Source: Burkholderiales bacterium (GTDB taxonomy: Bacteria > Pseudomonadota > Gammaproteobacteria > Burkholderiales > Burkholderiaceae_C). From it: a stretch of DNA of 55,693 nt. Positions 1-55,693 of the stretch are shown in pieces. The number at the start of each line of letters is the position of its first letter. Position 1 is the first letter of the stretch. The stretch spans positions 1 to 55,693 of the forward strand of contig CANGHK010000034.1 of the NCBI GenBank assembly GCA_947453625.1. Direction: 5' to 3'. Under the pieces are notes generated by a model. That model ran no database searches. It was not told the DNA's origin and was given only the letters and a program-made list of their open reading frames with translations. The position numbers and the translations under genes are program-made.

Positions 1-698
1 AGCACCAAGGCCGCGGCATGCACCAGCATGCGGGTCGAGGCACCCTCGTCCAGCCCCTGGCCTTGCAGCCGGCGCGTGCGCACACCGAAGGCCACGATGG
101 ACGCCGAGCGGGCTATGTCCAGCCCCGATTCGCGCGCCACGATGCCAGCTTCGCGCTCGGGCTCGGGGTAGTGGAACTCGAGGGCGCAAAAGCGCTGCCG
201 GGTCGACGACTTCATCGGCCTGGCCATCGGCGACGGGTTGTAAGACACCACCAACTGGAAGTCCGGGTGGGCGTGGATCAGTTCGTTGCAGGCGGCCAGC
301 GGCAGCATGCGGCGGGTGTCGGTCAGCGGGTGGATCACCACCGTCGTGTCGGCGCGGGCCTCGATCAACTCGTCGAGGTAGCAGATCGCGCCGTGGCGCG
401 CCGCCAAGGTCAGCGGCCCGTCCTGCCAGCGCGTGCCGTCGGCGTCGAGCAGCCAGCGGCCCACCAGGTCGCCGGCACTCAAGTCCTCGTGGCAGGCCAC
501 GGTGACGAGCGGCCGTTGCAGGCGCCAGGCCATGTGCTCGACGAAACGCGTCTTGCCACAGCCGGTCGGGCCCTTCAGCAGCAGCGGCAGGCGCCGCGCG
601 TTGGCGGCCTCGAAACACGCGATCTCGTCGCCGGTGGCCTGGTAATAGGGCTCGGCGGCCAGGCGCCAGGCGGCCAGCGCCTGAAAGTCACTGTGCAC
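1..698 (-). CDS. NorQ/CbbQ/NirQ-type AAA+ ATPase (partial, C-terminus off the left edge)
   Basis: Read directly from the minus strand: an open frame from a GTG at 698 to the window edge, 232 codons with no stop. A strong ribosome binding site (GGGGAG, 8 nt upstream) supports the GTG. Residues 43-50 are a Walker A motif, GPTGCGKT, followed by a Walker B-like stretch CYLDE and the NPSPMARPMKSSTRQRF segment typical of the MoxR-related NorQ/CbbQ/NirQ/GpvN group. Members act as ATP-driven activases or metal-insertion chaperones, usually with a VWA-domain partner (CbbO/NorD), which would lie just left of the window. It follows amiE in the same direction, so a maturation role for an amide-metabolism enzyme is plausible but inferred; the unrelated AmiB ATPase of the Pseudomonas amidase operon is a loose parallel. 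Family assignment is firm, substrate unknown. Confidence 0.85.
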   Translation of the reverse strand, partial: MHSDFQALAAWRLAAEPYYQATGDEIACFEAANARRLPLLLKGPTGCGKTRFVEHMAWRLQRPLVTVACHEDLSAGDLVGRWLLDADGTRWQDGPLTLAARHGAICYLDELIEARADTTVVIHPLTDTRRMLPLAACNELIHAHPDFQLVVSYNPSPMARPMKSSTRQRFCALEFHYPEPEREAGIVARESGLDIARSASIVAFGVRTRRLQGQGLDEGASTRMLVHAAALV

Positions 699-762
699 CT
701 TCGGTCTCCCCGGGGACGACGCGTGCAAGGCCGCGCAAGCGGCAGGCTGGCCAAGCGGCCGC

Positions 763-836
763 CGCGCAACCGGCTTGGCCGGGCCGCTGGCGGCTTGCCC
801 TCCCTGGGGGGGAGCGCCGAAGGCGCTTCGGGAGGG
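763..836. repeat. Intercistronic GC-hairpin repeat, copy A (amiE to AAA gap)
   Basis: The 146-nt gap after amiE carries the shortest copy of a repeat family seen three times in this operon. On the minus strand it begins just after the amiE stop with CCCGAAGCGCCTTCGGCG, which can fold into a CCGAAG/CTTCGG stem, and ends with the shared AGCGGCCCGGC(C/G)AAGCCGGTT block. Compare 5736-5887 and 8883-9035. Likely a mRNA 3'-stem or spacer element; the function is inferred. Confidence 0.7.
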
Positions 837-844
837 TGCGCATA

Positions 845-1885
845 TCAGCGGTGCGCCAACGAGTCGGGGTTGGGGATGCCCTCGATGGGGCATTCCTCGG
901 TGCCCACGGTGTCGCGGGTGAAGGCCTCGACCCGCTTGCGCGTGCCCTCGGGGTCGTTGATCCACTGGCTGTAGAAGTCGTAGGGGCAGGCCGCAACGCC
1001 CTGGTCGCCCTCGCGCGAGTTGATCAAGCCGGTGTAGCCGCGGTGCAGCAGCTTGAACAAATGGTTCTCGCTCTGGCCGTTCTTGCGGAAGTCGCGGATC
1101 AAATGCTTGGACAGCGCGGCGTACTGCACGCCCATGTCCTCCTCGCCGCATTCGCCCAGCGTGCGGCCGTCGAAGCCGATCAGCGCGCTGTGCCCGAAGT
1201 ACGAGTACACGCCGTCGAAGCCGGCCGCGTTGGCCACCGCCACATAGCAGTTGTTGGCAAACGCCATCGCCTTGGAGATCAGGATCTGCTGCTCCTTGGC
1301 CGGGTACATATAGCCCTGGCAGCGGATGATCAGCTCGGCGCCCTTCATCGCGCAGTCGCGCCAGATCTCGGGGTAGTTGCCGTCGTCGCAGATGATCAGG
1401 CTGATCTTCATGCCCTTGGGGCCGTCCGAGACATAGGTGCAGTTGCCCGGATACCAGCCCTCGATAGGCACCCAGGGCATGATCTTGCGGTACTTCTGGA
1501 CGATCTCGCCCTGGTCGTTCATCAGGATCAGGGTGTTGTACGGCGCCTTGTTCGGGTGCTCCTCATGGCGCTCGCCGGTCAGCGAGAACACGCCCCAGAC
1601 TTTGGCCTTGCGGCAGGCTTCGGCGAAGATCTCGGTCTCGAAGCCGGGGATGCTGGCCGCGTTGTCGTACATCTCCTGGCTGTCGTACATGATGCCGTGG
1701 CTGCTGTACTCCGGAAAGATCACCAGGTCCATGCCGGGCAAGCCCTGCTTCATGCCGACCACCATGGCCGCGATGTTCTTGCAGTTGGCGATGACTTCGG
1801 CGCGGCTGTGCAGGCGCGGCATCTTGTAGTTGACGACCGCGACACCGACGGTGTCCTTGCTGCTTGAAATATCGCCGTGGTGCAT
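845..1885 (-). CDS. amiE: Aliphatic amidase AmiE
   Basis: Hydrolyses short aliphatic amides (acetamide, propionamide, formamide) to the carboxylic acid and ammonia in the cytoplasm; nitrilase superfamily. The 346-residue product matches the family length and starts [20 protein letters not shown], almost the Pseudomonas AmiE N-terminus. The catalytic set is in its known numbering: Glu59 (FPEY), Lys134 (KYRK), Glu142 and Cys166 (IICDDGN). I chose the ATG at 1885 because AGGAG lies just upstream and family homology begins there, although the frame stays open 41 codons further. It sits downstream of a formamidase and a urea/amide importer in the same direction, so it is the second amide-hydrolysing activity of the locus. 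Confidence 0.97.
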
Positions 1886-2018
1886 GGGCTGCTCCTGGTT
1901 GGTCTGTGCAATCAGGCCATTGTGGAAACAGCGGGCGTTACGGCGAATACGTTGATTGACGTAGCCAGCCTGCGCGCCGGGTTGGCTGACCCCGCCGCCA
2001 GGCCGCACAGCCCCGCTT

Positions 2019-3320
2019 TCAGGCCGGCGTCTGCAAACCGTCGAGCGCGCCGGGTGAGTCGCAGCGCTGCGCCAGTTCAGCGATCAGCACGCCGAGTGCG
2101 CGCCGGTCGATCTGACGCAAGGCGTCGGCGCGGCAGGGATCGTCAACGGGCAGGAAGGACGCCGCGCCAAAGTCACCCAGCAGGCTGTGCCCACGCGCAT
2201 CGACCAGGATGTTGTGGCCATACAGGTCGCCATGCGCCAGGCCGCGCTGGTGCAGGTGGCCCAGCGCCGAGACCATGCCGCGGGCAATGGCCAGTGCGTG
2301 GTCAGCACCCAGCCACAGCTTGGAGGCGTAGACGTCGCGCGTGCAGCTCACCAGGCTGGGCGGCTCGGCCAGGTTGCGCAAACCCGGCGGGATGCGGCGC
2401 AACACCAGGCCCTGGCTGCCCTCGGGGTGGCCGCTCAGCCGGCCCTCGACACCGACCAGATGCGGATGCGCGCCGGCCGCCATGCTCGCGGCCATCTCGC
2501 TGCGCGGCAGGCCGTCGCTGGTCATCGCGCCCTTGAACAACTTGACAGCCACCGCTTGCGGCGGCTGGCCGTCGCGCTTCCAGTGCGCCGCATGGATCAC
2601 GCCCGAGGCGCCGCTGCCGAGCACCTCCTGCAGTTGCAGCGCCGACCAGGCGATGGCGGGGCTGGATTGCGCCTGCTCGGAAGCGGCTTCCCGCGCCTGG
2701 CTGAACGGGTTGCCGGCATGGGCCAGCCAGGCCAGGCGCGGCAGCGCGAGCAGGCCGACGGGCAGCGCCGCCTGGGCGGTTTCAAACTGGTTGGCGGCCA
2801 GCCGCGCGAGTTCGAGACGCCGACAAGCGGCGATGCTGGCGGGCAGACGCTGCAACTGGTTGCCCGCCAGCATCAGCTTTTGCAGCCGGGGGCAGTTGCC
2901 CAGGGTCTCGGGCAGTTCGACGATGCGGTTGTCGGTCAGGATCAGCCAGCGCAGCGACGGCGGCAAGGCCTGCGCCGGGACATGGGCGATGCGGTTGGCC
3001 TTGAAACCGATGATGTCCAACGATGGGCAGCGCCCCAGAACCGCCGGCAGCGCGGTGAAAGCGTTGTCAGAGCAGAACAGGATGCGCAGCTTGTGCAGGC
3101 GGGCGAATTCGTCGGGCAGCGACTGCAGCGCGTTGTCCGACAAGTCCAGCCGTTCCAGCGTGTCGGCCAGCGCAAAGACCTCGGGCGGCACTTCGCTCAA
3201 GTGGCAGCCACGCAGGTCGAGCCGGGTGGTGCCGGCCAGCTGGCCGGCACGCAGCCTGGCCAGGGTATCGGACGGGTGACTCTGGACCATGGGCGGGTTC
3301 ATGCAGGCAAAAGCCTGCAT
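2019..3320 (-). CDS. Leucine-rich-repeat protein with C-terminal Ser/Thr-type protein kinase
   Basis: 433 residues. Residues about 30-180 hold six to seven leucine-rich repeats of the LxxLxLxxNxLxxLP type. Residues about 228-425 form a eukaryotic-like kinase domain with every key element visible: glycine loop GSGASG 235-240, ATP lysine Lys260 (VAVK), Glu275, catalytic loop HGDLYGHN 363-370 (HGD in place of HRD, Asp365 and Asn370 intact) and DFG 383-385. No membrane segment, so cytosolic. The kinase should be active, with the LRR presumably a protein-interaction surface. It lies between fmdB and amiE in the amide operon, which is unexpected for a signalling enzyme; a role in controlling amide metabolism is inferred only. 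The start is uncertain between ATG 3320 and ATG 3302 because neither has a good ribosome binding site. Confidence 0.88.
3301..3320 (-). promoter_or_regulatory. Perfect hairpin covering the start of the LRR-kinase gene
   Basis: The 20 bases are a perfect inverted repeat, on the minus strand ATGCAGGCTTTTGCCTGCAT: an 8-bp stem with a TTTT loop. It begins at the first candidate ATG (3320) and ends one base into the second ATG (3302). It could mask the initiation site, or mean that the second ATG is used. The repeat is seen directly; any regulatory role is inference. Confidence 0.4.
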
Positions 3321-3364
3321 TCTCGGCGACAGGCTGGGCCCGCGCCGCCCCCTGCTTCAGCACG

Positions 3365-3706
3365 TCAGTGGCTGATCATCCAGGGCCGCTTGGTCGGGAA
3401 GGCCTTGTTGCCATTGGGCGCTTTCAGCGTCGCGCCGCGCTTGGCGGTGCTGCAACAACCGCAGCCGGCGGGGTGGCGCAGGCGCGCGTATTCGGCGGAC
3501 GATTTCGGCTCATGCCGCGCCCGCTCGTTGGTGTCCATCGCGCTGCGCGTGCCGCTGTCCATCAGCGCCAGCCTGGGTGCGGTCGCAAAGACCCGCGGCG
3601 CCGCGGTGCCGCAATCCGGGCAGGCCGCGGGATCGTTGCGGGCGGCCAGGGTGCGGAAGGCGTCGAAGCCGCCGCAATCGTGACAGGCGTAGTCGTAAGT
3701 CGGCAT
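3365..3706 (-). CDS. fmdB: FmdB-family zinc ribbon protein
   Basis: 113 residues with the FmdB N-terminus MPTYDYACHDCG and a four-cysteine zinc ribbon C8, C11, C29, C32; a second small cysteine group (C82, C84, C85) lies near the C-terminus. Family members are encoded beside formamidase genes (named from Methylophilus methylotrophus) and are thought to be regulatory, without a proven mechanism. The start at 3706 is backed by GGAG 8 nt upstream. It lies 25 nt after fmdA in the same transcript, so it is very likely co-expressed with the formamidase. Confidence 0.9.
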   Translation of the reverse strand: MPTYDYACHDCGGFDAFRTLAARNDPAACPDCGTAAPRVFATAPRLALMDSGTRSAMDTNERARHEPKSSAEYARLRHPAGCGCCSTAKRGATLKAPNGNKAFPTKRPWMISH

Positions 3707-3731
3707 TGCGGCGGCTCCGGTTCGGTTCAGA

Positions 3732-4961
3732 TCAGACGAGGTCGGGCGACAGCGGCATCACCACCGAGCCGTCGAGGTGCTGGATCGGACCGGCGGCACT
3801 GGGATTGATGTCGAAGTCGAAGATCTGCGTCGGCAGCCACAGCGTGGCGCAGGCGTTGGGCACGTCGACGACGCCGCTGATATGGCCTTGCACCGGCGCC
3901 GTGCCCAGGATCGAATAGGCTTGCGCGCCCGAGTAGCCGAACTTCTTCAGGTACTCGATCGCGTTCAGGCAGGCCTGGCGGTAGGCGACGTTGACGTCCA
4001 GGTAATACTGCTTGCCGCTCTCGTCGACCGAGATGCCTTCGAAGATCAGGTAGTCGTTGTAGGTCGGGGTGATCGGGCTGGGCTTGAAGATCGGGTTCTT
4101 GATGCCGTACTTGGCCATGCCGCCCTTGATCAGCGTGACGCGCATGTGCACCCAGCCGGCCATCTCGATCGCGCCGCAGAAGGTGATCTCGCCGTCGCCC
4201 TGGCTGAAGTGCAGGTCACCCACGCTCAGGCCGGCGCCGTCGACATAGACCGGGAAGTAGACCTTGGCGCCGCGCGACAAGTCCTTGATGTCGCAGTTGC
4301 CGCCATGCTCGCGCGGGGGAACGGTGCGCGCGCCTTCGGCCGCGGCGCGGGCCTTGGCCTCACCGGTCAGCCGGCCCATGTGGGCGGTGCCGGCAAACGG
4401 CGGATTCGCCAGGCCGCTGGTCGCGGGGTCGGAATCGATCAGCGCCTGCTCGCGCGTGTTCCACAGCTCGAGCATCTTGGGGTCGGGCAGGCAACCGATC
4501 AGCCCGGGGTGGATCAGGCCGGCGTACTGCACACCCGGCACATGGCGCGAGCTGGTGAACATGCCGTGGAAGTCCCAGATCGACTTCTGGGCCTGCGGAA
4601 AATGCTCGGTCAGGAAGCCGCCGCCGTTCTTCTTGCTGAAGAAGCCGTTGAAGCCCCATTGGCTGTCCTGCTTGGCACCGATGTCGAGCAGGTCGACCAC
4701 CAGCAGGTCGCCAGGCTCGGCACCCTTGACGCCGACCGGGCCCGACAGGTAATGCACCGTCGACAGGTCGATGTCGCGCACATCGTCAGCCGAGTCGTTG
4801 TTCTTGATGAAACCGCCGGTCCAGTCGAAGGTCTCGAGGATGAAATCGTCGCCCGGGTTGACCCAGGTGGCCATCGGGATGTCCGGGTGCCAGCGGTTGT
4901 GGATGTTCTCGTTCTCTAGCGGTGACTTGGTGAGGTCAACGGAAATCAGGGTCTCTGCCAT
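3732..4961 (-). CDS. fmdA: Formamidase/acetamidase FmdA
   Basis: 409 residues, the length of the FmdA/AmdA family. It hydrolyses formamide (and more slowly acetamide and similar small amides) to ammonia and the acid in the cytoplasm. Family-typical stretches include NIHNRWHPDIP near the N-terminus, EPGDLLVVDLLDIG and HGGNCDIKDL, and homology runs the full length. AGGAG precedes the ATG at 4961. Its place between the amide/urea importer and fmdB-amiE supports intake followed by hydrolysis. Formamidase is preferred over acetamidase on length and on the adjoining fmdB; substrate preference cannot be read from sequence. Confidence 0.93.
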   Translation of the reverse strand: MAETLISVDLTKSPLENENIHNRWHPDIPMATWVNPGDDFILETFDWTGGFIKNNDSADDVRDIDLSTVHYLSGPVGVKGAEPGDLLVVDLLDIGAKQDSQWGFNGFFSKKNGGGFLTEHFPQAQKSIWDFHGMFTSSRHVPGVQYAGLIHPGLIGCLPDPKMLELWNTREQALIDSDPATSGLANPPFAGTAHMGRLTGEAKARAAAEGARTVPPREHGGNCDIKDLSRGAKVYFPVYVDGAGLSVGDLHFSQGDGEITFCGAIEMAGWVHMRVTLIKGGMAKYGIKNPIFKPSPITPTYNDYLIFEGISVDESGKQYYLDVNVAYRQACLNAIEYLKKFGYSGAQAYSILGTAPVQGHISGVVDVPNACATLWLPTQIFDFDINPSAAGPIQHLDGSVVMPLSPDLV

Positions 4962-5011
4962 GGTGCGTCTCCTGGGAGGGTTGCGGGGGTTACAGCTTCA
5001 ATGTCGGATGT

Positions 5012-5701
5012 CTAGACCGACAGGTACTGCTTGATGTGCGCGATGTCGGTGTCGGCGCGCGCGGTCTCGTGCACCAGCCGGCCGCCCTCGATCACGAACA
5101 GCCGGTCGGCGACATCGAGGGCGAAGCTCAGCACCTGCTCGCTGACGATGATCGTGATGTCGCGCATCTTGCGGATCTCGTTCAGCGCCTTGGCGATGTC
5201 CTTGATGATCGAGGGCTGTATGCCCTCGGTCGGCTCATCGAGCAGCAAGACCTTGGGCTCGGTGACCAGCGCGCGGGCGATCGCCAGCTGTTGTTGCTGG
5301 CCGCCCGACAGGTTGCCGCCCTTGCGGCCGCGCATGTCCCACAACACCGGGAACAACGCGTAGATCTCCTCGGGGATGCGCCGGGTCTTGGAGTTCTCCA
5401 GGCCGGTCTGGATGTTCTCCTCGACGGTCAGCGTCGGGAAGATCATCCGGCCCTGCGGCACATAGGCGATTCCCTTGGCGACGCGGCGGAAGCTCTCGTC
5501 GCGGGTGATGTCCTGGCCGGCCACGCTGACGGCGCCACTCTTGGTCGGCAACACCCCCATCAGGCTCTTGAACAGCGTGGTCTTGCCCATGCCGTTGCGG
5601 CCCATGATGGCCACGGTTTCCTTGGACTTGGCCTCGAACGAGATGCCGTGCAGCGCCTCGCTCTGGCCATAGGCGACGAACAGGTCTTTGACGCTCAGCA
5701 T
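5012..5701 (-). CDS. urtE: Urea/short-chain amide ABC importer ATP-binding protein UrtE
   Basis: 229-residue ATPase of the LivF/UrtE branch. Walker A is GRNGMGKT, the signature is LSGGQQQQLAIARAL, and Walker B with its glutamate is LLLDEPTEGIQP. With UrtD it powers inward transport through UrtB-UrtC. GAGGAG precedes the ATG at 5701. UrtE-type proteins are classed as urea transporters, and the equivalent Methylophilus system carries formamide, acetamide and urea. The adjoining amidase and formamidase genes and the absence of urease genes in the window favour amides here. Confidence 0.92.
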   Translation of the reverse strand: MLSVKDLFVAYGQSEALHGISFEAKSKETVAIMGRNGMGKTTLFKSLMGVLPTKSGAVSVAGQDITRDESFRRVAKGIAYVPQGRMIFPTLTVEENIQTGLENSKTRRIPEEIYALFPVLWDMRGRKGGNLSGGQQQQLAIARALVTEPKVLLLDEPTEGIQPSIIKDIAKALNEIRKMRDITIIVSEQVLSFALDVADRLFVIEGGRLVHETARADTDIAHIKQYLSV

Positions 5702-5735
5702 GAGCAGCTCCTCAGTAGCGTATTACCAAGTGGAC

Positions 5736-5887
5736 GCCGCGAATCCGGCTTCGCCGGTTCGCTGGGGTCGCCCCCTTGAGGGGGCTGAGGCCAGACACAA
5801 ACGGCTTGCCGTTTGTGCCTGACGAAGGGCTGGGCCTCTGGCCCAGCGCGACCTGCAAGGTCGCCGAAGGCGCTTCGGGGGTGGGTC
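5736..5887. repeat. Intercistronic GC-hairpin repeat, copy B (urtD to urtE gap)
   Basis: The 189-nt gap between urtD and urtE is packed with consecutive hairpins: CCGGCTTCGCCGG, CCCCCTTGAGGGGG, CACAAACGGC/GCCGTTTGTG (10-bp arms), GCTGGGCC/GGCCCAGC, GCGACC/GGTCGC and CCGAAG/CTTCGG. Its two ends match copies A (763-836) and C (8883-9035). Five to six stems between two ATPase genes suggest mRNA stabilisation or tuning of the UrtD to UrtE ratio (inferred). A 64-codon frame (5889 to 5695) crosses it and overlaps the urtE start. Confidence 0.75.
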
Positions 5888-5890
5888 ATG

Positions 5891-6634
5891 TCAGTGGCCG
5901 AGATAGACGTCGATGACCTGCGGATCGTTCTGCACCTTGTCCATCGAGCCCTCGGCCAGGATCTTTCCCTGGTGCATCACGGTCACCTTGTGGGCGATCT
6001 GAGCGACGAAGGCCATGTCGTGCTCGATCACGATCACCGCGCGGTTCTTGCAGATGCGCTGCAGCAGTTCGGCCGTCATCTCGCGCTCGCGCGCGCTCAT
6101 GCCGGCAATCGGCTCGTCGAGCAGCAGCAGTTCCGGGTCCTGCATCAGCAGCATGCCGATCTCCAGCCACTGCTTCTGGCCATGGCTGAGCAGGCCGGCC
6201 TCGGTGTCGAGCTTGTCGGCGAGGTGGATGTCCTCGGCCACGGTACGGACCCGTGACTTGACCTCGTCGTCGCACTGGAAGAAAAGCGCACCGAATACCG
6301 AGCGGCCCTTGGGGAACGAGACCTCGAGGTTCTGGAACACGCTCAGGTTCTCGTAGATCGAGGGCGTCTGGAACTTGCGACCTATGCCCAGCCTGACGCG
6401 CTGGAATTCGGCCATCTGGGTCAGTTCCTGGTTCTTGAACTTGATGCTGCCGCTGGCGGCCTTGGTCTTGCCGCAGATCAGGTCCAGCAGCGTGGTCTTG
6501 CCCGCGCCGTTCGGGCCGATGATCACGCGCAACTCGTTCTTGTCGATGTAGATCGTCAGCGTGTCTATGGCCTTGAATCCGTCGAAGGAGACGGTCAGGT
6601 CCTCGATCGCGAGGGCGAAGTCGGTGTTGCTCAT
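5891..6634 (-). CDS. urtD: Urea/short-chain amide ABC importer ATP-binding protein UrtD
   Basis: 247-residue ATPase of the LivG/UrtD branch: Walker A GPNGAGKT, signature LLSHGQKQWLEIGM (SHGQ in place of SGGQ, the normal form in UrtD proteins) and Walker B LLLLDEPIAGMS. It forms the ATPase pair with UrtE on the cytoplasmic face of the UrtBC channel. AGGAAG precedes the ATG at 6634. It follows urtC by 15 nt; the next gene, urtE, is separated by a hairpin-rich repeat, unusual spacing for two paired ATPases. Confidence 0.93.
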   Translation of the reverse strand: MSNTDFALAIEDLTVSFDGFKAIDTLTIYIDKNELRVIIGPNGAGKTTLLDLICGKTKAASGSIKFKNQELTQMAEFQRVRLGIGRKFQTPSIYENLSVFQNLEVSFPKGRSVFGALFFQCDDEVKSRVRTVAEDIHLADKLDTEAGLLSHGQKQWLEIGMLLMQDPELLLLDEPIAGMSAREREMTAELLQRICKNRAVIVIEHDMAFVAQIAHKVTVMHQGKILAEGSMDKVQNDPQVIDVYLGH

Positions 6635-6649
6635 GGCGCGCTTCCTAGC

Positions 6650-7846
6650 TCAGGCCTGCTGGCCGCGGATGCCGGACGGCAGCTTGCCGGCAGCAGTGGA
6701 TGGGGCTGCCAACGGCGCGTGGGGCGCGTTCGGGGCGTGCGGCGCGTCGCCAGCACCTGGCTTGGTCGGCTTGCGCTTGTTCCACCAGGGCACGATATGG
6801 CTTTCCCAAAGTCCGGCCAGTCCCATCGGGAAGGCCATGGTCACGCCTATGAACAGCGCGGCCATCAGGAACAACCACAGGTCGGGAAAGCTCTCGGAGA
6901 AGAAGGTCTTGCCGGCGTTGACCAGCAGCGTGCCGTAGACCGCGCCGACCAGGCTCATGCGCCCGCCCACCGCGGCGTAGATCACCATCTCGATCGACGG
7001 CACGATGCCGACGAAGCTGGGTGACATGAAGCCCACCTGCAGCGAGAACAGCGCCCCGCCTATGCCCGACAGCGCCGCGGCCAGGCAGAAGGTGAAGATG
7101 CGGAAGTTGGCCACGTCGTAGCCCGAGAAGCGCACCCGGTCTTCCTTGTCGCGCATCGCCAGCAGCAGGGTGCCGGCCTTGCCGGTCTGGATCCAGCGGC
7201 ACAGCAGCATGCTGCCGATCAGCAGCGCGACGCAGAGGTAGTAGAGGATGTACTTGGCCGAGTCGGTGCGGGTGTCCCAGCCCAGCACGGTCTTCAGGTC
7301 GGTCATGCCGTTGACGCCGCCGGTGTAGCCCTGCTGACCGATGATCAGCACGGTCAGGATCAGCGCCACCGCCTGGGTGATGATCGCGAAGTAGACCCCG
7401 CCGACCCGGCGCTTGAACATCGCGAAACTGACGATCCAGGCCAGCAGCGTGGGCACCGCGACGATGGCGATCAGCGTCAGCGGCAGGCTCTTGAACGGCA
7501 GCCAGAAGGCCGGCAGCGCGGTGAGCTGGTTCCAGTCCATGAAGTCGGGGATGCCGGGCGTGGACTGGATCTTGGTCGTGACGGGGTCGCTGGCCTCGAG
7601 CTTGAGGAACATCGCCATCGCATAGCCGCCCAGGCCGAAGAACACGCCCTGGCCCAGGCTGAGCACGCCGCCGTAGCCCCAGACCATCACCAGGCCGATC
7701 GCGACAAAGGCGTAGGTCAGGTATTTGCCGACCAGGTTGAGCCGGAAGATCGGCAGCAAAGCCGGCAGCACCACCGCCAGCAGCAGGGTCAGCACCAGCA
7801 GACTGGCCAGCTGGTGGCGCTTGACGACATCGAACAAGGCTTTCAT
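6650..7846 (-). CDS. urtC: Urea/short-chain amide ABC importer permease UrtC
   Basis: 398-residue inner-membrane permease of the LivM/UrtC family with about nine to ten hydrophobic segments and the family phrases GYGGVLSLGQGVFFGLGGYAM and AAVGGRMSLVGAVYG. It pairs with UrtB to form the channel. It starts at ATG 7846. The C-terminal 30 residues form a soluble tail after the last membrane segment, rich in Ala and Pro with a short duplication (APHAPNAPHAP), which I do not recognise as a conserved part of UrtC. Gap to urtD 15 nt, to urtB 31 nt. Confidence 0.93.
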   Translation of the reverse strand: MKALFDVVKRHQLASLLVLTLLLAVVLPALLPIFRLNLVGKYLTYAFVAIGLVMVWGYGGVLSLGQGVFFGLGGYAMAMFLKLEASDPVTTKIQSTPGIPDFMDWNQLTALPAFWLPFKSLPLTLIAIVAVPTLLAWIVSFAMFKRRVGGVYFAIITQAVALILTVLIIGQQGYTGGVNGMTDLKTVLGWDTRTDSAKYILYYLCVALLIGSMLLCRWIQTGKAGTLLLAMRDKEDRVRFSGYDVANFRIFTFCLAAALSGIGGALFSLQVGFMSPSFVGIVPSIEMVIYAAVGGRMSLVGAVYGTLLVNAGKTFFSESFPDLWLFLMAALFIGVTMAFPMGLAGLWESHIVPWWNKRKPTKPGAGDAPHAPNAPHAPLAAPSTAAGKLPSGIRGQQA

Positions 7847-7877
7847 CGGGAGGGTCTCCGTCGAGGGGGTACGGGGG

Positions 7878-8792
7878 TCAGCGACGCACCTTGGATGCGA
7901 AGAGTCCTTGGGGGCGGATCATCAGGATCAGCACGATCAGCGACAGCGTGATCACCTTGGCCATCGAGCCGGCCAGGAAGAACTCGGTGATCGACTGGGT
8001 CTGGGCGATGCCGAAGGCCGACACGACGGTGCCCAGCAAGCTGGCCGCGCCGCCAAAAGTGACGACGAGGAAGGAATCGACGATGTAGAGCTGGCCCGAG
8101 GTCGGCCCGGTCGAGCCTATGGTGGTGAAGGCCGCGCCCGCCATGCCGGCAATGCCGCAGCCGATCGCAAAAGTCAGGCGGTCGGTCTTCTGGGTGTCTA
8201 TGCCGATGGCGTTGGCCATCACCCGGTTGCTGACGGTGGCGCGAACACGCAGGCCCCAGCGGCTCTTGGCCAACGCGATCAACACGCCGATCGTGACCAT
8301 CGCGGTCAGCGCCATCACGAACATGCCGTTGATCGGGATGTCGAGTCCGGGCGACGGCGCCCAGGAGCCGAGCAGCCAGTCGGGCAGCGTCGGGCTGACC
8401 TCCTTCGGGCCGATGAAGGTGCGGAAACACTGCTGCAGCGCCAGGCTGACGCCCCAGGTCGCGAGCAAGGTGTCGAGCGGGCGCTTGTAGAGGTGGCGTA
8501 TCAGCGCCCACTCGACCAGCCAGCCGCCGACGAAGGCAAAGCCGAAGGCCAGCAGGATGGCCACCGGAAAATAATAGGGCACCCAGCTTGGCGCCAGGGT
8601 GCTGGACAGGTGCGAACCCAGGTAGATGGTGTAGGCGCCGATGGTCATGAACTCGCCATGCGCCATGTTGATGACGCCCATCTGGCCGAAGATGATGGCC
8701 AGGCCCAGGCCCATCAGCAACAGCACCGCAAACAGGCTCAAGCCCGCAAAGCCCTGCATCAGGCCAATGTTGAGCAACTCGGAAAAGTTCAT
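7878..8792 (-). CDS. urtB: Urea/short-chain amide ABC importer permease UrtB
   Basis: 304-residue permease of the LivH/UrtB family with eight or so membrane segments and the typical N-terminal phrase GLGLAIIFGQMGVINMAHGEFMTIGAY. It lacks the long periplasmic extension found in some UrtB proteins. Partner of UrtC. It starts at ATG 8792, where a TGA in another frame overlaps as ATGA. It is separated from urtA by a 243-nt hairpin-rich repeat, so the binding-protein gene could be expressed at a higher level than the membrane parts, as is common. Confidence 0.93.
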   Translation of the reverse strand: MNFSELLNIGLMQGFAGLSLFAVLLLMGLGLAIIFGQMGVINMAHGEFMTIGAYTIYLGSHLSSTLAPSWVPYYFPVAILLAFGFAFVGGWLVEWALIRHLYKRPLDTLLATWGVSLALQQCFRTFIGPKEVSPTLPDWLLGSWAPSPGLDIPINGMFVMALTAMVTIGVLIALAKSRWGLRVRATVSNRVMANAIGIDTQKTDRLTFAIGCGIAGMAGAAFTTIGSTGPTSGQLYIVDSFLVVTFGGAASLLGTVVSAFGIAQTQSITEFFLAGSMAKVITLSLIVLILMIRPQGLFASKVRR

Positions 8793-8882
8793 GGGCGCAC
8801 CTGGGTTCTTGTCATGTAGGGCAGCGGAGCGGACGGGACTGGCTGTTTGGGCCCAATGCCGAAGGCAAGGGCCCCATCAAGC

Positions 8883-9035
8883 ACAAGCCGCGGAACCGGC
8901 TTCGCCGGGCCGCTGGCTTGTCTTGCAGACCGCGCCGGGTCAGTGACCCGGCCCTTCGCCAGGCAAGCGGGATCCACTGGATCCCGCTTGTCCGGGCTCA
9001 GCCCCCCCTGGTAGGGAGCGGCCCGCTTCGGGGGG
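8883..9035. repeat. Intercistronic GC-hairpin repeat, copy C (urtA to urtB gap)
   Basis: Directly after the urtA stop codon. It contains two near-perfect palindromes: 8934-8952 (GCCGGGTCA/TGACCCGGC around one base) and 8965-8989 (12-bp arms AAGCGGGATCCA/TGGATCCCGCTT around one base), plus the block GAACCGGCTTCGCCGGGCCGCT shared with copies A and B in part. Such stems downstream of a binding-protein gene commonly protect upstream mRNA from 3' exonucleases; that role is inferred here. Confidence 0.75.
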
Positions 9036-10295
9036 TTATTGATAACCCTTGGGGAACGGATCCGGCTTGATCAGTTCGGGCGACTCCGACACCACCTTGA
9101 AGGTGCCGTCAGGCTGGCCCTGGGCGATGCGCGACTTGCTCCACAGGTGGTGGTTGGCGTCGAGCTTGACGTAGCCCTCGGGCGCGGTCTTCAGCTCGAT
9201 GCCCACCGCCGAGGCGGCCACCACCTTGTCGACGTCGAAGCTGCCGGCCTTCTCGACCGCCGCCTTCCACAACCACGGCCCGAGGTAGCCGGCCTGTGTC
9301 ACGTCGCCGATCACCGCGTCCTTGCCGTACTTGGCCTTGAAGGCGGCGACGAATTTCTTGTTGTTCTCGTTGTCCAGGGTCTGGAAATACTTCATCGACG
9401 AGTAGAAGCCAGCGAAGTTCTCGCCGCCCACGCCGGTCATCTCGTCCTCGGTCACCGCCAGCGTGACCAGCAGTTGCTTGTCACCGGTGATGCCGGCGGC
9501 CTTCAGCGCCTTGTAGAACGCGACGTTCGAGCCACCGACAACGGCGACATAGATGCAGTCGGGCTTGGCCAGCTTGATCTTGTTCATCAAGGAGCCGAAG
9601 TTGGTGCTGCCCAGCGGGTAGTACTCCTCGCCGACGACCTTGCCCTTCTGGAAGTTCTCGACATGCTTGCGCGCGATCTTCATCGAGGTGCGCGGCCAGA
9701 TGTAGTCCGAACCGATCAGGAAGAAGCTCTTGGCCTTCTTCTCCTTCTGCGCCCAGTCCAGGCTGTAGAGGATCTGCTGGGTGGCTTCCTGGCCGGTGTA
9801 GAACACGTTCTTGCTCTGCTCCAGACCTTCATAGAAGGTGGGGTAGTACAGCAGGCCGTTTTCCTTCTCGAACACCGGCAGCACGGCCTTGCGCGAAGCG
9901 CTGGTCCAGCAGCCGAACACGGCGGCCACATGGTCGTTGACCAGCAGCTTCTTGCTCTTCTCGGCGAAGGTGGGCCAGTCGCTGGCGCCGTCTTCCTTGA
10001 TGACCTTGATCTTGCGGCCGAGGATGCCGCCCATCGCGTTGATCTGGTCGATCGCGAGCTGCTCGGCCTGGATCGCGCCGGTCTCGGAGATCGCCATCGT
10101 GCCGGTGGCCGAGTGCAGCTGGCCGACGGTCACTTCGGTGTCGGTGATAGCCAGCTTGGTGGTGTTGATCGCGGCGGTGGTCGGCGCGGCGGCAAGCGCC
10201 ATCAGGGGCAGGCCCGCGAGTGGCAGCGCGGCAGCACCTTGCAGCAGCCGGCGGCGCTGGGCGGACTTCAGATCATGGTCACGGTCAAACGACAT
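9036..10295 (-). CDS. urtA: Urea/short-chain amide ABC importer substrate-binding protein UrtA
   Basis: 419-residue periplasmic binding protein of the UrtA/AmiC/FmdD group. The N-terminus carries twin arginines and a hydrophobic stretch (RRRLLQGAAALPLAGL), a Tat-type signal as usual in UrtA. Family phrases include VGQLHSATGTMAISE, EDGASDWPTFAEKSKKL and AVFGCWTSASRKAVLPVFE. AGGAG precedes the ATG at 10295. First gene of the minus-strand amide operon and divergent from the NCS1-fused kinase. The ligand may be urea or short amides; the nearby amidases favour amides. Confidence 0.94.
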   Translation of the reverse strand: MSFDRDHDLKSAQRRRLLQGAAALPLAGLPLMALAAAPTTAAINTTKLAITDTEVTVGQLHSATGTMAISETGAIQAEQLAIDQINAMGGILGRKIKVIKEDGASDWPTFAEKSKKLLVNDHVAAVFGCWTSASRKAVLPVFEKENGLLYYPTFYEGLEQSKNVFYTGQEATQQILYSLDWAQKEKKAKSFFLIGSDYIWPRTSMKIARKHVENFQKGKVVGEEYYPLGSTNFGSLMNKIKLAKPDCIYVAVVGGSNVAFYKALKAAGITGDKQLLVTLAVTEDEMTGVGGENFAGFYSSMKYFQTLDNENNKKFVAAFKAKYGKDAVIGDVTQAGYLGPWLWKAAVEKAGSFDVDKVVAASAVGIELKTAPEGYVKLDANHHLWSKSRIAQGQPDGTFKVVSESPELIKPDPFPKGYQ

Positions 10296-10573
10296 TCAGT
10301 TCTCCTGGTGTGGGCAAACGGGGGGCATGGCGCACCGTCGCGGGTTCACAAGGAACCAGACCTCGCAACGGCATGAGTCAAGGTTAGGAGAAGCCGGGCT
10401 TTGCTTGAATACGTCATTCGACGCAGTGCGGCGCGTAGGCCGCCACCGCAGACTCGGCGCGTTGCCGGTCAGGGTGTCCCGGGGCTTGTCTTCGGGCGCG
10501 GCGGCCTGACGTCGGGGACTGACCTTGCATACAGTCACACTCCCTGCCTTCTGCCACCCCCCGAGGACCTGTT
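10296..10573. promoter_or_regulatory. Divergent control region between urtA and the permease-kinase gene
   Basis: 278 nt with no gene, holding the promoters of both operons. I see an imperfect palindrome at 10405-10421, TTGAATACGTCATTCGA (GAAT-ACGTC-ATTC at its core), which suits a dimeric LuxR-type response regulator such as the one encoded at 13963. The 9-mer GAATACGTC recurs at 20923-20931 upstream of the other hybrid-kinase gene. No convincing sigma-70 or sigma-54 promoter pair and no ykkC-type guanidine riboswitch were recognised. Confidence 0.45.
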
Positions 10574-13500
10574 TTGGCGACAGCCCCGCAAAGAATCTTC
10601 CGCATCCGCCGCGACTACAACAGCTGGGTCGCCAACGAAACGCTGGAGGACTATGCGCTGCGATACACGCCGCGCCACTTCCGCAAATGGAGCGAGGCCC
10701 GGGTCGCCAACACCGCGCTGGGCGCCACCTCCTTCCTGGCGCTGGAGGCCATAGGCGGGGCGATCGCGCTGAGCTATGGCTTCAGCAACGCGCTGTGGGC
10801 GATCGCGGTGGTCGGGCTGATCATCTTCCTGACCGGGCTGCCGATCAGCTACTACGCCGCCAAGTTCGGCCTGGACATGGACTTGCTGACCCGGGGCGCC
10901 GGCTTCGGCTACCTCGGGTCGACGCTGACCTCGCTGATCTACGCCAGCTTCACCTTCATCTTCTTTGCGCTCGAGGCCGCCATCCTGGCGCTGGCGATAC
11001 AGATGGCAGTCGGCTGGCCGCTGGTCTTGTGCTACCTGATCGCGTCGCTGGGCGTGGTGCCGCTGGTGATGTACGGCATCACGCTGATCTCGCGCCTGCA
11101 ACTCTGGTCGCAACCGATCTGGGCCCTGCTGCTCGTGCTGCCCTTTGCCTGCGTGGCCTGGAAGGAGCCACAGCGTTTCAGCGAGTTCAGCGCGCTGGCG
11201 GGCCGGGTCTCGGGCAGCGCCGGCTTCGACGGCCTGATGTTCGGCGCCGCCTGCAGCGTGGCCTTCTCGCTGGTGGTGCAGATCGGCGAGCAGGTGGACT
11301 ACCTGCGCTTTCTGCCAGAAAAAACGGCGCGCAACCGCAAGCGCTGGTGGGCGGCGGTGCTGCTGGCCGGGCCGGGCTGGATCATTCCGGGCATGCTCAA
11401 GATGCTGGGCGGCGCCTTCCTGGCCTTCCTGGTGCTGCAGCAGCAACTGCCGGTCGACAAGGCGGTCGAGCCGACCCAGATGTACCTGGCCGGCTTCGCC
11501 TATGTCCTGGAATCGCCCGGCTGGGTGCTGGCCGCCACCGTGCTGTTCGTCGTCGTGTCGCAGGTCAAGATCAACCTGACCAATGCCTACGCCGGCTCGC
11601 TGGCCTGGAGCAACTTCTTCGCCCGGCTCACCCACAGCCACCCCGGGCGGGTGGTCTGGCTGGTGTTCAACGTGATGATCGCCGTGCTGCTGATGACGCT
11701 GGGCGTGTTCGAGGCGCTGGAGCGGGTGCTGGGGCTGTACAGCAACGTCGCGATCGCCTGGGTCGGCGCGCTGGTGGCCGACCTGGTGATCAACAAGCCG
11801 CTGGGCTGGAGCCCCAAGCACATCGAGTTCCGCCGCGCCTACCTCTACGACATCAACCCGGTCGGCCTGGGCGCGATGCTGGTCGCGGCCACGCTGGCGG
11901 TTCTGGCCTATGCCGGGGTGTTCGGGCTGGTGGCGCAGGCCTACGCGCCCTTCATCGCCTTGTTCGCATCGATGGCGATCTCGCCGCTGCTGGCCTGGTG
12001 GACGCAGGGGCGCTGGTACCTGGCGCGCCACGATCCGCCGCGCTGGCAGGCTGGCGAGACCGTCACCTGCTCGGTCTGCGACAACCCCTTCGAATCCGAG
12101 GACATGGCCTGGTGCCCGGCCTACGGCGCACCGATCTGCTCGCTGTGCTGCACGCTGGAGTCGCGCTGCCACGACCGCTGCAAGACCGAGTCACGCAGCG
12201 CCGAGCAGGTGCGCGCGATGCTGGTGGCACTGCTGCCGGCCCAGTTGTCGCGCCGCATCAACTTCCGCGTCGCCCATTACCTGGTGGTGGCGGTGTCGCT
12301 GATCGGGCTGCTGGGCTGCATCCTGGGCGTGGTCTACGCGCAGCAGTCGGGGCTGAACAGCCTGGACCCGGCGGCCTTGCGCGCGCCCTTCCTGAAGGCT
12401 TTTGCGCTGCTGGCGCTGACGCTGGCCGTGGGCGCCTGGTGGATGGTGCTGGGCAGCGAGAGCCGGCACATGGCCGAGGACGAATCGACGCGGCAGAACC
12501 TGCTGCTGACCCAGGAGATCGAGGCCCATCGCAGGACGGATGCCGCGCTGCAGGCTGCCAAGGACCATGCCGAATCCGCCAACCAGGCCAAGACCCGCTA
12601 TGTCGCGGGGATCACCCATGAACTGCGCACCCCCCTCAACAGCATCCTGGGTTATGCCCAGATCCTGCTGAAGGACGAGCGCCTGGCTGACTCGCCGCGC
12701 CGCGCGGTGGCCACCATCCACCGCAGCGGTGAGCATCTGCACGGCCTGATCGACGGGCTGCTCGACCTGGCACGCATCGAAGCCGGCCGGCTTCGGCTCG
12801 ACCCGGCACCGCTGCGCATGAGCGAGTTCCTCGACGACCTGGTGCACATGGTCGCGCCGCAGGCCGAAGCCAAGCGGCTGAAGTTCGAGCTGGTGACCGT
12901 GGGCCGGATGCCCGAGTACATCCGCGCCGATGCCAAGCGGCTGCGCCAGATCCTGATCAACCTGTTGGGCAACGCGGTGCGCTTCACCGACCAGGGCCGG
13001 ATCACGCTGCGGCTGGACATGAGCCGCGAGGTCGCGCGCATCCAGATCATAGACACCGGCATAGGCATCGCCGAGCAGGACCTGGAGCGCATCTTCCTGC
13101 CCTTCGAGCGCGGCAGCGCCGGCCGGCGCACGGGAGACTCGGGCACCGGCCTGGGCCTGACCATCACCCACCTGCTGACCCAGCTGATGGGCGGTGAACT
13201 GACCGTGGTCAGCACGCCGGGCCAGGGCAGCACCTTCACCGTCCGGCTGTACCTGAGCGAGATCGCCGCGCCGGCGCAGCGCAACGTCAGCCACCACCGG
13301 CCGGTCACCGGCTACATCGGGCCACGCCGCACCCTGCTGGTGGTCGACGACCACCCGATCCAGCGCCAGATGCTGGCCGGCATGCTGCTGCCGCTGGGCT
13401 TCCTGATCCGCGAGGCCGCCAGCGGCCACGAGTGTCTGGAAAGCGTGCTCGAGCAAGCCCCCGATGCGGTGCTGCTGGACATCACGATGGACGACATGGA

Positions 13501-13966
13501 CGGCTGGGAGACGGCGCGCAGGATCCGGGCCCGCGGCACAGACCACATGCCCATCATCATGGTCTCGGCGAATGCGTTCGAGAACCGGGCCGACAAGCTG
13601 GCCGAGGCCGGCGCGCAGGCCTTTGTCGACAAGCCGGTGATCGAGTCCGAGCTGCTGGTGGCGTTGCAGAAGCACCTGCAGCTCGAATGGGTGGCCGAGT
13701 TGCACCTGCCCGGCTGGGCAACGCCGGCCGGGCCAGCGCACGAAGGTCCACCCGGCTGGTCCGAAGACGATGCCGCCGCCCTGACTCGTCTCGCCCGGCT
13801 GGGCCACGCCCAGGGCCTGCACCAGACACTGGACAGTCTGGTGCAAGCCCACCCGGCCAGCGGCGACCGGGTGGCAGCGCTGCGCGGGCTGGTGGAACGG
13901 TTCGCCTTCACCGAGTTGCTCGAACAACTGCGCAGCGAAGTCGACGACGAGGAGGAAACTGCATGA
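10574..13966 (+). CDS. Hybrid sensor histidine kinase with an N-terminal NCS1-like permease domain
   Basis: 1130 residues. Residues 1 to about 490 are a complete 12-segment transporter-like domain resembling NCS1 cytosine/purine permeases (ALGATSFLALEAIGGAIALSYG; GLDMDLLTRGAGFGYLGS). Then comes a compact cluster of eight cysteines (C499, C502, C514, C522, C525, C526, C532, C536), two more membrane segments (about 550-620), a HisKA domain with His682 (THELRTPLN), a HATPase domain (NLLGNAVRF, DTGIGI, GTGLGLTI), and a receiver domain with Asp969 (LLDITMDD) plus a 75-residue tail. The start is TTG with GAGG 7 nt upstream. By analogy with CbrA, the transporter part probably senses or carries the inducer. 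Divergent from urtA and ATGA-coupled to the regulator gene, so it likely controls the amide/urea operon (inferred). Confidence 0.9.
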   Translation: MATAPQRIFRIRRDYNSWVANETLEDYALRYTPRHFRKWSEARVANTALGATSFLALEAIGGAIALSYGFSNALWAIAVVGLIIFLTGLPISYYAAKFGLDMDLLTRGAGFGYLGSTLTSLIYASFTFIFFALEAAILALAIQMAVGWPLVLCYLIASLGVVPLVMYGITLISRLQLWSQPIWALLLVLPFACVAWKEPQRFSEFSALAGRVSGSAGFDGLMFGAACSVAFSLVVQIGEQVDYLRFLPEKTARNRKRWWAAVLLAGPGWIIPGMLKMLGGAFLAFLVLQQQLPVDKAVEPTQMYLAGFAYVLESPGWVLAATVLFVVVSQVKINLTNAYAGSLAWSNFFARLTHSHPGRVVWLVFNVMIAVLLMTLGVFEALERVLGLYSNVAIAWVGALVADLVINKPLGWSPKHIEFRRAYLYDINPVGLGAMLVAATLAVLAYAGVFGLVAQAYAPFIALFASMAISPLLAWWTQGRWYLARHDPPRWQAGETVTCSVCDNPFESEDMAWCPAYGAPICSLCCTLESRCHDRCKTESRSAEQVRAMLVALLPAQLSRRINFRVAHYLVVAVSLIGLLGCILGVVYAQQSGLNSLDPAALRAPFLKAFALLALTLAVGAWWMVLGSESRHMAEDESTRQNLLLTQEIEAHRRTDAALQAAKDHAESANQAKTRYVAGITHELRTPLNSILGYAQILLKDERLADSPRRAVATIHRSGEHLHGLIDGLLDLARIEAGRLRLDPAPLRMSEFLDDLVHMVAPQAEAKRLKFELVTVGRMPEYIRADAKRLRQILINLLGNAVRFTDQGRITLRLDMSREVARIQIIDTGIGIAEQDLERIFLPFERGSAGRRTGDSGTGLGLTITHLLTQLMGGELTVVSTPGQGSTFTVRLYLSEIAAPAQRNVSHHRPVTGYIGPRRTLLVVDDHPIQRQMLAGMLLPLGFLIREAASGHECLESVLEQAPDAVLLDITMDDMDGWETARRIRARGTDHMPIIMVSANAFENRADKLAEAGAQAFVDKPVIESELLVALQKHLQLEWVAELHLPGWATPAGPAHEGPPGWSEDDAAALTRLARLGHAQGLHQTLDSLVQAHPASGDRVAALRGLVERFAFTELLEQLRSEVDDEEETA

Positions 13967-14868
13967 ACAGCACCACAGCCCCCCCCGCAGGCGACATCGT
14001 GCTGCTGGTCGACGACCTGCCGCAGTCGCTGGGCGCACTGGCCCAGGAGCTGGAAGCCGACGGTTATACCGTGCTGGTGGCGCACAGCGGCGAGGCCGCA
14101 CTGCAGCGGCTGGACCTGGTCGCGCCCGACGCGATCCTGCTCGACGCGATGATGCCCGGACTGTCGGGCTTCGAGACCTGCCGGCGCATCAAGGCCGACC
14201 CGGCATGGTCGCATATCCCGGTGATCTTCATGACCGGCCTGTCGGAGACCGCCCATATCGTCGAAGCCTTCAATGCCGGCGGGGTCGACTATGTCGTCAA
14301 GCCGGTGCGGGCACAGGAGGTGAAGGTCAGGCTCGCCACCCATGTGCGCAATGCGCGCGCGGTGCGGCTGGCGCGCGAGGCGCTGGATGTCGGCGGCCAC
14401 GGCGTGCTGATGGTCGACGCCCGAGGCCGCATCGCCTGGCGCTCGCCGCAGGCGCTGCGCTGGCTGGGCGAATTCTTCGACCAGGCACCGGCCGACGCCT
14501 GCGCGCGCTGGCTGGCCGCGTCCGATGCCACCCCGGCAGCCGACAGGCTGTGCCGCCGAACGGCCGCTGACGGCCGCACGCTGCTGGCGCGCCGCCTCGG
14601 CGACATCGGCATGGGCGAGGCGATGTGGCTGCTCAGCCTGCAAAGCGCCGGCAGCGCCGCCGCCTCCCGGCTGGCCACCGCGTCGCTGACGCCGCGCGAG
14701 ACCGAGGTGCTGTCCTGGGTCGCCAAGGGCAAGACGAACCGCGACGTCGGCGACATCCTGGGCTTGAGCCCGCGCACCGTCAACAAACACCTCGAGCATG
14801 TGTTCGAGAAGCTCGGGGTCGAGACCCGCGCCGCCGCCACCGCGCTGGCCAGCCGAGAGCTCGGCTGA
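13963..14868 (+). CDS. LuxR/NarL-type response regulator
   Basis: 301 residues. The N-terminal receiver domain has phospho-acceptor Asp61 (ILLDAMMPG), Thr in FMTGL and Lys in VVKPV. A middle region of about 100 residues resembles a reduced PAS-like sensor (GHGVLMVDARGRIAWRS). The C-terminal LuxR helix-turn-helix (about 240-300) reads LTPRETEVLSWVAKGKTNRD and continues into LGLSPRTVNKHLEHVFEKLGV. The ATG at 13963 overlaps the kinase TGA (ATGA) and has GGAGG upstream, so the pair is translationally coupled. Cognate partner of the permease-kinase; probable activator of the divergent urt/fmd/ami operon. Confidence 0.92.
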   Translation: MNSTTAPPAGDIVLLVDDLPQSLGALAQELEADGYTVLVAHSGEAALQRLDLVAPDAILLDAMMPGLSGFETCRRIKADPAWSHIPVIFMTGLSETAHIVEAFNAGGVDYVVKPVRAQEVKVRLATHVRNARAVRLAREALDVGGHGVLMVDARGRIAWRSPQALRWLGEFFDQAPADACARWLAASDATPAADRLCRRTAADGRTLLARRLGDIGMGEAMWLLSLQSAGSAAASRLATASLTPRETEVLSWVAKGKTNRDVGDILGLSPRTVNKHLEHVFEKLGVETRAAATALASRELG

Positions 14869-14874
14869 GTCGGA

Positions 14875-14904
14875 CGTCAGGGCCTGCCTGCGCAGGGCCT
14901 GACG
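14875..14904. terminator. Hairpin between convergent genes, likely bidirectional terminator
   Basis: Arms CGTCAGGGCCTGC and GCAGGGCCTGACG form a 13-bp stem with one mismatch around a 4-nt loop. It starts 7 nt after the response regulator stop, between genes pointing at each other. There is no T-run, so it would be a weak or assisted terminator. Confidence 0.55.
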
Positions 14905-14955
14905 CCTACGAAGGCCCGTGCCCTCCGCGGCGCGGACTGGGCTGGGTCTGCATAC

Positions 14956-15876
14956 TCAGGCCGAGGGCGGAAAGTCCAGCCTGCGCAAGCTCTCGAAGCG
15001 CCGGGGCTGGCCGGTGATCGGATCGACGAAGGCGATGGCCTGCGCCAGCAGCCGCAGCGGGTTGGCCGGGTCATCAGCCCCCTCGGGCCCCAGCACCGGA
15101 TACATCTGGTCGCCCAGCAGCGGCAGGCCCAGCGCCGCCATGTGCACCCGCAACTGGTGGCGCTGGCCGGTCAGCGGCTCCAGCCGGTAACGCGCCCAGG
15201 CGCCCTGGCGCTCCAGGCAGCTGACGGTGGTGATCGCGTTGGGCGGGTGGCCATGGGCCGCGTCGCCGTCCTCGGGGCCGAGCTCGCGCATCTGCATGAA
15301 GCGGCTGCCAGCCACCAGCCGGCTGCTGCGCGTCAGCGGCAGGACCAGTTGCGGCTGCCAGCGCGCGATCGCCTGGTAAGTCTTGTGCACCTGGCGCTGC
15401 GCGAACAGCGCGTGGTAAGGCCCGCGGCTGGCCAGCTGCTTGGCAAACAGCACCACGCCGGCGGTCTCGCGGTCGATCCGGTGCAGCGGCGCCAGGCTGT
15501 CGATGCCCAGCCGGCGCCGCAGCCGCACCAGCAGGGTTTCCTGCAGATAACGGCCGCCCGGCGTGACCGGCAGGAAATGCGGCTTGTCGGCGACGACCAG
15601 CCACTCGTCCTCGAACAACAGGCCCTCGTCCTCGGCCAGCCGCGGCTCGGGCGGCAGCCTGCGGAAATAGCTCAGCTTGCCGTTGGCCCGGTAGGCCTGG
15701 GTCGGCGTCACCGGCCGGCCATGGCCGTCCAGCACTTCGCCCTCGGCCATGCGCTGAGCCCAGCGCGCCGCCCCGACGGCCGGAAAACGCCAGACCAGAA
15801 AATCGATCATGCACGGCCAGGGCCCGGGCGTCAGCGCCACCCAGCTCGGGCCGACACCGTCACGGCTGGGCGGCAT
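14956..15876 (-). CDS. RluA-family pseudouridine synthase
   Basis: 306 residues. It converts specific uridines in rRNA or tRNA to pseudouridine. The catalytic motif HRIDRETAG with its aspartate is at about residues 130-138, and the RluA phrases LLFEDEWLVVADKPHFLPVTP and LEPLTGQRHQLRVHM are present. There is no N-terminal S4 domain; the N-terminus (PSWVALTPGPWPCMIDFLVWRF) is that of the short YqcB/TruC-like RluA branch, so the exact target is unknown. It starts at ATG 15876, 21 nt after trhO, and is the last gene of a kinase-trhO-synthase operon. Confidence 0.9.
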   Translation of the reverse strand: MPPSRDGVGPSWVALTPGPWPCMIDFLVWRFPAVGAARWAQRMAEGEVLDGHGRPVTPTQAYRANGKLSYFRRLPPEPRLAEDEGLLFEDEWLVVADKPHFLPVTPGGRYLQETLLVRLRRRLGIDSLAPLHRIDRETAGVVLFAKQLASRGPYHALFAQRQVHKTYQAIARWQPQLVLPLTRSSRLVAGSRFMQMRELGPEDGDAAHGHPPNAITTVSCLERQGAWARYRLEPLTGQRHQLRVHMAALGLPLLGDQMYPVLGPEGADDPANPLRLLAQAIAFVDPITGQPRRFESLRRLDFPPSA

Positions 15877-15897
15877 GGGCAGGCTGCAAAGTCACAC

Positions 15898-16817
15898 TCA
15901 TGCGGCGCGCTCGGGGCCGGCGCTGGCCAGACGCCGGGCCCGCGCCAGACGCCATTCGCCGTCGGGCATGCCGGCGTAGACGTCTTCCAGCGCGGTCGCG
16001 GTCTCGCGCAGCCGGGTGTCGAGCGCCACCCGGTTGTCGAACACGAAACATTCGCCCTGCCAGTCCCGGTCGGCATCGGGCATCTGCGCAAAGTAATTCA
16101 GCACGCCGCCCTCCAACTGCAACACCGGGATGCCCAGGCCTTGCATCCAGGCACTGGTTTTCTCGCAGCGGATGCCGCCGGTGCAGTACATCGCCACGCG
16201 CTGTCCGGCGGCAGCCCAGGCCGGCGCATGCGCCAGCACATAGGCCGGGAAATCGCGAAAGTTGCCGACTTGCGGGTCGATCGCGCGCTGGAAATGGCCC
16301 AGCTTGAACTCGAAGCTGTTGCGGTTGTCGAGCAGCACCACGTCGTCGCAGCGGATCAGCGCGCGCCAGTCGCGCGGGCTGACATCGCTGCCGCCCGGGC
16401 CGCTGGCGTCCACCCCGGCGATGCCCAGCGGCAGGATCTCGGGCTTCAGGTGCACCTTCATCCGGTGGAAAGGCATGCGGGTGCAGGTGCTGCGCTTGAA
16501 CGGCATGGCCGCGAACCGGCCCTCGAACCCGGGGTCGGTCAGCAGCGCCTGCTCGATCGCGTGGATCGCCGCAGGCGTGCCCGCCAGCATGCCGTTGATG
16601 CCCTCGGGCGCGACCAGCACGCTGCCCAGCACCAGGCTGTCGGGTGCGGCCACCAGGCGCCGCAGCCGCGCGGCCACGCGCTCGGGCTGCGACAGCTTGA
16701 CGAATCGGTAGAAGGCGCTGTGCAGCAGGCCGGTGGCCGAGGGCGAAAGCGCGGAGGGCGAAAAGGCTGTGCTCAAGTCAGGGCCGGCGGTGGCGGGAAA
16801 GGACAGTTTCCCACGCA

Positions 16818-16818
<1 letters not shown>
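15898..16818 (-). CDS. trhO: tRNA uridine-34 hydroxylase TrhO (rhodanese-like, YceA family)
   Basis: 306 residues. TrhO makes 5-hydroxyuridine at the wobble position of tRNA using prephenate-independent, oxygen-dependent chemistry. The N-terminal acylphosphatase-like part (FYRFVKLS..GSVLVAPEGINGMLAG) and the rhodanese domain with catalytic cysteine in MYCTGGIRCEK are intact. The start codon overlaps the stop of the preceding hybrid kinase as TGATG, implying translational coupling; a TTG one codon earlier is possible but less likely. Slightly shorter than the 350-residue E. coli protein, lacking part of the C-terminal extension. Confidence 0.93.
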
Positions 16819-20702
<3,884 letters not shown>

Positions 20703-21386
20703 GGTCGGCCTCCGCACCCTGTTTTTTCGGCCCCGGACCGGGCATGAGCCGGCCCGGTCCTCCCGGCAGCCTGGGCGCCGAATGCCACCGGGAAACGCGC
20801 GGCAGGGGACGGCGCGGAAGTCTTGTCTTGTCCATCGGTCATCGCGGTCGAACCCTCTTGATGTCGGCAGGCCACTGCCCGCCTGGAACGCCGCACCAGA
20901 CCCTGGGCGAGCGCTGCCGAGAGAATACGTCCAGCGCGGGGCGGAAAATGGCGGCGCGCTGTAACGGCCTGTCTCACGCAGCGCCACATCGCGCCCGGTT
21001 AAGGCCGAACAAGCGGGCGACGGCCCGGCGGGCGGCCGCGCGGCACCGGTCCTGCCCGCCCGGGACAAGCAGAGGGCAGACAAGGGCTTTGATTTCCAGC
21101 GACGGCTACAGGCTCAGCACCGAGCGCCAGGGCGCCTGGCTGTTCAGGCGGCGCAGGCGGTTCACTGCCGGCGGGGTCGTCTTTGCCGCCGGCACGCTGG
21201 GCGCCAACCGCCGGCTGGCCGACTGCAAGCATGGTGGCTCACTGCCACGCATCAGCGGCCGGCCTGGCCCTCAACTTCTTGATCAAAGGCAAGAACAGCC
21301 CGCTGGCGCGCCGCACTGGCCGCCGGGCCGTCCCTACAATCCTGCGCAATTCGCTGGCTTCAGCGACAGCCCTGTGTGGAGTCTCG
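20703..21386. other. Long divergent intergenic region (hybrid kinase / MFS exporter)
   Basis: 684 nt without a gene I can support. Near the kinase start lies a GC hairpin (GGACCGGG at 20735-20742 with CCCGGTCC at 20753-20760), followed on the minus strand by an A-run and the ribosome binding site. The 9-mer GAATACGTC at 20923-20931 repeats the core of the palindrome upstream of urtA. TACAAT at 21335-21340 is a possible -10 box for the exporter, but without a clear -35 box. Open frames through the region are shadows without family similarity. Confidence 0.5.
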
Positions 21387-22802
21387 ATGTCAGCGGTTCT
21401 CGAATCGGCAGGTCCAGCGGCAGATCCGGCGGCATCACGGCGGCTGATGCCAGTGCTCTTCATCGGTGTCTTCATGGCGGCGCTAGACACCGCGGTCATC
21501 GCCCCGGCGATCCCGGCGCTGCGCGAGAGCTTCGGCCTGGACAACCGCGCCGTCGGGCTGGTGATGATCGTCTTCATCCTGTGCTCGCTGTCGAGCACCG
21601 CGCTGCTGGCCAACCTGGGCGACCGTTACGGGCGCCGGCCGGTCTACCTCGGCAGCATCGCCCTGTTCGCGCTGGGCTCATTGGTGATCGCGCTGTCGCC
21701 GAGCTTCTGGATGATCATCGTCGGCCGCGCGATCCAGGGCGTGGGCGGCGGCGGCATCATCCCGACCGCCAGCGCGGTGATCGGCGATGCGCTGCCGCCC
21801 AAGGAACGCGGCCGGGCGCTGGGCCTGATCGGCGCCACCTACGGCATGGCCTTCGTGCTGGGCCCGCCCATGGCCGCCTTGGTGATGGTCACGCTGAGCT
21901 GGCAGTGGATCTTCCTGGCCAACCTGCCGATCGCCGCCGCGGTGCTGTACCTGGGGGCGCGGGTGTTGCCGGTGCAGCGCGCGGCGGGCGTGCTGCCGCC
22001 GCTGGACTGGCGCGGCATCGTCCTGGTGTTCCTGCTGCTGAGCAGCCTGGTGCTGGGCATCACCCGGGTGGCTGACGGTTACACCGGCGCACTGCATTGG
22101 CCGGGCTTCCTGGCGCTGGCCGCGCTGCTGCTGCCGCTGCTGGTGCATGTGGAGCGGCAGGCCGAGCGCCGGGCCGAACGGCCGATGATCCCGCTGTCGC
22201 TTTTTGCCAACCGGCAACTCGTCACGACCTACCTGCTGACGCTGGGCGCGGGCTTCGGCATGGGCAGCGTGATCTTCCTGACCTCGATCGCCACGCTGGC
22301 CTACGGCGTGGCGCGGGCCCATGCCGGCTTCGTGCTGCTGCCGCTGGTGGTCTGCTCGATGCTGGGGTCGACAGGGTCGGGGCGGCTGTTGAACCGGCTC
22401 GGTGCGCGCCGGGTGATCATGGCCGGCTTCGCCCTGCTGGCGCTGGGCTACGGCGCGTCGGCCTTCACCGGCTTCGGACTGTGGGGCTTTCTGGTGGCGA
22501 CGATGCCGGTCGGCCTGGGCGTCGGGGTCGTCGTCGGCGGCGCCTTGCGCACGATCGCGATCGACGAAGCGCCGCTGGCGGTGCGCGGCGCGGCGCAGGG
22601 CCTGATCAACATCTTCACCAGCATAGGCACTTTGCTGTCGGCCACCGCCATCGGCGCGTTGGCCGACTTTGCCGGCGGCGGGGCCAGCGGCTTCGGCCTG
22701 GCCTACGCCACGGTGGCCGCGGCGATGCTGGTGATGCTGGCCATCACCCTGATGCTGCGCCGCGACGGTGCCGCGCTCGGGTCGGCCAGCGCGGTGTCGT
22801 AA
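21387..22802 (+). CDS. MFS efflux transporter, DHA2 type
   Basis: 471 residues with about 14 hydrophobic segments, the size of the 14-TM drug:H+ antiporter-2 group. Motifs: MAALDTAVIAPAIPAL in segment 1 (motif D1), GDRYGRRPVYLGS (motif A) and GATYGMAFVLGPPMAAL (antiporter motif C). It exports an unknown, probably amphiphilic compound across the inner membrane; no HlyD/EmrA partner is adjacent, so it probably works alone. I took ATG 21387, with GGAG 5 nt upstream, over longer open-frame starts because the family N-terminus begins there. Confidence 0.88.
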   Translation: MSAVLESAGPAADPAASRRLMPVLFIGVFMAALDTAVIAPAIPALRESFGLDNRAVGLVMIVFILCSLSSTALLANLGDRYGRRPVYLGSIALFALGSLVIALSPSFWMIIVGRAIQGVGGGGIIPTASAVIGDALPPKERGRALGLIGATYGMAFVLGPPMAALVMVTLSWQWIFLANLPIAAAVLYLGARVLPVQRAAGVLPPLDWRGIVLVFLLLSSLVLGITRVADGYTGALHWPGFLALAALLLPLLVHVERQAERRAERPMIPLSLFANRQLVTTYLLTLGAGFGMGSVIFLTSIATLAYGVARAHAGFVLLPLVVCSMLGSTGSGRLLNRLGARRVIMAGFALLALGYGASAFTGFGLWGFLVATMPVGLGVGVVVGGALRTIAIDEAPLAVRGAAQGLINIFTSIGTLLSATAIGALADFAGGGASGFGLAYATVAAAMLVMLAITLMLRRDGAALGSASAVS

Positions 22803-22808
22803 GCGGCT

Positions 22809-22838
22809 TTGGCGGCGGGGCGGCCGGCACGCCGCCAA
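22809..22838. terminator. Hairpin between convergent MFS and Bug-receptor genes
   Basis: Arms TTGGCGGCG (22809-22817) and CGCCGCCAA (22830-22838) form a perfect 9-bp stem with a 12-nt loop, 6 nt after the MFS stop and 12 nt after the stop of the opposing operon. No T-run. Position suggests a shared terminator. Confidence 0.5.
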
Positions 22839-22850
22839 GACCGTCGCTGC

Positions 22851-23858
22851 TCAGTCCAGCGTCGCCCCCGACGCCTTGACCGTCCTGGCCCACTTGTCGA
22901 CTTCGCCCTTCAGGAAGCCGCCGAAGGCCTCGGGCGTGTCCCACGACGCGGCGAAGCCCTGGGCGCTGAACTTCTCCTTGACCTGCGGCAACTGCATCGC
23001 CCTCTTCAGTTCCTCGCTCAGGCGGGCGATCACCGCGGGCGGGGTGCCGGCCGGGGCCAGCAAGCCGTTCCAGGCGAACACCGAATAGCCTGGCAAGCCG
23101 GACTCGGCGACGGTCGGCAGGTCGGGTGCGGCGGGTGAGCGCAGCGGGCTGGTCACAGCCAGCGCCTTCAATTTCCCCGCCTTCACGAAAGGCATCGCCG
23201 ACAGCATCGTGTCGAACATCAGCGGCACCTGGCCGCCGATCACGTCGGTCAGCGCCGGCGCGCTGCCTTTGTAGGGCACATGCGCCAGCTTGATGCCGGC
23301 CATCGCGTTGAACAACTCGCCCGACAGGTGGGTGGACTGGCCGTTGCCCGAGGAGGCGAAGTTCAGCGTGTCGGGCTTGGCCTTGGCCAGCGCGATCAGT
23401 TCGCGCACGCTGTTGGCGGGCAAGCCCGGCGTGGCCACCAGCACCAGCGGGCCCTGCGTCAGCAGCGTGACCGGCGCGAAATCCTTGACCACGTCGTAGC
23501 CGAGGTTCTTGAACAGCGTCCTGTTGATCGCATGCGCGGTCGTCGCCACCAGCAGCGTGTAGCCGTCGGCCGGCGCGCGGGCCACTGCCTCGGCGCCGAT
23601 GTTTCCGCCGGCGCCGGCCCGGTTGTCGATCACGAATTGCTGGCCGGTCGCCTCCGAAACCTGCTGGAACACGACCCGCGCGACGATGTCGGTCGGCCCG
23701 CCCGGCGGGTAGGGCACGATCACCCGGACCGGCCTGGCCGGGTAGGCCGCCGGGTTGGCCGCCGGGTTGGCGGTCTGGTTGGCGGCAATTTGAGCCAGCG
23801 CGGGAAGGCCGGCTGCCGCGAGCAGCAACGCCCCGGCCAAGGACCTGAATCGGGTCAT
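22851..23858 (-). CDS. Bug/TctC-family periplasmic solute receptor (1)
   Basis: 335 residues. A signal peptide (MTRFRSLAGALLLAAAGLPALAQ) is followed by a short Asn-Pro-Ala-Ala duplication and then the family start YPARPVRVIVPYPPGGPTDIVAR; further motifs FVIDNRAGAGGNIGAEAVA, LAHVPYKGSAPALTDVIGGQV. Binds a small carboxylate or similar ligand in the periplasm. The start at 23858 is chosen for GGAGAG upstream and a proper signal peptide; another ATG 18 nt earlier overlaps the previous stop. There is no TctA/TctB membrane pair in the window, so this is an orphan receptor, as in Bordetella and Cupriavidus. Last gene of the large catabolic operon. Confidence 0.9.
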   Translation of the reverse strand: MTRFRSLAGALLLAAAGLPALAQIAANQTANPAANPAAYPARPVRVIVPYPPGGPTDIVARVVFQQVSEATGQQFVIDNRAGAGGNIGAEAVARAPADGYTLLVATTAHAINRTLFKNLGYDVVKDFAPVTLLTQGPLVLVATPGLPANSVRELIALAKAKPDTLNFASSGNGQSTHLSGELFNAMAGIKLAHVPYKGSAPALTDVIGGQVPLMFDTMLSAMPFVKAGKLKALAVTSPLRSPAAPDLPTVAESGLPGYSVFAWNGLLAPAGTPPAVIARLSEELKRAMQLPQVKEKFSAQGFAASWDTPEAFGGFLKGEVDKWARTVKASGATLD

Positions 23859-23872
23859 TCGACTCTCCGGTG

Positions 23873-24874
23873 TCATTCCAGCTTCACGCCGGTGGCTGCG
23901 GCCACCCGGGCCCATTTCTGCAATTCGGCGCTGATGACCTGGGTGAACTGCTCGGGCGTGCCGCCTGCCGGCTCGGCGCCCTGGTCCAGGAACAGCTTCT
24001 CGACCTCGGGCAGTTTCAGGATCGCCGACACCTGGCGCTGCAGCAGCTCGACGATGGCCTTGGGTGTGCCGGCGGGCGCCAGCATGCCGAACCAGGCCGA
24101 CGACTCATAGCCCGGCACGCCGGCCTCGGCCATCGTCGGGATCTCCGGCGCGCCGGGCCAGCGCCTGGCGGTCGTCACCGCCAGCGCGCGGATCTTGCCT
24201 GCGCGGATATGGTTGATCGACGACGGCAGGTTGTCGAAGCCGACCTGGATCTGCCCGCCCATCAAGTCGATCAGCATCGGGCCACCGCCTTTGTAGGGCA
24301 CATGCACCAGGTCGACCTGGGCCAGGGTCTTCAACAACTCGCCGCTCATGTGCGGCGAGCCGCCCAGGCTGGTCGAGCCGAAGTTGATCGTGCCCGGCTT
24401 GGCCCGGGCCGCCGCCAGCAGCTCGGCCACGCTCTTGATCGGGACCTGGGTGTTGGCGACAAGCACATTGGGCGTGGTCGCCACCAGCGTGATCGGCGCG
24501 AAATCCTTGATCGCGTCGTAGGGCGCCGGCTTTTGCAGCACCGGCAGGATGCCGTGGGTGGCGATGGACGCGAACACCAGCGTGTAGCCGTCGGGTGCCG
24601 AGCGCGCGACCGCCTGGGCCCCGATCACGCCGCCAGCGCCAGCCCGGTTCTCGATCACCACGGCCTGCTTCAAGCGCTCGGCCAGGCGCGGCGCTATCGC
24701 GCGCGCCAGCAGGTCGGTCGTGCCGCCCGGCGGGTAGGGCACGACCAGGCGGACAGGCTTGTCGGGGTAGTCGGCGGCGGCAGCCCGTGCCGGCGTCAAG
24801 GCCAGCGCCAGCGGGACCGCCGCGCCGCACATCCAGCTCAGCCAGCCCAGCCAGGCTCGGCGCATCGGTGTCAT
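23873..24874 (-). CDS. Bug/TctC-family periplasmic solute receptor (2)
   Basis: 333 residues with signal peptide ([25 protein letters not shown]) and the family pattern [71 protein letters not shown]. Paralogous to the following receptor but clearly diverged, so the pair may bind different ligands or stages of one pathway. GGGAG lies 8 nt upstream of ATG 24874. It follows the SDR gene by 22 nt and precedes receptor 1 by 14 nt. Confidence 0.9.
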
Positions 24875-24896
24875 GGTCGCATCTCCCGGCGCGGGG

Positions 24897-25985
24897 TCAA
24901 CGCGGCAGCAGGCGTTCGGCCTGCATCCGCGCCAGCCAATGGTGTAGCGAATCTTCGGTGTCCTCGCAATCCGCAAAGCCATGCTGGCGCAGCTTGATCG
25001 AGCTCAGCACCGAGTTGGCTGGCTGGGCCAGGCCATGGGCCAGCGCGCGATCGGTGAACTGCCAGGAACTGCCTATCATCTGCGCCAGGCTCAGCGGCCG
25101 CAGGCCATGCTTGTCGACGATGCGCTGCCAGACCGCCTCCAAGGCCGGCATCTGGCTCGTCAGTTCCAGCGGCTCGTCCTCGCCCACCGCCATGCCGAAG
25201 CGCTGCGCGATCGACGACCAGAGGTCTTGCCAGACCAGCATGTCGCCGTTGACCACGTTGTAGGTCTCGTTGGCGGCGATCTCGTGCGTGGCGGCGAACT
25301 CGGCGGCGCGGGCGATCAGCCGGCTGTCGCTGGCGGCGTTGACGCAGCGCCCACCGCCCGGGAATTTCAGCGGCTGGCCCAGCTCGCGCTGCAGCGCCGC
25401 GTAAGCGCCTATGGCCGCGACCGCGTTCATCGGGCTGCCTATCGCATAGCCGAAGATCAGCTGCGGGCGCAGCACCGTGAAGGTCCAGGCCGCATGCGGC
25501 TGGCGCTGGCGCAGCAGGTCTTCCTGCAGCCAGTAGAAATTCTCATGCGCATGGCGCGGCCAGCGCTCCTTGGCCGGCACCGGCGCCGGCGTCACATGGC
25601 CGCCGTAAGCCTTGGTGCCCTGCATCAGCGTGATGTGGCGCAGGCCTTTGGCGGCCGGTTGCAGCGCATCGAGCAGGTTGCGCAGCATCGCTTCGTTGAC
25701 CGCCATCTGGCGTGGGTCGCGCCAGCCCGCCACCAGTTCGGGCAACTCGTAGAGCGCGGCAAACATCACATGCGTGACCTCGCTCAAGTGGGGCGCGGCA
25801 GCGGCACAGGCCGCGGCATCGGTCAGGTCCAGCGCGACATGGTGCACGCCGTCGGGCAGCGGCGATGGGCGGCGCGACAAGGCCAGCACCTGCCAGTCGG
25901 GCAGCGCCGCGAAATGCTCGACGGCGGCAGCGCCGACCACGCCGCTGGCGCCGGCGATCAGCAGGGTGTGCTTCTTGCGCGTCAT
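24897..25985 (-). CDS. SDR-family reductase, PRISE-like
   Basis: 362 residues. N-terminal Rossmann motif [13 protein letters not shown] after a beta strand ([10 protein letters not shown]) fits atypical/extended SDRs, and the phrase [13 protein letters not shown] holds the Tyr of the NFYxxED signature known from progesterone 5-beta-reductase/iridoid synthase-like (PRISE) enzymes. These reduce activated C=C bonds of enones or handle terpenoid aldehydes with NADPH. The start overlaps the stop of the AtuA small-subunit gene (ATGA). In context, a reductive step on an unsaturated intermediate is likely, substrate unknown. Confidence 0.82.
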
Positions 25986-26359
25986 GACGCGACCGCCTCG
26001 GCCGGGCGCAGCAGGTGGGCGCCGTGCAGCTTGGCACGCAGCGCCTCGGGCACCTCGAGCTCGAAGCCGAGCACCGCGGCCGACAGCGCCTTGCCGTAGT
26101 TGTCCAGGCACAGGCTGCGCGAGACACCCCCGCCCAGCGCGCCGTGGCAGACGAAGTTCATCGCCTCCAGGTTGTCGACCTCGTAGCGCAAGACCTCGCC
26201 CTTGATCACGCCGCGGTAGAAGGCCTTGAAACGCTCGGCCGTCAGCTGCGCCTTGAGCAGCGGGTAGAACTCGGGCTCGTAGGCGAAGACGGCGATGTTC
26301 GAGGTGTTGCCCTTGTCACCGGAGCGGGTGTGGGCCAGGTGCTGGAGTTTGACTTGCAT
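25982..26359 (-). CDS. AtuA-related small protein (C-terminal domain of DUF1446 enzymes)
   Basis: 125 residues: LQHLAHTRSGDKGNTSNIAVFAY is the hallmark of the AtuA C-terminal domain, normally fused to the large domain in AtuA of Pseudomonas. Here it is a separate gene starting 2 nt after the large-subunit gene, so the two products presumably form one enzyme. AtuA belongs to the citronellol/geraniol (acyclic terpene) utilisation cluster, with no defined reaction. The stop overlaps the SDR start. Confidence 0.88.
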   Translation of the reverse strand: MQVKLQHLAHTRSGDKGNTSNIAVFAYEPEFYPLLKAQLTAERFKAFYRGVIKGEVLRYEVDNLEAMNFVCHGALGGGVSRSLCLDNYGKALSAAVLGFELEVPEALRAKLHGAHLLRPAEAVAS

Positions 26360-26361
26360 GC

Positions 26362-27717
26362 TCAGCTTTCAAAGTAGGTGATGGAGGCCGGCACCTGCTC
26401 GCGCGGCACCAGCGACGACCAGACGCCTATCACCTCGCGGGTGCGGTCGGCATGCGGCACGCGCTTGCCGGTGTGGGCGATGCCCGACACCGCCATGCCG
26501 TCGACCTCGCGCCCGACCTTGACCGCCTCCTCGCGGGTGGCGGTGCGGGCCGCGACGCGCACCGCGATCTCGTAGGGCTCGGGCGCGTCGTCGGGCGTGG
26601 CGGCGCCGTGGATCGCGTTCAGGCCCAGGAAGTCGACGCGGTACTCTTCGGCCTTCAGGCCGACGATGCGGAATCGCTCTTCCAGGATCTTCTTGGCCAG
26701 CTGGGCCCGCCGCAGCGCGCCCGGTCCGGCGTAGAAGAACATGTCCTCGCCGATGAAGCCCTCGGTACAGCCTATCGAGACCTTCAGCGTCGGCGTGCGC
26801 GGCTTGCCGCCGATGTTCGTGACGCGAACGCGGTCCGGGCCGATCTGTTCGATCCTGGCGCTGGTGAAGTCGACCACCACGTCGGGCGTCAGGTAGTTGG
26901 CGGGGTCGTGCACCTCGTAGAGCATCTGCTCCTTGACGGTCTGCAGCGTCACCGCGCCGCCCGTGCCGGCCACCTTGGTGATCACCGCGCTGCCGTCCTC
27001 GTCGACCTCGGCGATCGGGAAACCGAAGTTCCAGGGTTCGGGCACATCCTTGAAACCGGGGTCGGAGAAGTAGCCGCCGGTGACCTGCGCGCCGCATTCC
27101 AGCAAATGGCCCAGCCCCATGCCCTGGCCCAGCTTGACATGGTCCAGCGGGTCCCAGCCAAACTCGTACATCATCGGTGCCATGAAGATGGACGGGTCGG
27201 CGACGCGGCCGGTGACGACGATGCGGGCGCCCGCCTTCAAGGCCTCGACGATGGGTTCGGCGCCGAGGTAGACCTCGGCCGAGATCAGCGTGGGTTTGAG
27301 CGTCGAAGTCGGCAGGCCGTTCTCGAGGATTCGGTCGGTGAGCTCCAGCACCCGGTCGGTGATCAGCGCGCCGTTGACCGACGCGACCTTGACCCCCTTG
27401 TGCCCAAGCTCGCGCAGCCAATGGACGATGCGCCTGGCGGCGGCGTCGGGGTTGATCCAGCCCTGGTTGCTGATGATCCGGGTACCGTTGCGCAGGCAGG
27501 CCGGCAGCACCGCGCGCATGCGGTCGTCGAGGTAGGTGTCGTAGCCCTCGAAGCTCGGGTCGCGGCGGGCCCGCACCTGCGCGGCCGACACCGTGGCTTC
27601 GGCCATGGTCTCGAAACACAGGTAGTCGAGCGCGCCATGTTCGGCACTCAGCGCGGCGGGTTCGACCCTATCCCCCCACCAGGCGGCACCCGCGCCTATG
27701 CGTATCGTTCTTGTCAT
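26362..27717 (-). CDS. AtuA-family (DUF1446) large protein
   Basis: 451 residues matching the large N-terminal domain of acyclic-terpene-utilisation protein AtuA: RIGAGAAWWGDRVEPA, LDYLCFETMAEATVS, GTRIISNQGWINPDAA, GARIVVTGRVADPS, CGAQVTGGYFSDPG. The biochemical activity of the family is not established; it occurs in clusters with acyl-CoA enzymes. The start at 27717 overlaps the acyl-CoA ligase stop by one base (TGATG). Split from its C-terminal domain, which is the next gene. Confidence 0.88.
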   Translation of the reverse strand: MTRTIRIGAGAAWWGDRVEPAALSAEHGALDYLCFETMAEATVSAAQVRARRDPSFEGYDTYLDDRMRAVLPACLRNGTRIISNQGWINPDAAARRIVHWLRELGHKGVKVASVNGALITDRVLELTDRILENGLPTSTLKPTLISAEVYLGAEPIVEALKAGARIVVTGRVADPSIFMAPMMYEFGWDPLDHVKLGQGMGLGHLLECGAQVTGGYFSDPGFKDVPEPWNFGFPIAEVDEDGSAVITKVAGTGGAVTLQTVKEQMLYEVHDPANYLTPDVVVDFTSARIEQIGPDRVRVTNIGGKPRTPTLKVSIGCTEGFIGEDMFFYAGPGALRRAQLAKKILEERFRIVGLKAEEYRVDFLGLNAIHGAATPDDAPEPYEIAVRVAARTATREEAVKVGREVDGMAVSGIAHTGKRVPHADRTREVIGVWSSLVPREQVPASITYFES

Positions 27718-29888
27718 CAGGATTCCTCTGTTGCGTCTGCTGCTGCGGCGGCGGCGGCCCCAGCGGAAATTCGGACTTCCTGGAACACCACCGCGTCGAC
27801 CGCCAGGCAGCCCTCGCCCCGCGCGCCGACGATCACCGGGTTGATGTCGAGCTGGGTGATGCCCAGCGCGTCCTTGGCCATCAGCTCGCCCACCGCCACC
27901 ACGCTGCGGCAGAAGGCGGCGACATCGAGCGGCGGCTCGCCACGCACGCCGTCCAGCAGCGGCGCGATGCGCAGGCGGCGCAAGGCGCGCTCGACCTGGG
28001 CGCCGTCGAAGGGCGGCAGCAGCAGTTGCACATCGGGCATCGCCTCGACGTACTTGCCGCCGTCACCCACCAGCACGACCGGGCCGAACACCGGGTCGTG
28101 CCGCGCACCGATCATCAGCTCGCGGCGGCCGCGCACCATTTCGGCCACGATCACGCCGCTGAGGTGGACGCCAGCGGCGTCGGCCGCGAGTGTCACCTCG
28201 CGCCAGGCCGCGGCCACCGAGGCGGCGTCGCCCAGCCCCACCCGCACCAGCCCGAGCTCGGACTTGTGCGAGGCGTCGGCGGTGCAGCCCTTGACGACCA
28301 CGGTCTGGCCGCCCAGCACCGCGAGGGCCGCGAAGGCCGCGAAGGCCGCCACGGCCTCGGCCTCGGTCTGGCACAGCTGGTGCCTGGCCACCGTCACGCC
28401 GTGGCCGGCCAGCAGCGCCAGGCTGGACGCCTCGTCGAGCATGGCCGCCGGCCCGGCCCGCCGCGGCCGGCGCGGTGCCGGCAGATCGCGCGCGGCGGCC
28501 GCCGCCTGCAGTTCGGCATGCGACAGGAACTGGCCTAGCGCGCGCACCGCTTCGCCCTCGGTCGGGTAGACCGGCAGGCCCAGCACCTTGAAGCAGTCGG
28601 ACACGCTGCGCTGCGGTGCGGCCACCACCAGCGGCTTGCCGGTCTGCGCGGCAAAGCGCGCGGTGTCGCTGGCGAAAGCGTCGACGTCGTAGCCGGCACC
28701 GGCCACCGCGATGCCGATCAAAAAGGCATCGGCGGCCGGGTCGCGCGCGATCGGCGGCAGGATGGCGCCGAACAAGCGGCTGTTGCTGAGCAGCGCGGCG
28801 GTGATGTCGACCGGGTTGGTGGTGGTCGCGAAGCCCGGCAGGATGGCCTTGAGTTCGTCCTGGGTGCTGGCCAGCAGCGGCTCCAGCGGCATGTTGGCCA
28901 GGCTGGCCGCGTCGGCCGTCAACACGCACACCGCGCCCGAGTTGCTGATCGCCACCAGCCGACGGCCGGCCGGCCGCCAGCCCTTCAGGTAGAGCTGTGC
29001 CGAGTCGACCATCTCGGCCATGCTCTGCACGCGCCAGATGCCATGCTCGGCCAGAAACGCGTCGACGGCGCGGTCCTCGTTGGCCAGCGCGCCGGTGTGC
29101 GATTGCGCCGCCTGCTGGCCCGCCGCGCTGCGGCCGGACTTGAGCACGACGATGGGCAGCTGGCGCTGGCGCGCGACACGCGCCGCCTCGGCCAGGTTCC
29201 AGGGGTCGGGGATGCCTTCGAGGTAGAGCAGCAGCAGCTTGAGCGCGGGGTCCTCGGCGACGACGGTGGCGAGCTCGCAGACCGTGACGTCGCAGTCGTT
29301 GCCGGTCGAATGCGCATGCCGCACCCCTATGCCCTGGGCCCGCAGCAGGCCATAGGGCACCACGCCCATCGCGCCGCTCTGGCTGATGATGCCGACCGGG
29401 CCGTCGGCGGGCGCGACCTCGGTGAACATGGTCGAGAAGCTGGCCACCGCGCCGCTGCCGAAGTTGGCCAGCCCCTGCGAGTTGGGCCCGACCACGCGCA
29501 TGCCGCGCTGGCGGGCGCGGGCGGCCATCGCCATCTCACGCGACTTGCCGTCGGGGTCGGTCTCGCCGAAGCCCGAACTCATCACGATGCACAGCGCCAC
29601 CCCGGCCAGGCCGCAGGCGTCGACCGCGGCCAAAGCCTGATCGCCCGCCACCGCGACGATCACCACATCGGGTGTTTCAGGCAGCGCCTGAAGGTCGGGG
29701 TAGCAGCGCAGGCCCTGCACCTCGTCGCGGGTCGGGTTGATCGGGTAGACCGCGCCTTTGAAGCCGAAGCGGGCCAGGTAGGCCAGCGGCCGGCCGCCGA
29801 TCTTGTGCGGATTCTCGGAAGCGCCGATCACGGCGATGGAGCGCGGTGCCAGCGCAAGGCGCAGCGCGCTTCGGGGGTCAGCAGACAT
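27717..29888 (-). CDS. ADP-forming acyl-CoA synthetase (acetate--CoA ligase family, alpha-beta fusion)
   Basis: 723 residues. CoA-binding Rossmann start SIAVIGASENPHKIGGRPL (about 15-35), succinyl-CoA-ligase-like domains with GIISQSGAMGVVPYG and the active-site histidine motif SHTGALA (His264), and a C-terminal ATP-grasp domain from about 500 (LLAGHGVTVARHQLC, VVKGCTADASHKSELGLVRVGL, ELMIGARHDPVFGPVVLVGDGG). It activates a carboxylic acid with ATP and CoA, giving ADP and phosphate. The start at ATG 29888 overlaps the DUF35 gene end by 11 nt. Probably the first committed CoA step of the pathway; the substrate acid is unknown. Confidence 0.9.
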   Translation of the reverse strand: MSADPRSALRLALAPRSIAVIGASENPHKIGGRPLAYLARFGFKGAVYPINPTRDEVQGLRCYPDLQALPETPDVVIVAVAGDQALAAVDACGLAGVALCIVMSSGFGETDPDGKSREMAMAARARQRGMRVVGPNSQGLANFGSGAVASFSTMFTEVAPADGPVGIISQSGAMGVVPYGLLRAQGIGVRHAHSTGNDCDVTVCELATVVAEDPALKLLLLYLEGIPDPWNLAEAARVARQRQLPIVVLKSGRSAAGQQAAQSHTGALANEDRAVDAFLAEHGIWRVQSMAEMVDSAQLYLKGWRPAGRRLVAISNSGAVCVLTADAASLANMPLEPLLASTQDELKAILPGFATTTNPVDITAALLSNSRLFGAILPPIARDPAADAFLIGIAVAGAGYDVDAFASDTARFAAQTGKPLVVAAPQRSVSDCFKVLGLPVYPTEGEAVRALGQFLSHAELQAAAAARDLPAPRRPRRAGPAAMLDEASSLALLAGHGVTVARHQLCQTEAEAVAAFAAFAALAVLGGQTVVVKGCTADASHKSELGLVRVGLGDAASVAAAWREVTLAADAAGVHLSGVIVAEMVRGRRELMIGARHDPVFGPVVLVGDGGKYVEAMPDVQLLLPPFDGAQVERALRRLRIAPLLDGVRGEPPLDVAAFCRSVVAVGELMAKDALGITQLDINPVIVGARGEGCLAVDAVVFQEVRISAGAAAAAAADATEES

Positions 29889-30252
29889 CAGGAACCTTGT
29901 TGAAGTAGGGGAGCGGGCGGCCGGCCAGGGTCTCGATGCGGCCAATGACGGCGTCACCGATGCGCAGCGACGGGTCGCCATGGGCCATGACCCGGAAACC
30001 TTCGGCCAGGTCGACCAGCACGATGGCGTAGGGCGTGATGGCACGGAATTCATCGCTGGGCGCGCGTTGCACCAGCGTGTGGGCATGCACCGTGCCGAGG
30101 CCACCGGAGACGCTTTGCCGCGGCTCGGCACCACCGCAAGCCGGGCAGAAGCTGCGCTGGAAGTAGAAGACATGGCCGCAGGACTGGCAATGCTGAAAGA
30201 CGATGCGGTCGCCGCCGCGGGTCCAGTCGGACGAAACCAGGGTGTCACTCAT
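29878..30252 (-). CDS. DUF35 zinc-ribbon/OB-fold protein, partner of the thiolase-like protein
   Basis: 124 residues. The N-terminal rubredoxin-like zinc ribbon has C22, C25, C36, C39 (HCQSCGHVFYFQRSFCPACG) and the OB-fold follows (GTVHAHTLV, ITPYAIVLVDLAEGFRVMAH). DUF35 proteins bind SCP2-type thiolases and related aldolases (Ltp2, archaeal HMG-CoA synthase complex) and bring the CoA substrate. ATG 30252 with GGGAG upstream is preferred over longer starts. It lies 43 nt after the thiolase-like gene and is almost certainly its partner. Confidence 0.88.
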   Translation of the reverse strand: MSDTLVSSDWTRGGDRIVFQHCQSCGHVFYFQRSFCPACGGAEPRQSVSGGLGTVHAHTLVQRAPSDEFRAITPYAIVLVDLAEGFRVMAHGDPSLRIGDAVIGRIETLAGRPLPYFNKVPDVC

Positions 30253-30295
30253 TCGGCACGCTCCCTGGCCCAACGCGAACGGTGAAGGGGCCGCG

Positions 30296-31429
30296 TCATG
30301 CGGACTCCAGCACCAAGCTGACATGCGACGACAGCACGCCGCCGTCGCCGTGCAGCAGCGCGACGCCCGCGCGCCGGGCTTGCCGGACGCCGGCGCGGCC
30401 GGTCATCTGCAGATGGGTTTCGGCCAGGTGCGCCATCGCGCCGCCCACGCCGCAGTGGCCATACGACAGCAGACCGCCATGCAGGTTGAGCGGCAGCGCG
30501 CCGGTGGCGTCGAAATACCCCTCGCGCGCCAGCGCACCGGCCCGGCCGCGCGGCGCCAACCCGATCTCCTCGAGCAGCATCGTCAGGGTGATCGTGAAAC
30601 TGTCGTAGATCGCCGCGTATTCGACCTCGGCCAAGCCGCGGCCGGCCTCGCTGAGCGCGCGCGCCGCACAGGCCCCGGCGCCGACCTGGGTCAGGCTGGC
30701 CGCGGCGCTGATGTGCTGCGCGTTGTGCTGCTGCGTGGCCGACCGGATGCGCACCGGGTGGGGGCCTTCGGGCGCGGCCGAGACCACGAACGCGCAGCCG
30801 CCATCGGAGACCGGGCAGCAATCGAGCATCTTCAGCGGAGAGGCAATCGAGCGCGAGGCCAGCACGTCCTGCACGCTGATGGGTGCGCGGAACTGCGCGC
30901 CCTCGTGCAGCGCCGCATGGCGGCGCATCAGCACCGCCATTTCCGCCAGGTCGGCCTCGGTGCCGCCGAACTCGTGCAGGTAGCGCGAGGCCACCAGACC
31001 GTAGTAGGCGGGAATCGTCGCCCCCAGCGGCACCTCGTAGACCGGGTGGCCGACCTGGGCCAGCACCTGGATGGACGAGTCGCGGCTCTGCCCCGTCATC
31101 CGGTTCTCGGCCCCGACCACCAGCACCCGCCTGGCCGCGCCCGAGGCGATCAGCTGGTGCGCCAGCATCACCAGCGCGAAGCCGGTCGCCCCGCCCAGCT
31201 GCACCGCATGGGCGTAGCGCGGATGCAGACCGTAGTGCTCGGCGAAGACGGTGGACAGCATCAGGTGCGGCAGCGTCGTCGAATAACCGCAGACCAGGCC
31301 GTCGATGTCGCCGCGCGCAAATCCCCCGTCGGCCAGCGCCAGGTCGGTGGCCTCGGTCATCAAGTCCAGCGTGCCGCGGCCCGCGTGCCGGCCGTAACGG
31401 GTCAGGCCGCTGGCGGTGACGAAACTCAT
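30296..31429 (-). CDS. Thiolase-like protein (SCP2-thiolase/Ltp2 type) without the nucleophilic cysteine
   Basis: 377 residues. SCP2-thiolase landmarks are present: LVVGAENRM, MLDCCPVSDGGCA (202-212), AAIYDSFTITLTMLLEEIG (273-290, Tyr275), NLHGGLLSYGHCGVGGAMAH (315-334, His325). At the position of the usual nucleophile, where thiolases read (N)GCATG, this protein reads LGGATG (78-83), so Cys is replaced by Gly80. Thiolytic cleavage by the normal route is therefore doubtful. With the adjoining DUF35 partner it resembles Ltp2-type retro-aldolases, which do not use cysteine. The start overlaps the iclR stop (ATGA). Assignment to the superfamily is firm; reaction inferred. Confidence 0.87.
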   Translation of the reverse strand: MSFVTASGLTRYGRHAGRGTLDLMTEATDLALADGGFARGDIDGLVCGYSTTLPHLMLSTVFAEHYGLHPRYAHAVQLGGATGFALVMLAHQLIASGAARRVLVVGAENRMTGQSRDSSIQVLAQVGHPVYEVPLGATIPAYYGLVASRYLHEFGGTEADLAEMAVLMRRHAALHEGAQFRAPISVQDVLASRSIASPLKMLDCCPVSDGGCAFVVSAAPEGPHPVRIRSATQQHNAQHISAAASLTQVGAGACAARALSEAGRGLAEVEYAAIYDSFTITLTMLLEEIGLAPRGRAGALAREGYFDATGALPLNLHGGLLSYGHCGVGGAMAHLAETHLQMTGRAGVRQARRAGVALLHGDGGVLSSHVSLVLESA

Positions 31430-32196
31430 GCCGTCTTCCTCTGGGCGTACTGCGATGACAGCTCGGTGCCCGCCTTCAACAAGGCCGGAGCCAGCAGCGA
31501 CAGCCGGCTCGAAATGCGCTGGGTCAGCGCGGCGATGCTGATCGCGCCGACCGGCTTGCCGTCGCTGCCGAGTATGGGCACGCCTATGCCGCCCATCTGG
31601 TCGACCACCACGTCCAGCAGCACCGCGTAGCCGCGCTCGCGGGCCAGGGCGATCTCGCGCTTCAGCAGCTCGCGGGTGATGCGCGGGTAACGCTTCTTGA
31701 ACACCGGCGCCAGCAGGTTCAGCACCGTGTCCACCTCGTCGTCGGGCAGCGACGCCAGCAGCGCCAGGCTGCCGGCACCGGCTCCCAGCGGGCGCCGGCT
31801 GCCGAGGTCGAGGTAGTTGGCGCGAATCGGGAAGCTGCCGAACTCGCGGTCCACGCACACCGATTCGAGGCCATGGCGGGTGGACAGCAGCAGCGTGTCG
31901 CCCGACAGCGCCGCCAGCCGCACCAGCGCGGGCCTTGCCCGGTCGCGCAGGTGGTCGCGGCCCTGCATCGCCACCCCCAGCACCAGCGCCTCGTCGCCCA
32001 GTTGGTAGCGTTTGCTGACCGGGTCGCGCTGCACAAAGCCTTCGACGATCAGCGTGTCGAGCAGGCGCAAAGTGGTGGCCTTGTTCAGATCGGCGCCGGC
32101 GCAGAGGTCGACCAGCCGCAGTGGCGTCGGCGTCGAGAGCACGCGCAGGATGCGGCAGACCTTCTGCGCTGAATTGGTCGCCGAGGTCTGGTGCAT
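31426..32196 (-). CDS. IclR-family transcriptional regulator
   Basis: 256 residues: N-terminal winged helix (SAQKVCRILRVLS, LVDLCAGADLNKATTLRLLDTLIVEGFVQRD) and C-terminal effector domain (GDTLLLSTRHGLESVCVDRE, GIGVPILGSDGKPVGAISIAA). It sits inside the catabolic operon, 7 nt after the cyclase gene and ATGA-coupled to the thiolase-like gene, so it is autoregulated if it controls this transcript. A candidate operator is the 17-bp palindrome at 38079-38095 upstream of livJ. The effector is presumably a substrate or acid intermediate. Confidence 0.93.
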   Translation of the reverse strand: MHQTSATNSAQKVCRILRVLSTPTPLRLVDLCAGADLNKATTLRLLDTLIVEGFVQRDPVSKRYQLGDEALVLGVAMQGRDHLRDRARPALVRLAALSGDTLLLSTRHGLESVCVDREFGSFPIRANYLDLGSRRPLGAGAGSLALLASLPDDEVDTVLNLLAPVFKKRYPRITRELLKREIALARERGYAVLLDVVVDQMGGIGVPILGSDGKPVGAISIAALTQRISSRLSLLAPALLKAGTELSSQYAQRKTA

Positions 32197-32203
32197 GAAC
32201 CGG

Positions 32204-33265
32204 TCAGACGGTGGCCACCGGCGTGGTCGGCGATCCGACCGCGCCCGGCAGGCGCAGCGGCGGCGCGGTCAGCAGGAAGCGGCTGCGGCCATGCTGGCGC
32301 AGCCAGGCCGCCAGCGGCGTCAGGTGCCAGATCTCGCCGAGGTGGATGCCGAGCTTGAACAGGCAATGCTCGTGCAGCGGCAGCGCCGCGCAGCAGCCGA
32401 GGTGGCGCAGCGCCGGGTGCGCTTCGACCGCGTAGTTGTCGGCGATCAGCACCGCCAGCCCGCTGTCGGTGATCCACTGCAGCAACTTGCCATCGCGGCC
32501 ATCGAGCACCGCGCCGGTCTGGTCGAGCCGCTCGCCGTCGGGCTCGCCGCGCATGTCGAGCAAGGCCTGGGCAAAGCCGGTGTGCAGGCAGACCATGTCG
32601 CCGGTCTCGACCGTCAGCTGGTCGGCCTCCAGCACCCGCATCAGCGTGTCGTAGCCGACCACGCTGCGGCCAGGGCCCAGATGCGCCTGCAGGTCGATCA
32701 TCACGCCCCGGCCCTGGACGCAACGCTCGGCCATGTTCTCTATGCCCAGCGCCTTGGCCTGGGAGGTGGAGCGCCGGTCGCCGGGGGCAGGCACGCCGGC
32801 GTCACTGGCGTCCTGCGGACCGACCACGTCTTCGCCGGCCCGGTAGCCGTTGTAGTAGACCGCCTCGGCCACGCCGTCGGCGTTGGCGTCGAACAGTTGG
32901 CCGACATGGGCCAGGCTGTCCCACTGCGTCGAGTACTGCAGGTGCATCACCACCAGGTCGTCGCTGATCACGTCGGTCTGCAACACGTCGTCGCTGAACA
33001 GCTGGTAGTTCATGTTCGGCCGGCCGTTGCGCACCGTCGGCCGCAGCACCGGCGGGTGGCGGCGCGGGTTCAGCACGTTGCCGCCGGGGTAGTCCAGCGG
33101 CAGGCTGAGGCAGAAGGTCAGGCCCTCGCGCACTTCGGTCACGGCACGCCGCACGCGCTCGGGCGTCAGCAGGTTGATGCGGCCGTTTTGGTCGTCGGGA
33201 CCGAAGTCGCCCCAGTTCGAGCCCGGCGGGCGCTGTTTCCAGCGAGGGTTCTGTGCGTCAGTCAT
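32204..33265 (-). CDS. Cyclase-family metal hydrolase (kynurenine formamidase-like)
   Basis: 353 residues, cyclase family (PF04199-like). The family phrases WGDFGPDDQNGRINLLTPERV near the N-terminus and YSTQWDSLAHVGQLFD with VYYNGYRAG in the middle belong to a long subgroup; the Asp and His of WDSLAH stand in for the metal-binding HxGTHxD of kynurenine formamidases. Likely hydrolyses an amide, lactone or ring bond of the imported substrate, giving the acid for the CoA ligase (inferred). AAGGAG precedes ATG 33265, which lies 8 nt inside the livF end. Confidence 0.88.
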   Translation of the reverse strand: MTDAQNPRWKQRPPGSNWGDFGPDDQNGRINLLTPERVRRAVTEVREGLTFCLSLPLDYPGGNVLNPRRHPPVLRPTVRNGRPNMNYQLFSDDVLQTDVISDDLVVMHLQYSTQWDSLAHVGQLFDANADGVAEAVYYNGYRAGEDVVGPQDASDAGVPAPGDRRSTSQAKALGIENMAERCVQGRGVMIDLQAHLGPGRSVVGYDTLMRVLEADQLTVETGDMVCLHTGFAQALLDMRGEPDGERLDQTGAVLDGRDGKLLQWITDSGLAVLIADNYAVEAHPALRHLGCCAALPLHEHCLFKLGIHLGEIWHLTPLAAWLRQHGRSRFLLTAPPLRLPGAVGSPTTPVATV

Positions 33266-34022
33266 ACAGCCATCTCCTTGAGGGGGCGGCGCCGCCCAGG
33301 AACACCCGGTGCAGCAGATCGCCTTCGCGCAGTTCATCGGAAAATGCCGCGGCGGCGATGCGGCCGGTCTCGACCAGGTAGCCGTATTGCGCGTGGCGCA
33401 GCGCCTTCTCGACCAGTTGCTCGACGAGCAGGATCGCCAGGCCGCTTGCGCACAAGTCCGAGGCCACCGCCAGGATCCGGTCGATCACGATAGGCGCCAG
33501 GCCGCCCGACGGCTCGTCGAGGATCAGCAGCTTGGGGTCACCGATCACGCCCTGCCCGACCGCCAGGATCTGCTGCTGGCCGCCGGACAGGCGCGAGGCC
33601 ATCTGGTGGCGCTTCTCGGCGAGTTCGGGGAACAGCGTGTAGATGCGGTCGAGCTTGGCGCGGTCGCCGCCCGGGTGACGCGCATAGGTGCCGATCAGCA
33701 GGTTGTCCTCGACCGACAGCGTGTGGAACACGCGGTGGCCTTCGAGCACCTGCACGATGCCGGCCTTGACGATGTCGCGCGGGCTGGCGTGGCTGAGATC
33801 GCGCCCCTCGAAGCGCACCTTGCCCGCCCGCTTGGGCACCAGGCCCGAGACCGCGTGCAGCAGCGTGCTCTTGCCCGCGCCGTTGCGGCCCAGCATCACG
33901 ACGAACTCGCCGGCGCGCACGTCCATCGAGATGCCATGCACCACCTCGGCCTTGCCGTAGGCCACATGCAGGTCGCGCACCTCGAGCAAGGCTTGGGGCG
34001 GACGTTCGCGCGCTGTGCTCAT
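33258..34022 (-). CDS. livF: Branched-chain-type ABC importer ATP-binding protein LivF-like
   Basis: 254 residues: Walker A GRNGAGKST, signature LSGGQQQILAVGQGV, Walker B LLILDEPSGGLAP. The C-terminus carries about 12 extra residues (GGAAPSRRWLYD) that overlap the cyclase gene. Forms the ATPase pair with the LivG-like protein. Systems of this family carry amino acids but also many aromatic acids and amides in Burkholderiales; the catabolic neighbours point to a non-amino-acid substrate here. Confidence 0.9.
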   Translation of the reverse strand: MSTARERPPQALLEVRDLHVAYGKAEVVHGISMDVRAGEFVVMLGRNGAGKSTLLHAVSGLVPKRAGKVRFEGRDLSHASPRDIVKAGIVQVLEGHRVFHTLSVEDNLLIGTYARHPGGDRAKLDRIYTLFPELAEKRHQMASRLSGGQQQILAVGQGVIGDPKLLILDEPSGGLAPIVIDRILAVASDLCASGLAILLVEQLVEKALRHAQYGYLVETGRIAAAAFSDELREGDLLHRVFLGGAAPSRRWLYD

Positions 34023-34025
34023 CGC

Positions 34026-34787
34026 TCAGGCCCCCAGGTAGACACGGATCACTTCCGGGTCGGCGCGCACCTCGTCGGGCGTGCCGTGCTTGATCATCTT
34101 GCCGACGTTCAGCGTCGTCACCCGGTCGCAGACGCGGAACACGAAGTCGGTGTGGTGCTCGACCAGCAGCACGCCGATGCCGGCATCGCGCACGGTGCGG
34201 ATCACGTCGGCCAGGTGCTCGATCTCGTTGCCGGTCAGCCCGCCCGCCGGCTCGTCGAGCAGGATGAAGCGCGGCCGCATCGCCAGGCCGCGGGCGATCT
34301 CGAGGAAGCGCTGTTCGGCATGGTCGAGCAGGTTGGCACGGCGCGCCATCACATGACCGAGACCGATGCCGTGCAGGATCTCGGCCGCCTGCTCGCGCAG
34401 CAGTTGGTCCTCGCGCGCCACATGGCGCAGGCCGAAGGCGGTGGCCAGGAAACCGGCGCGCGCATGCGGCCAGGCGCCGAGCACCGCGTTGTCCAGCACC
34501 GACAGCGTGGGCAACAGCCGCGGCTTCTGGAAGGTGCGCGCCACGCCGATGCGCGCGCGCTGCTGCACCGTGGCCTCGGACAGGGCCTCGGCGCCATGCC
34601 GGATGGCCCCGTCACTGGGTTGGTAATAGCCCGACAGCAGGTTCAGCAGCGTCGTCTTGCCGCTGCCATTCGGGCCGATCAGGCCATGCACCTCGCCCGG
34701 ACGCAGCGTCAGCGAGACATGGTCGAGCGCGCTGATGCCGCCGAACTGCTTGCTGATGTCCAGCGCTTCGAGCGCGGAGCCGCTCAT
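34026..34787 (-). CDS. livG: Branched-chain-type ABC importer ATP-binding protein LivG-like
   Basis: 253 residues: Walker A GPNGSGKTTL, signature region LLDHAEQRFLEIARGLAMRP (no classical SGGQ, as in several LivG relatives), Walker B FILLDEPAGGLTGNE and switch histidine VEHH. The C-terminal GTPDEVRADPEVIRVYLGA is the LivG ending. The ATG at 34787 overlaps the livM stop as ATGA; livF starts 3 nt after it. Part of the livJ-led importer. Confidence 0.92.
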   Translation of the reverse strand: MSGSALEALDISKQFGGISALDHVSLTLRPGEVHGLIGPNGSGKTTLLNLLSGYYQPSDGAIRHGAEALSEATVQQRARIGVARTFQKPRLLPTLSVLDNAVLGAWPHARAGFLATAFGLRHVAREDQLLREQAAEILHGIGLGHVMARRANLLDHAEQRFLEIARGLAMRPRFILLDEPAGGLTGNEIEHLADVIRTVRDAGIGVLLVEHHTDFVFRVCDRVTTLNVGKMIKHGTPDEVRADPEVIRVYLGA

Positions 34788-35776
34788 CGCCGCTCCCCTA
34801 TCGCCCGCGCCAGGCGCGCCAGGTCGGGCGTGATCGCGGCGTGCCGCGTCGGGCGCGGCCGCAGCCGCTCGCCGATCAGCTCGAAGACCCGGCCTATGCC
34901 CTCGGGCACGATCAGCACGACGGCCAGCAGCAACAGGCCGTAGAAGAAGTTGCCGAGCTTGGCCAGCGGCGCCACCAGCTCGGGCAAGGCCGTCAACACC
35001 ACCGTGCCGAGAAAAGGCCCGACGATGCTGCCACGCCCGCCGATGATGATGCAGACGAAGAAGAACAGGCTCAATTCGAAGACGAAGGTGTCGGGCGTGA
35101 TGTAGCTCTGCAGGCTGGCGAACAGCGCCCCGGCCACCCCGGCGGTGACGCCACTGAAGACGAAGACGACCAGCTTGGCGCGGAACAAAGGCACGCCCAC
35201 CGCCTGCGCCGCCACCGGGTTGTCGCGGATGGACATCAGCCCGAGACCCCACATCCGGCGCGCGATGTTCCAGCTCAGCAGCGTCACCCCCAGCGCCAGC
35301 AAGGCGGCCAGGACGTAGAAGCCCTGGGGCGTGTCGAACGGCGGCGGGAACAGCGGGCCGGGCAGGCCGATGCCGCCGCCGGTCAGATCGACTTGCGCCA
35401 GCACCAATTCATTGACGATCAGCGCAAAGGCCATCGTCGCCATCGCGAAGTAGAAGCCCGGCAGACGCAAGGACGGCAGCCCCAGCCCCAGCCCGCACAA
35501 GCCGCCCAGCGCCCCTGCGGCGACCACCGCGACCGCCGGGTGCCAGCCCAGCTTGCCGGCCAGGATCGCGAACACATAGGCGCCGATCGCGAGCAGCCCG
35601 ACATGGCCTATCGACAGCTGGCCGGTGTAGCCCACCACCAGGTTCAGCCCGGCGATCAGGATCCAGTAGACGCAGATCAGCCCCGCCAGATGCAGCTGGT
35701 AGGGGTCGCCGGCCCACCAGGGCAAGGTGGCGGCGAGCAGGCCGCCGAGCACGAGCGAGATCGTCTTGGGGCTCAC
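34784..35776 (-). CDS. livM: Branched-chain-type ABC importer permease LivM-like
   Basis: 330-residue membrane permease with eight to ten hydrophobic segments and the LivM signature phrases GLNLVVGYTGQLSIGHVGLLAIGAYV and IIGGRGSIVGPFLGTVVL. The start is a GTG at 35776 with GGCGGGGTGG upstream; this GTG overlaps the TGA of a 35-codon ORF (35773-35880) as GTGA. Forms the channel with the LivH-like permease. Confidence 0.9.
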   Translation of the reverse strand: MSPKTISLVLGGLLAATLPWWAGDPYQLHLAGLICVYWILIAGLNLVVGYTGQLSIGHVGLLAIGAYVFAILAGKLGWHPAVAVVAAGALGGLCGLGLGLPSLRLPGFYFAMATMAFALIVNELVLAQVDLTGGGIGLPGPLFPPPFDTPQGFYVLAALLALGVTLLSWNIARRMWGLGLMSIRDNPVAAQAVGVPLFRAKLVVFVFSGVTAGVAGALFASLQSYITPDTFVFELSLFFFVCIIIGGRGSIVGPFLGTVVLTALPELVAPLAKLGNFFYGLLLLAVVLIVPEGIGRVFELIGERLRPRPTRHAAITPDLARLARAIGERR

Positions 35777-35880
35777 CGCACCACCCCGCCGAACTGCAGG
35801 AATGGCCGGAATGGCCTAAATGACTCAAATGACTCAAATGACTCAAATGGCCCGTGCGGCCCCGACCCTGAATGCGTCAT
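35773..35880 (-). CDS. Candidate 35-residue small ORF bridging livH and livM
   Basis: Its ATG (35880) overlaps the livH stop as ATGA and its TGA overlaps the livM start as GTGA, so it exactly fills the gap. The peptide begins MTHSGSGPHGP, then has three FES units, two RPF units, and ends LQFGGVVR. It is written by the 9-bp tandem repeat at 35799-35852. I know no family like it. It may be a real small protein, or a translated spacer that lets ribosomes run from livH into livM. No separate ribosome binding site stands out. The open frame and both overlaps are seen; expression is inferred. Confidence 0.45.
   Translation of the reverse strand: MTHSGSGPHGPFESFESFESFRPFRPFLQFGGVVR
35799..35852. 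repeat. 9-bp tandem repeat array between livH and livM
   Basis: Six consecutive 9-bp units on the plus strand: GGAATGGCC twice, TAAATGACT, CAAATGACT twice, CAAATGGCC. The shared core is AATGRCY. Much lower in GC than the surroundings. The unit length being a multiple of three keeps the bridging frame open whatever the copy number. Confidence 0.9.
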
Positions 35881-36737
35881 ACCGGCCTCACGTTCCTGGA
35901 CCCGAGCAAGCCCTCGGGCTTGAGCAGCAGCACGACCATCAGCAGGCCGACCGCGATCGTCTGCTGGTACTCGCCGCCGAACCAGTGGCTGGCGAAGGCG
36001 TTCAGCAAGCCCAGGGCCGCGCCGCCTATCAAGGCGCCGATGTTGCTGCCCAGGCCGCCCACCGCCAGCGCGATGAAGCCGTTCAAGGTCAGCGTCAGGC
36101 CGAGCGCGAAATAGGCGAAGGTCAACTGGCCCGCGGCGAAACCGGCCAGGCCGCCCAGCGCGCCCGACAGCAGGTAGGACATCACCCGGATGCGGTCGGT
36201 AGCCACGCCACGCGCGCGCGCCGCAAACGCATCCTCCGACATCGCCAGAAACAGCTTGCCGTACATCGTGCGGCGGTAGAACAACTCCAGCCCTGCCGCC
36301 ATCAGCAGCGCGATGGCGATCGGCAGCCAGAACTTCTGGTCCAGCGCACCGGCGCCGAAGTCCTGCGGGATCAGCCGCGGGAAGGGCTTGGGCTCGGTGC
36401 CCCACCACAGTCCCACGCCCTGCTGCACCATGGTGGCCAGCGCCAGCGTGCTGAGCAGCCACAGGTGCTCGTCGCTGCGGTTGAGCACGCGGCGGATCGC
36501 GAGCAATTCGGTCACGAAGCCGAACAGCGCACCGGCGGCCACCGCCCCGACCAGGCCAATCGCCCAGTGCAGGTGCAGCGTGGCGACGAAATAGGCGCCG
36601 AACACGCCGCCCAGCATCGCGATGTGGCCGGTCGTCACCGACAGCACCTTGGAGGTCGAGTACATCACGTTGTAGACCAGCGCGACGGCCGCGAACACCA
36701 TGCCTATGGCCAGGCCGGAGACGATGACGGTCAGCAT
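35877..36737 (-). CDS. livH: Branched-chain-type ABC importer permease LivH-like
   Basis: 286-residue inner-membrane permease with about eight hydrophobic segments; family phrases GLAIGMVFAAVALVYNVMYSTSKVLSVTTGHIAML and GGLGSNIGALIGGAALGLLNA. Pairs with LivM. ATG 36737 has only a weak ribosome binding site and follows livJ by 16 nt. The stop overlaps the start of the repeat-encoded small ORF. Confidence 0.9.
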   Translation of the reverse strand: MLTVIVSGLAIGMVFAAVALVYNVMYSTSKVLSVTTGHIAMLGGVFGAYFVATLHLHWAIGLVGAVAAGALFGFVTELLAIRRVLNRSDEHLWLLSTLALATMVQQGVGLWWGTEPKPFPRLIPQDFGAGALDQKFWLPIAIALLMAAGLELFYRRTMYGKLFLAMSEDAFAARARGVATDRIRVMSYLLSGALGGLAGFAAGQLTFAYFALGLTLTLNGFIALAVGGLGSNIGALIGGAALGLLNAFASHWFGGEYQQTIAVGLLMVVLLLKPEGLLGSRNVRPV

Positions 36738-36753
36738 CGCGAGGCGACCGGCT

Positions 36754-37935
36754 TCAACGCGGCGCCAGCTTGAAGCTGCCGTCCTTGAAGGTGTTGGCGA
36801 TGTTCACCGCCATGTTGCTGTCGGGAAAGCCGTTGCGCTCGGTCGCGCTCCACGAGTAGGTGGCGTAGACGCCCTTGAACTCCTGGGTGCCCTCCAGCGC
36901 CTTCTGGATCGCGGCGGGGTCTAGCGAGCCGGCCGTCTTGGCCGCATGCTCGATGATCTTGACCGTGTCGTAGCCCATCGCCACCCACCAGAACAGCACG
37001 TCGATCTCGCCGCCACCCAGCTTGGGGCGCACCTTGTCGACCAGCGCCTGGGTGCGTTCGGGCAACTTGCCGTCGGCGCCGAAAGTGGTGCTGCGGTAGC
37101 CCGAGGCGAAGGTGTTCTCCCAGTACTCGGGCTTGTTCAGCAGTTTGCGGATCTGCGCCGCCATCAAGGCCGGGTGGCCGACGACCGGCACGTTCCAGCC
37201 CATGTCGCCGCGCGCGTTCAGCAGCCGGCCGAGCAGGCCGGTGGCCGCCGACCAGGGCATCACGACATCGGCGCCGGCCGCTCGGGCCTTGTTCATCTCG
37301 TCGCTGAGGTCGGTCTTGTTGGGATCGACCAGCACCACGTAGACCGGCTTGATGCCGGCCTTGTCGAGCATTTCCTGGGCCGTCTTGCCGCTCGCGGTGC
37401 CGTAGCCCGAGGTGTCGGCAATGATCGCGACCTTGGTCTTCTTCAGGGTCTTCAGCGCGTAGTCGTTGGCGGTGGAGATCCACTGCCGGTTGGTGTTGAT
37501 GGCGCGGAAGGCGCGCGGAAACTTGACGGCGTCGGTCAGCTCGTCGATCGAGCCGATCACGATGTTGGGCACGCCGGCGCGCGCCAGGATGGGCGTGGTG
37601 GCCAGGCCCTCGCCGGAATTGACCGGGCCGATCACGAACTGCACCTTGTCGCTGAAGGCCAGCTGCTGGGCGTAGTTGACGGCCTTGGTCGGGTCGCCTG
37701 CGGTGTCGCGGGTCAGCAACTCGATAGGCTTGCCGAGGATGCCGCCGGCCTTGTTGATCTCTTCGACCGCGAGCTGGACGCCCTGGTTTTCGGCGATCGC
37801 CGCCGACGACAGCGGGCCGGTCAAGGACGACAGCCAGCCTATCTTGACGTTCTGCGCAAACGCGCTGAGCGGCGCCGCGGCCAGGCCCGTGACCAGGGAG
37901 AGTTGGAAGGCAAGTCTTGCCAATCGAAACTTCAT
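36754..37935 (-). CDS. livJ: Branched-chain-type ABC importer periplasmic binding protein LivJ-like
   Basis: 393 residues with a Sec signal peptide ending LSAFAQ. Family phrases: VKIGWLSSLTGPLSSAAIAENQGVQLAVEEINKAGGILGKPIELL and VNSGEGLATTPILARAGVP. Delivers the ligand to LivHM. GGAG lies 9 nt upstream of ATG 37935. First gene of the 15-gene catabolic operon, so the signal controlling the pathway should act in the 191-nt region to its right. Confidence 0.92.
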   Translation of the reverse strand: MKFRLARLAFQLSLVTGLAAAPLSAFAQNVKIGWLSSLTGPLSSAAIAENQGVQLAVEEINKAGGILGKPIELLTRDTAGDPTKAVNYAQQLAFSDKVQFVIGPVNSGEGLATTPILARAGVPNIVIGSIDELTDAVKFPRAFRAINTNRQWISTANDYALKTLKKTKVAIIADTSGYGTASGKTAQEMLDKAGIKPVYVVLVDPNKTDLSDEMNKARAAGADVVMPWSAATGLLGRLLNARGDMGWNVPVVGHPALMAAQIRKLLNKPEYWENTFASGYRSTTFGADGKLPERTQALVDKVRPKLGGGEIDVLFWWVAMGYDTVKIIEHAAKTAGSLDPAAIQKALEGTQEFKGVYATYSWSATERNGFPDSNMAVNIANTFKDGSFKLAPR

Positions 37936-38126
37936 GCTGTCTCCATTCGGGTGGGTTCGGGCCTGCGGGAAGCGATGGCTTCAGAACGTCCATGCGCCCT
38001 GGATACCAGAATTTGCAGTGCCTGTGGCGATTCTGCGGCGCATGACGGCCAGCGCGTATCGCGGCCAACCCTGACGTCGGTTTGACAGTCAAACCTTTTT
38101 GGACGGGTGAAATCGGCCGCTGCGGG
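37936..38126. promoter_or_regulatory. Promoter region of the livJ-led catabolic operon, with a 17-bp palindrome at 38079-38095
   Basis: 191 nt between mdcH (ends 38127, same strand) and livJ. It holds GGTTTGACAGTCAAACC at 38079-38095, a perfect palindrome apart from its central base, 144 nt upstream of the livJ start. This is the size and symmetry of IclR or GntR operators, and an IclR gene lies in the operon. TTTTT follows on the plus strand, but no plus-strand gene ends here, so an operator reading is preferred to a terminator. No clear -35/-10 pair was identified. Confidence 0.5.
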
Positions 38127-39065
38127 TCAGCTGTTGCGGCGCTGGCCCAAGGTCTTGGCGACCCAGTCGGCCACCGCCTGCGGCGAATGAAAATCGTCCA
38201 GCGAGCGCGCCGGGATGGCGGGGTGGCGGACGTTCCACATCCGCGCCAGCGTGCTGCCCGGCCCGACCTCGAGCAGACAAGCCGGCCCGCGCTCGGCAAC
38301 GGTGTCCATGCAGCGGTCCCAGTGCAGCGGGCTGCCGATCTGGCCGGCCAGGGCCTGGCGCAACTCGTCGGGCCGGCGCAGCACGCACGCGCCGAGGTTG
38401 CACACCAGCGCGGCCTGCGGCCGCTCGAACGGTTCACCGGCCAGCGCGCTGGCAAACAGCGGCACCGCGCCGGCCAGACAAGGGGTGTGCGAGGCGATCG
38501 CCACCGCCAGCCTTGAGCAACTGGCGCCCGCAGCCTCAGCCTGGCGGGCCGCGGCGTCCAGCGCCGCGCCAGTCCCGCCCAGCACGCAACGGTCGGGGGC
38601 TGTCCGGATCGCCAGCGCCAGGCCATGCTGTCGGCACAGCGCATCGACCGCTTCAGTCGCGGCGCCAGTGACGGCCAGCAGGCCGGTATCCTGGCCTTGG
38701 ACGCAGGCGTCCATCAACTGGGCGCGCCGAACTGCCAGCCGCAGCGCCGCCTCGGCCGTGAACACGCCGGCGGCGCTGAAGGCAGCCAGCTCGCCCACGC
38801 TATAGCCCGCGACGACCCGCGGCGCGGGCAACAGCGGGGCCAGCGCATCCCAGGCCGCCAGGCACAGGCCTGTCAGCAGCGGCTGGGCCACCGCGTTGCG
38901 GCTGCGCCAATCGGGGTCGGCCAGCCGGGCGCGCCAGTCGGCGCCGAGCAGCGCGGCCATCCCGGCCAGCGCGCGCTTGGCTGGGCCAGCGGTCTCGAGC
39001 CAGGGCAGCATGCCGGCATGCTGGGTGCCCTGGCCAGGAAACAGCAAGCCCAGACCCACGCCCAC
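38127..39065 (-). CDS. mdcH: Malonate decarboxylase epsilon subunit (malonyl-CoA:ACP transacylase) MdcH
   Basis: 312 residues. Acyltransferase fold with GQGTQHAGM near the N-terminus, nucleophile serine in GYSVGELAAFSAAG and histidine in ASHTPCLAGAVP. It loads malonyl from malonyl-CoA onto the acyl carrier protein MdcC to start the decarboxylase cycle. The start is a GTG at 39065, 12 nt after mdcB. Last gene of the mdc operon. Confidence 0.93.
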   Translation of the reverse strand: MGVGLGLLFPGQGTQHAGMLPWLETAGPAKRALAGMAALLGADWRARLADPDWRSRNAVAQPLLTGLCLAAWDALAPLLPAPRVVAGYSVGELAAFSAAGVFTAEAALRLAVRRAQLMDACVQGQDTGLLAVTGAATEAVDALCRQHGLALAIRTAPDRCVLGGTGAALDAAARQAEAAGASCSRLAVAIASHTPCLAGAVPLFASALAGEPFERPQAALVCNLGACVLRRPDELRQALAGQIGSPLHWDRCMDTVAERGPACLLEVGPGSTLARMWNVRHPAIPARSLDDFHSPQAVADWVAKTLGQRRNS

Positions 39066-39077
39066 CTCAGAGCGCCG

Positions 39078-39959
39078 TCAAACCGCCGCGCAGACCCGCT
39101 GCAGCCAGCAGGCGGCGGCCAGCAGGTCGGCGGCACCGCCGGGCGACAGGTTTCTGGCGACGAATTCGCGGTGAATGGCCTGGGCATGGTCCAGCGCGTC
39201 GGGCCGGCCCGCGCCGCCGGCGGCCAGGAAGTCGGCCGCGGCCCGGCGCGCAAAAGCCAAGCCGGCCAGCCCGCCGCGGTGGGCCAGGTTGGTGTCGTCC
39301 AGCACGGCCAGGGTGCGGAACAAGGCCTGCAAGCGGGCCGGGCGCATGTCCAGCCCGGTCGCCAGCGCCGCGCGCAGCGCCGGCAGCGTGACCTCGAACA
39401 GCACCGGGAATCCCAGCGCCGCCTCGTCGCCGGCGCTGCGCAGGCCATGGCGCAGCGCCGCGGACTGGCCGTTGGACGGCGGACCAGGCTTGCTGCGGCG
39501 CTGGTCCAGCGCTTGGCCCCAGGCCTGCAGCAGCGCCTGGCGCAGCGCCGGCGCGGTGACAGGCCCGCCGGCCAGTCGGCCGGCCGCCGCGCACAGCAGA
39601 CCGAGGCTGAACACCGCACCGCGGTGGGTGTTGACGCCCGATGTGGCCTGCAGCATGCGGCGCTCGGCGTCCCGCCCCAGGCGCTCGAGCTCGGCAAACG
39701 GCGCGTCGCGCGCGCCGAGCGCTGCGATCGCGACGAAGTAGTGGCGCAGCGCGAACAGGCTGCGCATGAAGGTGGTGGCGGCCATGTCGTGGTGGCTGCC
39801 GCTGTCGACCAAGGACACCAGACCAGGCTTGGGATGGAGGGCGAGTTCGTCGTGGAGCGCCGCGATCGCGGCACGGCCGATTCGGCCGGCATGGCCCTCC
39901 GGCGCCGCGCCGACCCGCGCGGACGCCAACCGACCGACCGGCGTCTTCAGGGCGTGCAT
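39078..39959 (-). CDS. mdcB: Triphosphoribosyl-dephospho-CoA synthase MdcB
   Basis: 293 residues. It makes 2'-(5''-triphosphoribosyl)-3'-dephospho-CoA, precursor of the MdcC prosthetic group. CitG/MdcB motifs: HPKPGLVSLVDSGSHHDM, SGVNTHRGAVFSLG, FRTLAVLDDTNLAHRGG and a C-terminal FVARNLSPGGAADLLAAACWL. ATG 39959 lies 13 nt inside the end of mdcG. Its position after mdcG differs from the mdcA-B-C order of Klebsiella and Pseudomonas. Confidence 0.94.
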   Translation of the reverse strand: MHALKTPVGRLASARVGAAPEGHAGRIGRAAIAALHDELALHPKPGLVSLVDSGSHHDMAATTFMRSLFALRHYFVAIAALGARDAPFAELERLGRDAERRMLQATSGVNTHRGAVFSLGLLCAAAGRLAGGPVTAPALRQALLQAWGQALDQRRSKPGPPSNGQSAALRHGLRSAGDEAALGFPVLFEVTLPALRAALATGLDMRPARLQALFRTLAVLDDTNLAHRGGLAGLAFARRAAADFLAAGGAGRPDALDHAQAIHREFVARNLSPGGAADLLAAACWLQRVCAAV

Positions 39960-40654
39960 GCGGCCTGCCCGACACCGGTCGCGCGGTCCAGCCAGCCGGT
40001 GCCGGCGGCCAGTTCGACCGCGGCCAGCCGCTTGACCAGGATCTGCTCGCAACGCTGCGCGCGCCAGTCCAGCCATTCGCGCCAGGCCACCGCGCTGCCG
40101 TCGGCAAACACCAGTTCGCCGTCCAGCCGCGGCCCGGCAAAGGCCGCGCCCGCCAGCCAGGCCGCGGCGGCGTCGGCCTGCGGCAAACCCTCGACCGGCA
40201 GCAGCAGGTCCAGGTCGGACGAGGGCCGCAGGTAGACCAAGCCGGTCAGCTGCTGCCAGCCGTGGCTGCCGAAGACGCGGGGCTGCAGGCCGAGATGGGT
40301 CAGACCATCGCACAGCGCGCGCCAGGGCGCTTGCAGCGGCGGCGCCAGCAGCGGGGTGATGTCGGACACCGCAGGCAGGTCGTCGACATACAAGACCTGG
40401 TCGAGCGCGATCTGCAACCGCAAGCGCTGCCGGCCCCAGCAGGCCGGCGCCGGCAGGCCCAGCCTGAGCCGGTCGCGCGGCTCTGCCGGGTCTTGCCTCG
40501 CCACCACCAGCGGCAGCGCCTGCGCCGCCCAATGCTGGACGCAGTCGCGCGCTTCGCCTTCGCCGACCTGGGCCAGCGCCTGGTCCCAGCCTGCGGCCGT
40601 CAGGCCCAGCAACTGGTGGCGCCGCAGACCGCGCCAGCCGGCATCAAGCGGCAT
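39947..40654 (-). CDS. mdcG: Phosphoribosyl-dephospho-CoA transferase (holo-ACP synthase) MdcG
   Basis: 235 residues. It transfers the prosthetic group to the MdcC serine. Nucleotidyltransferase-like motif GSHGWQQLTGLVYL followed by SSDLDLLLP (two Asp), and the N-terminus RRHQLLGLTAAGW is typical of MdcG. ATG 40654 lies 11 nt inside the mdcE end, and its own end overlaps mdcB. Confidence 0.93.
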   Translation of the reverse strand: MPLDAGWRGLRRHQLLGLTAAGWDQALAQVGEGEARDCVQHWAAQALPLVVARQDPAEPRDRLRLGLPAPACWGRQRLRLQIALDQVLYVDDLPAVSDITPLLAPPLQAPWRALCDGLTHLGLQPRVFGSHGWQQLTGLVYLRPSSDLDLLLPVEGLPQADAAAAWLAGAAFAGPRLDGELVFADGSAVAWREWLDWRAQRCEQILVKRLAAVELAAGTGWLDRATGVGQAACTP

Positions 40655-41345
40655 CGAGCACCCGCTGGATCACCGAGGCGGCCAGGCGGCGGCCGCCGCG
40701 CTGCCGGCCGTCCTCTGCGCGCAGATCGACGGTGGGCGTGGTCGCCAGCGCGTCGCGCAGCGCGCCGGCCAGGTCGCCAGACCAGAGCGCGCGCACCCCG
40801 CCCATCGCGACATAGTTCTGCACGCCGGGCGCGAACACCGGGTTGTCCTCGGACAGCGCGGCCAGCCGCTCCTCGGAGATCTTGGTCACGCGGGCCATCG
40901 CCGGGATGCGCATCACCCGGATCTCGGCCTCGGGCAGCGCGTAGCAGGCGTCGGCGATCAGGCCCGAGGTGATGAAGCCGCCCGACAGCGCCTGGTCGTA
41001 GACCAGGCCGATCACGCGGTGGCCGCGCCGGCGCGCCAGGTCTATGCAGCAGCCCAGGTGGGCCATCGCGCGGTTGATGCCGAGCAACTCGTCGCGCCGG
41101 CGCAGTTGCTGGCCCTGGGTGTCGATCAGCAGCAGGATGGCGCGCCCGGGGTGTTGGGCGACCACATCGAGCACGCCACGGGCCTGGGCCAGCGCCAGCG
41201 CGACGCCGATGGACGCATGGTGGGTGGTGCCGACGATGGCCAGCGGGGTGGCGTCGAACACCGCGCTGCCGCGCAGCAGGTCGCCATCCAGCACGATGTC
41301 GTGGTCGGCGCCGAACAGCTGTTCGACCAGGGTTTTCCAATCCAT
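40644..41345 (-). CDS. mdcE: Malonate decarboxylase gamma subunit MdcE
   Basis: 233 residues, carboxyltransferase/crotonase-like fold. With MdcD it forms the decarboxylase that converts malonyl-S-ACP to acetyl-S-ACP plus CO2. Motifs: VGTTHHASIGVALALAQARGVL, LLIDTQGQQLRRRDELLGIN, DQALSGGFITSGLIAD, RIPAMARVTKIS. GAGGAA precedes ATG 41345. Confidence 0.94.
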   Translation of the reverse strand: MDWKTLVEQLFGADHDIVLDGDLLRGSAVFDATPLAIVGTTHHASIGVALALAQARGVLDVVAQHPGRAILLLIDTQGQQLRRRDELLGINRAMAHLGCCIDLARRRGHRVIGLVYDQALSGGFITSGLIADACYALPEAEIRVMRIPAMARVTKISEERLAALSEDNPVFAPGVQNYVAMGGVRALWSGDLAGALRDALATTPTVDLRAEDGRQRGGRRLAASVIQRVLDAA

Positions 41346-41355
41346 GGTCGGTTCC

Positions 41356-42231
41356 TCAGCGCAGCGCGCGCACCTGTCCGGCGTCCAGGTCAGGCACCCG
41401 CGCCGCGTCGTCTATGCCCTGCTGGCGCCACAAGGCCAGCGCATCGGCACCCGGCGGGGCGTCGCGCAGGCGTTGCGCCAGCAGCGCATGCTCGGCTTCC
41501 AGCGTGGCCAGCGTCAACGGGCGGTGACGGTCCAGCGCGGCGATGGCCGCGGCGCGGAACTCGGCCATATCGTCCTCGACCAGGTCGTCGCAATCGCCCA
41601 TCAACCAGCGGTGCTTGCCGCCGGTGGTGCGCCAGACCAGCGCCCGGTCGCGCGAATCGAATTCCTCGACGCCATGCGAGGCCTCGATCACCTCGGGGCC
41701 CGACATCGCCAGCCGGCCGATGTCGCTGATGACCAGGTGATCGGCGCAGCGCGCGACGATGCCCATGCCGCCGAAACAGCCGTTGGCACCGCCGATCAGC
41801 ACGATCACCGGGACGCCGGCGGCGCGCAGATCCAGCACCGCGCGCATCACCTCGGACACCGCGATCAGGCCGGCATTGGCCTCGTGCAGCCGAACGCCGC
41901 CGGATTCGGCCAGCAGCAGCACGGCGGCGGGCTGCTCATCGCCCGGCTTCAGCGCGCGCCGCAGCAGGCCGACCAGCTTGGCGCCATGCACCTCGCCGAC
42001 GCCGCCGCCCATGAAGCCGCCCTCCTGTGCTGCGATGAAGATCGGGTGGCCCGCCAGCAGGCCGCGCCCTATCACCACGCCGTCGTCGAACGAGGACGGC
42101 ACGCCGAGCTGCGCCAGGTGCGGGCTGGTCAGGCGCTCGGACGGCGGCAACCACTCGTGGAAGCTGCCGCCGTCGAGCAGCTGCGCCACCCGCTCGCGGG
42201 CGCTGCATTCGGCAAAGCTGATGGCGCTCAT
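41356..42231 (-). CDS. mdcD: Malonate decarboxylase beta subunit MdcD
   Basis: 291 residues, acyl-CoA carboxyltransferase-like. Motifs: ERVAQLLDGGSFHEWLPP, GGFMGGGVGEVHGAKLVGLLR, LLLAESGGVRLHEANAGLIA, GGANGCFGGMGIVARCAD, MSGPEVIEASHGVEEFDSRD. Works as the MdcD-MdcE heterodimer. ATG 42231 overlaps the mdcC stop (ATGA), so stoichiometric coupling to the carrier protein is likely. Confidence 0.95.
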   Translation of the reverse strand: MSAISFAECSARERVAQLLDGGSFHEWLPPSERLTSPHLAQLGVPSSFDDGVVIGRGLLAGHPIFIAAQEGGFMGGGVGEVHGAKLVGLLRRALKPGDEQPAAVLLLAESGGVRLHEANAGLIAVSEVMRAVLDLRAAGVPVIVLIGGANGCFGGMGIVARCADHLVISDIGRLAMSGPEVIEASHGVEEFDSRDRALVWRTTGGKHRWLMGDCDDLVEDDMAEFRAAAIAALDRHRPLTLATLEAEHALLAQRLRDAPPGADALALWRQQGIDDAARVPDLDAGQVRALR

Positions 42232-42575
42232 GGCCGGACCGTCGCCGCCGGCAGGCCGCGCAGCAGCGGCGCCACCGCCTGCTGCAGGCGCAGGCTGACC
42301 ACCGCCGGCGTCGCGCCCATGTCGCTGATCGACACCCGCACACCGGCCAGGCTGTGGCGGTCGTGGAAGTCCTGCATCACCGCGGCCCAGATCGGCCGGA
42401 AGCCGCGCGCCGAGGTCTGGACCTCGACCCGGCACAAGCTGCCCTCGGCCGGCTCGACCATCACCTCGAGGTTGCCCGAGCCGACCACGCCGACCAGCAG
42501 AGTGGCGAAAGCCGGCACCGGCCGGCCGCCGCTGAAGTCGAAGTCCATCGTCTCCAGACCCATGGTTTCGTTCAT
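42228..42575 (-). CDS. mdcC: Malonate decarboxylase delta subunit (acyl carrier protein) MdcC
   Basis: 115 residues. Carries the triphosphoribosyl-dephospho-CoA arm on a serine, here Ser33 in VGVVGSGNLEVMVEP. The C-terminal half (VSISDMGATPAVVSLRLQQAV) matches the family. GAGG upstream supports ATG 42575; ATGs at codons 5 and 10 are alternatives, the last giving the shorter N-terminus seen in some homologues. Confidence 0.94.
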   Translation of the reverse strand: MNETMGLETMDFDFSGGRPVPAFATLLVGVVGSGNLEVMVEPAEGSLCRVEVQTSARGFRPIWAAVMQDFHDRHSLAGVRVSISDMGATPAVVSLRLQQAVAPLLRGLPAATVRP

Positions 42576-42585
42576 CGCTGTTGCC

Positions 42586-44280
42586 TCACCAGTTGCGGAA
42601 GCGCTGTGGCGGCTGGTAGAGCCCGCCCGAGGCCCGCACCAGGTCGCGCATAGAGCGCGCGGCCAGCAGGTTGCGGGTGGCGTCGCGGGCGTCTATGCCC
42701 AGGTCCTCGGGGCGCTGGATCACGCCGCGGTCGCGCAGGTTCTCGACCGCGCGGCGGTCACGCTGCAGGCCCAGCGGGGTGTAGCCGGCCACACCGCGGA
42801 TCGCGTCGGCGCGCTCTTCGTCGCTGCGGCACAGCAGCAGGTTGGCGATGCCTTCCTCGGTCAGCACATGGGTCACGTCGTCGCCGTAAATCATGATCGG
42901 CGGCAGCGCCATGCCGGCCTGCTCGGCCAGGGTCCAGGCGTCGAGCCGCTCGACAAAGGCCGGCTGCATATGCTCGCGGAAGGTCTCGACCATCTGCACC
43001 ACCAGCTTCTGGCCACGCGGCGTGCCGCGCGCGCCGGTCAAGCCGGCACGGGCCTGGGCGCCGGCCTTCAACCAGGCCGGGCTGGCATGGCGCCGGCCGC
43101 GCGCGTCGGCGCCCATGTTGGGCGCACCGCCAAAGCCGGTGATGCGGCCCAGCGTCGCGGTGCTGCTGTTGCCGGCCAGGTCGATCTGCAGCGTCGAGCC
43201 TATGAACAGGTCGCAGGCGTAATGGCCGGCGGCCTGACAGAAGGCGCGGTTGCTGCGCAGCGACCCATCGGGCCCGGTGAAGAACACGTCCGAGCGGGCG
43301 CGGATGTAGTCCTCCATGCCGAGTTCGGAGCCGAAGGAATGGATGGACCGGACCCAGCCGGCCTCGATCGCCGGGATCAGCGCCGGGTGCGGGTTCAAAG
43401 CCCAGTGCTGGCAGATCTTGCCCTTGAGCCCCAGCGATTCGGCGTAAGTGGGCAGCAGCAACTCGATTGCCGCGGTGTCGAAACCGATGCCGTGGTTGAG
43501 CCGCTGCACGCCGTACTCGGCGTAGATGCCCTTGATCGCCATCATTGCCATCAGCACCTGGATCTCGCTGATCTGCGCCGGGTCGCGGGTGAACAGCGGC
43601 TCGATGACATTGGGCGTGGGCGCGCGAACGACGAAGTCGACCCAGCCGCCGGGTACGTCGACGCGCGGCAGGACGTCGCCCACCCCGTCCACCCACTCGT
43701 TGACCTGGGCGATCACGATGCCGCCCGAGAACGCCGTGGCCTCGACGATGGCAGGCGTGTCCTCGGTGTTGGGACCGGTGTAGAGGTTGCCCTGGGCGTC
43801 GGCCGACTGCGCCGCAATCAGGCAGACCTGGGGCGTCAGGTCGACGAAGTAGCGGCCAAACAGTTCGAGGTAGGTGTGGATCGCGCCGATCTGAATCCGC
43901 CCGCCAGACACCAGTTGCGCCAGCCGGCTGCCCTGCGGGCCGGAGAAGGAGAAGTCGAGTTTGGACGCGATGCCGTCCTCGAACAAGTCCAGGTGCTCGG
44001 GCAGCGCCAGCACCGACTGCAGCATGTGCAGGCCATGCACGCGGGACGGATCGACGCTGGCCAGCGCCTTGGCCAGGAAGTCGGCCTGCTTCTGGTTGTT
44101 GCCTTCGAGGCAGACCCGGTCGCCGGGTGCAATCACCGCCTCGAGCAAGTCCTTGATGCGGTCCGCGCTGACGCGTTTGTGGGCCAGCGCCCGGCCCAGC
44201 GACTGGGCCGCGCGCCCCAGGCGCTGGCTGCGCTGCGCAGCGCGCTGGCTCCAGCGCGAGGTCTCGGTCGGATCACCCAT
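42586..44280 (-). CDS. mdcA: Malonate decarboxylase alpha subunit (acetyl-S-ACP:malonate ACP transferase) MdcA
   Basis: 564 residues, CoA-transferase-like. It exchanges acetyl for malonyl on the carrier protein, releasing acetate. Motifs: GDRVCLEGNNQKQADFLAKAL, HTYLELFGRYFVDLTPQVCLIAAQ, GNLYTGPNTEDTPAIVEATAF, GSTLQIDLAGNSSTATLGRITGFGGAPNMG. Starts at ATG 44280, 10 nt after dctM, so transporter and decarboxylase share a transcript. Confidence 0.95.
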   Translation of the reverse strand: MGDPTETSRWSQRAAQRSQRLGRAAQSLGRALAHKRVSADRIKDLLEAVIAPGDRVCLEGNNQKQADFLAKALASVDPSRVHGLHMLQSVLALPEHLDLFEDGIASKLDFSFSGPQGSRLAQLVSGGRIQIGAIHTYLELFGRYFVDLTPQVCLIAAQSADAQGNLYTGPNTEDTPAIVEATAFSGGIVIAQVNEWVDGVGDVLPRVDVPGGWVDFVVRAPTPNVIEPLFTRDPAQISEIQVLMAMMAIKGIYAEYGVQRLNHGIGFDTAAIELLLPTYAESLGLKGKICQHWALNPHPALIPAIEAGWVRSIHSFGSELGMEDYIRARSDVFFTGPDGSLRSNRAFCQAAGHYACDLFIGSTLQIDLAGNSSTATLGRITGFGGAPNMGADARGRRHASPAWLKAGAQARAGLTGARGTPRGQKLVVQMVETFREHMQPAFVERLDAWTLAEQAGMALPPIMIYGDDVTHVLTEEGIANLLLCRSDEERADAIRGVAGYTPLGLQRDRRAVENLRDRGVIQRPEDLGIDARDATRNLLAARSMRDLVRASGGLYQPPQRFRNW

Positions 44281-44290
44281 CGTCCGCGCC

Positions 44291-45652
44291 CTATTTGCCC
44301 AGCGCCGCCGGGCCCATCACCCAGTCCGGCAGGCCGGTGGCAATGCCCGGGAAGATGCAGATCAGCACCACCGACAACAGCATCAGCACGACGAAGGGCA
44401 GCACGCCCCAGATGATGTCCGACAGCGGGATGTCGGGCGCGATGTTCTTGATGACGAAGATGTTCAAGCCCACCGGCGGGTGGATCAGCCCGGTCTCCAT
44501 CACGATCGTCATCAGCACGCCGAACCAGATCAGGTCGAAACCCGCGGCCTTGAGCGGCGGCAGGATGATGGGCGCCAGCATCAGGATGATCGAGACCGGC
44601 GGCAGGAAGAAGCCCAGCACGATCACCAGCAGCAGCACGGTGGCCAGCAGCAGCCATTTGGACAACTGCAGCGCGACGATCGCCTGCGCCGCCTCCTGGC
44701 TGATGTGCAGGTAGCTCATCACGTAGGAGAACAGCAGCGACATGCCGATGATGAACATCAGCATCGTCGACTCCTTCAAGGTCGACAGCAGGATGGGCTT
44801 GACATCCCTGGGCCGCCAGACACCGTAGACCACCGCGATCAGCGCCAGCGCCAGCAGCCCGCCCAGGCCGGCGGTCTCGGACGGCGTGGCGAAGCCGCCG
44901 TACAGCGCCACCATCACGCCGATCAGCAGCACGACGAAGGGCACGACGCGCGGCAGCATCTCGACCTTCTCGCGCAGGGTGAAGTGGTCGCGGCTGAGCA
45001 GTGCCGAGTTGGTGCCCTCGGCGTCGAAGGCGATCTTGGCGCGGCGGAACTCGCGCTGGTAGTTCAGCACCGCGTAGGCGGCGAACAGCCCGACCAGCAG
45101 CAGGCCAGGCGCTATGCCCGCCAGGAAGAGCCGGCCCAGCGACTGCTCGGCCGCCACCGCGTACAGGATCATCGTGATCGACGGCGGCAGCAGGATGCCC
45201 AGCGTGCCACCGGCGGCGATGATGCCGGCCGCGAAACCCGGCGAGTAGCCGCGCTTGCGCATCTCGGGAATGCCGGCCGAGCCTATCGCCGAGCAGGTGG
45301 CCGGGCTGGAACCCGCCATCGCCGCGAACAGCGCGCAGGCGAAGACATTGGCGATGCCCAGGCCGCCCGGCACCTTGTTCATCCAGACATGCAGCGCGGC
45401 GTACAAGTCCTGACCAGCGCGGGACTTGCCGATCGCCGCACCCTTCAGGATGAACAGCGGAATCGACAGCAGCGTGATGCTGGCCATCTCCTCGTAGACG
45501 TTCTGCGTCACCGTGTCGAGCGCCGACGCTGGCATGAAGGCGTACATGAAGCCGATCGCGACGCTGCCGAGCGCAAACGAGATCGGCGCGCCCGAGAACA
45601 TCACGAACAAGGTGATGGCGGCAAACAACAGGCCCAGGCTCAATGCGGTCAT
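44291..45652 (-). CDS. dctM: TRAP transporter large permease DctM
   Basis: 453 residues with about 12 to 14 hydrophobic segments and the family phrases GSSPATCSAIGSAGIPEMRKRGYSP, GGTLGILLPPSITMILYA, ATPSETAGLGGLLALAL, MTIVMETGLIHPPVGLNIFVIK. It drives Na+-coupled import of a carboxylate delivered by DctP. ATG 45652 overlaps the dctQ stop (ATGA). Next to mdcA, so malonate is the likely cargo, replacing the MdcLM carrier of Pseudomonas, which is absent here. Confidence 0.93.
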   Translation of the reverse strand: MTALSLGLLFAAITLFVMFSGAPISFALGSVAIGFMYAFMPASALDTVTQNVYEEMASITLLSIPLFILKGAAIGKSRAGQDLYAALHVWMNKVPGGLGIANVFACALFAAMAGSSPATCSAIGSAGIPEMRKRGYSPGFAAGIIAAGGTLGILLPPSITMILYAVAAEQSLGRLFLAGIAPGLLLVGLFAAYAVLNYQREFRRAKIAFDAEGTNSALLSRDHFTLREKVEMLPRVVPFVVLLIGVMVALYGGFATPSETAGLGGLLALALIAVVYGVWRPRDVKPILLSTLKESTMLMFIIGMSLLFSYVMSYLHISQEAAQAIVALQLSKWLLLATVLLLVIVLGFFLPPVSIILMLAPIILPPLKAAGFDLIWFGVLMTIVMETGLIHPPVGLNIFVIKNIAPDIPLSDIIWGVLPFVVLMLLSVVLICIFPGIATGLPDWVMGPAALGK

Positions 45653-46221
45653 CGGAGTCTTCCGGCGTTCGGGTTGGCGGCGCGGTTCAGACTGGCGCTG
45701 AGTTGCACCAGCAACTGCAAGGTCAGCAGGCTCATGCCCAGCGCCATCAGGCCGTAGGGGATGGCCAGCGGCGGCGCCCAGGACGACGAGGTGGTCTGGT
45801 GCTCGACCCAGGCCTCGTGGAACAGCGTCCACGACTTCCAGGCGAAGAAGCCGCAGAACAGCGCGCACATCGCGTCCACCCCCACCTGGCGCAGCCGGTT
45901 GAGCCGGGGCGACAGCAGCGTGGACACGGCTTCGATGCCGACATGGCCGCGTATGGACTGCACGAAAGCACCGCACAGAAAAGTGGCGCCGACCAGACAG
46001 AACACCGCCGTCTCATCCTGCCAGTCGGTGGACGCCTTCAGCACATAGCGTGAGACCACGCTGTAGGTCAGCACGACAGAGGCCGCCAGCAGCGCGATCA
46101 TGCCCAGCCCGACCATGGCGCGGTTGACCCGCAACAGCAGGCGGGCCAGCGGCTGCAGCACGGCCGGCGTGGCCGGGTCTATGCCCAGGACGGCGGGCGC
46201 GGTGTCGATGGCTTGGCTCAT
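45649..46221 (-). CDS. dctQ: TRAP transporter small permease DctQ
   Basis: 190 residues with four hydrophobic segments, the DctQ arrangement; phrases VVSRYVLKASTDWQDETAVFCLVGATFLCGAF and RGHVGIEAVSTLLSPR. It scaffolds the large permease and docks the binding protein. The N-terminal 25 residues are an extra soluble segment. 13 nt after dctP. Confidence 0.9.
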   Translation of the reverse strand: MSQAIDTAPAVLGIDPATPAVLQPLARLLLRVNRAMVGLGMIALLAASVVLTYSVVSRYVLKASTDWQDETAVFCLVGATFLCGAFVQSIRGHVGIEAVSTLLSPRLNRLRQVGVDAMCALFCGFFAWKSWTLFHEAWVEHQTTSSSWAPPLAIPYGLMALGMSLLTLQLLVQLSASLNRAANPNAGRLR

Positions 46222-46234
46222 GCGGGTCGTCTCG

Positions 46235-47257
46235 TCACAGCAGTTTCTGCGCGGCCTTCATCAGCCCGGCGCAGGATTCGCTCTTGTCGGCGAAGTCCTT
46301 CCACGCCGTGTCGTGGGCGATGACTTGCCATTTCTTCAGCGTGGGCTCGTCCAGGTCATAGACCTTGGCACCGGCCTTGGCGTAGATCTCGGCCGCGAGC
46401 TTGTCGTCGGCCTTTGCAGCGTCGCGGGCGAACACTTCCAATTCGCTGCCCACGGCCATCACGATGTCCTGCTGCGCCTTAGGCAGCTTGTTGAAGACCT
46501 CCTTGGAGATCATCAGCGGCTCGAGCATGAACCAATAAGTCTTGTTGCGGCCACTGGTCAGGTGCTTGGCGATCTCCTCCAACTTGAACGAGATGAAGCT
46601 GGTGGAGGATGTCATCGCCGCATCCATCGCGCCGGTCTGCATCGCGGCGTAGATCTCGTTGGACGGCAGCGAGATCACCGAGGCGCCGGCCTGCTTGAGC
46701 ATCATGTCCATCTCGCGGCTGCCACCGCGCACCTTCAGGCCGCGGGCGTCGTCGGGGGTGACCAGCGGCTTGTTGCGGCTGGCCACGCCGCCGGCCTGCC
46801 AGATCCAGCTGACGATGATCACGCCCTTGTCGTCCAGCACCTTGGACAGCAGCTTGCCGACCTCGGCGGTCTTCCAGGCCGCGCCCTGCTCATAGCTGGG
46901 CACCAGCGCCGGCATCAGGCCGATGTTGGTCTCGGCCACCTCGCCGCCGGCGTAGGACAGCGGCACCAGGCTCATGTCGAGCGCCCCCTTGCGCAGCGCC
47001 GAGAACTGGGCATTGGTCTTCATCAGCGACGAGCCCGGGTAGACCGAGGACTTCAGCGCGCCGCCACTGCGCTTCTCGACCTCGGCGGCGAACTTGCGGC
47101 ACAGCCGGTCGCGGAAGTCGCCGTCGGTCAACGAACCGCTTGGGAACTGGTGCGAGATCTTCAGCCCGGCGTTCTGCTGGGCCAGCGTCGGCCAGGCGGC
47201 CAGGCCTGACGAGGAGGCCGCCAGGCCCCGCAGGAATTGACGACGGTCGAAATACAT
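46235..47257 (-). CDS. dctP: TRAP transporter substrate-binding protein DctP
   Basis: 340 residues. The N-terminus DRRQFLRGLAASSSGLAAWPTLAQ is a twin-arginine (Tat) type signal. Family phrases: LKISHQFPSG, FAAEVEKRSGGALKSSVYPGSSL, GLKVRGGSREMDMMLKQAGASVISLPSNEIYAAMQTGAMDAA with the ligand-binding arginine. AAGGA precedes ATG 47257. Probably binds malonate or a close dicarboxylate, judged from the downstream mdc genes. Confidence 0.93.
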   Translation of the reverse strand: MYFDRRQFLRGLAASSSGLAAWPTLAQQNAGLKISHQFPSGSLTDGDFRDRLCRKFAAEVEKRSGGALKSSVYPGSSLMKTNAQFSALRKGALDMSLVPLSYAGGEVAETNIGLMPALVPSYEQGAAWKTAEVGKLLSKVLDDKGVIIVSWIWQAGGVASRNKPLVTPDDARGLKVRGGSREMDMMLKQAGASVISLPSNEIYAAMQTGAMDAAMTSSTSFISFKLEEIAKHLTSGRNKTYWFMLEPLMISKEVFNKLPKAQQDIVMAVGSELEVFARDAAKADDKLAAEIYAKAGAKVYDLDEPTLKKWQVIAHDTAWKDFADKSESCAGLMKAAQKLL

Positions 47258-47296
47258 GGCGGATGTCCTTGATCAGGGGGTCGAGAGCGCCGCCGC

Positions 47297-49624
47297 TCAG
47301 GGCAGCGTGATGAAGTTGGCTTGCAGGCTTTGCATCGTGGCGCGGTTCTTGTACGCGGCAGCATCGTCGACGCCACCGGTGCCATTCAGCAACAGCCGGT
47401 CGGCGACCAGCTTGTCGACCGCCGCACCGACGGCCGAAATATAGCCGGCCCGGGTGCCATACAACTCCTCGACGCTCTTGCGCGGATCGCCGGGCTTCTT
47501 GCCCGCCGTGGTCAGGGCAAAGGCCAGCTGCGAGCTCGACAAGCCGTTCTGGTCGCCAGCGACGAAGCCGGCCCGGCGCAGGCTGTAGCCCTTGAAGGTG
47601 GCCAGCGGCACGGCGATGTCGGGCATCTTGACGCCGGCGCGGTCGTTGCTCTGGCCGTCGGTGGTCGGCAGATGAACGACATAGAACTTGTTCGACGGCA
47701 GGCTGGGGATCACGCTCTCGTCGTTGACGCTGAGGGTGTTGTAGACACCGTTGAAGTCCAGGCCGATCGCGCTCAGGTCGGGCGCGCCCAGGCTGGCCGG
47801 GGCGGCGCCGGGCACGGCCATCGTGCCGGCGGCCAGCGACGGGTAGACGCTGTCGAGCGGTGCGGCCGTGCCCTTGACCCAGGCTTCGAGGTTGACCAGC
47901 AAGGCGCGGAACAGCGCGGTGCTGGGCACCTGGGCGCCCGGGCTGGCCGAGACCGCGGTGGCGGTAACCGTGCGGTCTACCGAGTAGTCGGCCTGGTTGC
48001 CGGCCACCGTGGCCAGCGCGATCGGGCCATGCGAGGTGCCCGGCGCAAAGAACATGCGCACGTTGGCCGGAATCGGCAGGTCCTTGCCGGCGCCGTCGGT
48101 CACCGTCAGCGAGGCGCGGGCACCTCCGAACTCGATCGGGCTGTCGTACTGGAACACCTTGGGGCAGTGGCCGAATTCGCCGCACTTGAGCTGCAGGCCG
48201 TCGGTCTTGCCGGTCAGCGGGTCGGTCGTCGATGCATAGGAGAACGGAAACTGGTCACCGGGCGTGAAGTGGGTTTCATGCTGGCGCGAGTAGTCACCGG
48301 GCTTGGACCAACGGTAGTTGGTGTAGGTCTTGCGCGAGCCCCCGACCAGCGGCAGCATGCCGTCGAACACCGGCCGGAACCCGGCGTCGGTGTTGAAACC
48401 CTGCCAGAGGAAGTCGCGCAGGTAACGCCCCGACTGCGAGATCCCCGAGGCCAGCGTCGTCTTGATGCGCCCGGCCAGCGGGTTGGCATTGCCGGCGGCG
48501 TCGGCGCGCTCATAGCGCAGGTAGGAGATCAGGTCGCGGGTGGCGAGGAAGCCCAGGCCCATCACCTTGGGGTCTATCGCGGTGTAGTTGAAGTGGTAGA
48601 TCGAACCGTTGTCCTTGCCGGCGTCGAGTGCCGCGGCATTGGCGGGGTCGGCCACCACGCCGGCGCGGTTGATCGTGACATAGCCGTAGCCGGTGGCCGT
48701 CGTGTTGCCGCCCTCGGCTGTCGCACTGCCCGAGGTATAGGTCCACAGCGAGGGGTTGACCGTGATCGGCACCGACGTGGCCGTCTTTTGCACCGTCAGG
48801 GTCGCCGTGGTGTTGGGGGCCTTCTTGTAATAAGTGCCCAGCAGGTTGGTGGCGAGCGTGGCCGTGTCGGCGATGAACTCGTCCTGCACCGGGCCGGTGA
48901 TCGCGGCGTTGTTGTTGGCCGCGTCCAGCGCCGTCGGCAGCGTCATGCCGGGGGCGTACCACTTGGTGCCGCTGGCGATGGCCGCGGCGGGCCCGGCCAG
49001 CGTCTGCGGACGGTCACCCTGCCAGCCGCTCCAGACGACTGTCATGCCCTGGTTCATCAGGAAGCCATTGCCAGCGCCCGCGCCGGCCACCACGCCAGTG
49101 GCGGTGCTGGGAATCACCGGCTTGACGGCGCTGAAGATGTCGGTCGAACTGCCGTCGTGCAAGGCCGTGAAGACCGGGTTGGTGGTACGGTTGTTGACTT
49201 CGTAGAGCAGCGTTCCGCTGGCCTTGGTGGCGTCGGTCGGCGTCAGGATGACGACGTCGAACTTGTAGCTGACCCTGCCGGCCGCGTCACCGCCGTTCTT
49301 CAGGTCGACGATGGTCGCGGCGCAGGCGTCCTTGGCCGAGGCATGGGCGCTGGCTTCGGCCAGCACATAGGTGTAGGTGCCGACGGCGCCGAAGGTCGCG
49401 CCGTTGAAGGCCAGCCCGGTGCCCTTGGTGACCAGCGAATCGATGGCCGAGGCGGTGATAGGACAAGCCGAGGTCAAGGGCGGCGGCACGATCGCGCTCT
49501 GTGCGACAGGGATCTGTGGTGGGGCCCAGCCCGGTTCGCTGTCGCCAGCGCAACCCGACAACTGGAGGCCCAGCGCGGCCACGGCGAGCCCCCAGGGCGC
49601 TTTGCGGAAAAAGTTCTCTTTCAC
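47297..49624 (-). CDS. Secreted lipoprotein alpha/beta hydrolase-domain protein
   Basis: 775 residues from the GTG at 49624, which has AGGAGA 8-9 nt upstream and gives a clean lipoprotein signal (MKENFFRKAPWGLAVAALGLQLSGC, lipobox LSGC); the ATG six codons earlier lacks a ribosome binding site. The mature protein belongs to the alpha/beta hydrolase-domain family with nucleophile motif GISQSGR (Ser398) and downstream histidine in FAPGTSHGPIAL. Probably an esterase on the outer membrane or periplasmic side. It is the first gene of the TRAP-mdc transcript, 39 nt before dctP, suggesting it releases a carboxylate such as malonate from an ester or amide before uptake (inferred). Esters of other acids cannot be excluded. 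Confidence 0.82.
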   Translation of the reverse strand: MKENFFRKAPWGLAVAALGLQLSGCAGDSEPGWAPPQIPVAQSAIVPPPLTSACPITASAIDSLVTKGTGLAFNGATFGAVGTYTYVLAEASAHASAKDACAATIVDLKNGGDAAGRVSYKFDVVILTPTDATKASGTLLYEVNNRTTNPVFTALHDGSSTDIFSAVKPVIPSTATGVVAGAGAGNGFLMNQGMTVVWSGWQGDRPQTLAGPAAAIASGTKWYAPGMTLPTALDAANNNAAITGPVQDEFIADTATLATNLLGTYYKKAPNTTATLTVQKTATSVPITVNPSLWTYTSGSATAEGGNTTATGYGYVTINRAGVVADPANAAALDAGKDNGSIYHFNYTAIDPKVMGLGFLATRDLISYLRYERADAAGNANPLAGRIKTTLASGISQSGRYLRDFLWQGFNTDAGFRPVFDGMLPLVGGSRKTYTNYRWSKPGDYSRQHETHFTPGDQFPFSYASTTDPLTGKTDGLQLKCGEFGHCPKVFQYDSPIEFGGARASLTVTDGAGKDLPIPANVRMFFAPGTSHGPIALATVAGNQADYSVDRTVTATAVSASPGAQVPSTALFRALLVNLEAWVKGTAAPLDSVYPSLAAGTMAVPGAAPASLGAPDLSAIGLDFNGVYNTLSVNDESVIPSLPSNKFYVVHLPTTDGQSNDRAGVKMPDIAVPLATFKGYSLRRAGFVAGDQNGLSSSQLAFALTTAGKKPGDPRKSVEELYGTRAGYISAVGAAVDKLVADRLLLNGTGGVDDAAAYKNRATMQSLQANFITLP

Positions 49625-49828
49625 TGGCTTGTCTCCTGTCATGGGACTGGATGGCGAAACAGATCGCAGCAGCCCAAGTTTGTTATCGAACGACCTGCTT
49701 GCATACAACGGTCTGCAGTATGAATTACCAGGATCATGGATTGCATTGGCGTAAACACGGTAAAGCACCCAGACAGCCCTGTACGGGCCGCTGTCCCGCG
49801 CCAGGGCGAGCGCATACACTGCCGCACC
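49625..49828. promoter_or_regulatory. Divergent control region with candidate GntR operator (49702-49722)
   Basis: 204 nt between the hydrolase-TRAP-mdc operon and its divergent GntR gene. CATAC (49702-49706) and GTATG (49718-49722) form an inverted repeat with an 11-nt spacer; a further GCATAC lies at 49812-49817. The AT-rich stretch GTATGAATTACC is the only promoter-like tract. FCD-type GntR regulators often bind such ATAC/GTAT half sites; binding here is inferred. Confidence 0.45.
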
Positions 49829-50569
49829 ATGAGCCGACTGTCAGAGCAGCTTCGCGAGGCGATCGAGGAAGAAGTCGCCACAGGACGGTTGCTGCCTGGC
49901 GTCCACCTCGACGAGATCGAACTCGCGACGCGCTTCGGCGTCTCACGCACGCCGATACGCGAGGCGCTCAGCCAACTGGCCGGCGAAGGTCTGGTCGAGA
50001 TGCGGCCGCGCCGCGGCGCCGTGGTGGCCCAGGCCTCGCCGCAGCGGCTGATCGAGATGTTCGAGGTGATGGCCGAACTCGAAGCGATGTGCGCCAGGCT
50101 GGCGGTGCGCCGCATCACCGAAGCCGAAATGCTGGCCTTGCAGGGGGTGCATGAGCGCTGCCGCAACGCCGCCGACCAGCGCGACCCGGATGCCTATTTC
50201 TACGCCAATGAGGCTTTTCACAACGCGCTCTATGCCGCCTCGCACAACAGCTTCCTGACCGAACAGGCCCAGGTCTTGCAGCGCAAGCTGCGGCCCTACC
50301 GCCGGCTGCAACTGCGCGTGCGCAACCGGGTGCAGCGCAGTTTCGACGAGCACCAGGGCATCGTCGACGCTCTGGTCAAGGGCGACGTGGAACTGGCTGT
50401 CACCTCGGTGCGCAACCATGTGGTGGTGCAAGGCGAACGCTTCGCCGACCTGCTGGCCGGCCTGCAGCAGATGACCGAGACCCCAAACTGCCCCGCCGCC
50501 CCCGTCACGCCCGCCGCCCCCGTCACGCCCGCCGCCCCCGTCACGCCCGCCACCCCCTCCGGCGCGTGA
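49829..50569 (+). CDS. GntR-family regulator, FadR/FCD subfamily
   Basis: 246 residues. N-terminal winged helix (LSEQLREAIEEEVATGRLLPG, LATRFGVSRTPIREALSQLAGEGLVEMRPRRGAVV) and C-terminal FCD effector domain with candidate metal-binding Asp and His residues (DAYFYANEAFHNALYAASHN, HQGIVDALVKGD, VRNHV). FadR-group regulators such as MatR and MdcY control malonate genes, and this gene is divergent from the malonate operon, so it is probably its repressor. ATG 49829 chosen because the domain begins directly after. The last 27 residues are an unusual Ala-Pro tail with three identical AAPVTP units. Confidence 0.92.
   Translation: MSRLSEQLREAIEEEVATGRLLPGVHLDEIELATRFGVSRTPIREALSQLAGEGLVEMRPRRGAVVAQASPQRLIEMFEVMAELEAMCARLAVRRITEAEMLALQGVHERCRNAADQRDPDAYFYANEAFHNALYAASHNSFLTEQAQVLQRKLRPYRRLQLRVRNRVQRSFDEHQGIVDALVKGDVELAVTSVRNHVVVQGERFADLLAGLQQMTETPNCPAAPVTPAAPVTPAAPVTPATPSGA
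50495..50548 (+). repeat. 18-bp tandem repeat (3 copies) at the 3' end of the GntR gene
   Basis: Three exact in-frame copies of GCCGCCCCCGTCACGCCC encode AAPVTP three times, followed by a partial copy (ATP). The repeat extends the protein beyond the normal FCD end, likely by slippage in a dispensable tail. Confidence 0.9.
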
Positions 50570-50588
50570 TGACGGCGCCCGACCGGTC

Positions 50589-52340
50589 TCACCAGGCCGC
50601 CACGCCGCCGTCGCTGCGCGGGTCTTCTCCGCCCTCTATCCAGCCCTCCGGGTGCAGCATCAGCGCCCCGGCGTGGCCCATGCGCTCGTCGAAATCGGCC
50701 ACCACCTCGACCGGATGGCCGAGCGCGCGCAGCCGGTCGATGATCGCCGGCGCGTAGCGTGCCTCCAGTTTGAGCGTGGTGCTGGGCTCGGCCCAGGTGC
50801 GGCCCAGCAGCCAGCGCGGCGCGGCGATGGCCGAGCGGACGTTGTGGCCGCCCCAGACTGTGCGTGCGAAGACCGCGGCCTGGGTCTGCGGCTGGCCTTC
50901 GCCGCCCATCGTGCCGTAGACCAGCAGCCGGCCGTCGGCCAGCTCGGCCAGCGCCGGGTTCAGCGTGTGGAAGGGTTTCGTGCGCGGCGCCAGGCTGCGC
51001 AGCCGGCCCGGCGCCAGGTCGAAGGAGCAGCCCCGGTTCTGCCAGCAGATGCCGGTGGTGGGCAGCACCACGCCGCTGCCGAACTCGAAGTAAATGCTCT
51101 GGATCATGCTGACCGCCCTGCCCTGGGCGTCGATCACGCCCATCCAGGTGGTGTCGCCGTCGCTGGCCGGTGCCGGCCAGGGGCTGGCGGACTCCAGCTG
51201 CACCGCGGCGGCCAGGCGCTGCAGCACCGCGTCGGTCAGCAGTTCGGTGGCGGCCAGCGTCATGCGCGCCGGGTCGGCGACATGGCGGTCGCGCAGCAGA
51301 AAGGCCTGCTTGGTGGCCTCGACCAGGGCATGGATGCCTTCGGCGTTGTCGGGGCTCCAGCCCGGCTGGTGCAGGCGCTCGTAGGCGCCCAGGATCAGCA
51401 GCGAGGCCAGGCCCTGGGTGGGCGGCGCCAGGTTGTAGAGCCGGCCGGCGGCGAGCTGCAGCGACAGCGGCGGCTGCAGGCTGGCCTGGTGCGCGGCCAG
51501 ATCGGCGGCGTCCACCGGGCTGCCGACCTGGGCCAGGTCCTGGGCGATCATCTGCGCCAGGTCGCCCTGGTAGAAATCGTCGGGACCGGCGTCGGCGAGT
51601 TGCTGCAGCGTGGCGGCCAGCGCCGGGAAACGGTGCCGGGCACCGTAGCGCGGCACCTCGCCGTCGGGCATGAAGCTGGCCGTGAAGCCGGGCAGGGCTT
51701 CCAGCTCGGCGCGCTTGGCGCGCGTGTTCTCCTCCTGGCTGTGGGTGACCGGGAAGCCGTCGCGGGCATAGGCGATCGCCGCTTCCAGCAGGCGGGCGAA
51801 GGGCAGCTTGCCGCCCCAGGCGGCCTGGCTGTGGGCAAAGGCTGCTGCCCAGCCCGACACCGTGCCGGCCACCGTGTTGGCCGCCAGCGGCCCGCGCCAG
51901 GGGATGCTGGCGGCGTCGCCGTAGAGCCCGGCGTGCACCGCGCTGCCGGTGCGGCCGCAGGCGTCTATGGACAGCATGGGCTGGCCTGGGGCGCGCAGCA
52001 GCCAGAAACCGTCGCCGCCTATGCCGGTCATGTGCGGGTAGACGACGGCCAGCGTGGCGGCCACGGCGATCGTGGCCTCGATCGCGTTGCCGCCTTCCTG
52101 CAGGATGGCCAGGCCGGCCTGCGAGGCCAGCGAATGCGGTGCGACGACGGCACCGCGGGTGCCGAGAATGGGTTTGATCATGGCGCGATTGTCCGGGCAT
52201 TGCGGCAACTGGCCGGTGATCAGCGGGATGTCGGCCATCGAGGTGCGGTCGCGCACGACCGATTCGGCGTGCAGCCCGGCGCTCAGCGCCAGCAGCGCGG
52301 CCAGCAACCAGCGCGTCAGGCGTCTTGAGATGGGAATCAT
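50589..52340 (-). CDS. Gamma-glutamyltransferase family protein
   Basis: 583 residues. Ntn hydrolase that self-cleaves before a threonine and transfers or hydrolyses gamma-glutamyl groups (glutathione, gamma-glutamyl amides). The cleavage site is DGDTTWMGVID with Thr397 as nucleophile (TTW in place of TTH), and family phrases MTGIGGDGFWLL, TVAGTVSGWAAA and GTMGGEGQPQTQ are present. The N-terminal MIPISRRLTRWLLAALLALSAGLHA is a Sec-type signal, so periplasmic. Start uncertain: ATG 52340 gives the signal peptide; an internal ATG (IKPILGTRG) would give the cytosolic form common in this subgroup. Convergent with the GntR gene, 19 nt away. Confidence 0.85.
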   Translation of the reverse strand: MIPISRRLTRWLLAALLALSAGLHAESVVRDRTSMADIPLITGQLPQCPDNRAMIKPILGTRGAVVAPHSLASQAGLAILQEGGNAIEATIAVAATLAVVYPHMTGIGGDGFWLLRAPGQPMLSIDACGRTGSAVHAGLYGDAASIPWRGPLAANTVAGTVSGWAAAFAHSQAAWGGKLPFARLLEAAIAYARDGFPVTHSQEENTRAKRAELEALPGFTASFMPDGEVPRYGARHRFPALAATLQQLADAGPDDFYQGDLAQMIAQDLAQVGSPVDAADLAAHQASLQPPLSLQLAAGRLYNLAPPTQGLASLLILGAYERLHQPGWSPDNAEGIHALVEATKQAFLLRDRHVADPARMTLAATELLTDAVLQRLAAAVQLESASPWPAPASDGDTTWMGVIDAQGRAVSMIQSIYFEFGSGVVLPTTGICWQNRGCSFDLAPGRLRSLAPRTKPFHTLNPALAELADGRLLVYGTMGGEGQPQTQAAVFARTVWGGHNVRSAIAAPRWLLGRTWAEPSTTLKLEARYAPAIIDRLRALGHPVEVVADFDERMGHAGALMLHPEGWIEGGEDPRSDGGVAAW

Positions 52341-52720
52341 CGCGCGAACGCCTTGGGGTGATGCCCCCCGGATTGAACGCAACATGCCAGCCCTCGCCGC
52401 GCCAGACCCCACGGTGACGCCGACGCGTCCGTCAACCCCCGCTAGATTTCAGCCTTGGCATCCATGGAGACGAAGCCGGAAATGTCTTTCCGGTTGTCGG
52501 TATGGGTCTTGCGTGTGGCGTGGCGCACCCGCTCTGCGCCTCGATCACGGTGACGAGCGGATAGCTGTTCGATGAAGCCCAGGGGCAGGACTGCCGGCCC
52601 GACTTGAATTCCGAACTTTCGCCCGGGCTGGGGGCTGTCGGCGTCTTTGCTGGCACCACCTTGGCTTTGCCTTGAAGTCTGGCGTGCGACGCCTTCGGGG
52701 GCATCGCCGGGCGGGATGGT
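52341..52720. other. 380-nt gap, lower GC, possible decayed coding DNA
   Basis: No supportable gene. A 90-codon minus-strand ORF (52432-52704) has no recognisable similarity. In another minus-strand frame, the frame of the preceding acetyltransferase stays open for 92 codons beyond its TGA, to a TAG at 52442-52444, but has no good start and a weak third-position GC bias. Either may be a remnant. Confidence 0.4.
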
Positions 52721-53227
52721 TCAAAGGCTGCCGGTCGGCACCCGCAAGGTCAGCACCTCGGGAATCGCCACGGAAGACTGGAATCCATGCCGCTCATAGA
52801 ACTTCCTGACGCTGTCGTCGAGCGCGTTCACCAGCATCGCCCTGACCCCCGTGTGCTGCGCCATCGCGTCCACCCGGTCGACGGCGTCCTTCAACAAGGA
52901 CGCCGCGAGACCCTGCTCCCTGGCGCCCCGGTCGACCGCGAGCCGGACCAGCAGCATCACCGGCACGGGATCGGGTATGTTGCGCCGGGCCTTGCCGCCG
53001 TCCAGCGGGAAACTCACGTTGCCGGCCGACAAGGTGTAATAGCCGCGGACCAGACCCTCGTCATCGCTGACGACATAGCTGCAGCGGCGCCGGCCCAACT
53101 GGTTGACCAGCGCCCGTTGCCTGAGCCAGTCGTTGAGCTGAACGTCGCCGCAATCGAAATCGTCGACCTGGTGGCGTCGCGTCATCAGCTCAGGCAAACC
53201 GAGTTTCATGGCTGTGGCCGTGCTCAC
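52721..53227 (-). CDS. GNAT-type acetyltransferase toxin (TacT/AtaT-like)
   Basis: 168 residues. Toxins of this group acetylate the amino acid on charged tRNAs and stop translation. The body matches the family closely: LPELMTRRHQVDDFDCGDVQLNDWLRQRAL, RNIPDPVPVMLLVRLAVDR, acetyl-CoA loop REQGLAASLLKDAV, MLVNALDDSVRKFYERHGFQSS with the conserved Tyr. GTG 53227 overlaps the antitoxin stop by 4 nt and has GGGA 7-8 nt upstream; ATG 53209 is the alternative start. Complete and probably active. Confidence 0.9.
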   Translation of the reverse strand: MSTATAMKLGLPELMTRRHQVDDFDCGDVQLNDWLRQRALVNQLGRRRCSYVVSDDEGLVRGYYTLSAGNVSFPLDGGKARRNIPDPVPVMLLVRLAVDRGAREQGLAASLLKDAVDRVDAMAQHTGVRAMLVNALDDSVRKFYERHGFQSSVAIPEVLTLRVPTGSL

Positions 53228-53523
53228 TTGATGTCCCAGCAAGCCTTCAGGTTCTGCAGACGCTGCAGGCCCGGATTCCTGAGCGGCTGCTCGGCGATTT
53301 GCTGGACGAAATGATGGAACTTTTCTTCGCTCAGGACGAAGGCCACCTGATCAGACGGCTCCGGTTGCGACGATGGACTGGCCATCTGGAGCATCTTGCG
53401 CGCCTTCTCATGCGCCGCCTCGAACAGAAAGGCCTCGCGGTTCTTCCCGGCCCGGCTCGCCGCGTCGTCGATCAGTTCCCAATGCTTGGGCGGCGCTCTA
53501 AATTTCAGGGTGACGTCACGCAT
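53224..53523 (-). CDS. DUF1778 antitoxin (TacA-like ribbon-helix-helix)
   Basis: 99 residues. RHH N-terminus (LKFRAPPKHWELIDDAASRAGKNREAFLFEAAHEKARKML) for DNA binding and dimerisation, C-terminal segment SDQVAFVLSEEKFHHFVQQI with the toxin-neutralising FxLSEEKFxxF pattern, then a short extra tail. Directly upstream of, and overlapping, the GNAT toxin gene. Start at ATG 53523 with a weak ribosome binding site. It should repress its own operon together with the toxin. Confidence 0.9.
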   Translation of the reverse strand: MRDVTLKFRAPPKHWELIDDAASRAGKNREAFLFEAAHEKARKMLQMASPSSQPEPSDQVAFVLSEEKFHHFVQQIAEQPLRNPGLQRLQNLKACWDIK

Positions 53524-53730
53524 GGTCGTACTTTCGTCGTTGACGCCGACCGCCGGCGTCCTGGAAGTCGGCCACGCCCGCTTTTGTGGGGGAGGGAAAG
53601 ACCGTGAAACCCATGCTAGATTGACAAAGCCACCCAAGCTTTCGCAAGCTTGCAGGCCAGAGGCAAGGTGCGGCACTCGCCCGGTCTCAAGCGGCGTGGC
53701 TGGCGCCAATGGCCTGGCCCGCCGAGGCGG
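53524..53730. promoter_or_regulatory. Upstream region of the toxin-antitoxin operon with inverted repeat 53635-53652
   Basis: 207 nt. CAAGCTT-TCGC-AAGCTTG at 53635-53652 is a perfect 7-bp inverted repeat containing two AAGCTT hexamers, 112 nt upstream of the antitoxin start, a candidate autoregulatory operator for the RHH protein. AT-richer TTTGTCAATCTAGCATG (minus strand) nearby may contain the promoter. It could also act as a weak terminator for the response-regulator gene that ends at 53731. Confidence 0.4.
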
Positions 53731-54483
53731 CTAATCGTCTAGCGGATTGGACGACTGAATCAGCTGCACAGGCCCCGGCCCCTGGCAGGCCAGCGGAAAA
53801 GTGAGCTGGTAGCCGCGGCCTCGGAGGACCCGGATATCGAGCTCGCAAGACGCTTCAGCCCGCAGTTTCAGCCGCAGGCGGCTGATCAACACCATCAGCC
53901 GGTTCTTGCCGGCCCGCTCGTCCGAATCGCCCTGATGGAACAAGGCCATCAGTTCGGGGTGGTCGACATGGCGACCGGCCACGGCCAGCGCGTACAGCAG
54001 GGTGACTTCGCCCACGGTCAAGCGGATCGCACCACCCCGCGACGAGCGCAGCATGAAATTGGCGCTGTCCAGCGACCAGCGCAAGTCGTCGCCGACATCG
54101 CTGCGGGCGCGCCGGTGCAGATTCCTGATCACTGCCGAGATCTCGGCCGGGCGCGTCGGTTTGGTCAGGTAGACATCCGCACCCGCCTCATAGCCTTCGG
54201 TCCGGTCCGCCCCGCGGCCCCGACCGGTCAACATCACGATCCTGACGTCGGGAAAGCTGACGCGGATGCGTCTGGCGATGCTGATCCCGTCCTCGAACTG
54301 GAGATTCAGGTCCAGCATCAGCACGTCGGGTTGCTCGCGCTTGAGCTGCTCATTCAGTTCGAGCCCGTCGCCCAGGCCAAGGGCGGCAAAGCCTTCATGG
54401 CAGAGGTAGCCCACCAACTCGTCGCGCAAGGTCTCGTTGTCCTCGACGAGAAGCACTTTGATCGCTGTTGTCAGGGCTGTCAT
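53731..54483 (-). CDS. OmpR/PhoB-type response regulator
   Basis: 250 residues. Receiver domain with VLLVEDNE, phospho-acceptor Asp in VLMLDLNLQFEDG, VMLTGRG and YLTKP; winged-helix output domain about 130-235 (RLTVGEVTLLYALA, RLMVLISRLRLKLRAE, IRVLRGRGYQLTFP). The C-terminal 15 residues are an extra tail. Follows its presumed kinase by 138 nt in the same direction. No target can be read from the context. Confidence 0.9.
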   Translation of the reverse strand: MTALTTAIKVLLVEDNETLRDELVGYLCHEGFAALGLGDGLELNEQLKREQPDVLMLDLNLQFEDGISIARRIRVSFPDVRIVMLTGRGRGADRTEGYEAGADVYLTKPTRPAEISAVIRNLHRRARSDVGDDLRWSLDSANFMLRSSRGGAIRLTVGEVTLLYALAVAGRHVDHPELMALFHQGDSDERAGKNRLMVLISRLRLKLRAEASCELDIRVLRGRGYQLTFPLACQGPGPVQLIQSSNPLDD

Positions 54484-54621
54484 GTGGGTCGAGGTTGGCC
54501 AGGAGGCGTCGGCGGATGGGTAGCCGGGCTTCGCCAGCCAGCGGCGGCCGATGCTAGTTCAACCCACAGGCATTGGCTTGCCTGACCTTGCATGGCCGCG
54601 GGCCGGCTTCCGCAGCGCGCT
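54484..54621. other. Gap between the histidine kinase and response regulator genes
   Basis: 138 nt without a gene; I see no clear hairpin or promoter. Unusually long for a kinase-regulator pair, so the regulator may have its own promoter. Confidence 0.3.
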
Positions 54622-55693
54622 TCATGCGGCCTGGTGGGCCTCGAATGAAAATTCGACGACCGCGCCGTCGACCCGCATCTCGATCGCCGAGCCGATCTTC
54701 AACGCCAGGTTTTGCGACAACCACAGGCCCAGGCCGACGCCGGCCTGCTTCTTGGCGCCTTCCGAACGGTAGTAGCGCGTGAACAGCGCCGCCGGGTCCG
54801 GAAATCCCGATTCGCCGACCTGGTTGCGCACCTTGAAACCGATGCCGGGACTCGACGGATCGCGGTGGCGGGTCACCTGCAGTTCGATTCGCGAATCCGG
54901 CTGCGCGTACTTGACGGCGTTCGTCAGCAGGTTGGTCAGGATGATGCGGAGAAATTGATAGTCCGAAACAATGAAGTCACCCGCATCGTCCTGCCTGACG
55001 CTTATTTCGGCATCCACTGAACCCAGGACGTCGTTGAGCAGGTTGCTGACGCTCAGCCGCGCCGCCTGCGGCGTCAGGTTCTGATCGATGTCGTCCTCGA
55101 TTTCAACACAGCGCTCCAGCACGTAATTCATGTCATCGACCGATTTCTGAATATTGTGCAGACGCCGACTGGCGCCGGGGTCGCTGGCATGGTTGGGCGC
55201 CAGTGACGCCGCGGCCAGTTGAATGATGGCCAGCGGTGTCTTCAACTCATGCGTCAGCATCGCCATGAAGTGCGACTGAATCCTGCGCCGCTGGGTTTCC
55301 ACGTCGACCCGCACCAGCGCGGCGTTCTTGACCTGGGTGGCGACGGCCAATTCGACGTTGCGCTCCTGCTCGGACGCCATGAACAACCAAGCCACGAAGA
55401 TCGGTATCAGCAGCGCCCGGAGGGCGAAAAAGTCGATCGGCGGCAGGCTGCCAAAAGATATCAACAATCCGCCGCCGTCGTGCATTTGAGCCACGATGAC
55501 GAAACAGATGATGGCGAACGCCAGCATCAGGACTGCACTGGTGGCATTTCTATAGCGCCGCACGAAGTAGATCGCCAAGATAATTTGGCCAACAAAAGTG
55601 TAAGCCGAACCGAAAAGTATGCCATAGGAAACCAAGCCGACGACGCCCGAAACAAGAAAGACGCCGAGCAGCAGGACGAATAGTGCCGCAAAA
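54622..55693 (-). CDS. Membrane sensor histidine kinase (partial, N-terminus off the right edge)
   Basis: The frame is open to the window edge, giving at least 357 residues. The first visible residues (LFVLLLGVFLVSGVVGLVSYG) already form a membrane segment, followed by three more (GQIILAIYFV, LMLAFAIICFVIVAQ, LRALLIPIFVAWLFMA), so the true start lies to the right; a TTG at 55635 inside a hydrophobic stretch is not credible. A coiled linker leads to HisKA (MLTHELKTPLAII), then HATPase with NLLTNAVKYA, a degenerate G1 region (KVRNQVGESG) and GVGLGLWL. It may be a 7TMR-DISM-type kinase from its membrane pattern. Lower GC than the left part of the window. Confidence 0.85.
   Translation of the reverse strand, partial: FAALFVLLLGVFLVSGVVGLVSYGILFGSAYTFVGQIILAIYFVRRYRNATSAVLMLAFAIICFVIVAQMHDGGGLLISFGSLPPIDFFALRALLIPIFVAWLFMASEQERNVELAVATQVKNAALVRVDVETQRRRIQSHFMAMLTHELKTPLAIIQLAAASLAPNHASDPGASRRLHNIQKSVDDMNYVLERCVEIEDDIDQNLTPQAARLSVSNLLNDVLGSVDAEISVRQDDAGDFIVSDYQFLRIILTNLLTNAVKYAQPDSRIELQVTRHRDPSSPGIGFKVRNQVGESGFPDPAALFTRYYRSEGAKKQAGVGLGLWLSQNLALKIGSAIEMRVDGAVVEFSFEAHQAA

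Follow-up and report, generated by a model that had tools for sequence, protein, structure and literature searches.

Gene content and organization of the locus

In the window, the whole stretch of 55,693 nt from a Burkholderiales bacterium (contig CANGHK010000034.1), we observed 15 genes on the minus strand between positions 22,851 and 37,935, each frame being intact with one terminal stop (Table 1). The intergenic gaps in gene order are 16, 100, -4, 3, -8, 7, -4, 43, -11, -1, 2, -4, 22 and 14 nt; LivG, for instance, begins with an ATG at 34787 and overlaps LivM by 4 nt. The sequence-only reading had described genes of one direction with gaps mostly below 45 nt and overlaps of 1–11 nt; the measured gaps agree, with the exception of the 100 nt between LivH and LivM, the one value outside the range from -11 to 43 nt. 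The operon is bordered upstream by the mdcH gene, 191 nt from livJ. On the other side, just beyond the last gene, lies an MFS gene of convergent orientation that ends at 22,802. A scan of 22,400–38,400 found no sigma-70-like promoter sites, and terminator-like sites occurred in this region at chance level (6 found versus 6.1 expected). From gene spacing, the sole basis for it, we infer a single transcript. Palindromes similar to the one upstream of livJ are present at similar distance in two related loci, L017 and L026.

Table 1. Genes of the operon, in order of transcription, and the upstream palindrome
Feature	Length	Position	Strand	Basis or remark
Perfect palindrome GGTTTGACTGTCAAACC, candidate operator (lead only)	17 nt	38079..38095	.	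~150 nt upstream of livJ
LivJ periplasmic binding protein	393 aa	36754..37935	-	Peripla_BP_6, E=2.7e-57
LivH permease	286 aa	35877..36737	-	BPD_transp_2
LivM permease	330 aa	34784..35776	-	BPD_transp_2; preceded by the 100-nt gap
LivG ATPase	253 aa	34026..34787	-	ABC_tran + BCA_ABC_TP_C
LivF ATPase	254 aa	33258..34022	-	ABC_tran
Cyclase-family protein, altered metal motif QYSTQWDSLAH	353 aa	32204..33265	-	PF04199; Pfam + motif alignment
IclR-family regulator	256 aa	31426..32196	-	HTH_IclR + IclR_C
Thiolase-like protein, YDSF motif, without nucleophilic Cys	377 aa	30296..31429	-	Thiolase_C_1
DUF35 partner, CxxC-x10-CxxC zinc ribbon + OB fold	124 aa	29878..30252	-	zf-ChsH2 + OB_ChsH2_C
ADP-forming acyl-CoA ligase, alpha-beta fusion	723 aa	27717..29888	-	CoA_binding_2 + Succ_CoA_lig + ATP-grasp_5
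AtuA, predicted large subunit of a citramalate-lyase-like (CmlA) lyase	451 aa	26362..27717	-	PF07287, E=8.4e-144
AtuA_ferredoxin, predicted CmlB-like small subunit	125 aa	25982..26359	-	PF23544
PRISE-type SDR, accessory	362 aa	24897..25985	-	PF22917
Bug/TctC solute receptor 1	333 aa	23873..24874	-	PF03401; alternative start 24865
Bug/TctC solute receptor 2	335 aa	22851..23858	-	PF03401

The families named earlier from the sequence are backed by Pfam throughout: LivJ, LivH, LivM, LivG and LivF, the cyclase family (PF04199), IclR, the thiolase fold and DUF35, as well as the ADP-forming CoA ligase, AtuA, AtuA_ferredoxin, PRISE and the two TctC/Bug proteins. The LIV-type ABC importer is complete, with a binding protein, two permeases and two ATPases. 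For the second Bug/TctC receptor the closest solved structures are those of a terephthalate-binding protein and Bug27.

AtuA and its small partner

The AtuA domain (PF07287) scored 480 bits against a cut-off of 22.8. By sequence, the only credible relative of AtuA with a solved structure is subunit A of 9erq/9evf (E=0.0018 for the single sequence, 7.5e-8 for a profile); by the titles of the PDB entries this protein is citramalate lyase, and 9evf is its complex with ADP and pyruvate, chains A and B. In a Foldseek search with the predicted AtuA model (mean pLDDT 74.1), 9evf_A (E=2.4e-23, prob 1.00) was the sole match below 1e-3, the next one being at 4.6e-3. The model of AtuA_ferredoxin (pLDDT 88.4) had 9evf_B as top fold match among 350,542 chains, with a modest E-value of 7.2e-4 (prob 1.00, TM 0.67 on the target; next match 7.1e-3). 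Identity in the fold alignments is 16% between AtuA and CmlA and 20% between the small subunit and chain B; at only 16%, substrate and nucleotide use may differ from those of CmlA.

The same genome encodes two fused AtuA–AtuA_ferredoxin proteins, of 616 and 603 aa; thus, the two ORFs of the operon probably function as one enzyme. Another AtuA pair in this genome adjoins a dipeptide-type ABC transporter gene. From the predicted models, AtuA and AtuA_ferredoxin are best read as a two-subunit, nucleotide-binding C–C lyase for a hydroxy acid. Since the folds of both CmlAB subunits were matched, the cleavage of a hydroxy acid is indicated, and not terpenes specifically. Passages in three papers bear on the family: AtuA is tentatively given as an acetate lyase (PMC4847356), thnQ and thnS are listed as AtuA-like lyases of anaerobic naphthalene degradation (PMC12016498), and in E. 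coli O157:H7 an AtuA-family (DUF1446) gene lies beside that for methylaspartate ammonia-lyase (PMC4682846).

Thiolase-like protein and its DUF35 partner

The closest solved structures of the thiolase-like protein are 4u4e, 9myr and 6ok1, the last being the lipid-transfer protein Ltp2. All 37 loci covering the site have GGATG instead of the thiolase Cys site, i.e. the canonical nucleophile is absent. The YDSF motif, with Tyr and Asp present and Ser as third residue, is also found in 37 out of 37 loci covering it. With the nucleophilic Cys missing and YDSF present, the protein resembles steroid aldolases. According to passages of PMC12329534, Sal has Gly at the thiolase Cys site and the motif YDCY, Ltp2 has YDHF, and a change of the Cys in the Sal motif to Ser abolished activity. 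As YDSF is neither of these motifs, and given the loss observed in Sal, aldolase activity is not assured. The earlier comparison with Ltp2 finds support, if incomplete, in the active-site residues. In the DUF35 partner the four Cys of CxxC-x10-CxxC are conserved (21/21), and its gene accompanies the thiolase-like gene in 37 of 38 loci.

Cyclase-family protein and PRISE

Proteins of PF04199 are metal-dependent hydrolases (kynurenine formamidase type) with the metal motif HxGTHxDxPxH. This expected motif was not found; QYSTQWDS..H stands in its place in 31 of the 31 loci covering it, and the closest solved structure, the uncharacterized 5ibz, has QxSTQWDxxxH. Because the metal motif is altered, the opening of a ring or amide assigned to this protein by the sequence-only reading is doubtful.

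PRISE has plant progesterone 5-beta-reductases as its closest solved relatives. K125 and Y151, identified by alignment to 5mlh and presumably the catalytic Lys and Tyr, are invariant in 27/27 loci. Still, PRISE is an accessory gene, present in 26 of the 80 loci described below, and its matches beyond the window genome, among 120 genomes of the order, reach at most 54% identity.

Recurrence in other genomes

We collected 80 AtuA loci, all from other genomes; 48 of them had at least 7.5 kb on each side of the AtuA orthologue. At identity thresholds chosen by us, these 48 full-flank loci contained genes for AtuA_ferredoxin (48), the thiolase-like protein (27), DUF35 (27), the ligase (26), the cyclase (19) and PRISE (15), while seven control genes taken from elsewhere in the window were found in 0/48. 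The clustering around AtuA is more than chance. In many of the 80 loci the enzyme set surrounds AtuA in shuffled order and with different transporters, TRAP, TctA and Bug genes among them. The operon is therefore not peculiar to the window genome; it consists of recurring cassettes, mostly in betaproteobacterial and also in some other genomes. Two of these are also found apart: AtuA–AtuA_ferredoxin–Bug, and thiolase-like–DUF35–ligase, often with cyclase and IclR.

Co-occurrence was assessed in 120 genomes of the order, the window genome included, with orthologue cut-offs set after hits had been seen. AtuA, the thiolase-like protein and the ligase had 13 carriers each, and the cyclase 17; the genome sets of the thiolase-like protein and the ligase are identical. 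AtuA and the thiolase-like protein occur together in 11 genomes from six families (Fisher p=5e-12, ignoring relatedness), on different contigs in four of them. The control MdcA, also with 13 carriers, has a single genome in common with AtuA, the window genome itself. AtuA occurs without the thiolase-like protein in two of its 13 genomes (G017, G106), and the reverse is seen in two of 13 (G064, G100). Furthermore, when 26 AtuA genomes lacking a thiolase-like hit at the locus were searched genome-wide at E<=1e-60, 14 gave none; these exceptions indicate that neither cassette strictly requires the other.

Proposed pathway and alternative explanations

The best reading of the locus remains the one first made from the sequence, an operon for import and CoA-dependent degradation. 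We consider it probable, if far from certain, that these genes form a unit for the catabolism of a carboxylic acid, comprising importer, CoA ligase, aldolase-like pair and citramalate-lyase-type lyase. The substrate class is most likely a branched or hydroxylated carboxylic acid. Judging by their families, LivJHMGF, and probably also the Bug receptors, would import the acid, which the ADP-forming ligase would convert to its CoA thioester. The thiolase-like/DUF35 complex, with thiolase residues missing and an aldolase-like motif, may perform a retro-aldol split of a 3-hydroxyacyl-CoA. AtuA with AtuA_ferredoxin, a putative two-subunit lyase of citramalate-lyase type by predicted fold, probably nucleotide-binding, may convert a hydroxy acid to a keto compound and acetate or activated acetate. 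PRISE could provide an optional NAD(P)H-dependent reduction of substrates with a conjugated carbonyl. Among the 15 genes we found no hydratase, acyl-CoA dehydrogenase or carboxylase that would form the hydroxyacyl-CoA.

A pathway for a terpenoid or alicyclic acid, with AtuA acting as in acyclic terpene utilization and PRISE reducing a ring enone, seems unlikely to us. The invariant Lys and Tyr of PRISE, its plant reductase relatives and the AtuA-like lyases listed for the anaerobic naphthalene operon (PMC12016498) speak for it; however, the three enzymes just named are missing from the 15 genes, PRISE is an accessory gene whose matches outside the window genome, within the order, are at most 54% identical, and the TRAP, TctA and Bug genes of related loci suit small carboxylates equally. 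PRISE was one of the three hints (AtuA, PRISE and Ltp2-like parts) that had pointed the sequence-only reading to a terpenoid, branched or alicyclic acid; as it is accessory, the terpenoid assignment has weak support.

It is quite improbable that two unrelated pathways share one operon, AtuA–AtuA_ferredoxin–Bug serving one acid and cyclase–thiolase-like–DUF35–ligase another. The separate occurrence of the cassettes, the 14 genomes without the thiolase-like protein and the AtuA pair next to the dipeptide-type transporter gene would suit such an arrangement, but the strong co-occurrence across the order, extending to separate contigs and not shared by MdcA except in the window genome, argues against it, as does the thiolase-like gene in 27 of 48 full-flank loci. 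We give very little credence to a biosynthetic unit in which the thiolase-like/DUF35 pair runs in the direction of synthesis, by acyl transfer or by condensation (cf. PhlABC): PhlC is among the solved relatives (5m3k, E=9.9e-12) and ADP-forming ligases are reversible in principle, but Sal and the lipid-transfer protein 6ok1 are much closer relatives, and the five-gene importer, two extra receptors and IclR regulator suit uptake and degradation.

Returning to the catabolic unit, we tentatively suggest a widespread, undescribed pathway of Betaproteobacteria and some other Proteobacteria built around an ATP-/ADP-linked C–C lyase of the citramalate lyase class. This lyase could act alone (AtuA–AtuA_ferredoxin–Bug) on a hydroxy acid taken up by the cell, or it could follow the ligase and the YDSF aldolase/DUF35 pair, which would extend its range to larger branched acids; the YDSF proteins would then be a third class of DUF35-dependent aldolases beside Sal and Ltp2. 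Pfam names the AtuA family only for acyclic terpene utilization, though such genes are common (34 of the 120 genomes at E<=1e-60); our data suggest that many of them need have no terpene role. The predicted folds that the pair has in common with both CmlAB subunits would give this large, unassigned group a concrete, assayable reaction type. That the genes are shuffled yet inherited together points to some acid from the environment, for which we did not find a degradation route described in the open-access literature searched. Full-text searches of this literature, aimed in part at the gene set itself, likewise gave no described pathway with this set.

Comparison with known systems

Unlike in the atu pathway, AtuA and AtuA_ferredoxin are split here into two ORFs, and the geranyl-CoA carboxylase, hydratase and acyl-CoA dehydrogenase of the atu operon were not found among the 15 genes. 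Benzoylsuccinyl-CoA thiolase BbsAB is also a pair of thiolase-like and DUF35 proteins; the operon pair matched its NCBIfam models weakly, far below the cut-offs (110.4 versus 750 bits and 19.3 versus 250 bits). BbsB itself has Cys at the nucleophile site, which lacks it here. With Sal-Shy and Ltp2-ChsH2 the pair shares the thiolase fold without nucleophilic Cys, a YD motif with the presumed catalytic Tyr and the zinc-binding DUF35 partner; the differences are YDSF, the invariant His325 and His360, and the MaoC domain, not found among the 15 genes.

In anaerobic naphthalene degradation, as described in a table of PMC12016498, the genes for ThnQ and ThnS are similar in that two adjacent genes for AtuA-like lyases belong to a CoA-dependent pathway; the naphthalene operon also has beta-oxidation enzymes, which we did not find in the operon studied here. 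The glutamate-fermentation context (methylaspartate ammonia-lyase, mutase, mesaconase) was not found among the 15 genes, and the pair differs from CmlAB, as represented by entries 9erq and 9evf, in being joined to CoA enzymes and importers. With CmlAB it has in common the predicted folds of both subunits and, where the large subunits were aligned by profile, residue patches such as GRxxDP and LYExxDP.

Operon layout and transcription

The operon is a real, conserved degradation unit. Its 15 intact genes, all on the minus strand, follow one another from livJ to a second Bug gene with intergenic gaps of, in order, 16, 100, -4, 3, -8, 7, -4, 43, -11, -1, 2, -4, 22 and 14 nt, on contig C34 (the window being this entire contig) of a 5.18-Mb assembly with 127 contigs. 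All protein families named in the sequence-only reading, which had proposed import followed by CoA-dependent degradation, were borne out by Pfam; ten of the operon proteins were also scanned against NCBIfam, and none of them scored above a model's cut-off. The case for co-transcription rests on spacing, because a promoter scan of the operon region found no sigma-70-like promoter and terminator-like sites there were at chance level. The malonate decarboxylase/TRAP cluster ends 191 nt ahead of livJ on the same strand; homologues of its MdcA, MdcE and DctM were found beside AtuA at none of the 80 loci collected from other genomes.

Features of the window and of two further AtuA loci of the same genome
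Location	Orientation	Feature
848-10295		Second LIV-type importer, acetamidase/formamidase (FmdA) and CN_hydrolase protein
2022-3320		Leucine-rich-repeat protein with protein-kinase domain
ends 22,802	convergent, downstream of operon	MFS transporter gene
22,851-37,935	minus	Operon, second Bug gene (22,851) to livJ (37,935)
38,079-38,095		Perfect 17-nt palindrome
38127-47257	minus, directly upstream of operon	Malonate decarboxylase cluster (alpha, gamma, ACP, MdcG, acyltransferase-domain protein) and DctPQM TRAP transporter
L087:7916-12355		AtuA-AtuA_ferredoxin pair adjoining genes for LysR and a dipeptide-type binding protein
L085:5264-19197		Fused AtuA beside aminotransferase, alpha/beta hydrolase, Bug, LIV genes, AMP-binding ligase, TetR and enoyl-CoA hydratase

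The palindrome, about 150 nt upstream of livJ, is a candidate regulatory site and is offered as a lead only; its expectation in the window was 0.02 (up to 3 mismatches allowed). Similar palindromes stand about 145-150 nt before livJ at two loci (L017 and L026), both with IclR in the operon, a likeness spotted post hoc among 20 livJ upstream regions. Three other loci (L048, L060, L065) have TTCC...GGAA-type palindromes upstream of livJ instead, and some 7-bp inverted repeat occurs in 11 of the 20 regions.

Elsewhere in the window, the gene set with the second LIV-type importer suggests amide or urea use, and the pairing of leucine-rich repeats with a kinase domain looks unusual for a bacterium.

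Conservation around AtuA

The scan of the GTDB genome collection for AtuA was pattern-based and therefore reached close relatives only. It gave 235 relatives; the best 80 of the 235, with about 80-93% identity, were kept, and these are mostly betaproteobacterial by record titles; they also include a few alphaproteobacteria, Skermanella and Aquabacter for example. Four metagenome-assembled genomes in this set (L028, L042, L055, L064) are titled Bordetella parapertussis, and these titles look doubtful.

The enzyme genes recur near AtuA, with order and strand varying among loci; Ideonella sp. A 288 (L014) is one of the relatives with the operon. At the 48 of 80 loci with at least 7.5 kb flanking each side, and with identity thresholds set by us, AtuA_ferredoxin was present in all 48, the thiolase-like gene in 27, DUF35 in 27, the ADP-forming acyl-CoA ligase in 26, the cyclase in 19, PRISE in 15 and each Liv gene in 14-17; seven control genes taken from other parts of the window were found at none of them. 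Among all 80 loci, 38 have the thiolase-like gene, accompanied by DUF35 in 37 and by the ligase in 36. Since transporter genes vary among AtuA loci, with representatives of dipeptide-type ABC (L028, L024), TctA (L023), TRAP (L069) and MFS (L021) systems besides LIV and Bug, the conserved part is the enzymes rather than the importer. Extra genes near AtuA, scanned via cluster representatives only, were mostly transporters, regulators or unrelated; apart from these there were an AMP-binding ligase cluster in five loci (representative L058), a family III CoA-transferase (L077) and an SDR (L076).

Co-inheritance of the enzyme genes

Orthologues were counted in 120 genomes of the order with completeness of at least 90%, the window genome included. 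The cut-offs were E<1e-200 for AtuA (keeping 13 of 34 matching genomes), at least 57% identity for the thiolase-like protein (13 of 19) and E<=1e-130 for the cyclase (17 of 19), while all 13 ligase matches were kept; they were picked after seeing the identity gaps (71% versus 50% for AtuA, 57% versus 44% for the thiolase-like protein). The genomes with an orthologue thus number 13 for AtuA, 13 for the thiolase-like gene, 13 for the ligase and 17 for the cyclase. The thiolase-like and ligase sets are identical, with the cyclase present in all 13. AtuA and the thiolase-like gene are common to 11 of the 120 genomes (Fisher test, p=5e-12), although such p-values are inflated by relatedness, the 11 genomes representing six families. 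In four of these 11 (G015, G028, G073, G115) the two genes lie on different contigs. A control of the same frequency, MdcA (13/120), has only the window genome in common with either gene. AtuA occurs without the thiolase-like gene in G017 and G106, and the reverse is seen in G064 and G100. One genome (G099:C1) has the thiolase-like gene and the cyclase together with AtuA near 2.78 Mb, and the ligase together with a PRISE homologue near 1.59 Mb of the same contig.

A genome-wide search, made for the thiolase-like gene only, covered 26 of the 42 loci lacking it together with two positive controls, both of which were found. At E<=1e-60 the gene was present elsewhere in 12 of the 26 AtuA genomes and absent in 14, isolates of Candidimonas humi, Zwartia panacis, Zwartia hollandica, Pollutimonas subterranea and Aquabacter cavernae being among those with AtuA and no thiolase-like gene. 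Given these 14 genomes, the AtuA cassette can probably work independently of the thiolase-like enzyme.

AtuA and AtuA_ferredoxin

Among solved structures, AtuA has a single credible relative by sequence, 9erq/9evf, entitled "Citramalate lyase, subunit A (cmlA)" (single-sequence search, E=0.0018; profile, 7.5e-8). The predicted AtuA structure (mean pLDDT 74.1) matched the fold of 9evf_A at E=2.4e-23 (entry title "Citramalate lyase - ADP - pyruvate complex"), with nothing else below 1e-3. In a separate search, each subunit having been run singly, the AtuA_ferredoxin model (pLDDT 88.4) had chain B of 9evf as its best fold match (E=7.2e-4; next, 7.1e-3). A profile search for AtuA_ferredoxin was discarded, as its alignment had an out-of-frame row (L002) and the matches were designed proteins. 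Two further AtuA copies in the window genome are fusions of both domains, and since fused copies exist in the same genome, the two ORFs probably form a single enzyme. Stretch L087 (19.9 kb) contains nothing that matches the thiolase-like, DUF35 or ligase genes of the window.

On these modelled folds the pair can now be named by type, as a putative lyase of the citramalate-lyase kind; it would cleave a hydroxy acid beside the carbon that bears the hydroxyl, in a reaction involving a nucleotide. We recognised no description of the solved enzyme in open-access literature on CmlA, citramalate lyase, DUF4387 and AtuA-family proteins. DUF1446 is the older name of the AtuA family. In published work, AtuA is tentatively assigned an acetate-lyase step of terpene degradation (PMC4847356), ThnQ/ThnS are given as AtuA-like lyases (PMC12016498), and in E. 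coli O157:H7 an AtuA-family (DUF1446) gene adjoins methylaspartate ammonia-lyase, the fate of citramalate being unclear in 2015 (PMC4682846).

Thiolase-like protein

Its nearest neighbours among solved structures are 4u4e, which bears the name thiolase, 9myr, the bile-acid aldolase Sal, and 6ok1, a lipid-transfer protein that we take to be Ltp2. Counts of motifs and residues across loci, here and below, are restricted to matches with 45% identity or more. GGATG stands at the nucleophilic-Cys site of thiolases in all 37 loci covering it, YDSF is present in 37/37 and His325 and His360 are invariant (38/38). In Sal the Cys site is occupied by Gly, which in the authors' view excludes thiolysis; the motif of Sal is YDCY and that of Ltp2 is YDHF, and a Cys-to-Ser change kills Sal (PMC12329534). 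Compared with these two, the window's family keeps the Tyr acting as base (Tyr275), with Ser (Ser277) following in the motif; as the Cys-to-Ser change is fatal in Sal, the acid would have to come from elsewhere, perhaps from His325 or His360. Judged by its residues, the protein is probably not a thiolase, and retro-aldol cleavage is our best guess at its reaction.

Other operon proteins

The PF04199 metal motif is HxGTHxDxPxH, in place of which the window cyclase, resembling the uncharacterised 5ibz, has QYSTQWDS..H, kept in 31/31 loci covering it. PRISE is accessory, being present in 26 of the 80 loci; its Lys and Tyr are kept in 27/27 loci and its best alignment is with plant progesterone 5-beta-reductases. 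At E<=1e-40 it occurs in 20 of the 120 genomes: 10 of the 13 that carry the thiolase-like gene, a group that includes the window genome, and 10 of the remaining 107. The solved proteins nearest to LivJ bind Leu/Ile/Val or amino acids and give no clue to its ligand; Bug2 is near the terephthalate-binding protein and Bug27, which does not fix its ligand.

Substrate and comparison with known systems

Abscisic acid was considered as substrate on account of its enone, its tertiary alcohol and its 3-methyl-2-enoic acid part, and was set aside, since nothing ties it to the operon genes. 3-Hydroxy-3-methylglutarate and citramalate are possible candidates.

No paper in the open-access literature was found to combine AtuA, DUF35, thiolase and Bug, and the operon apparently brings known families together in an undescribed combination. 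It is not a new kind of system; it offers a clear, testable assignment for the large, poorly named AtuA family.
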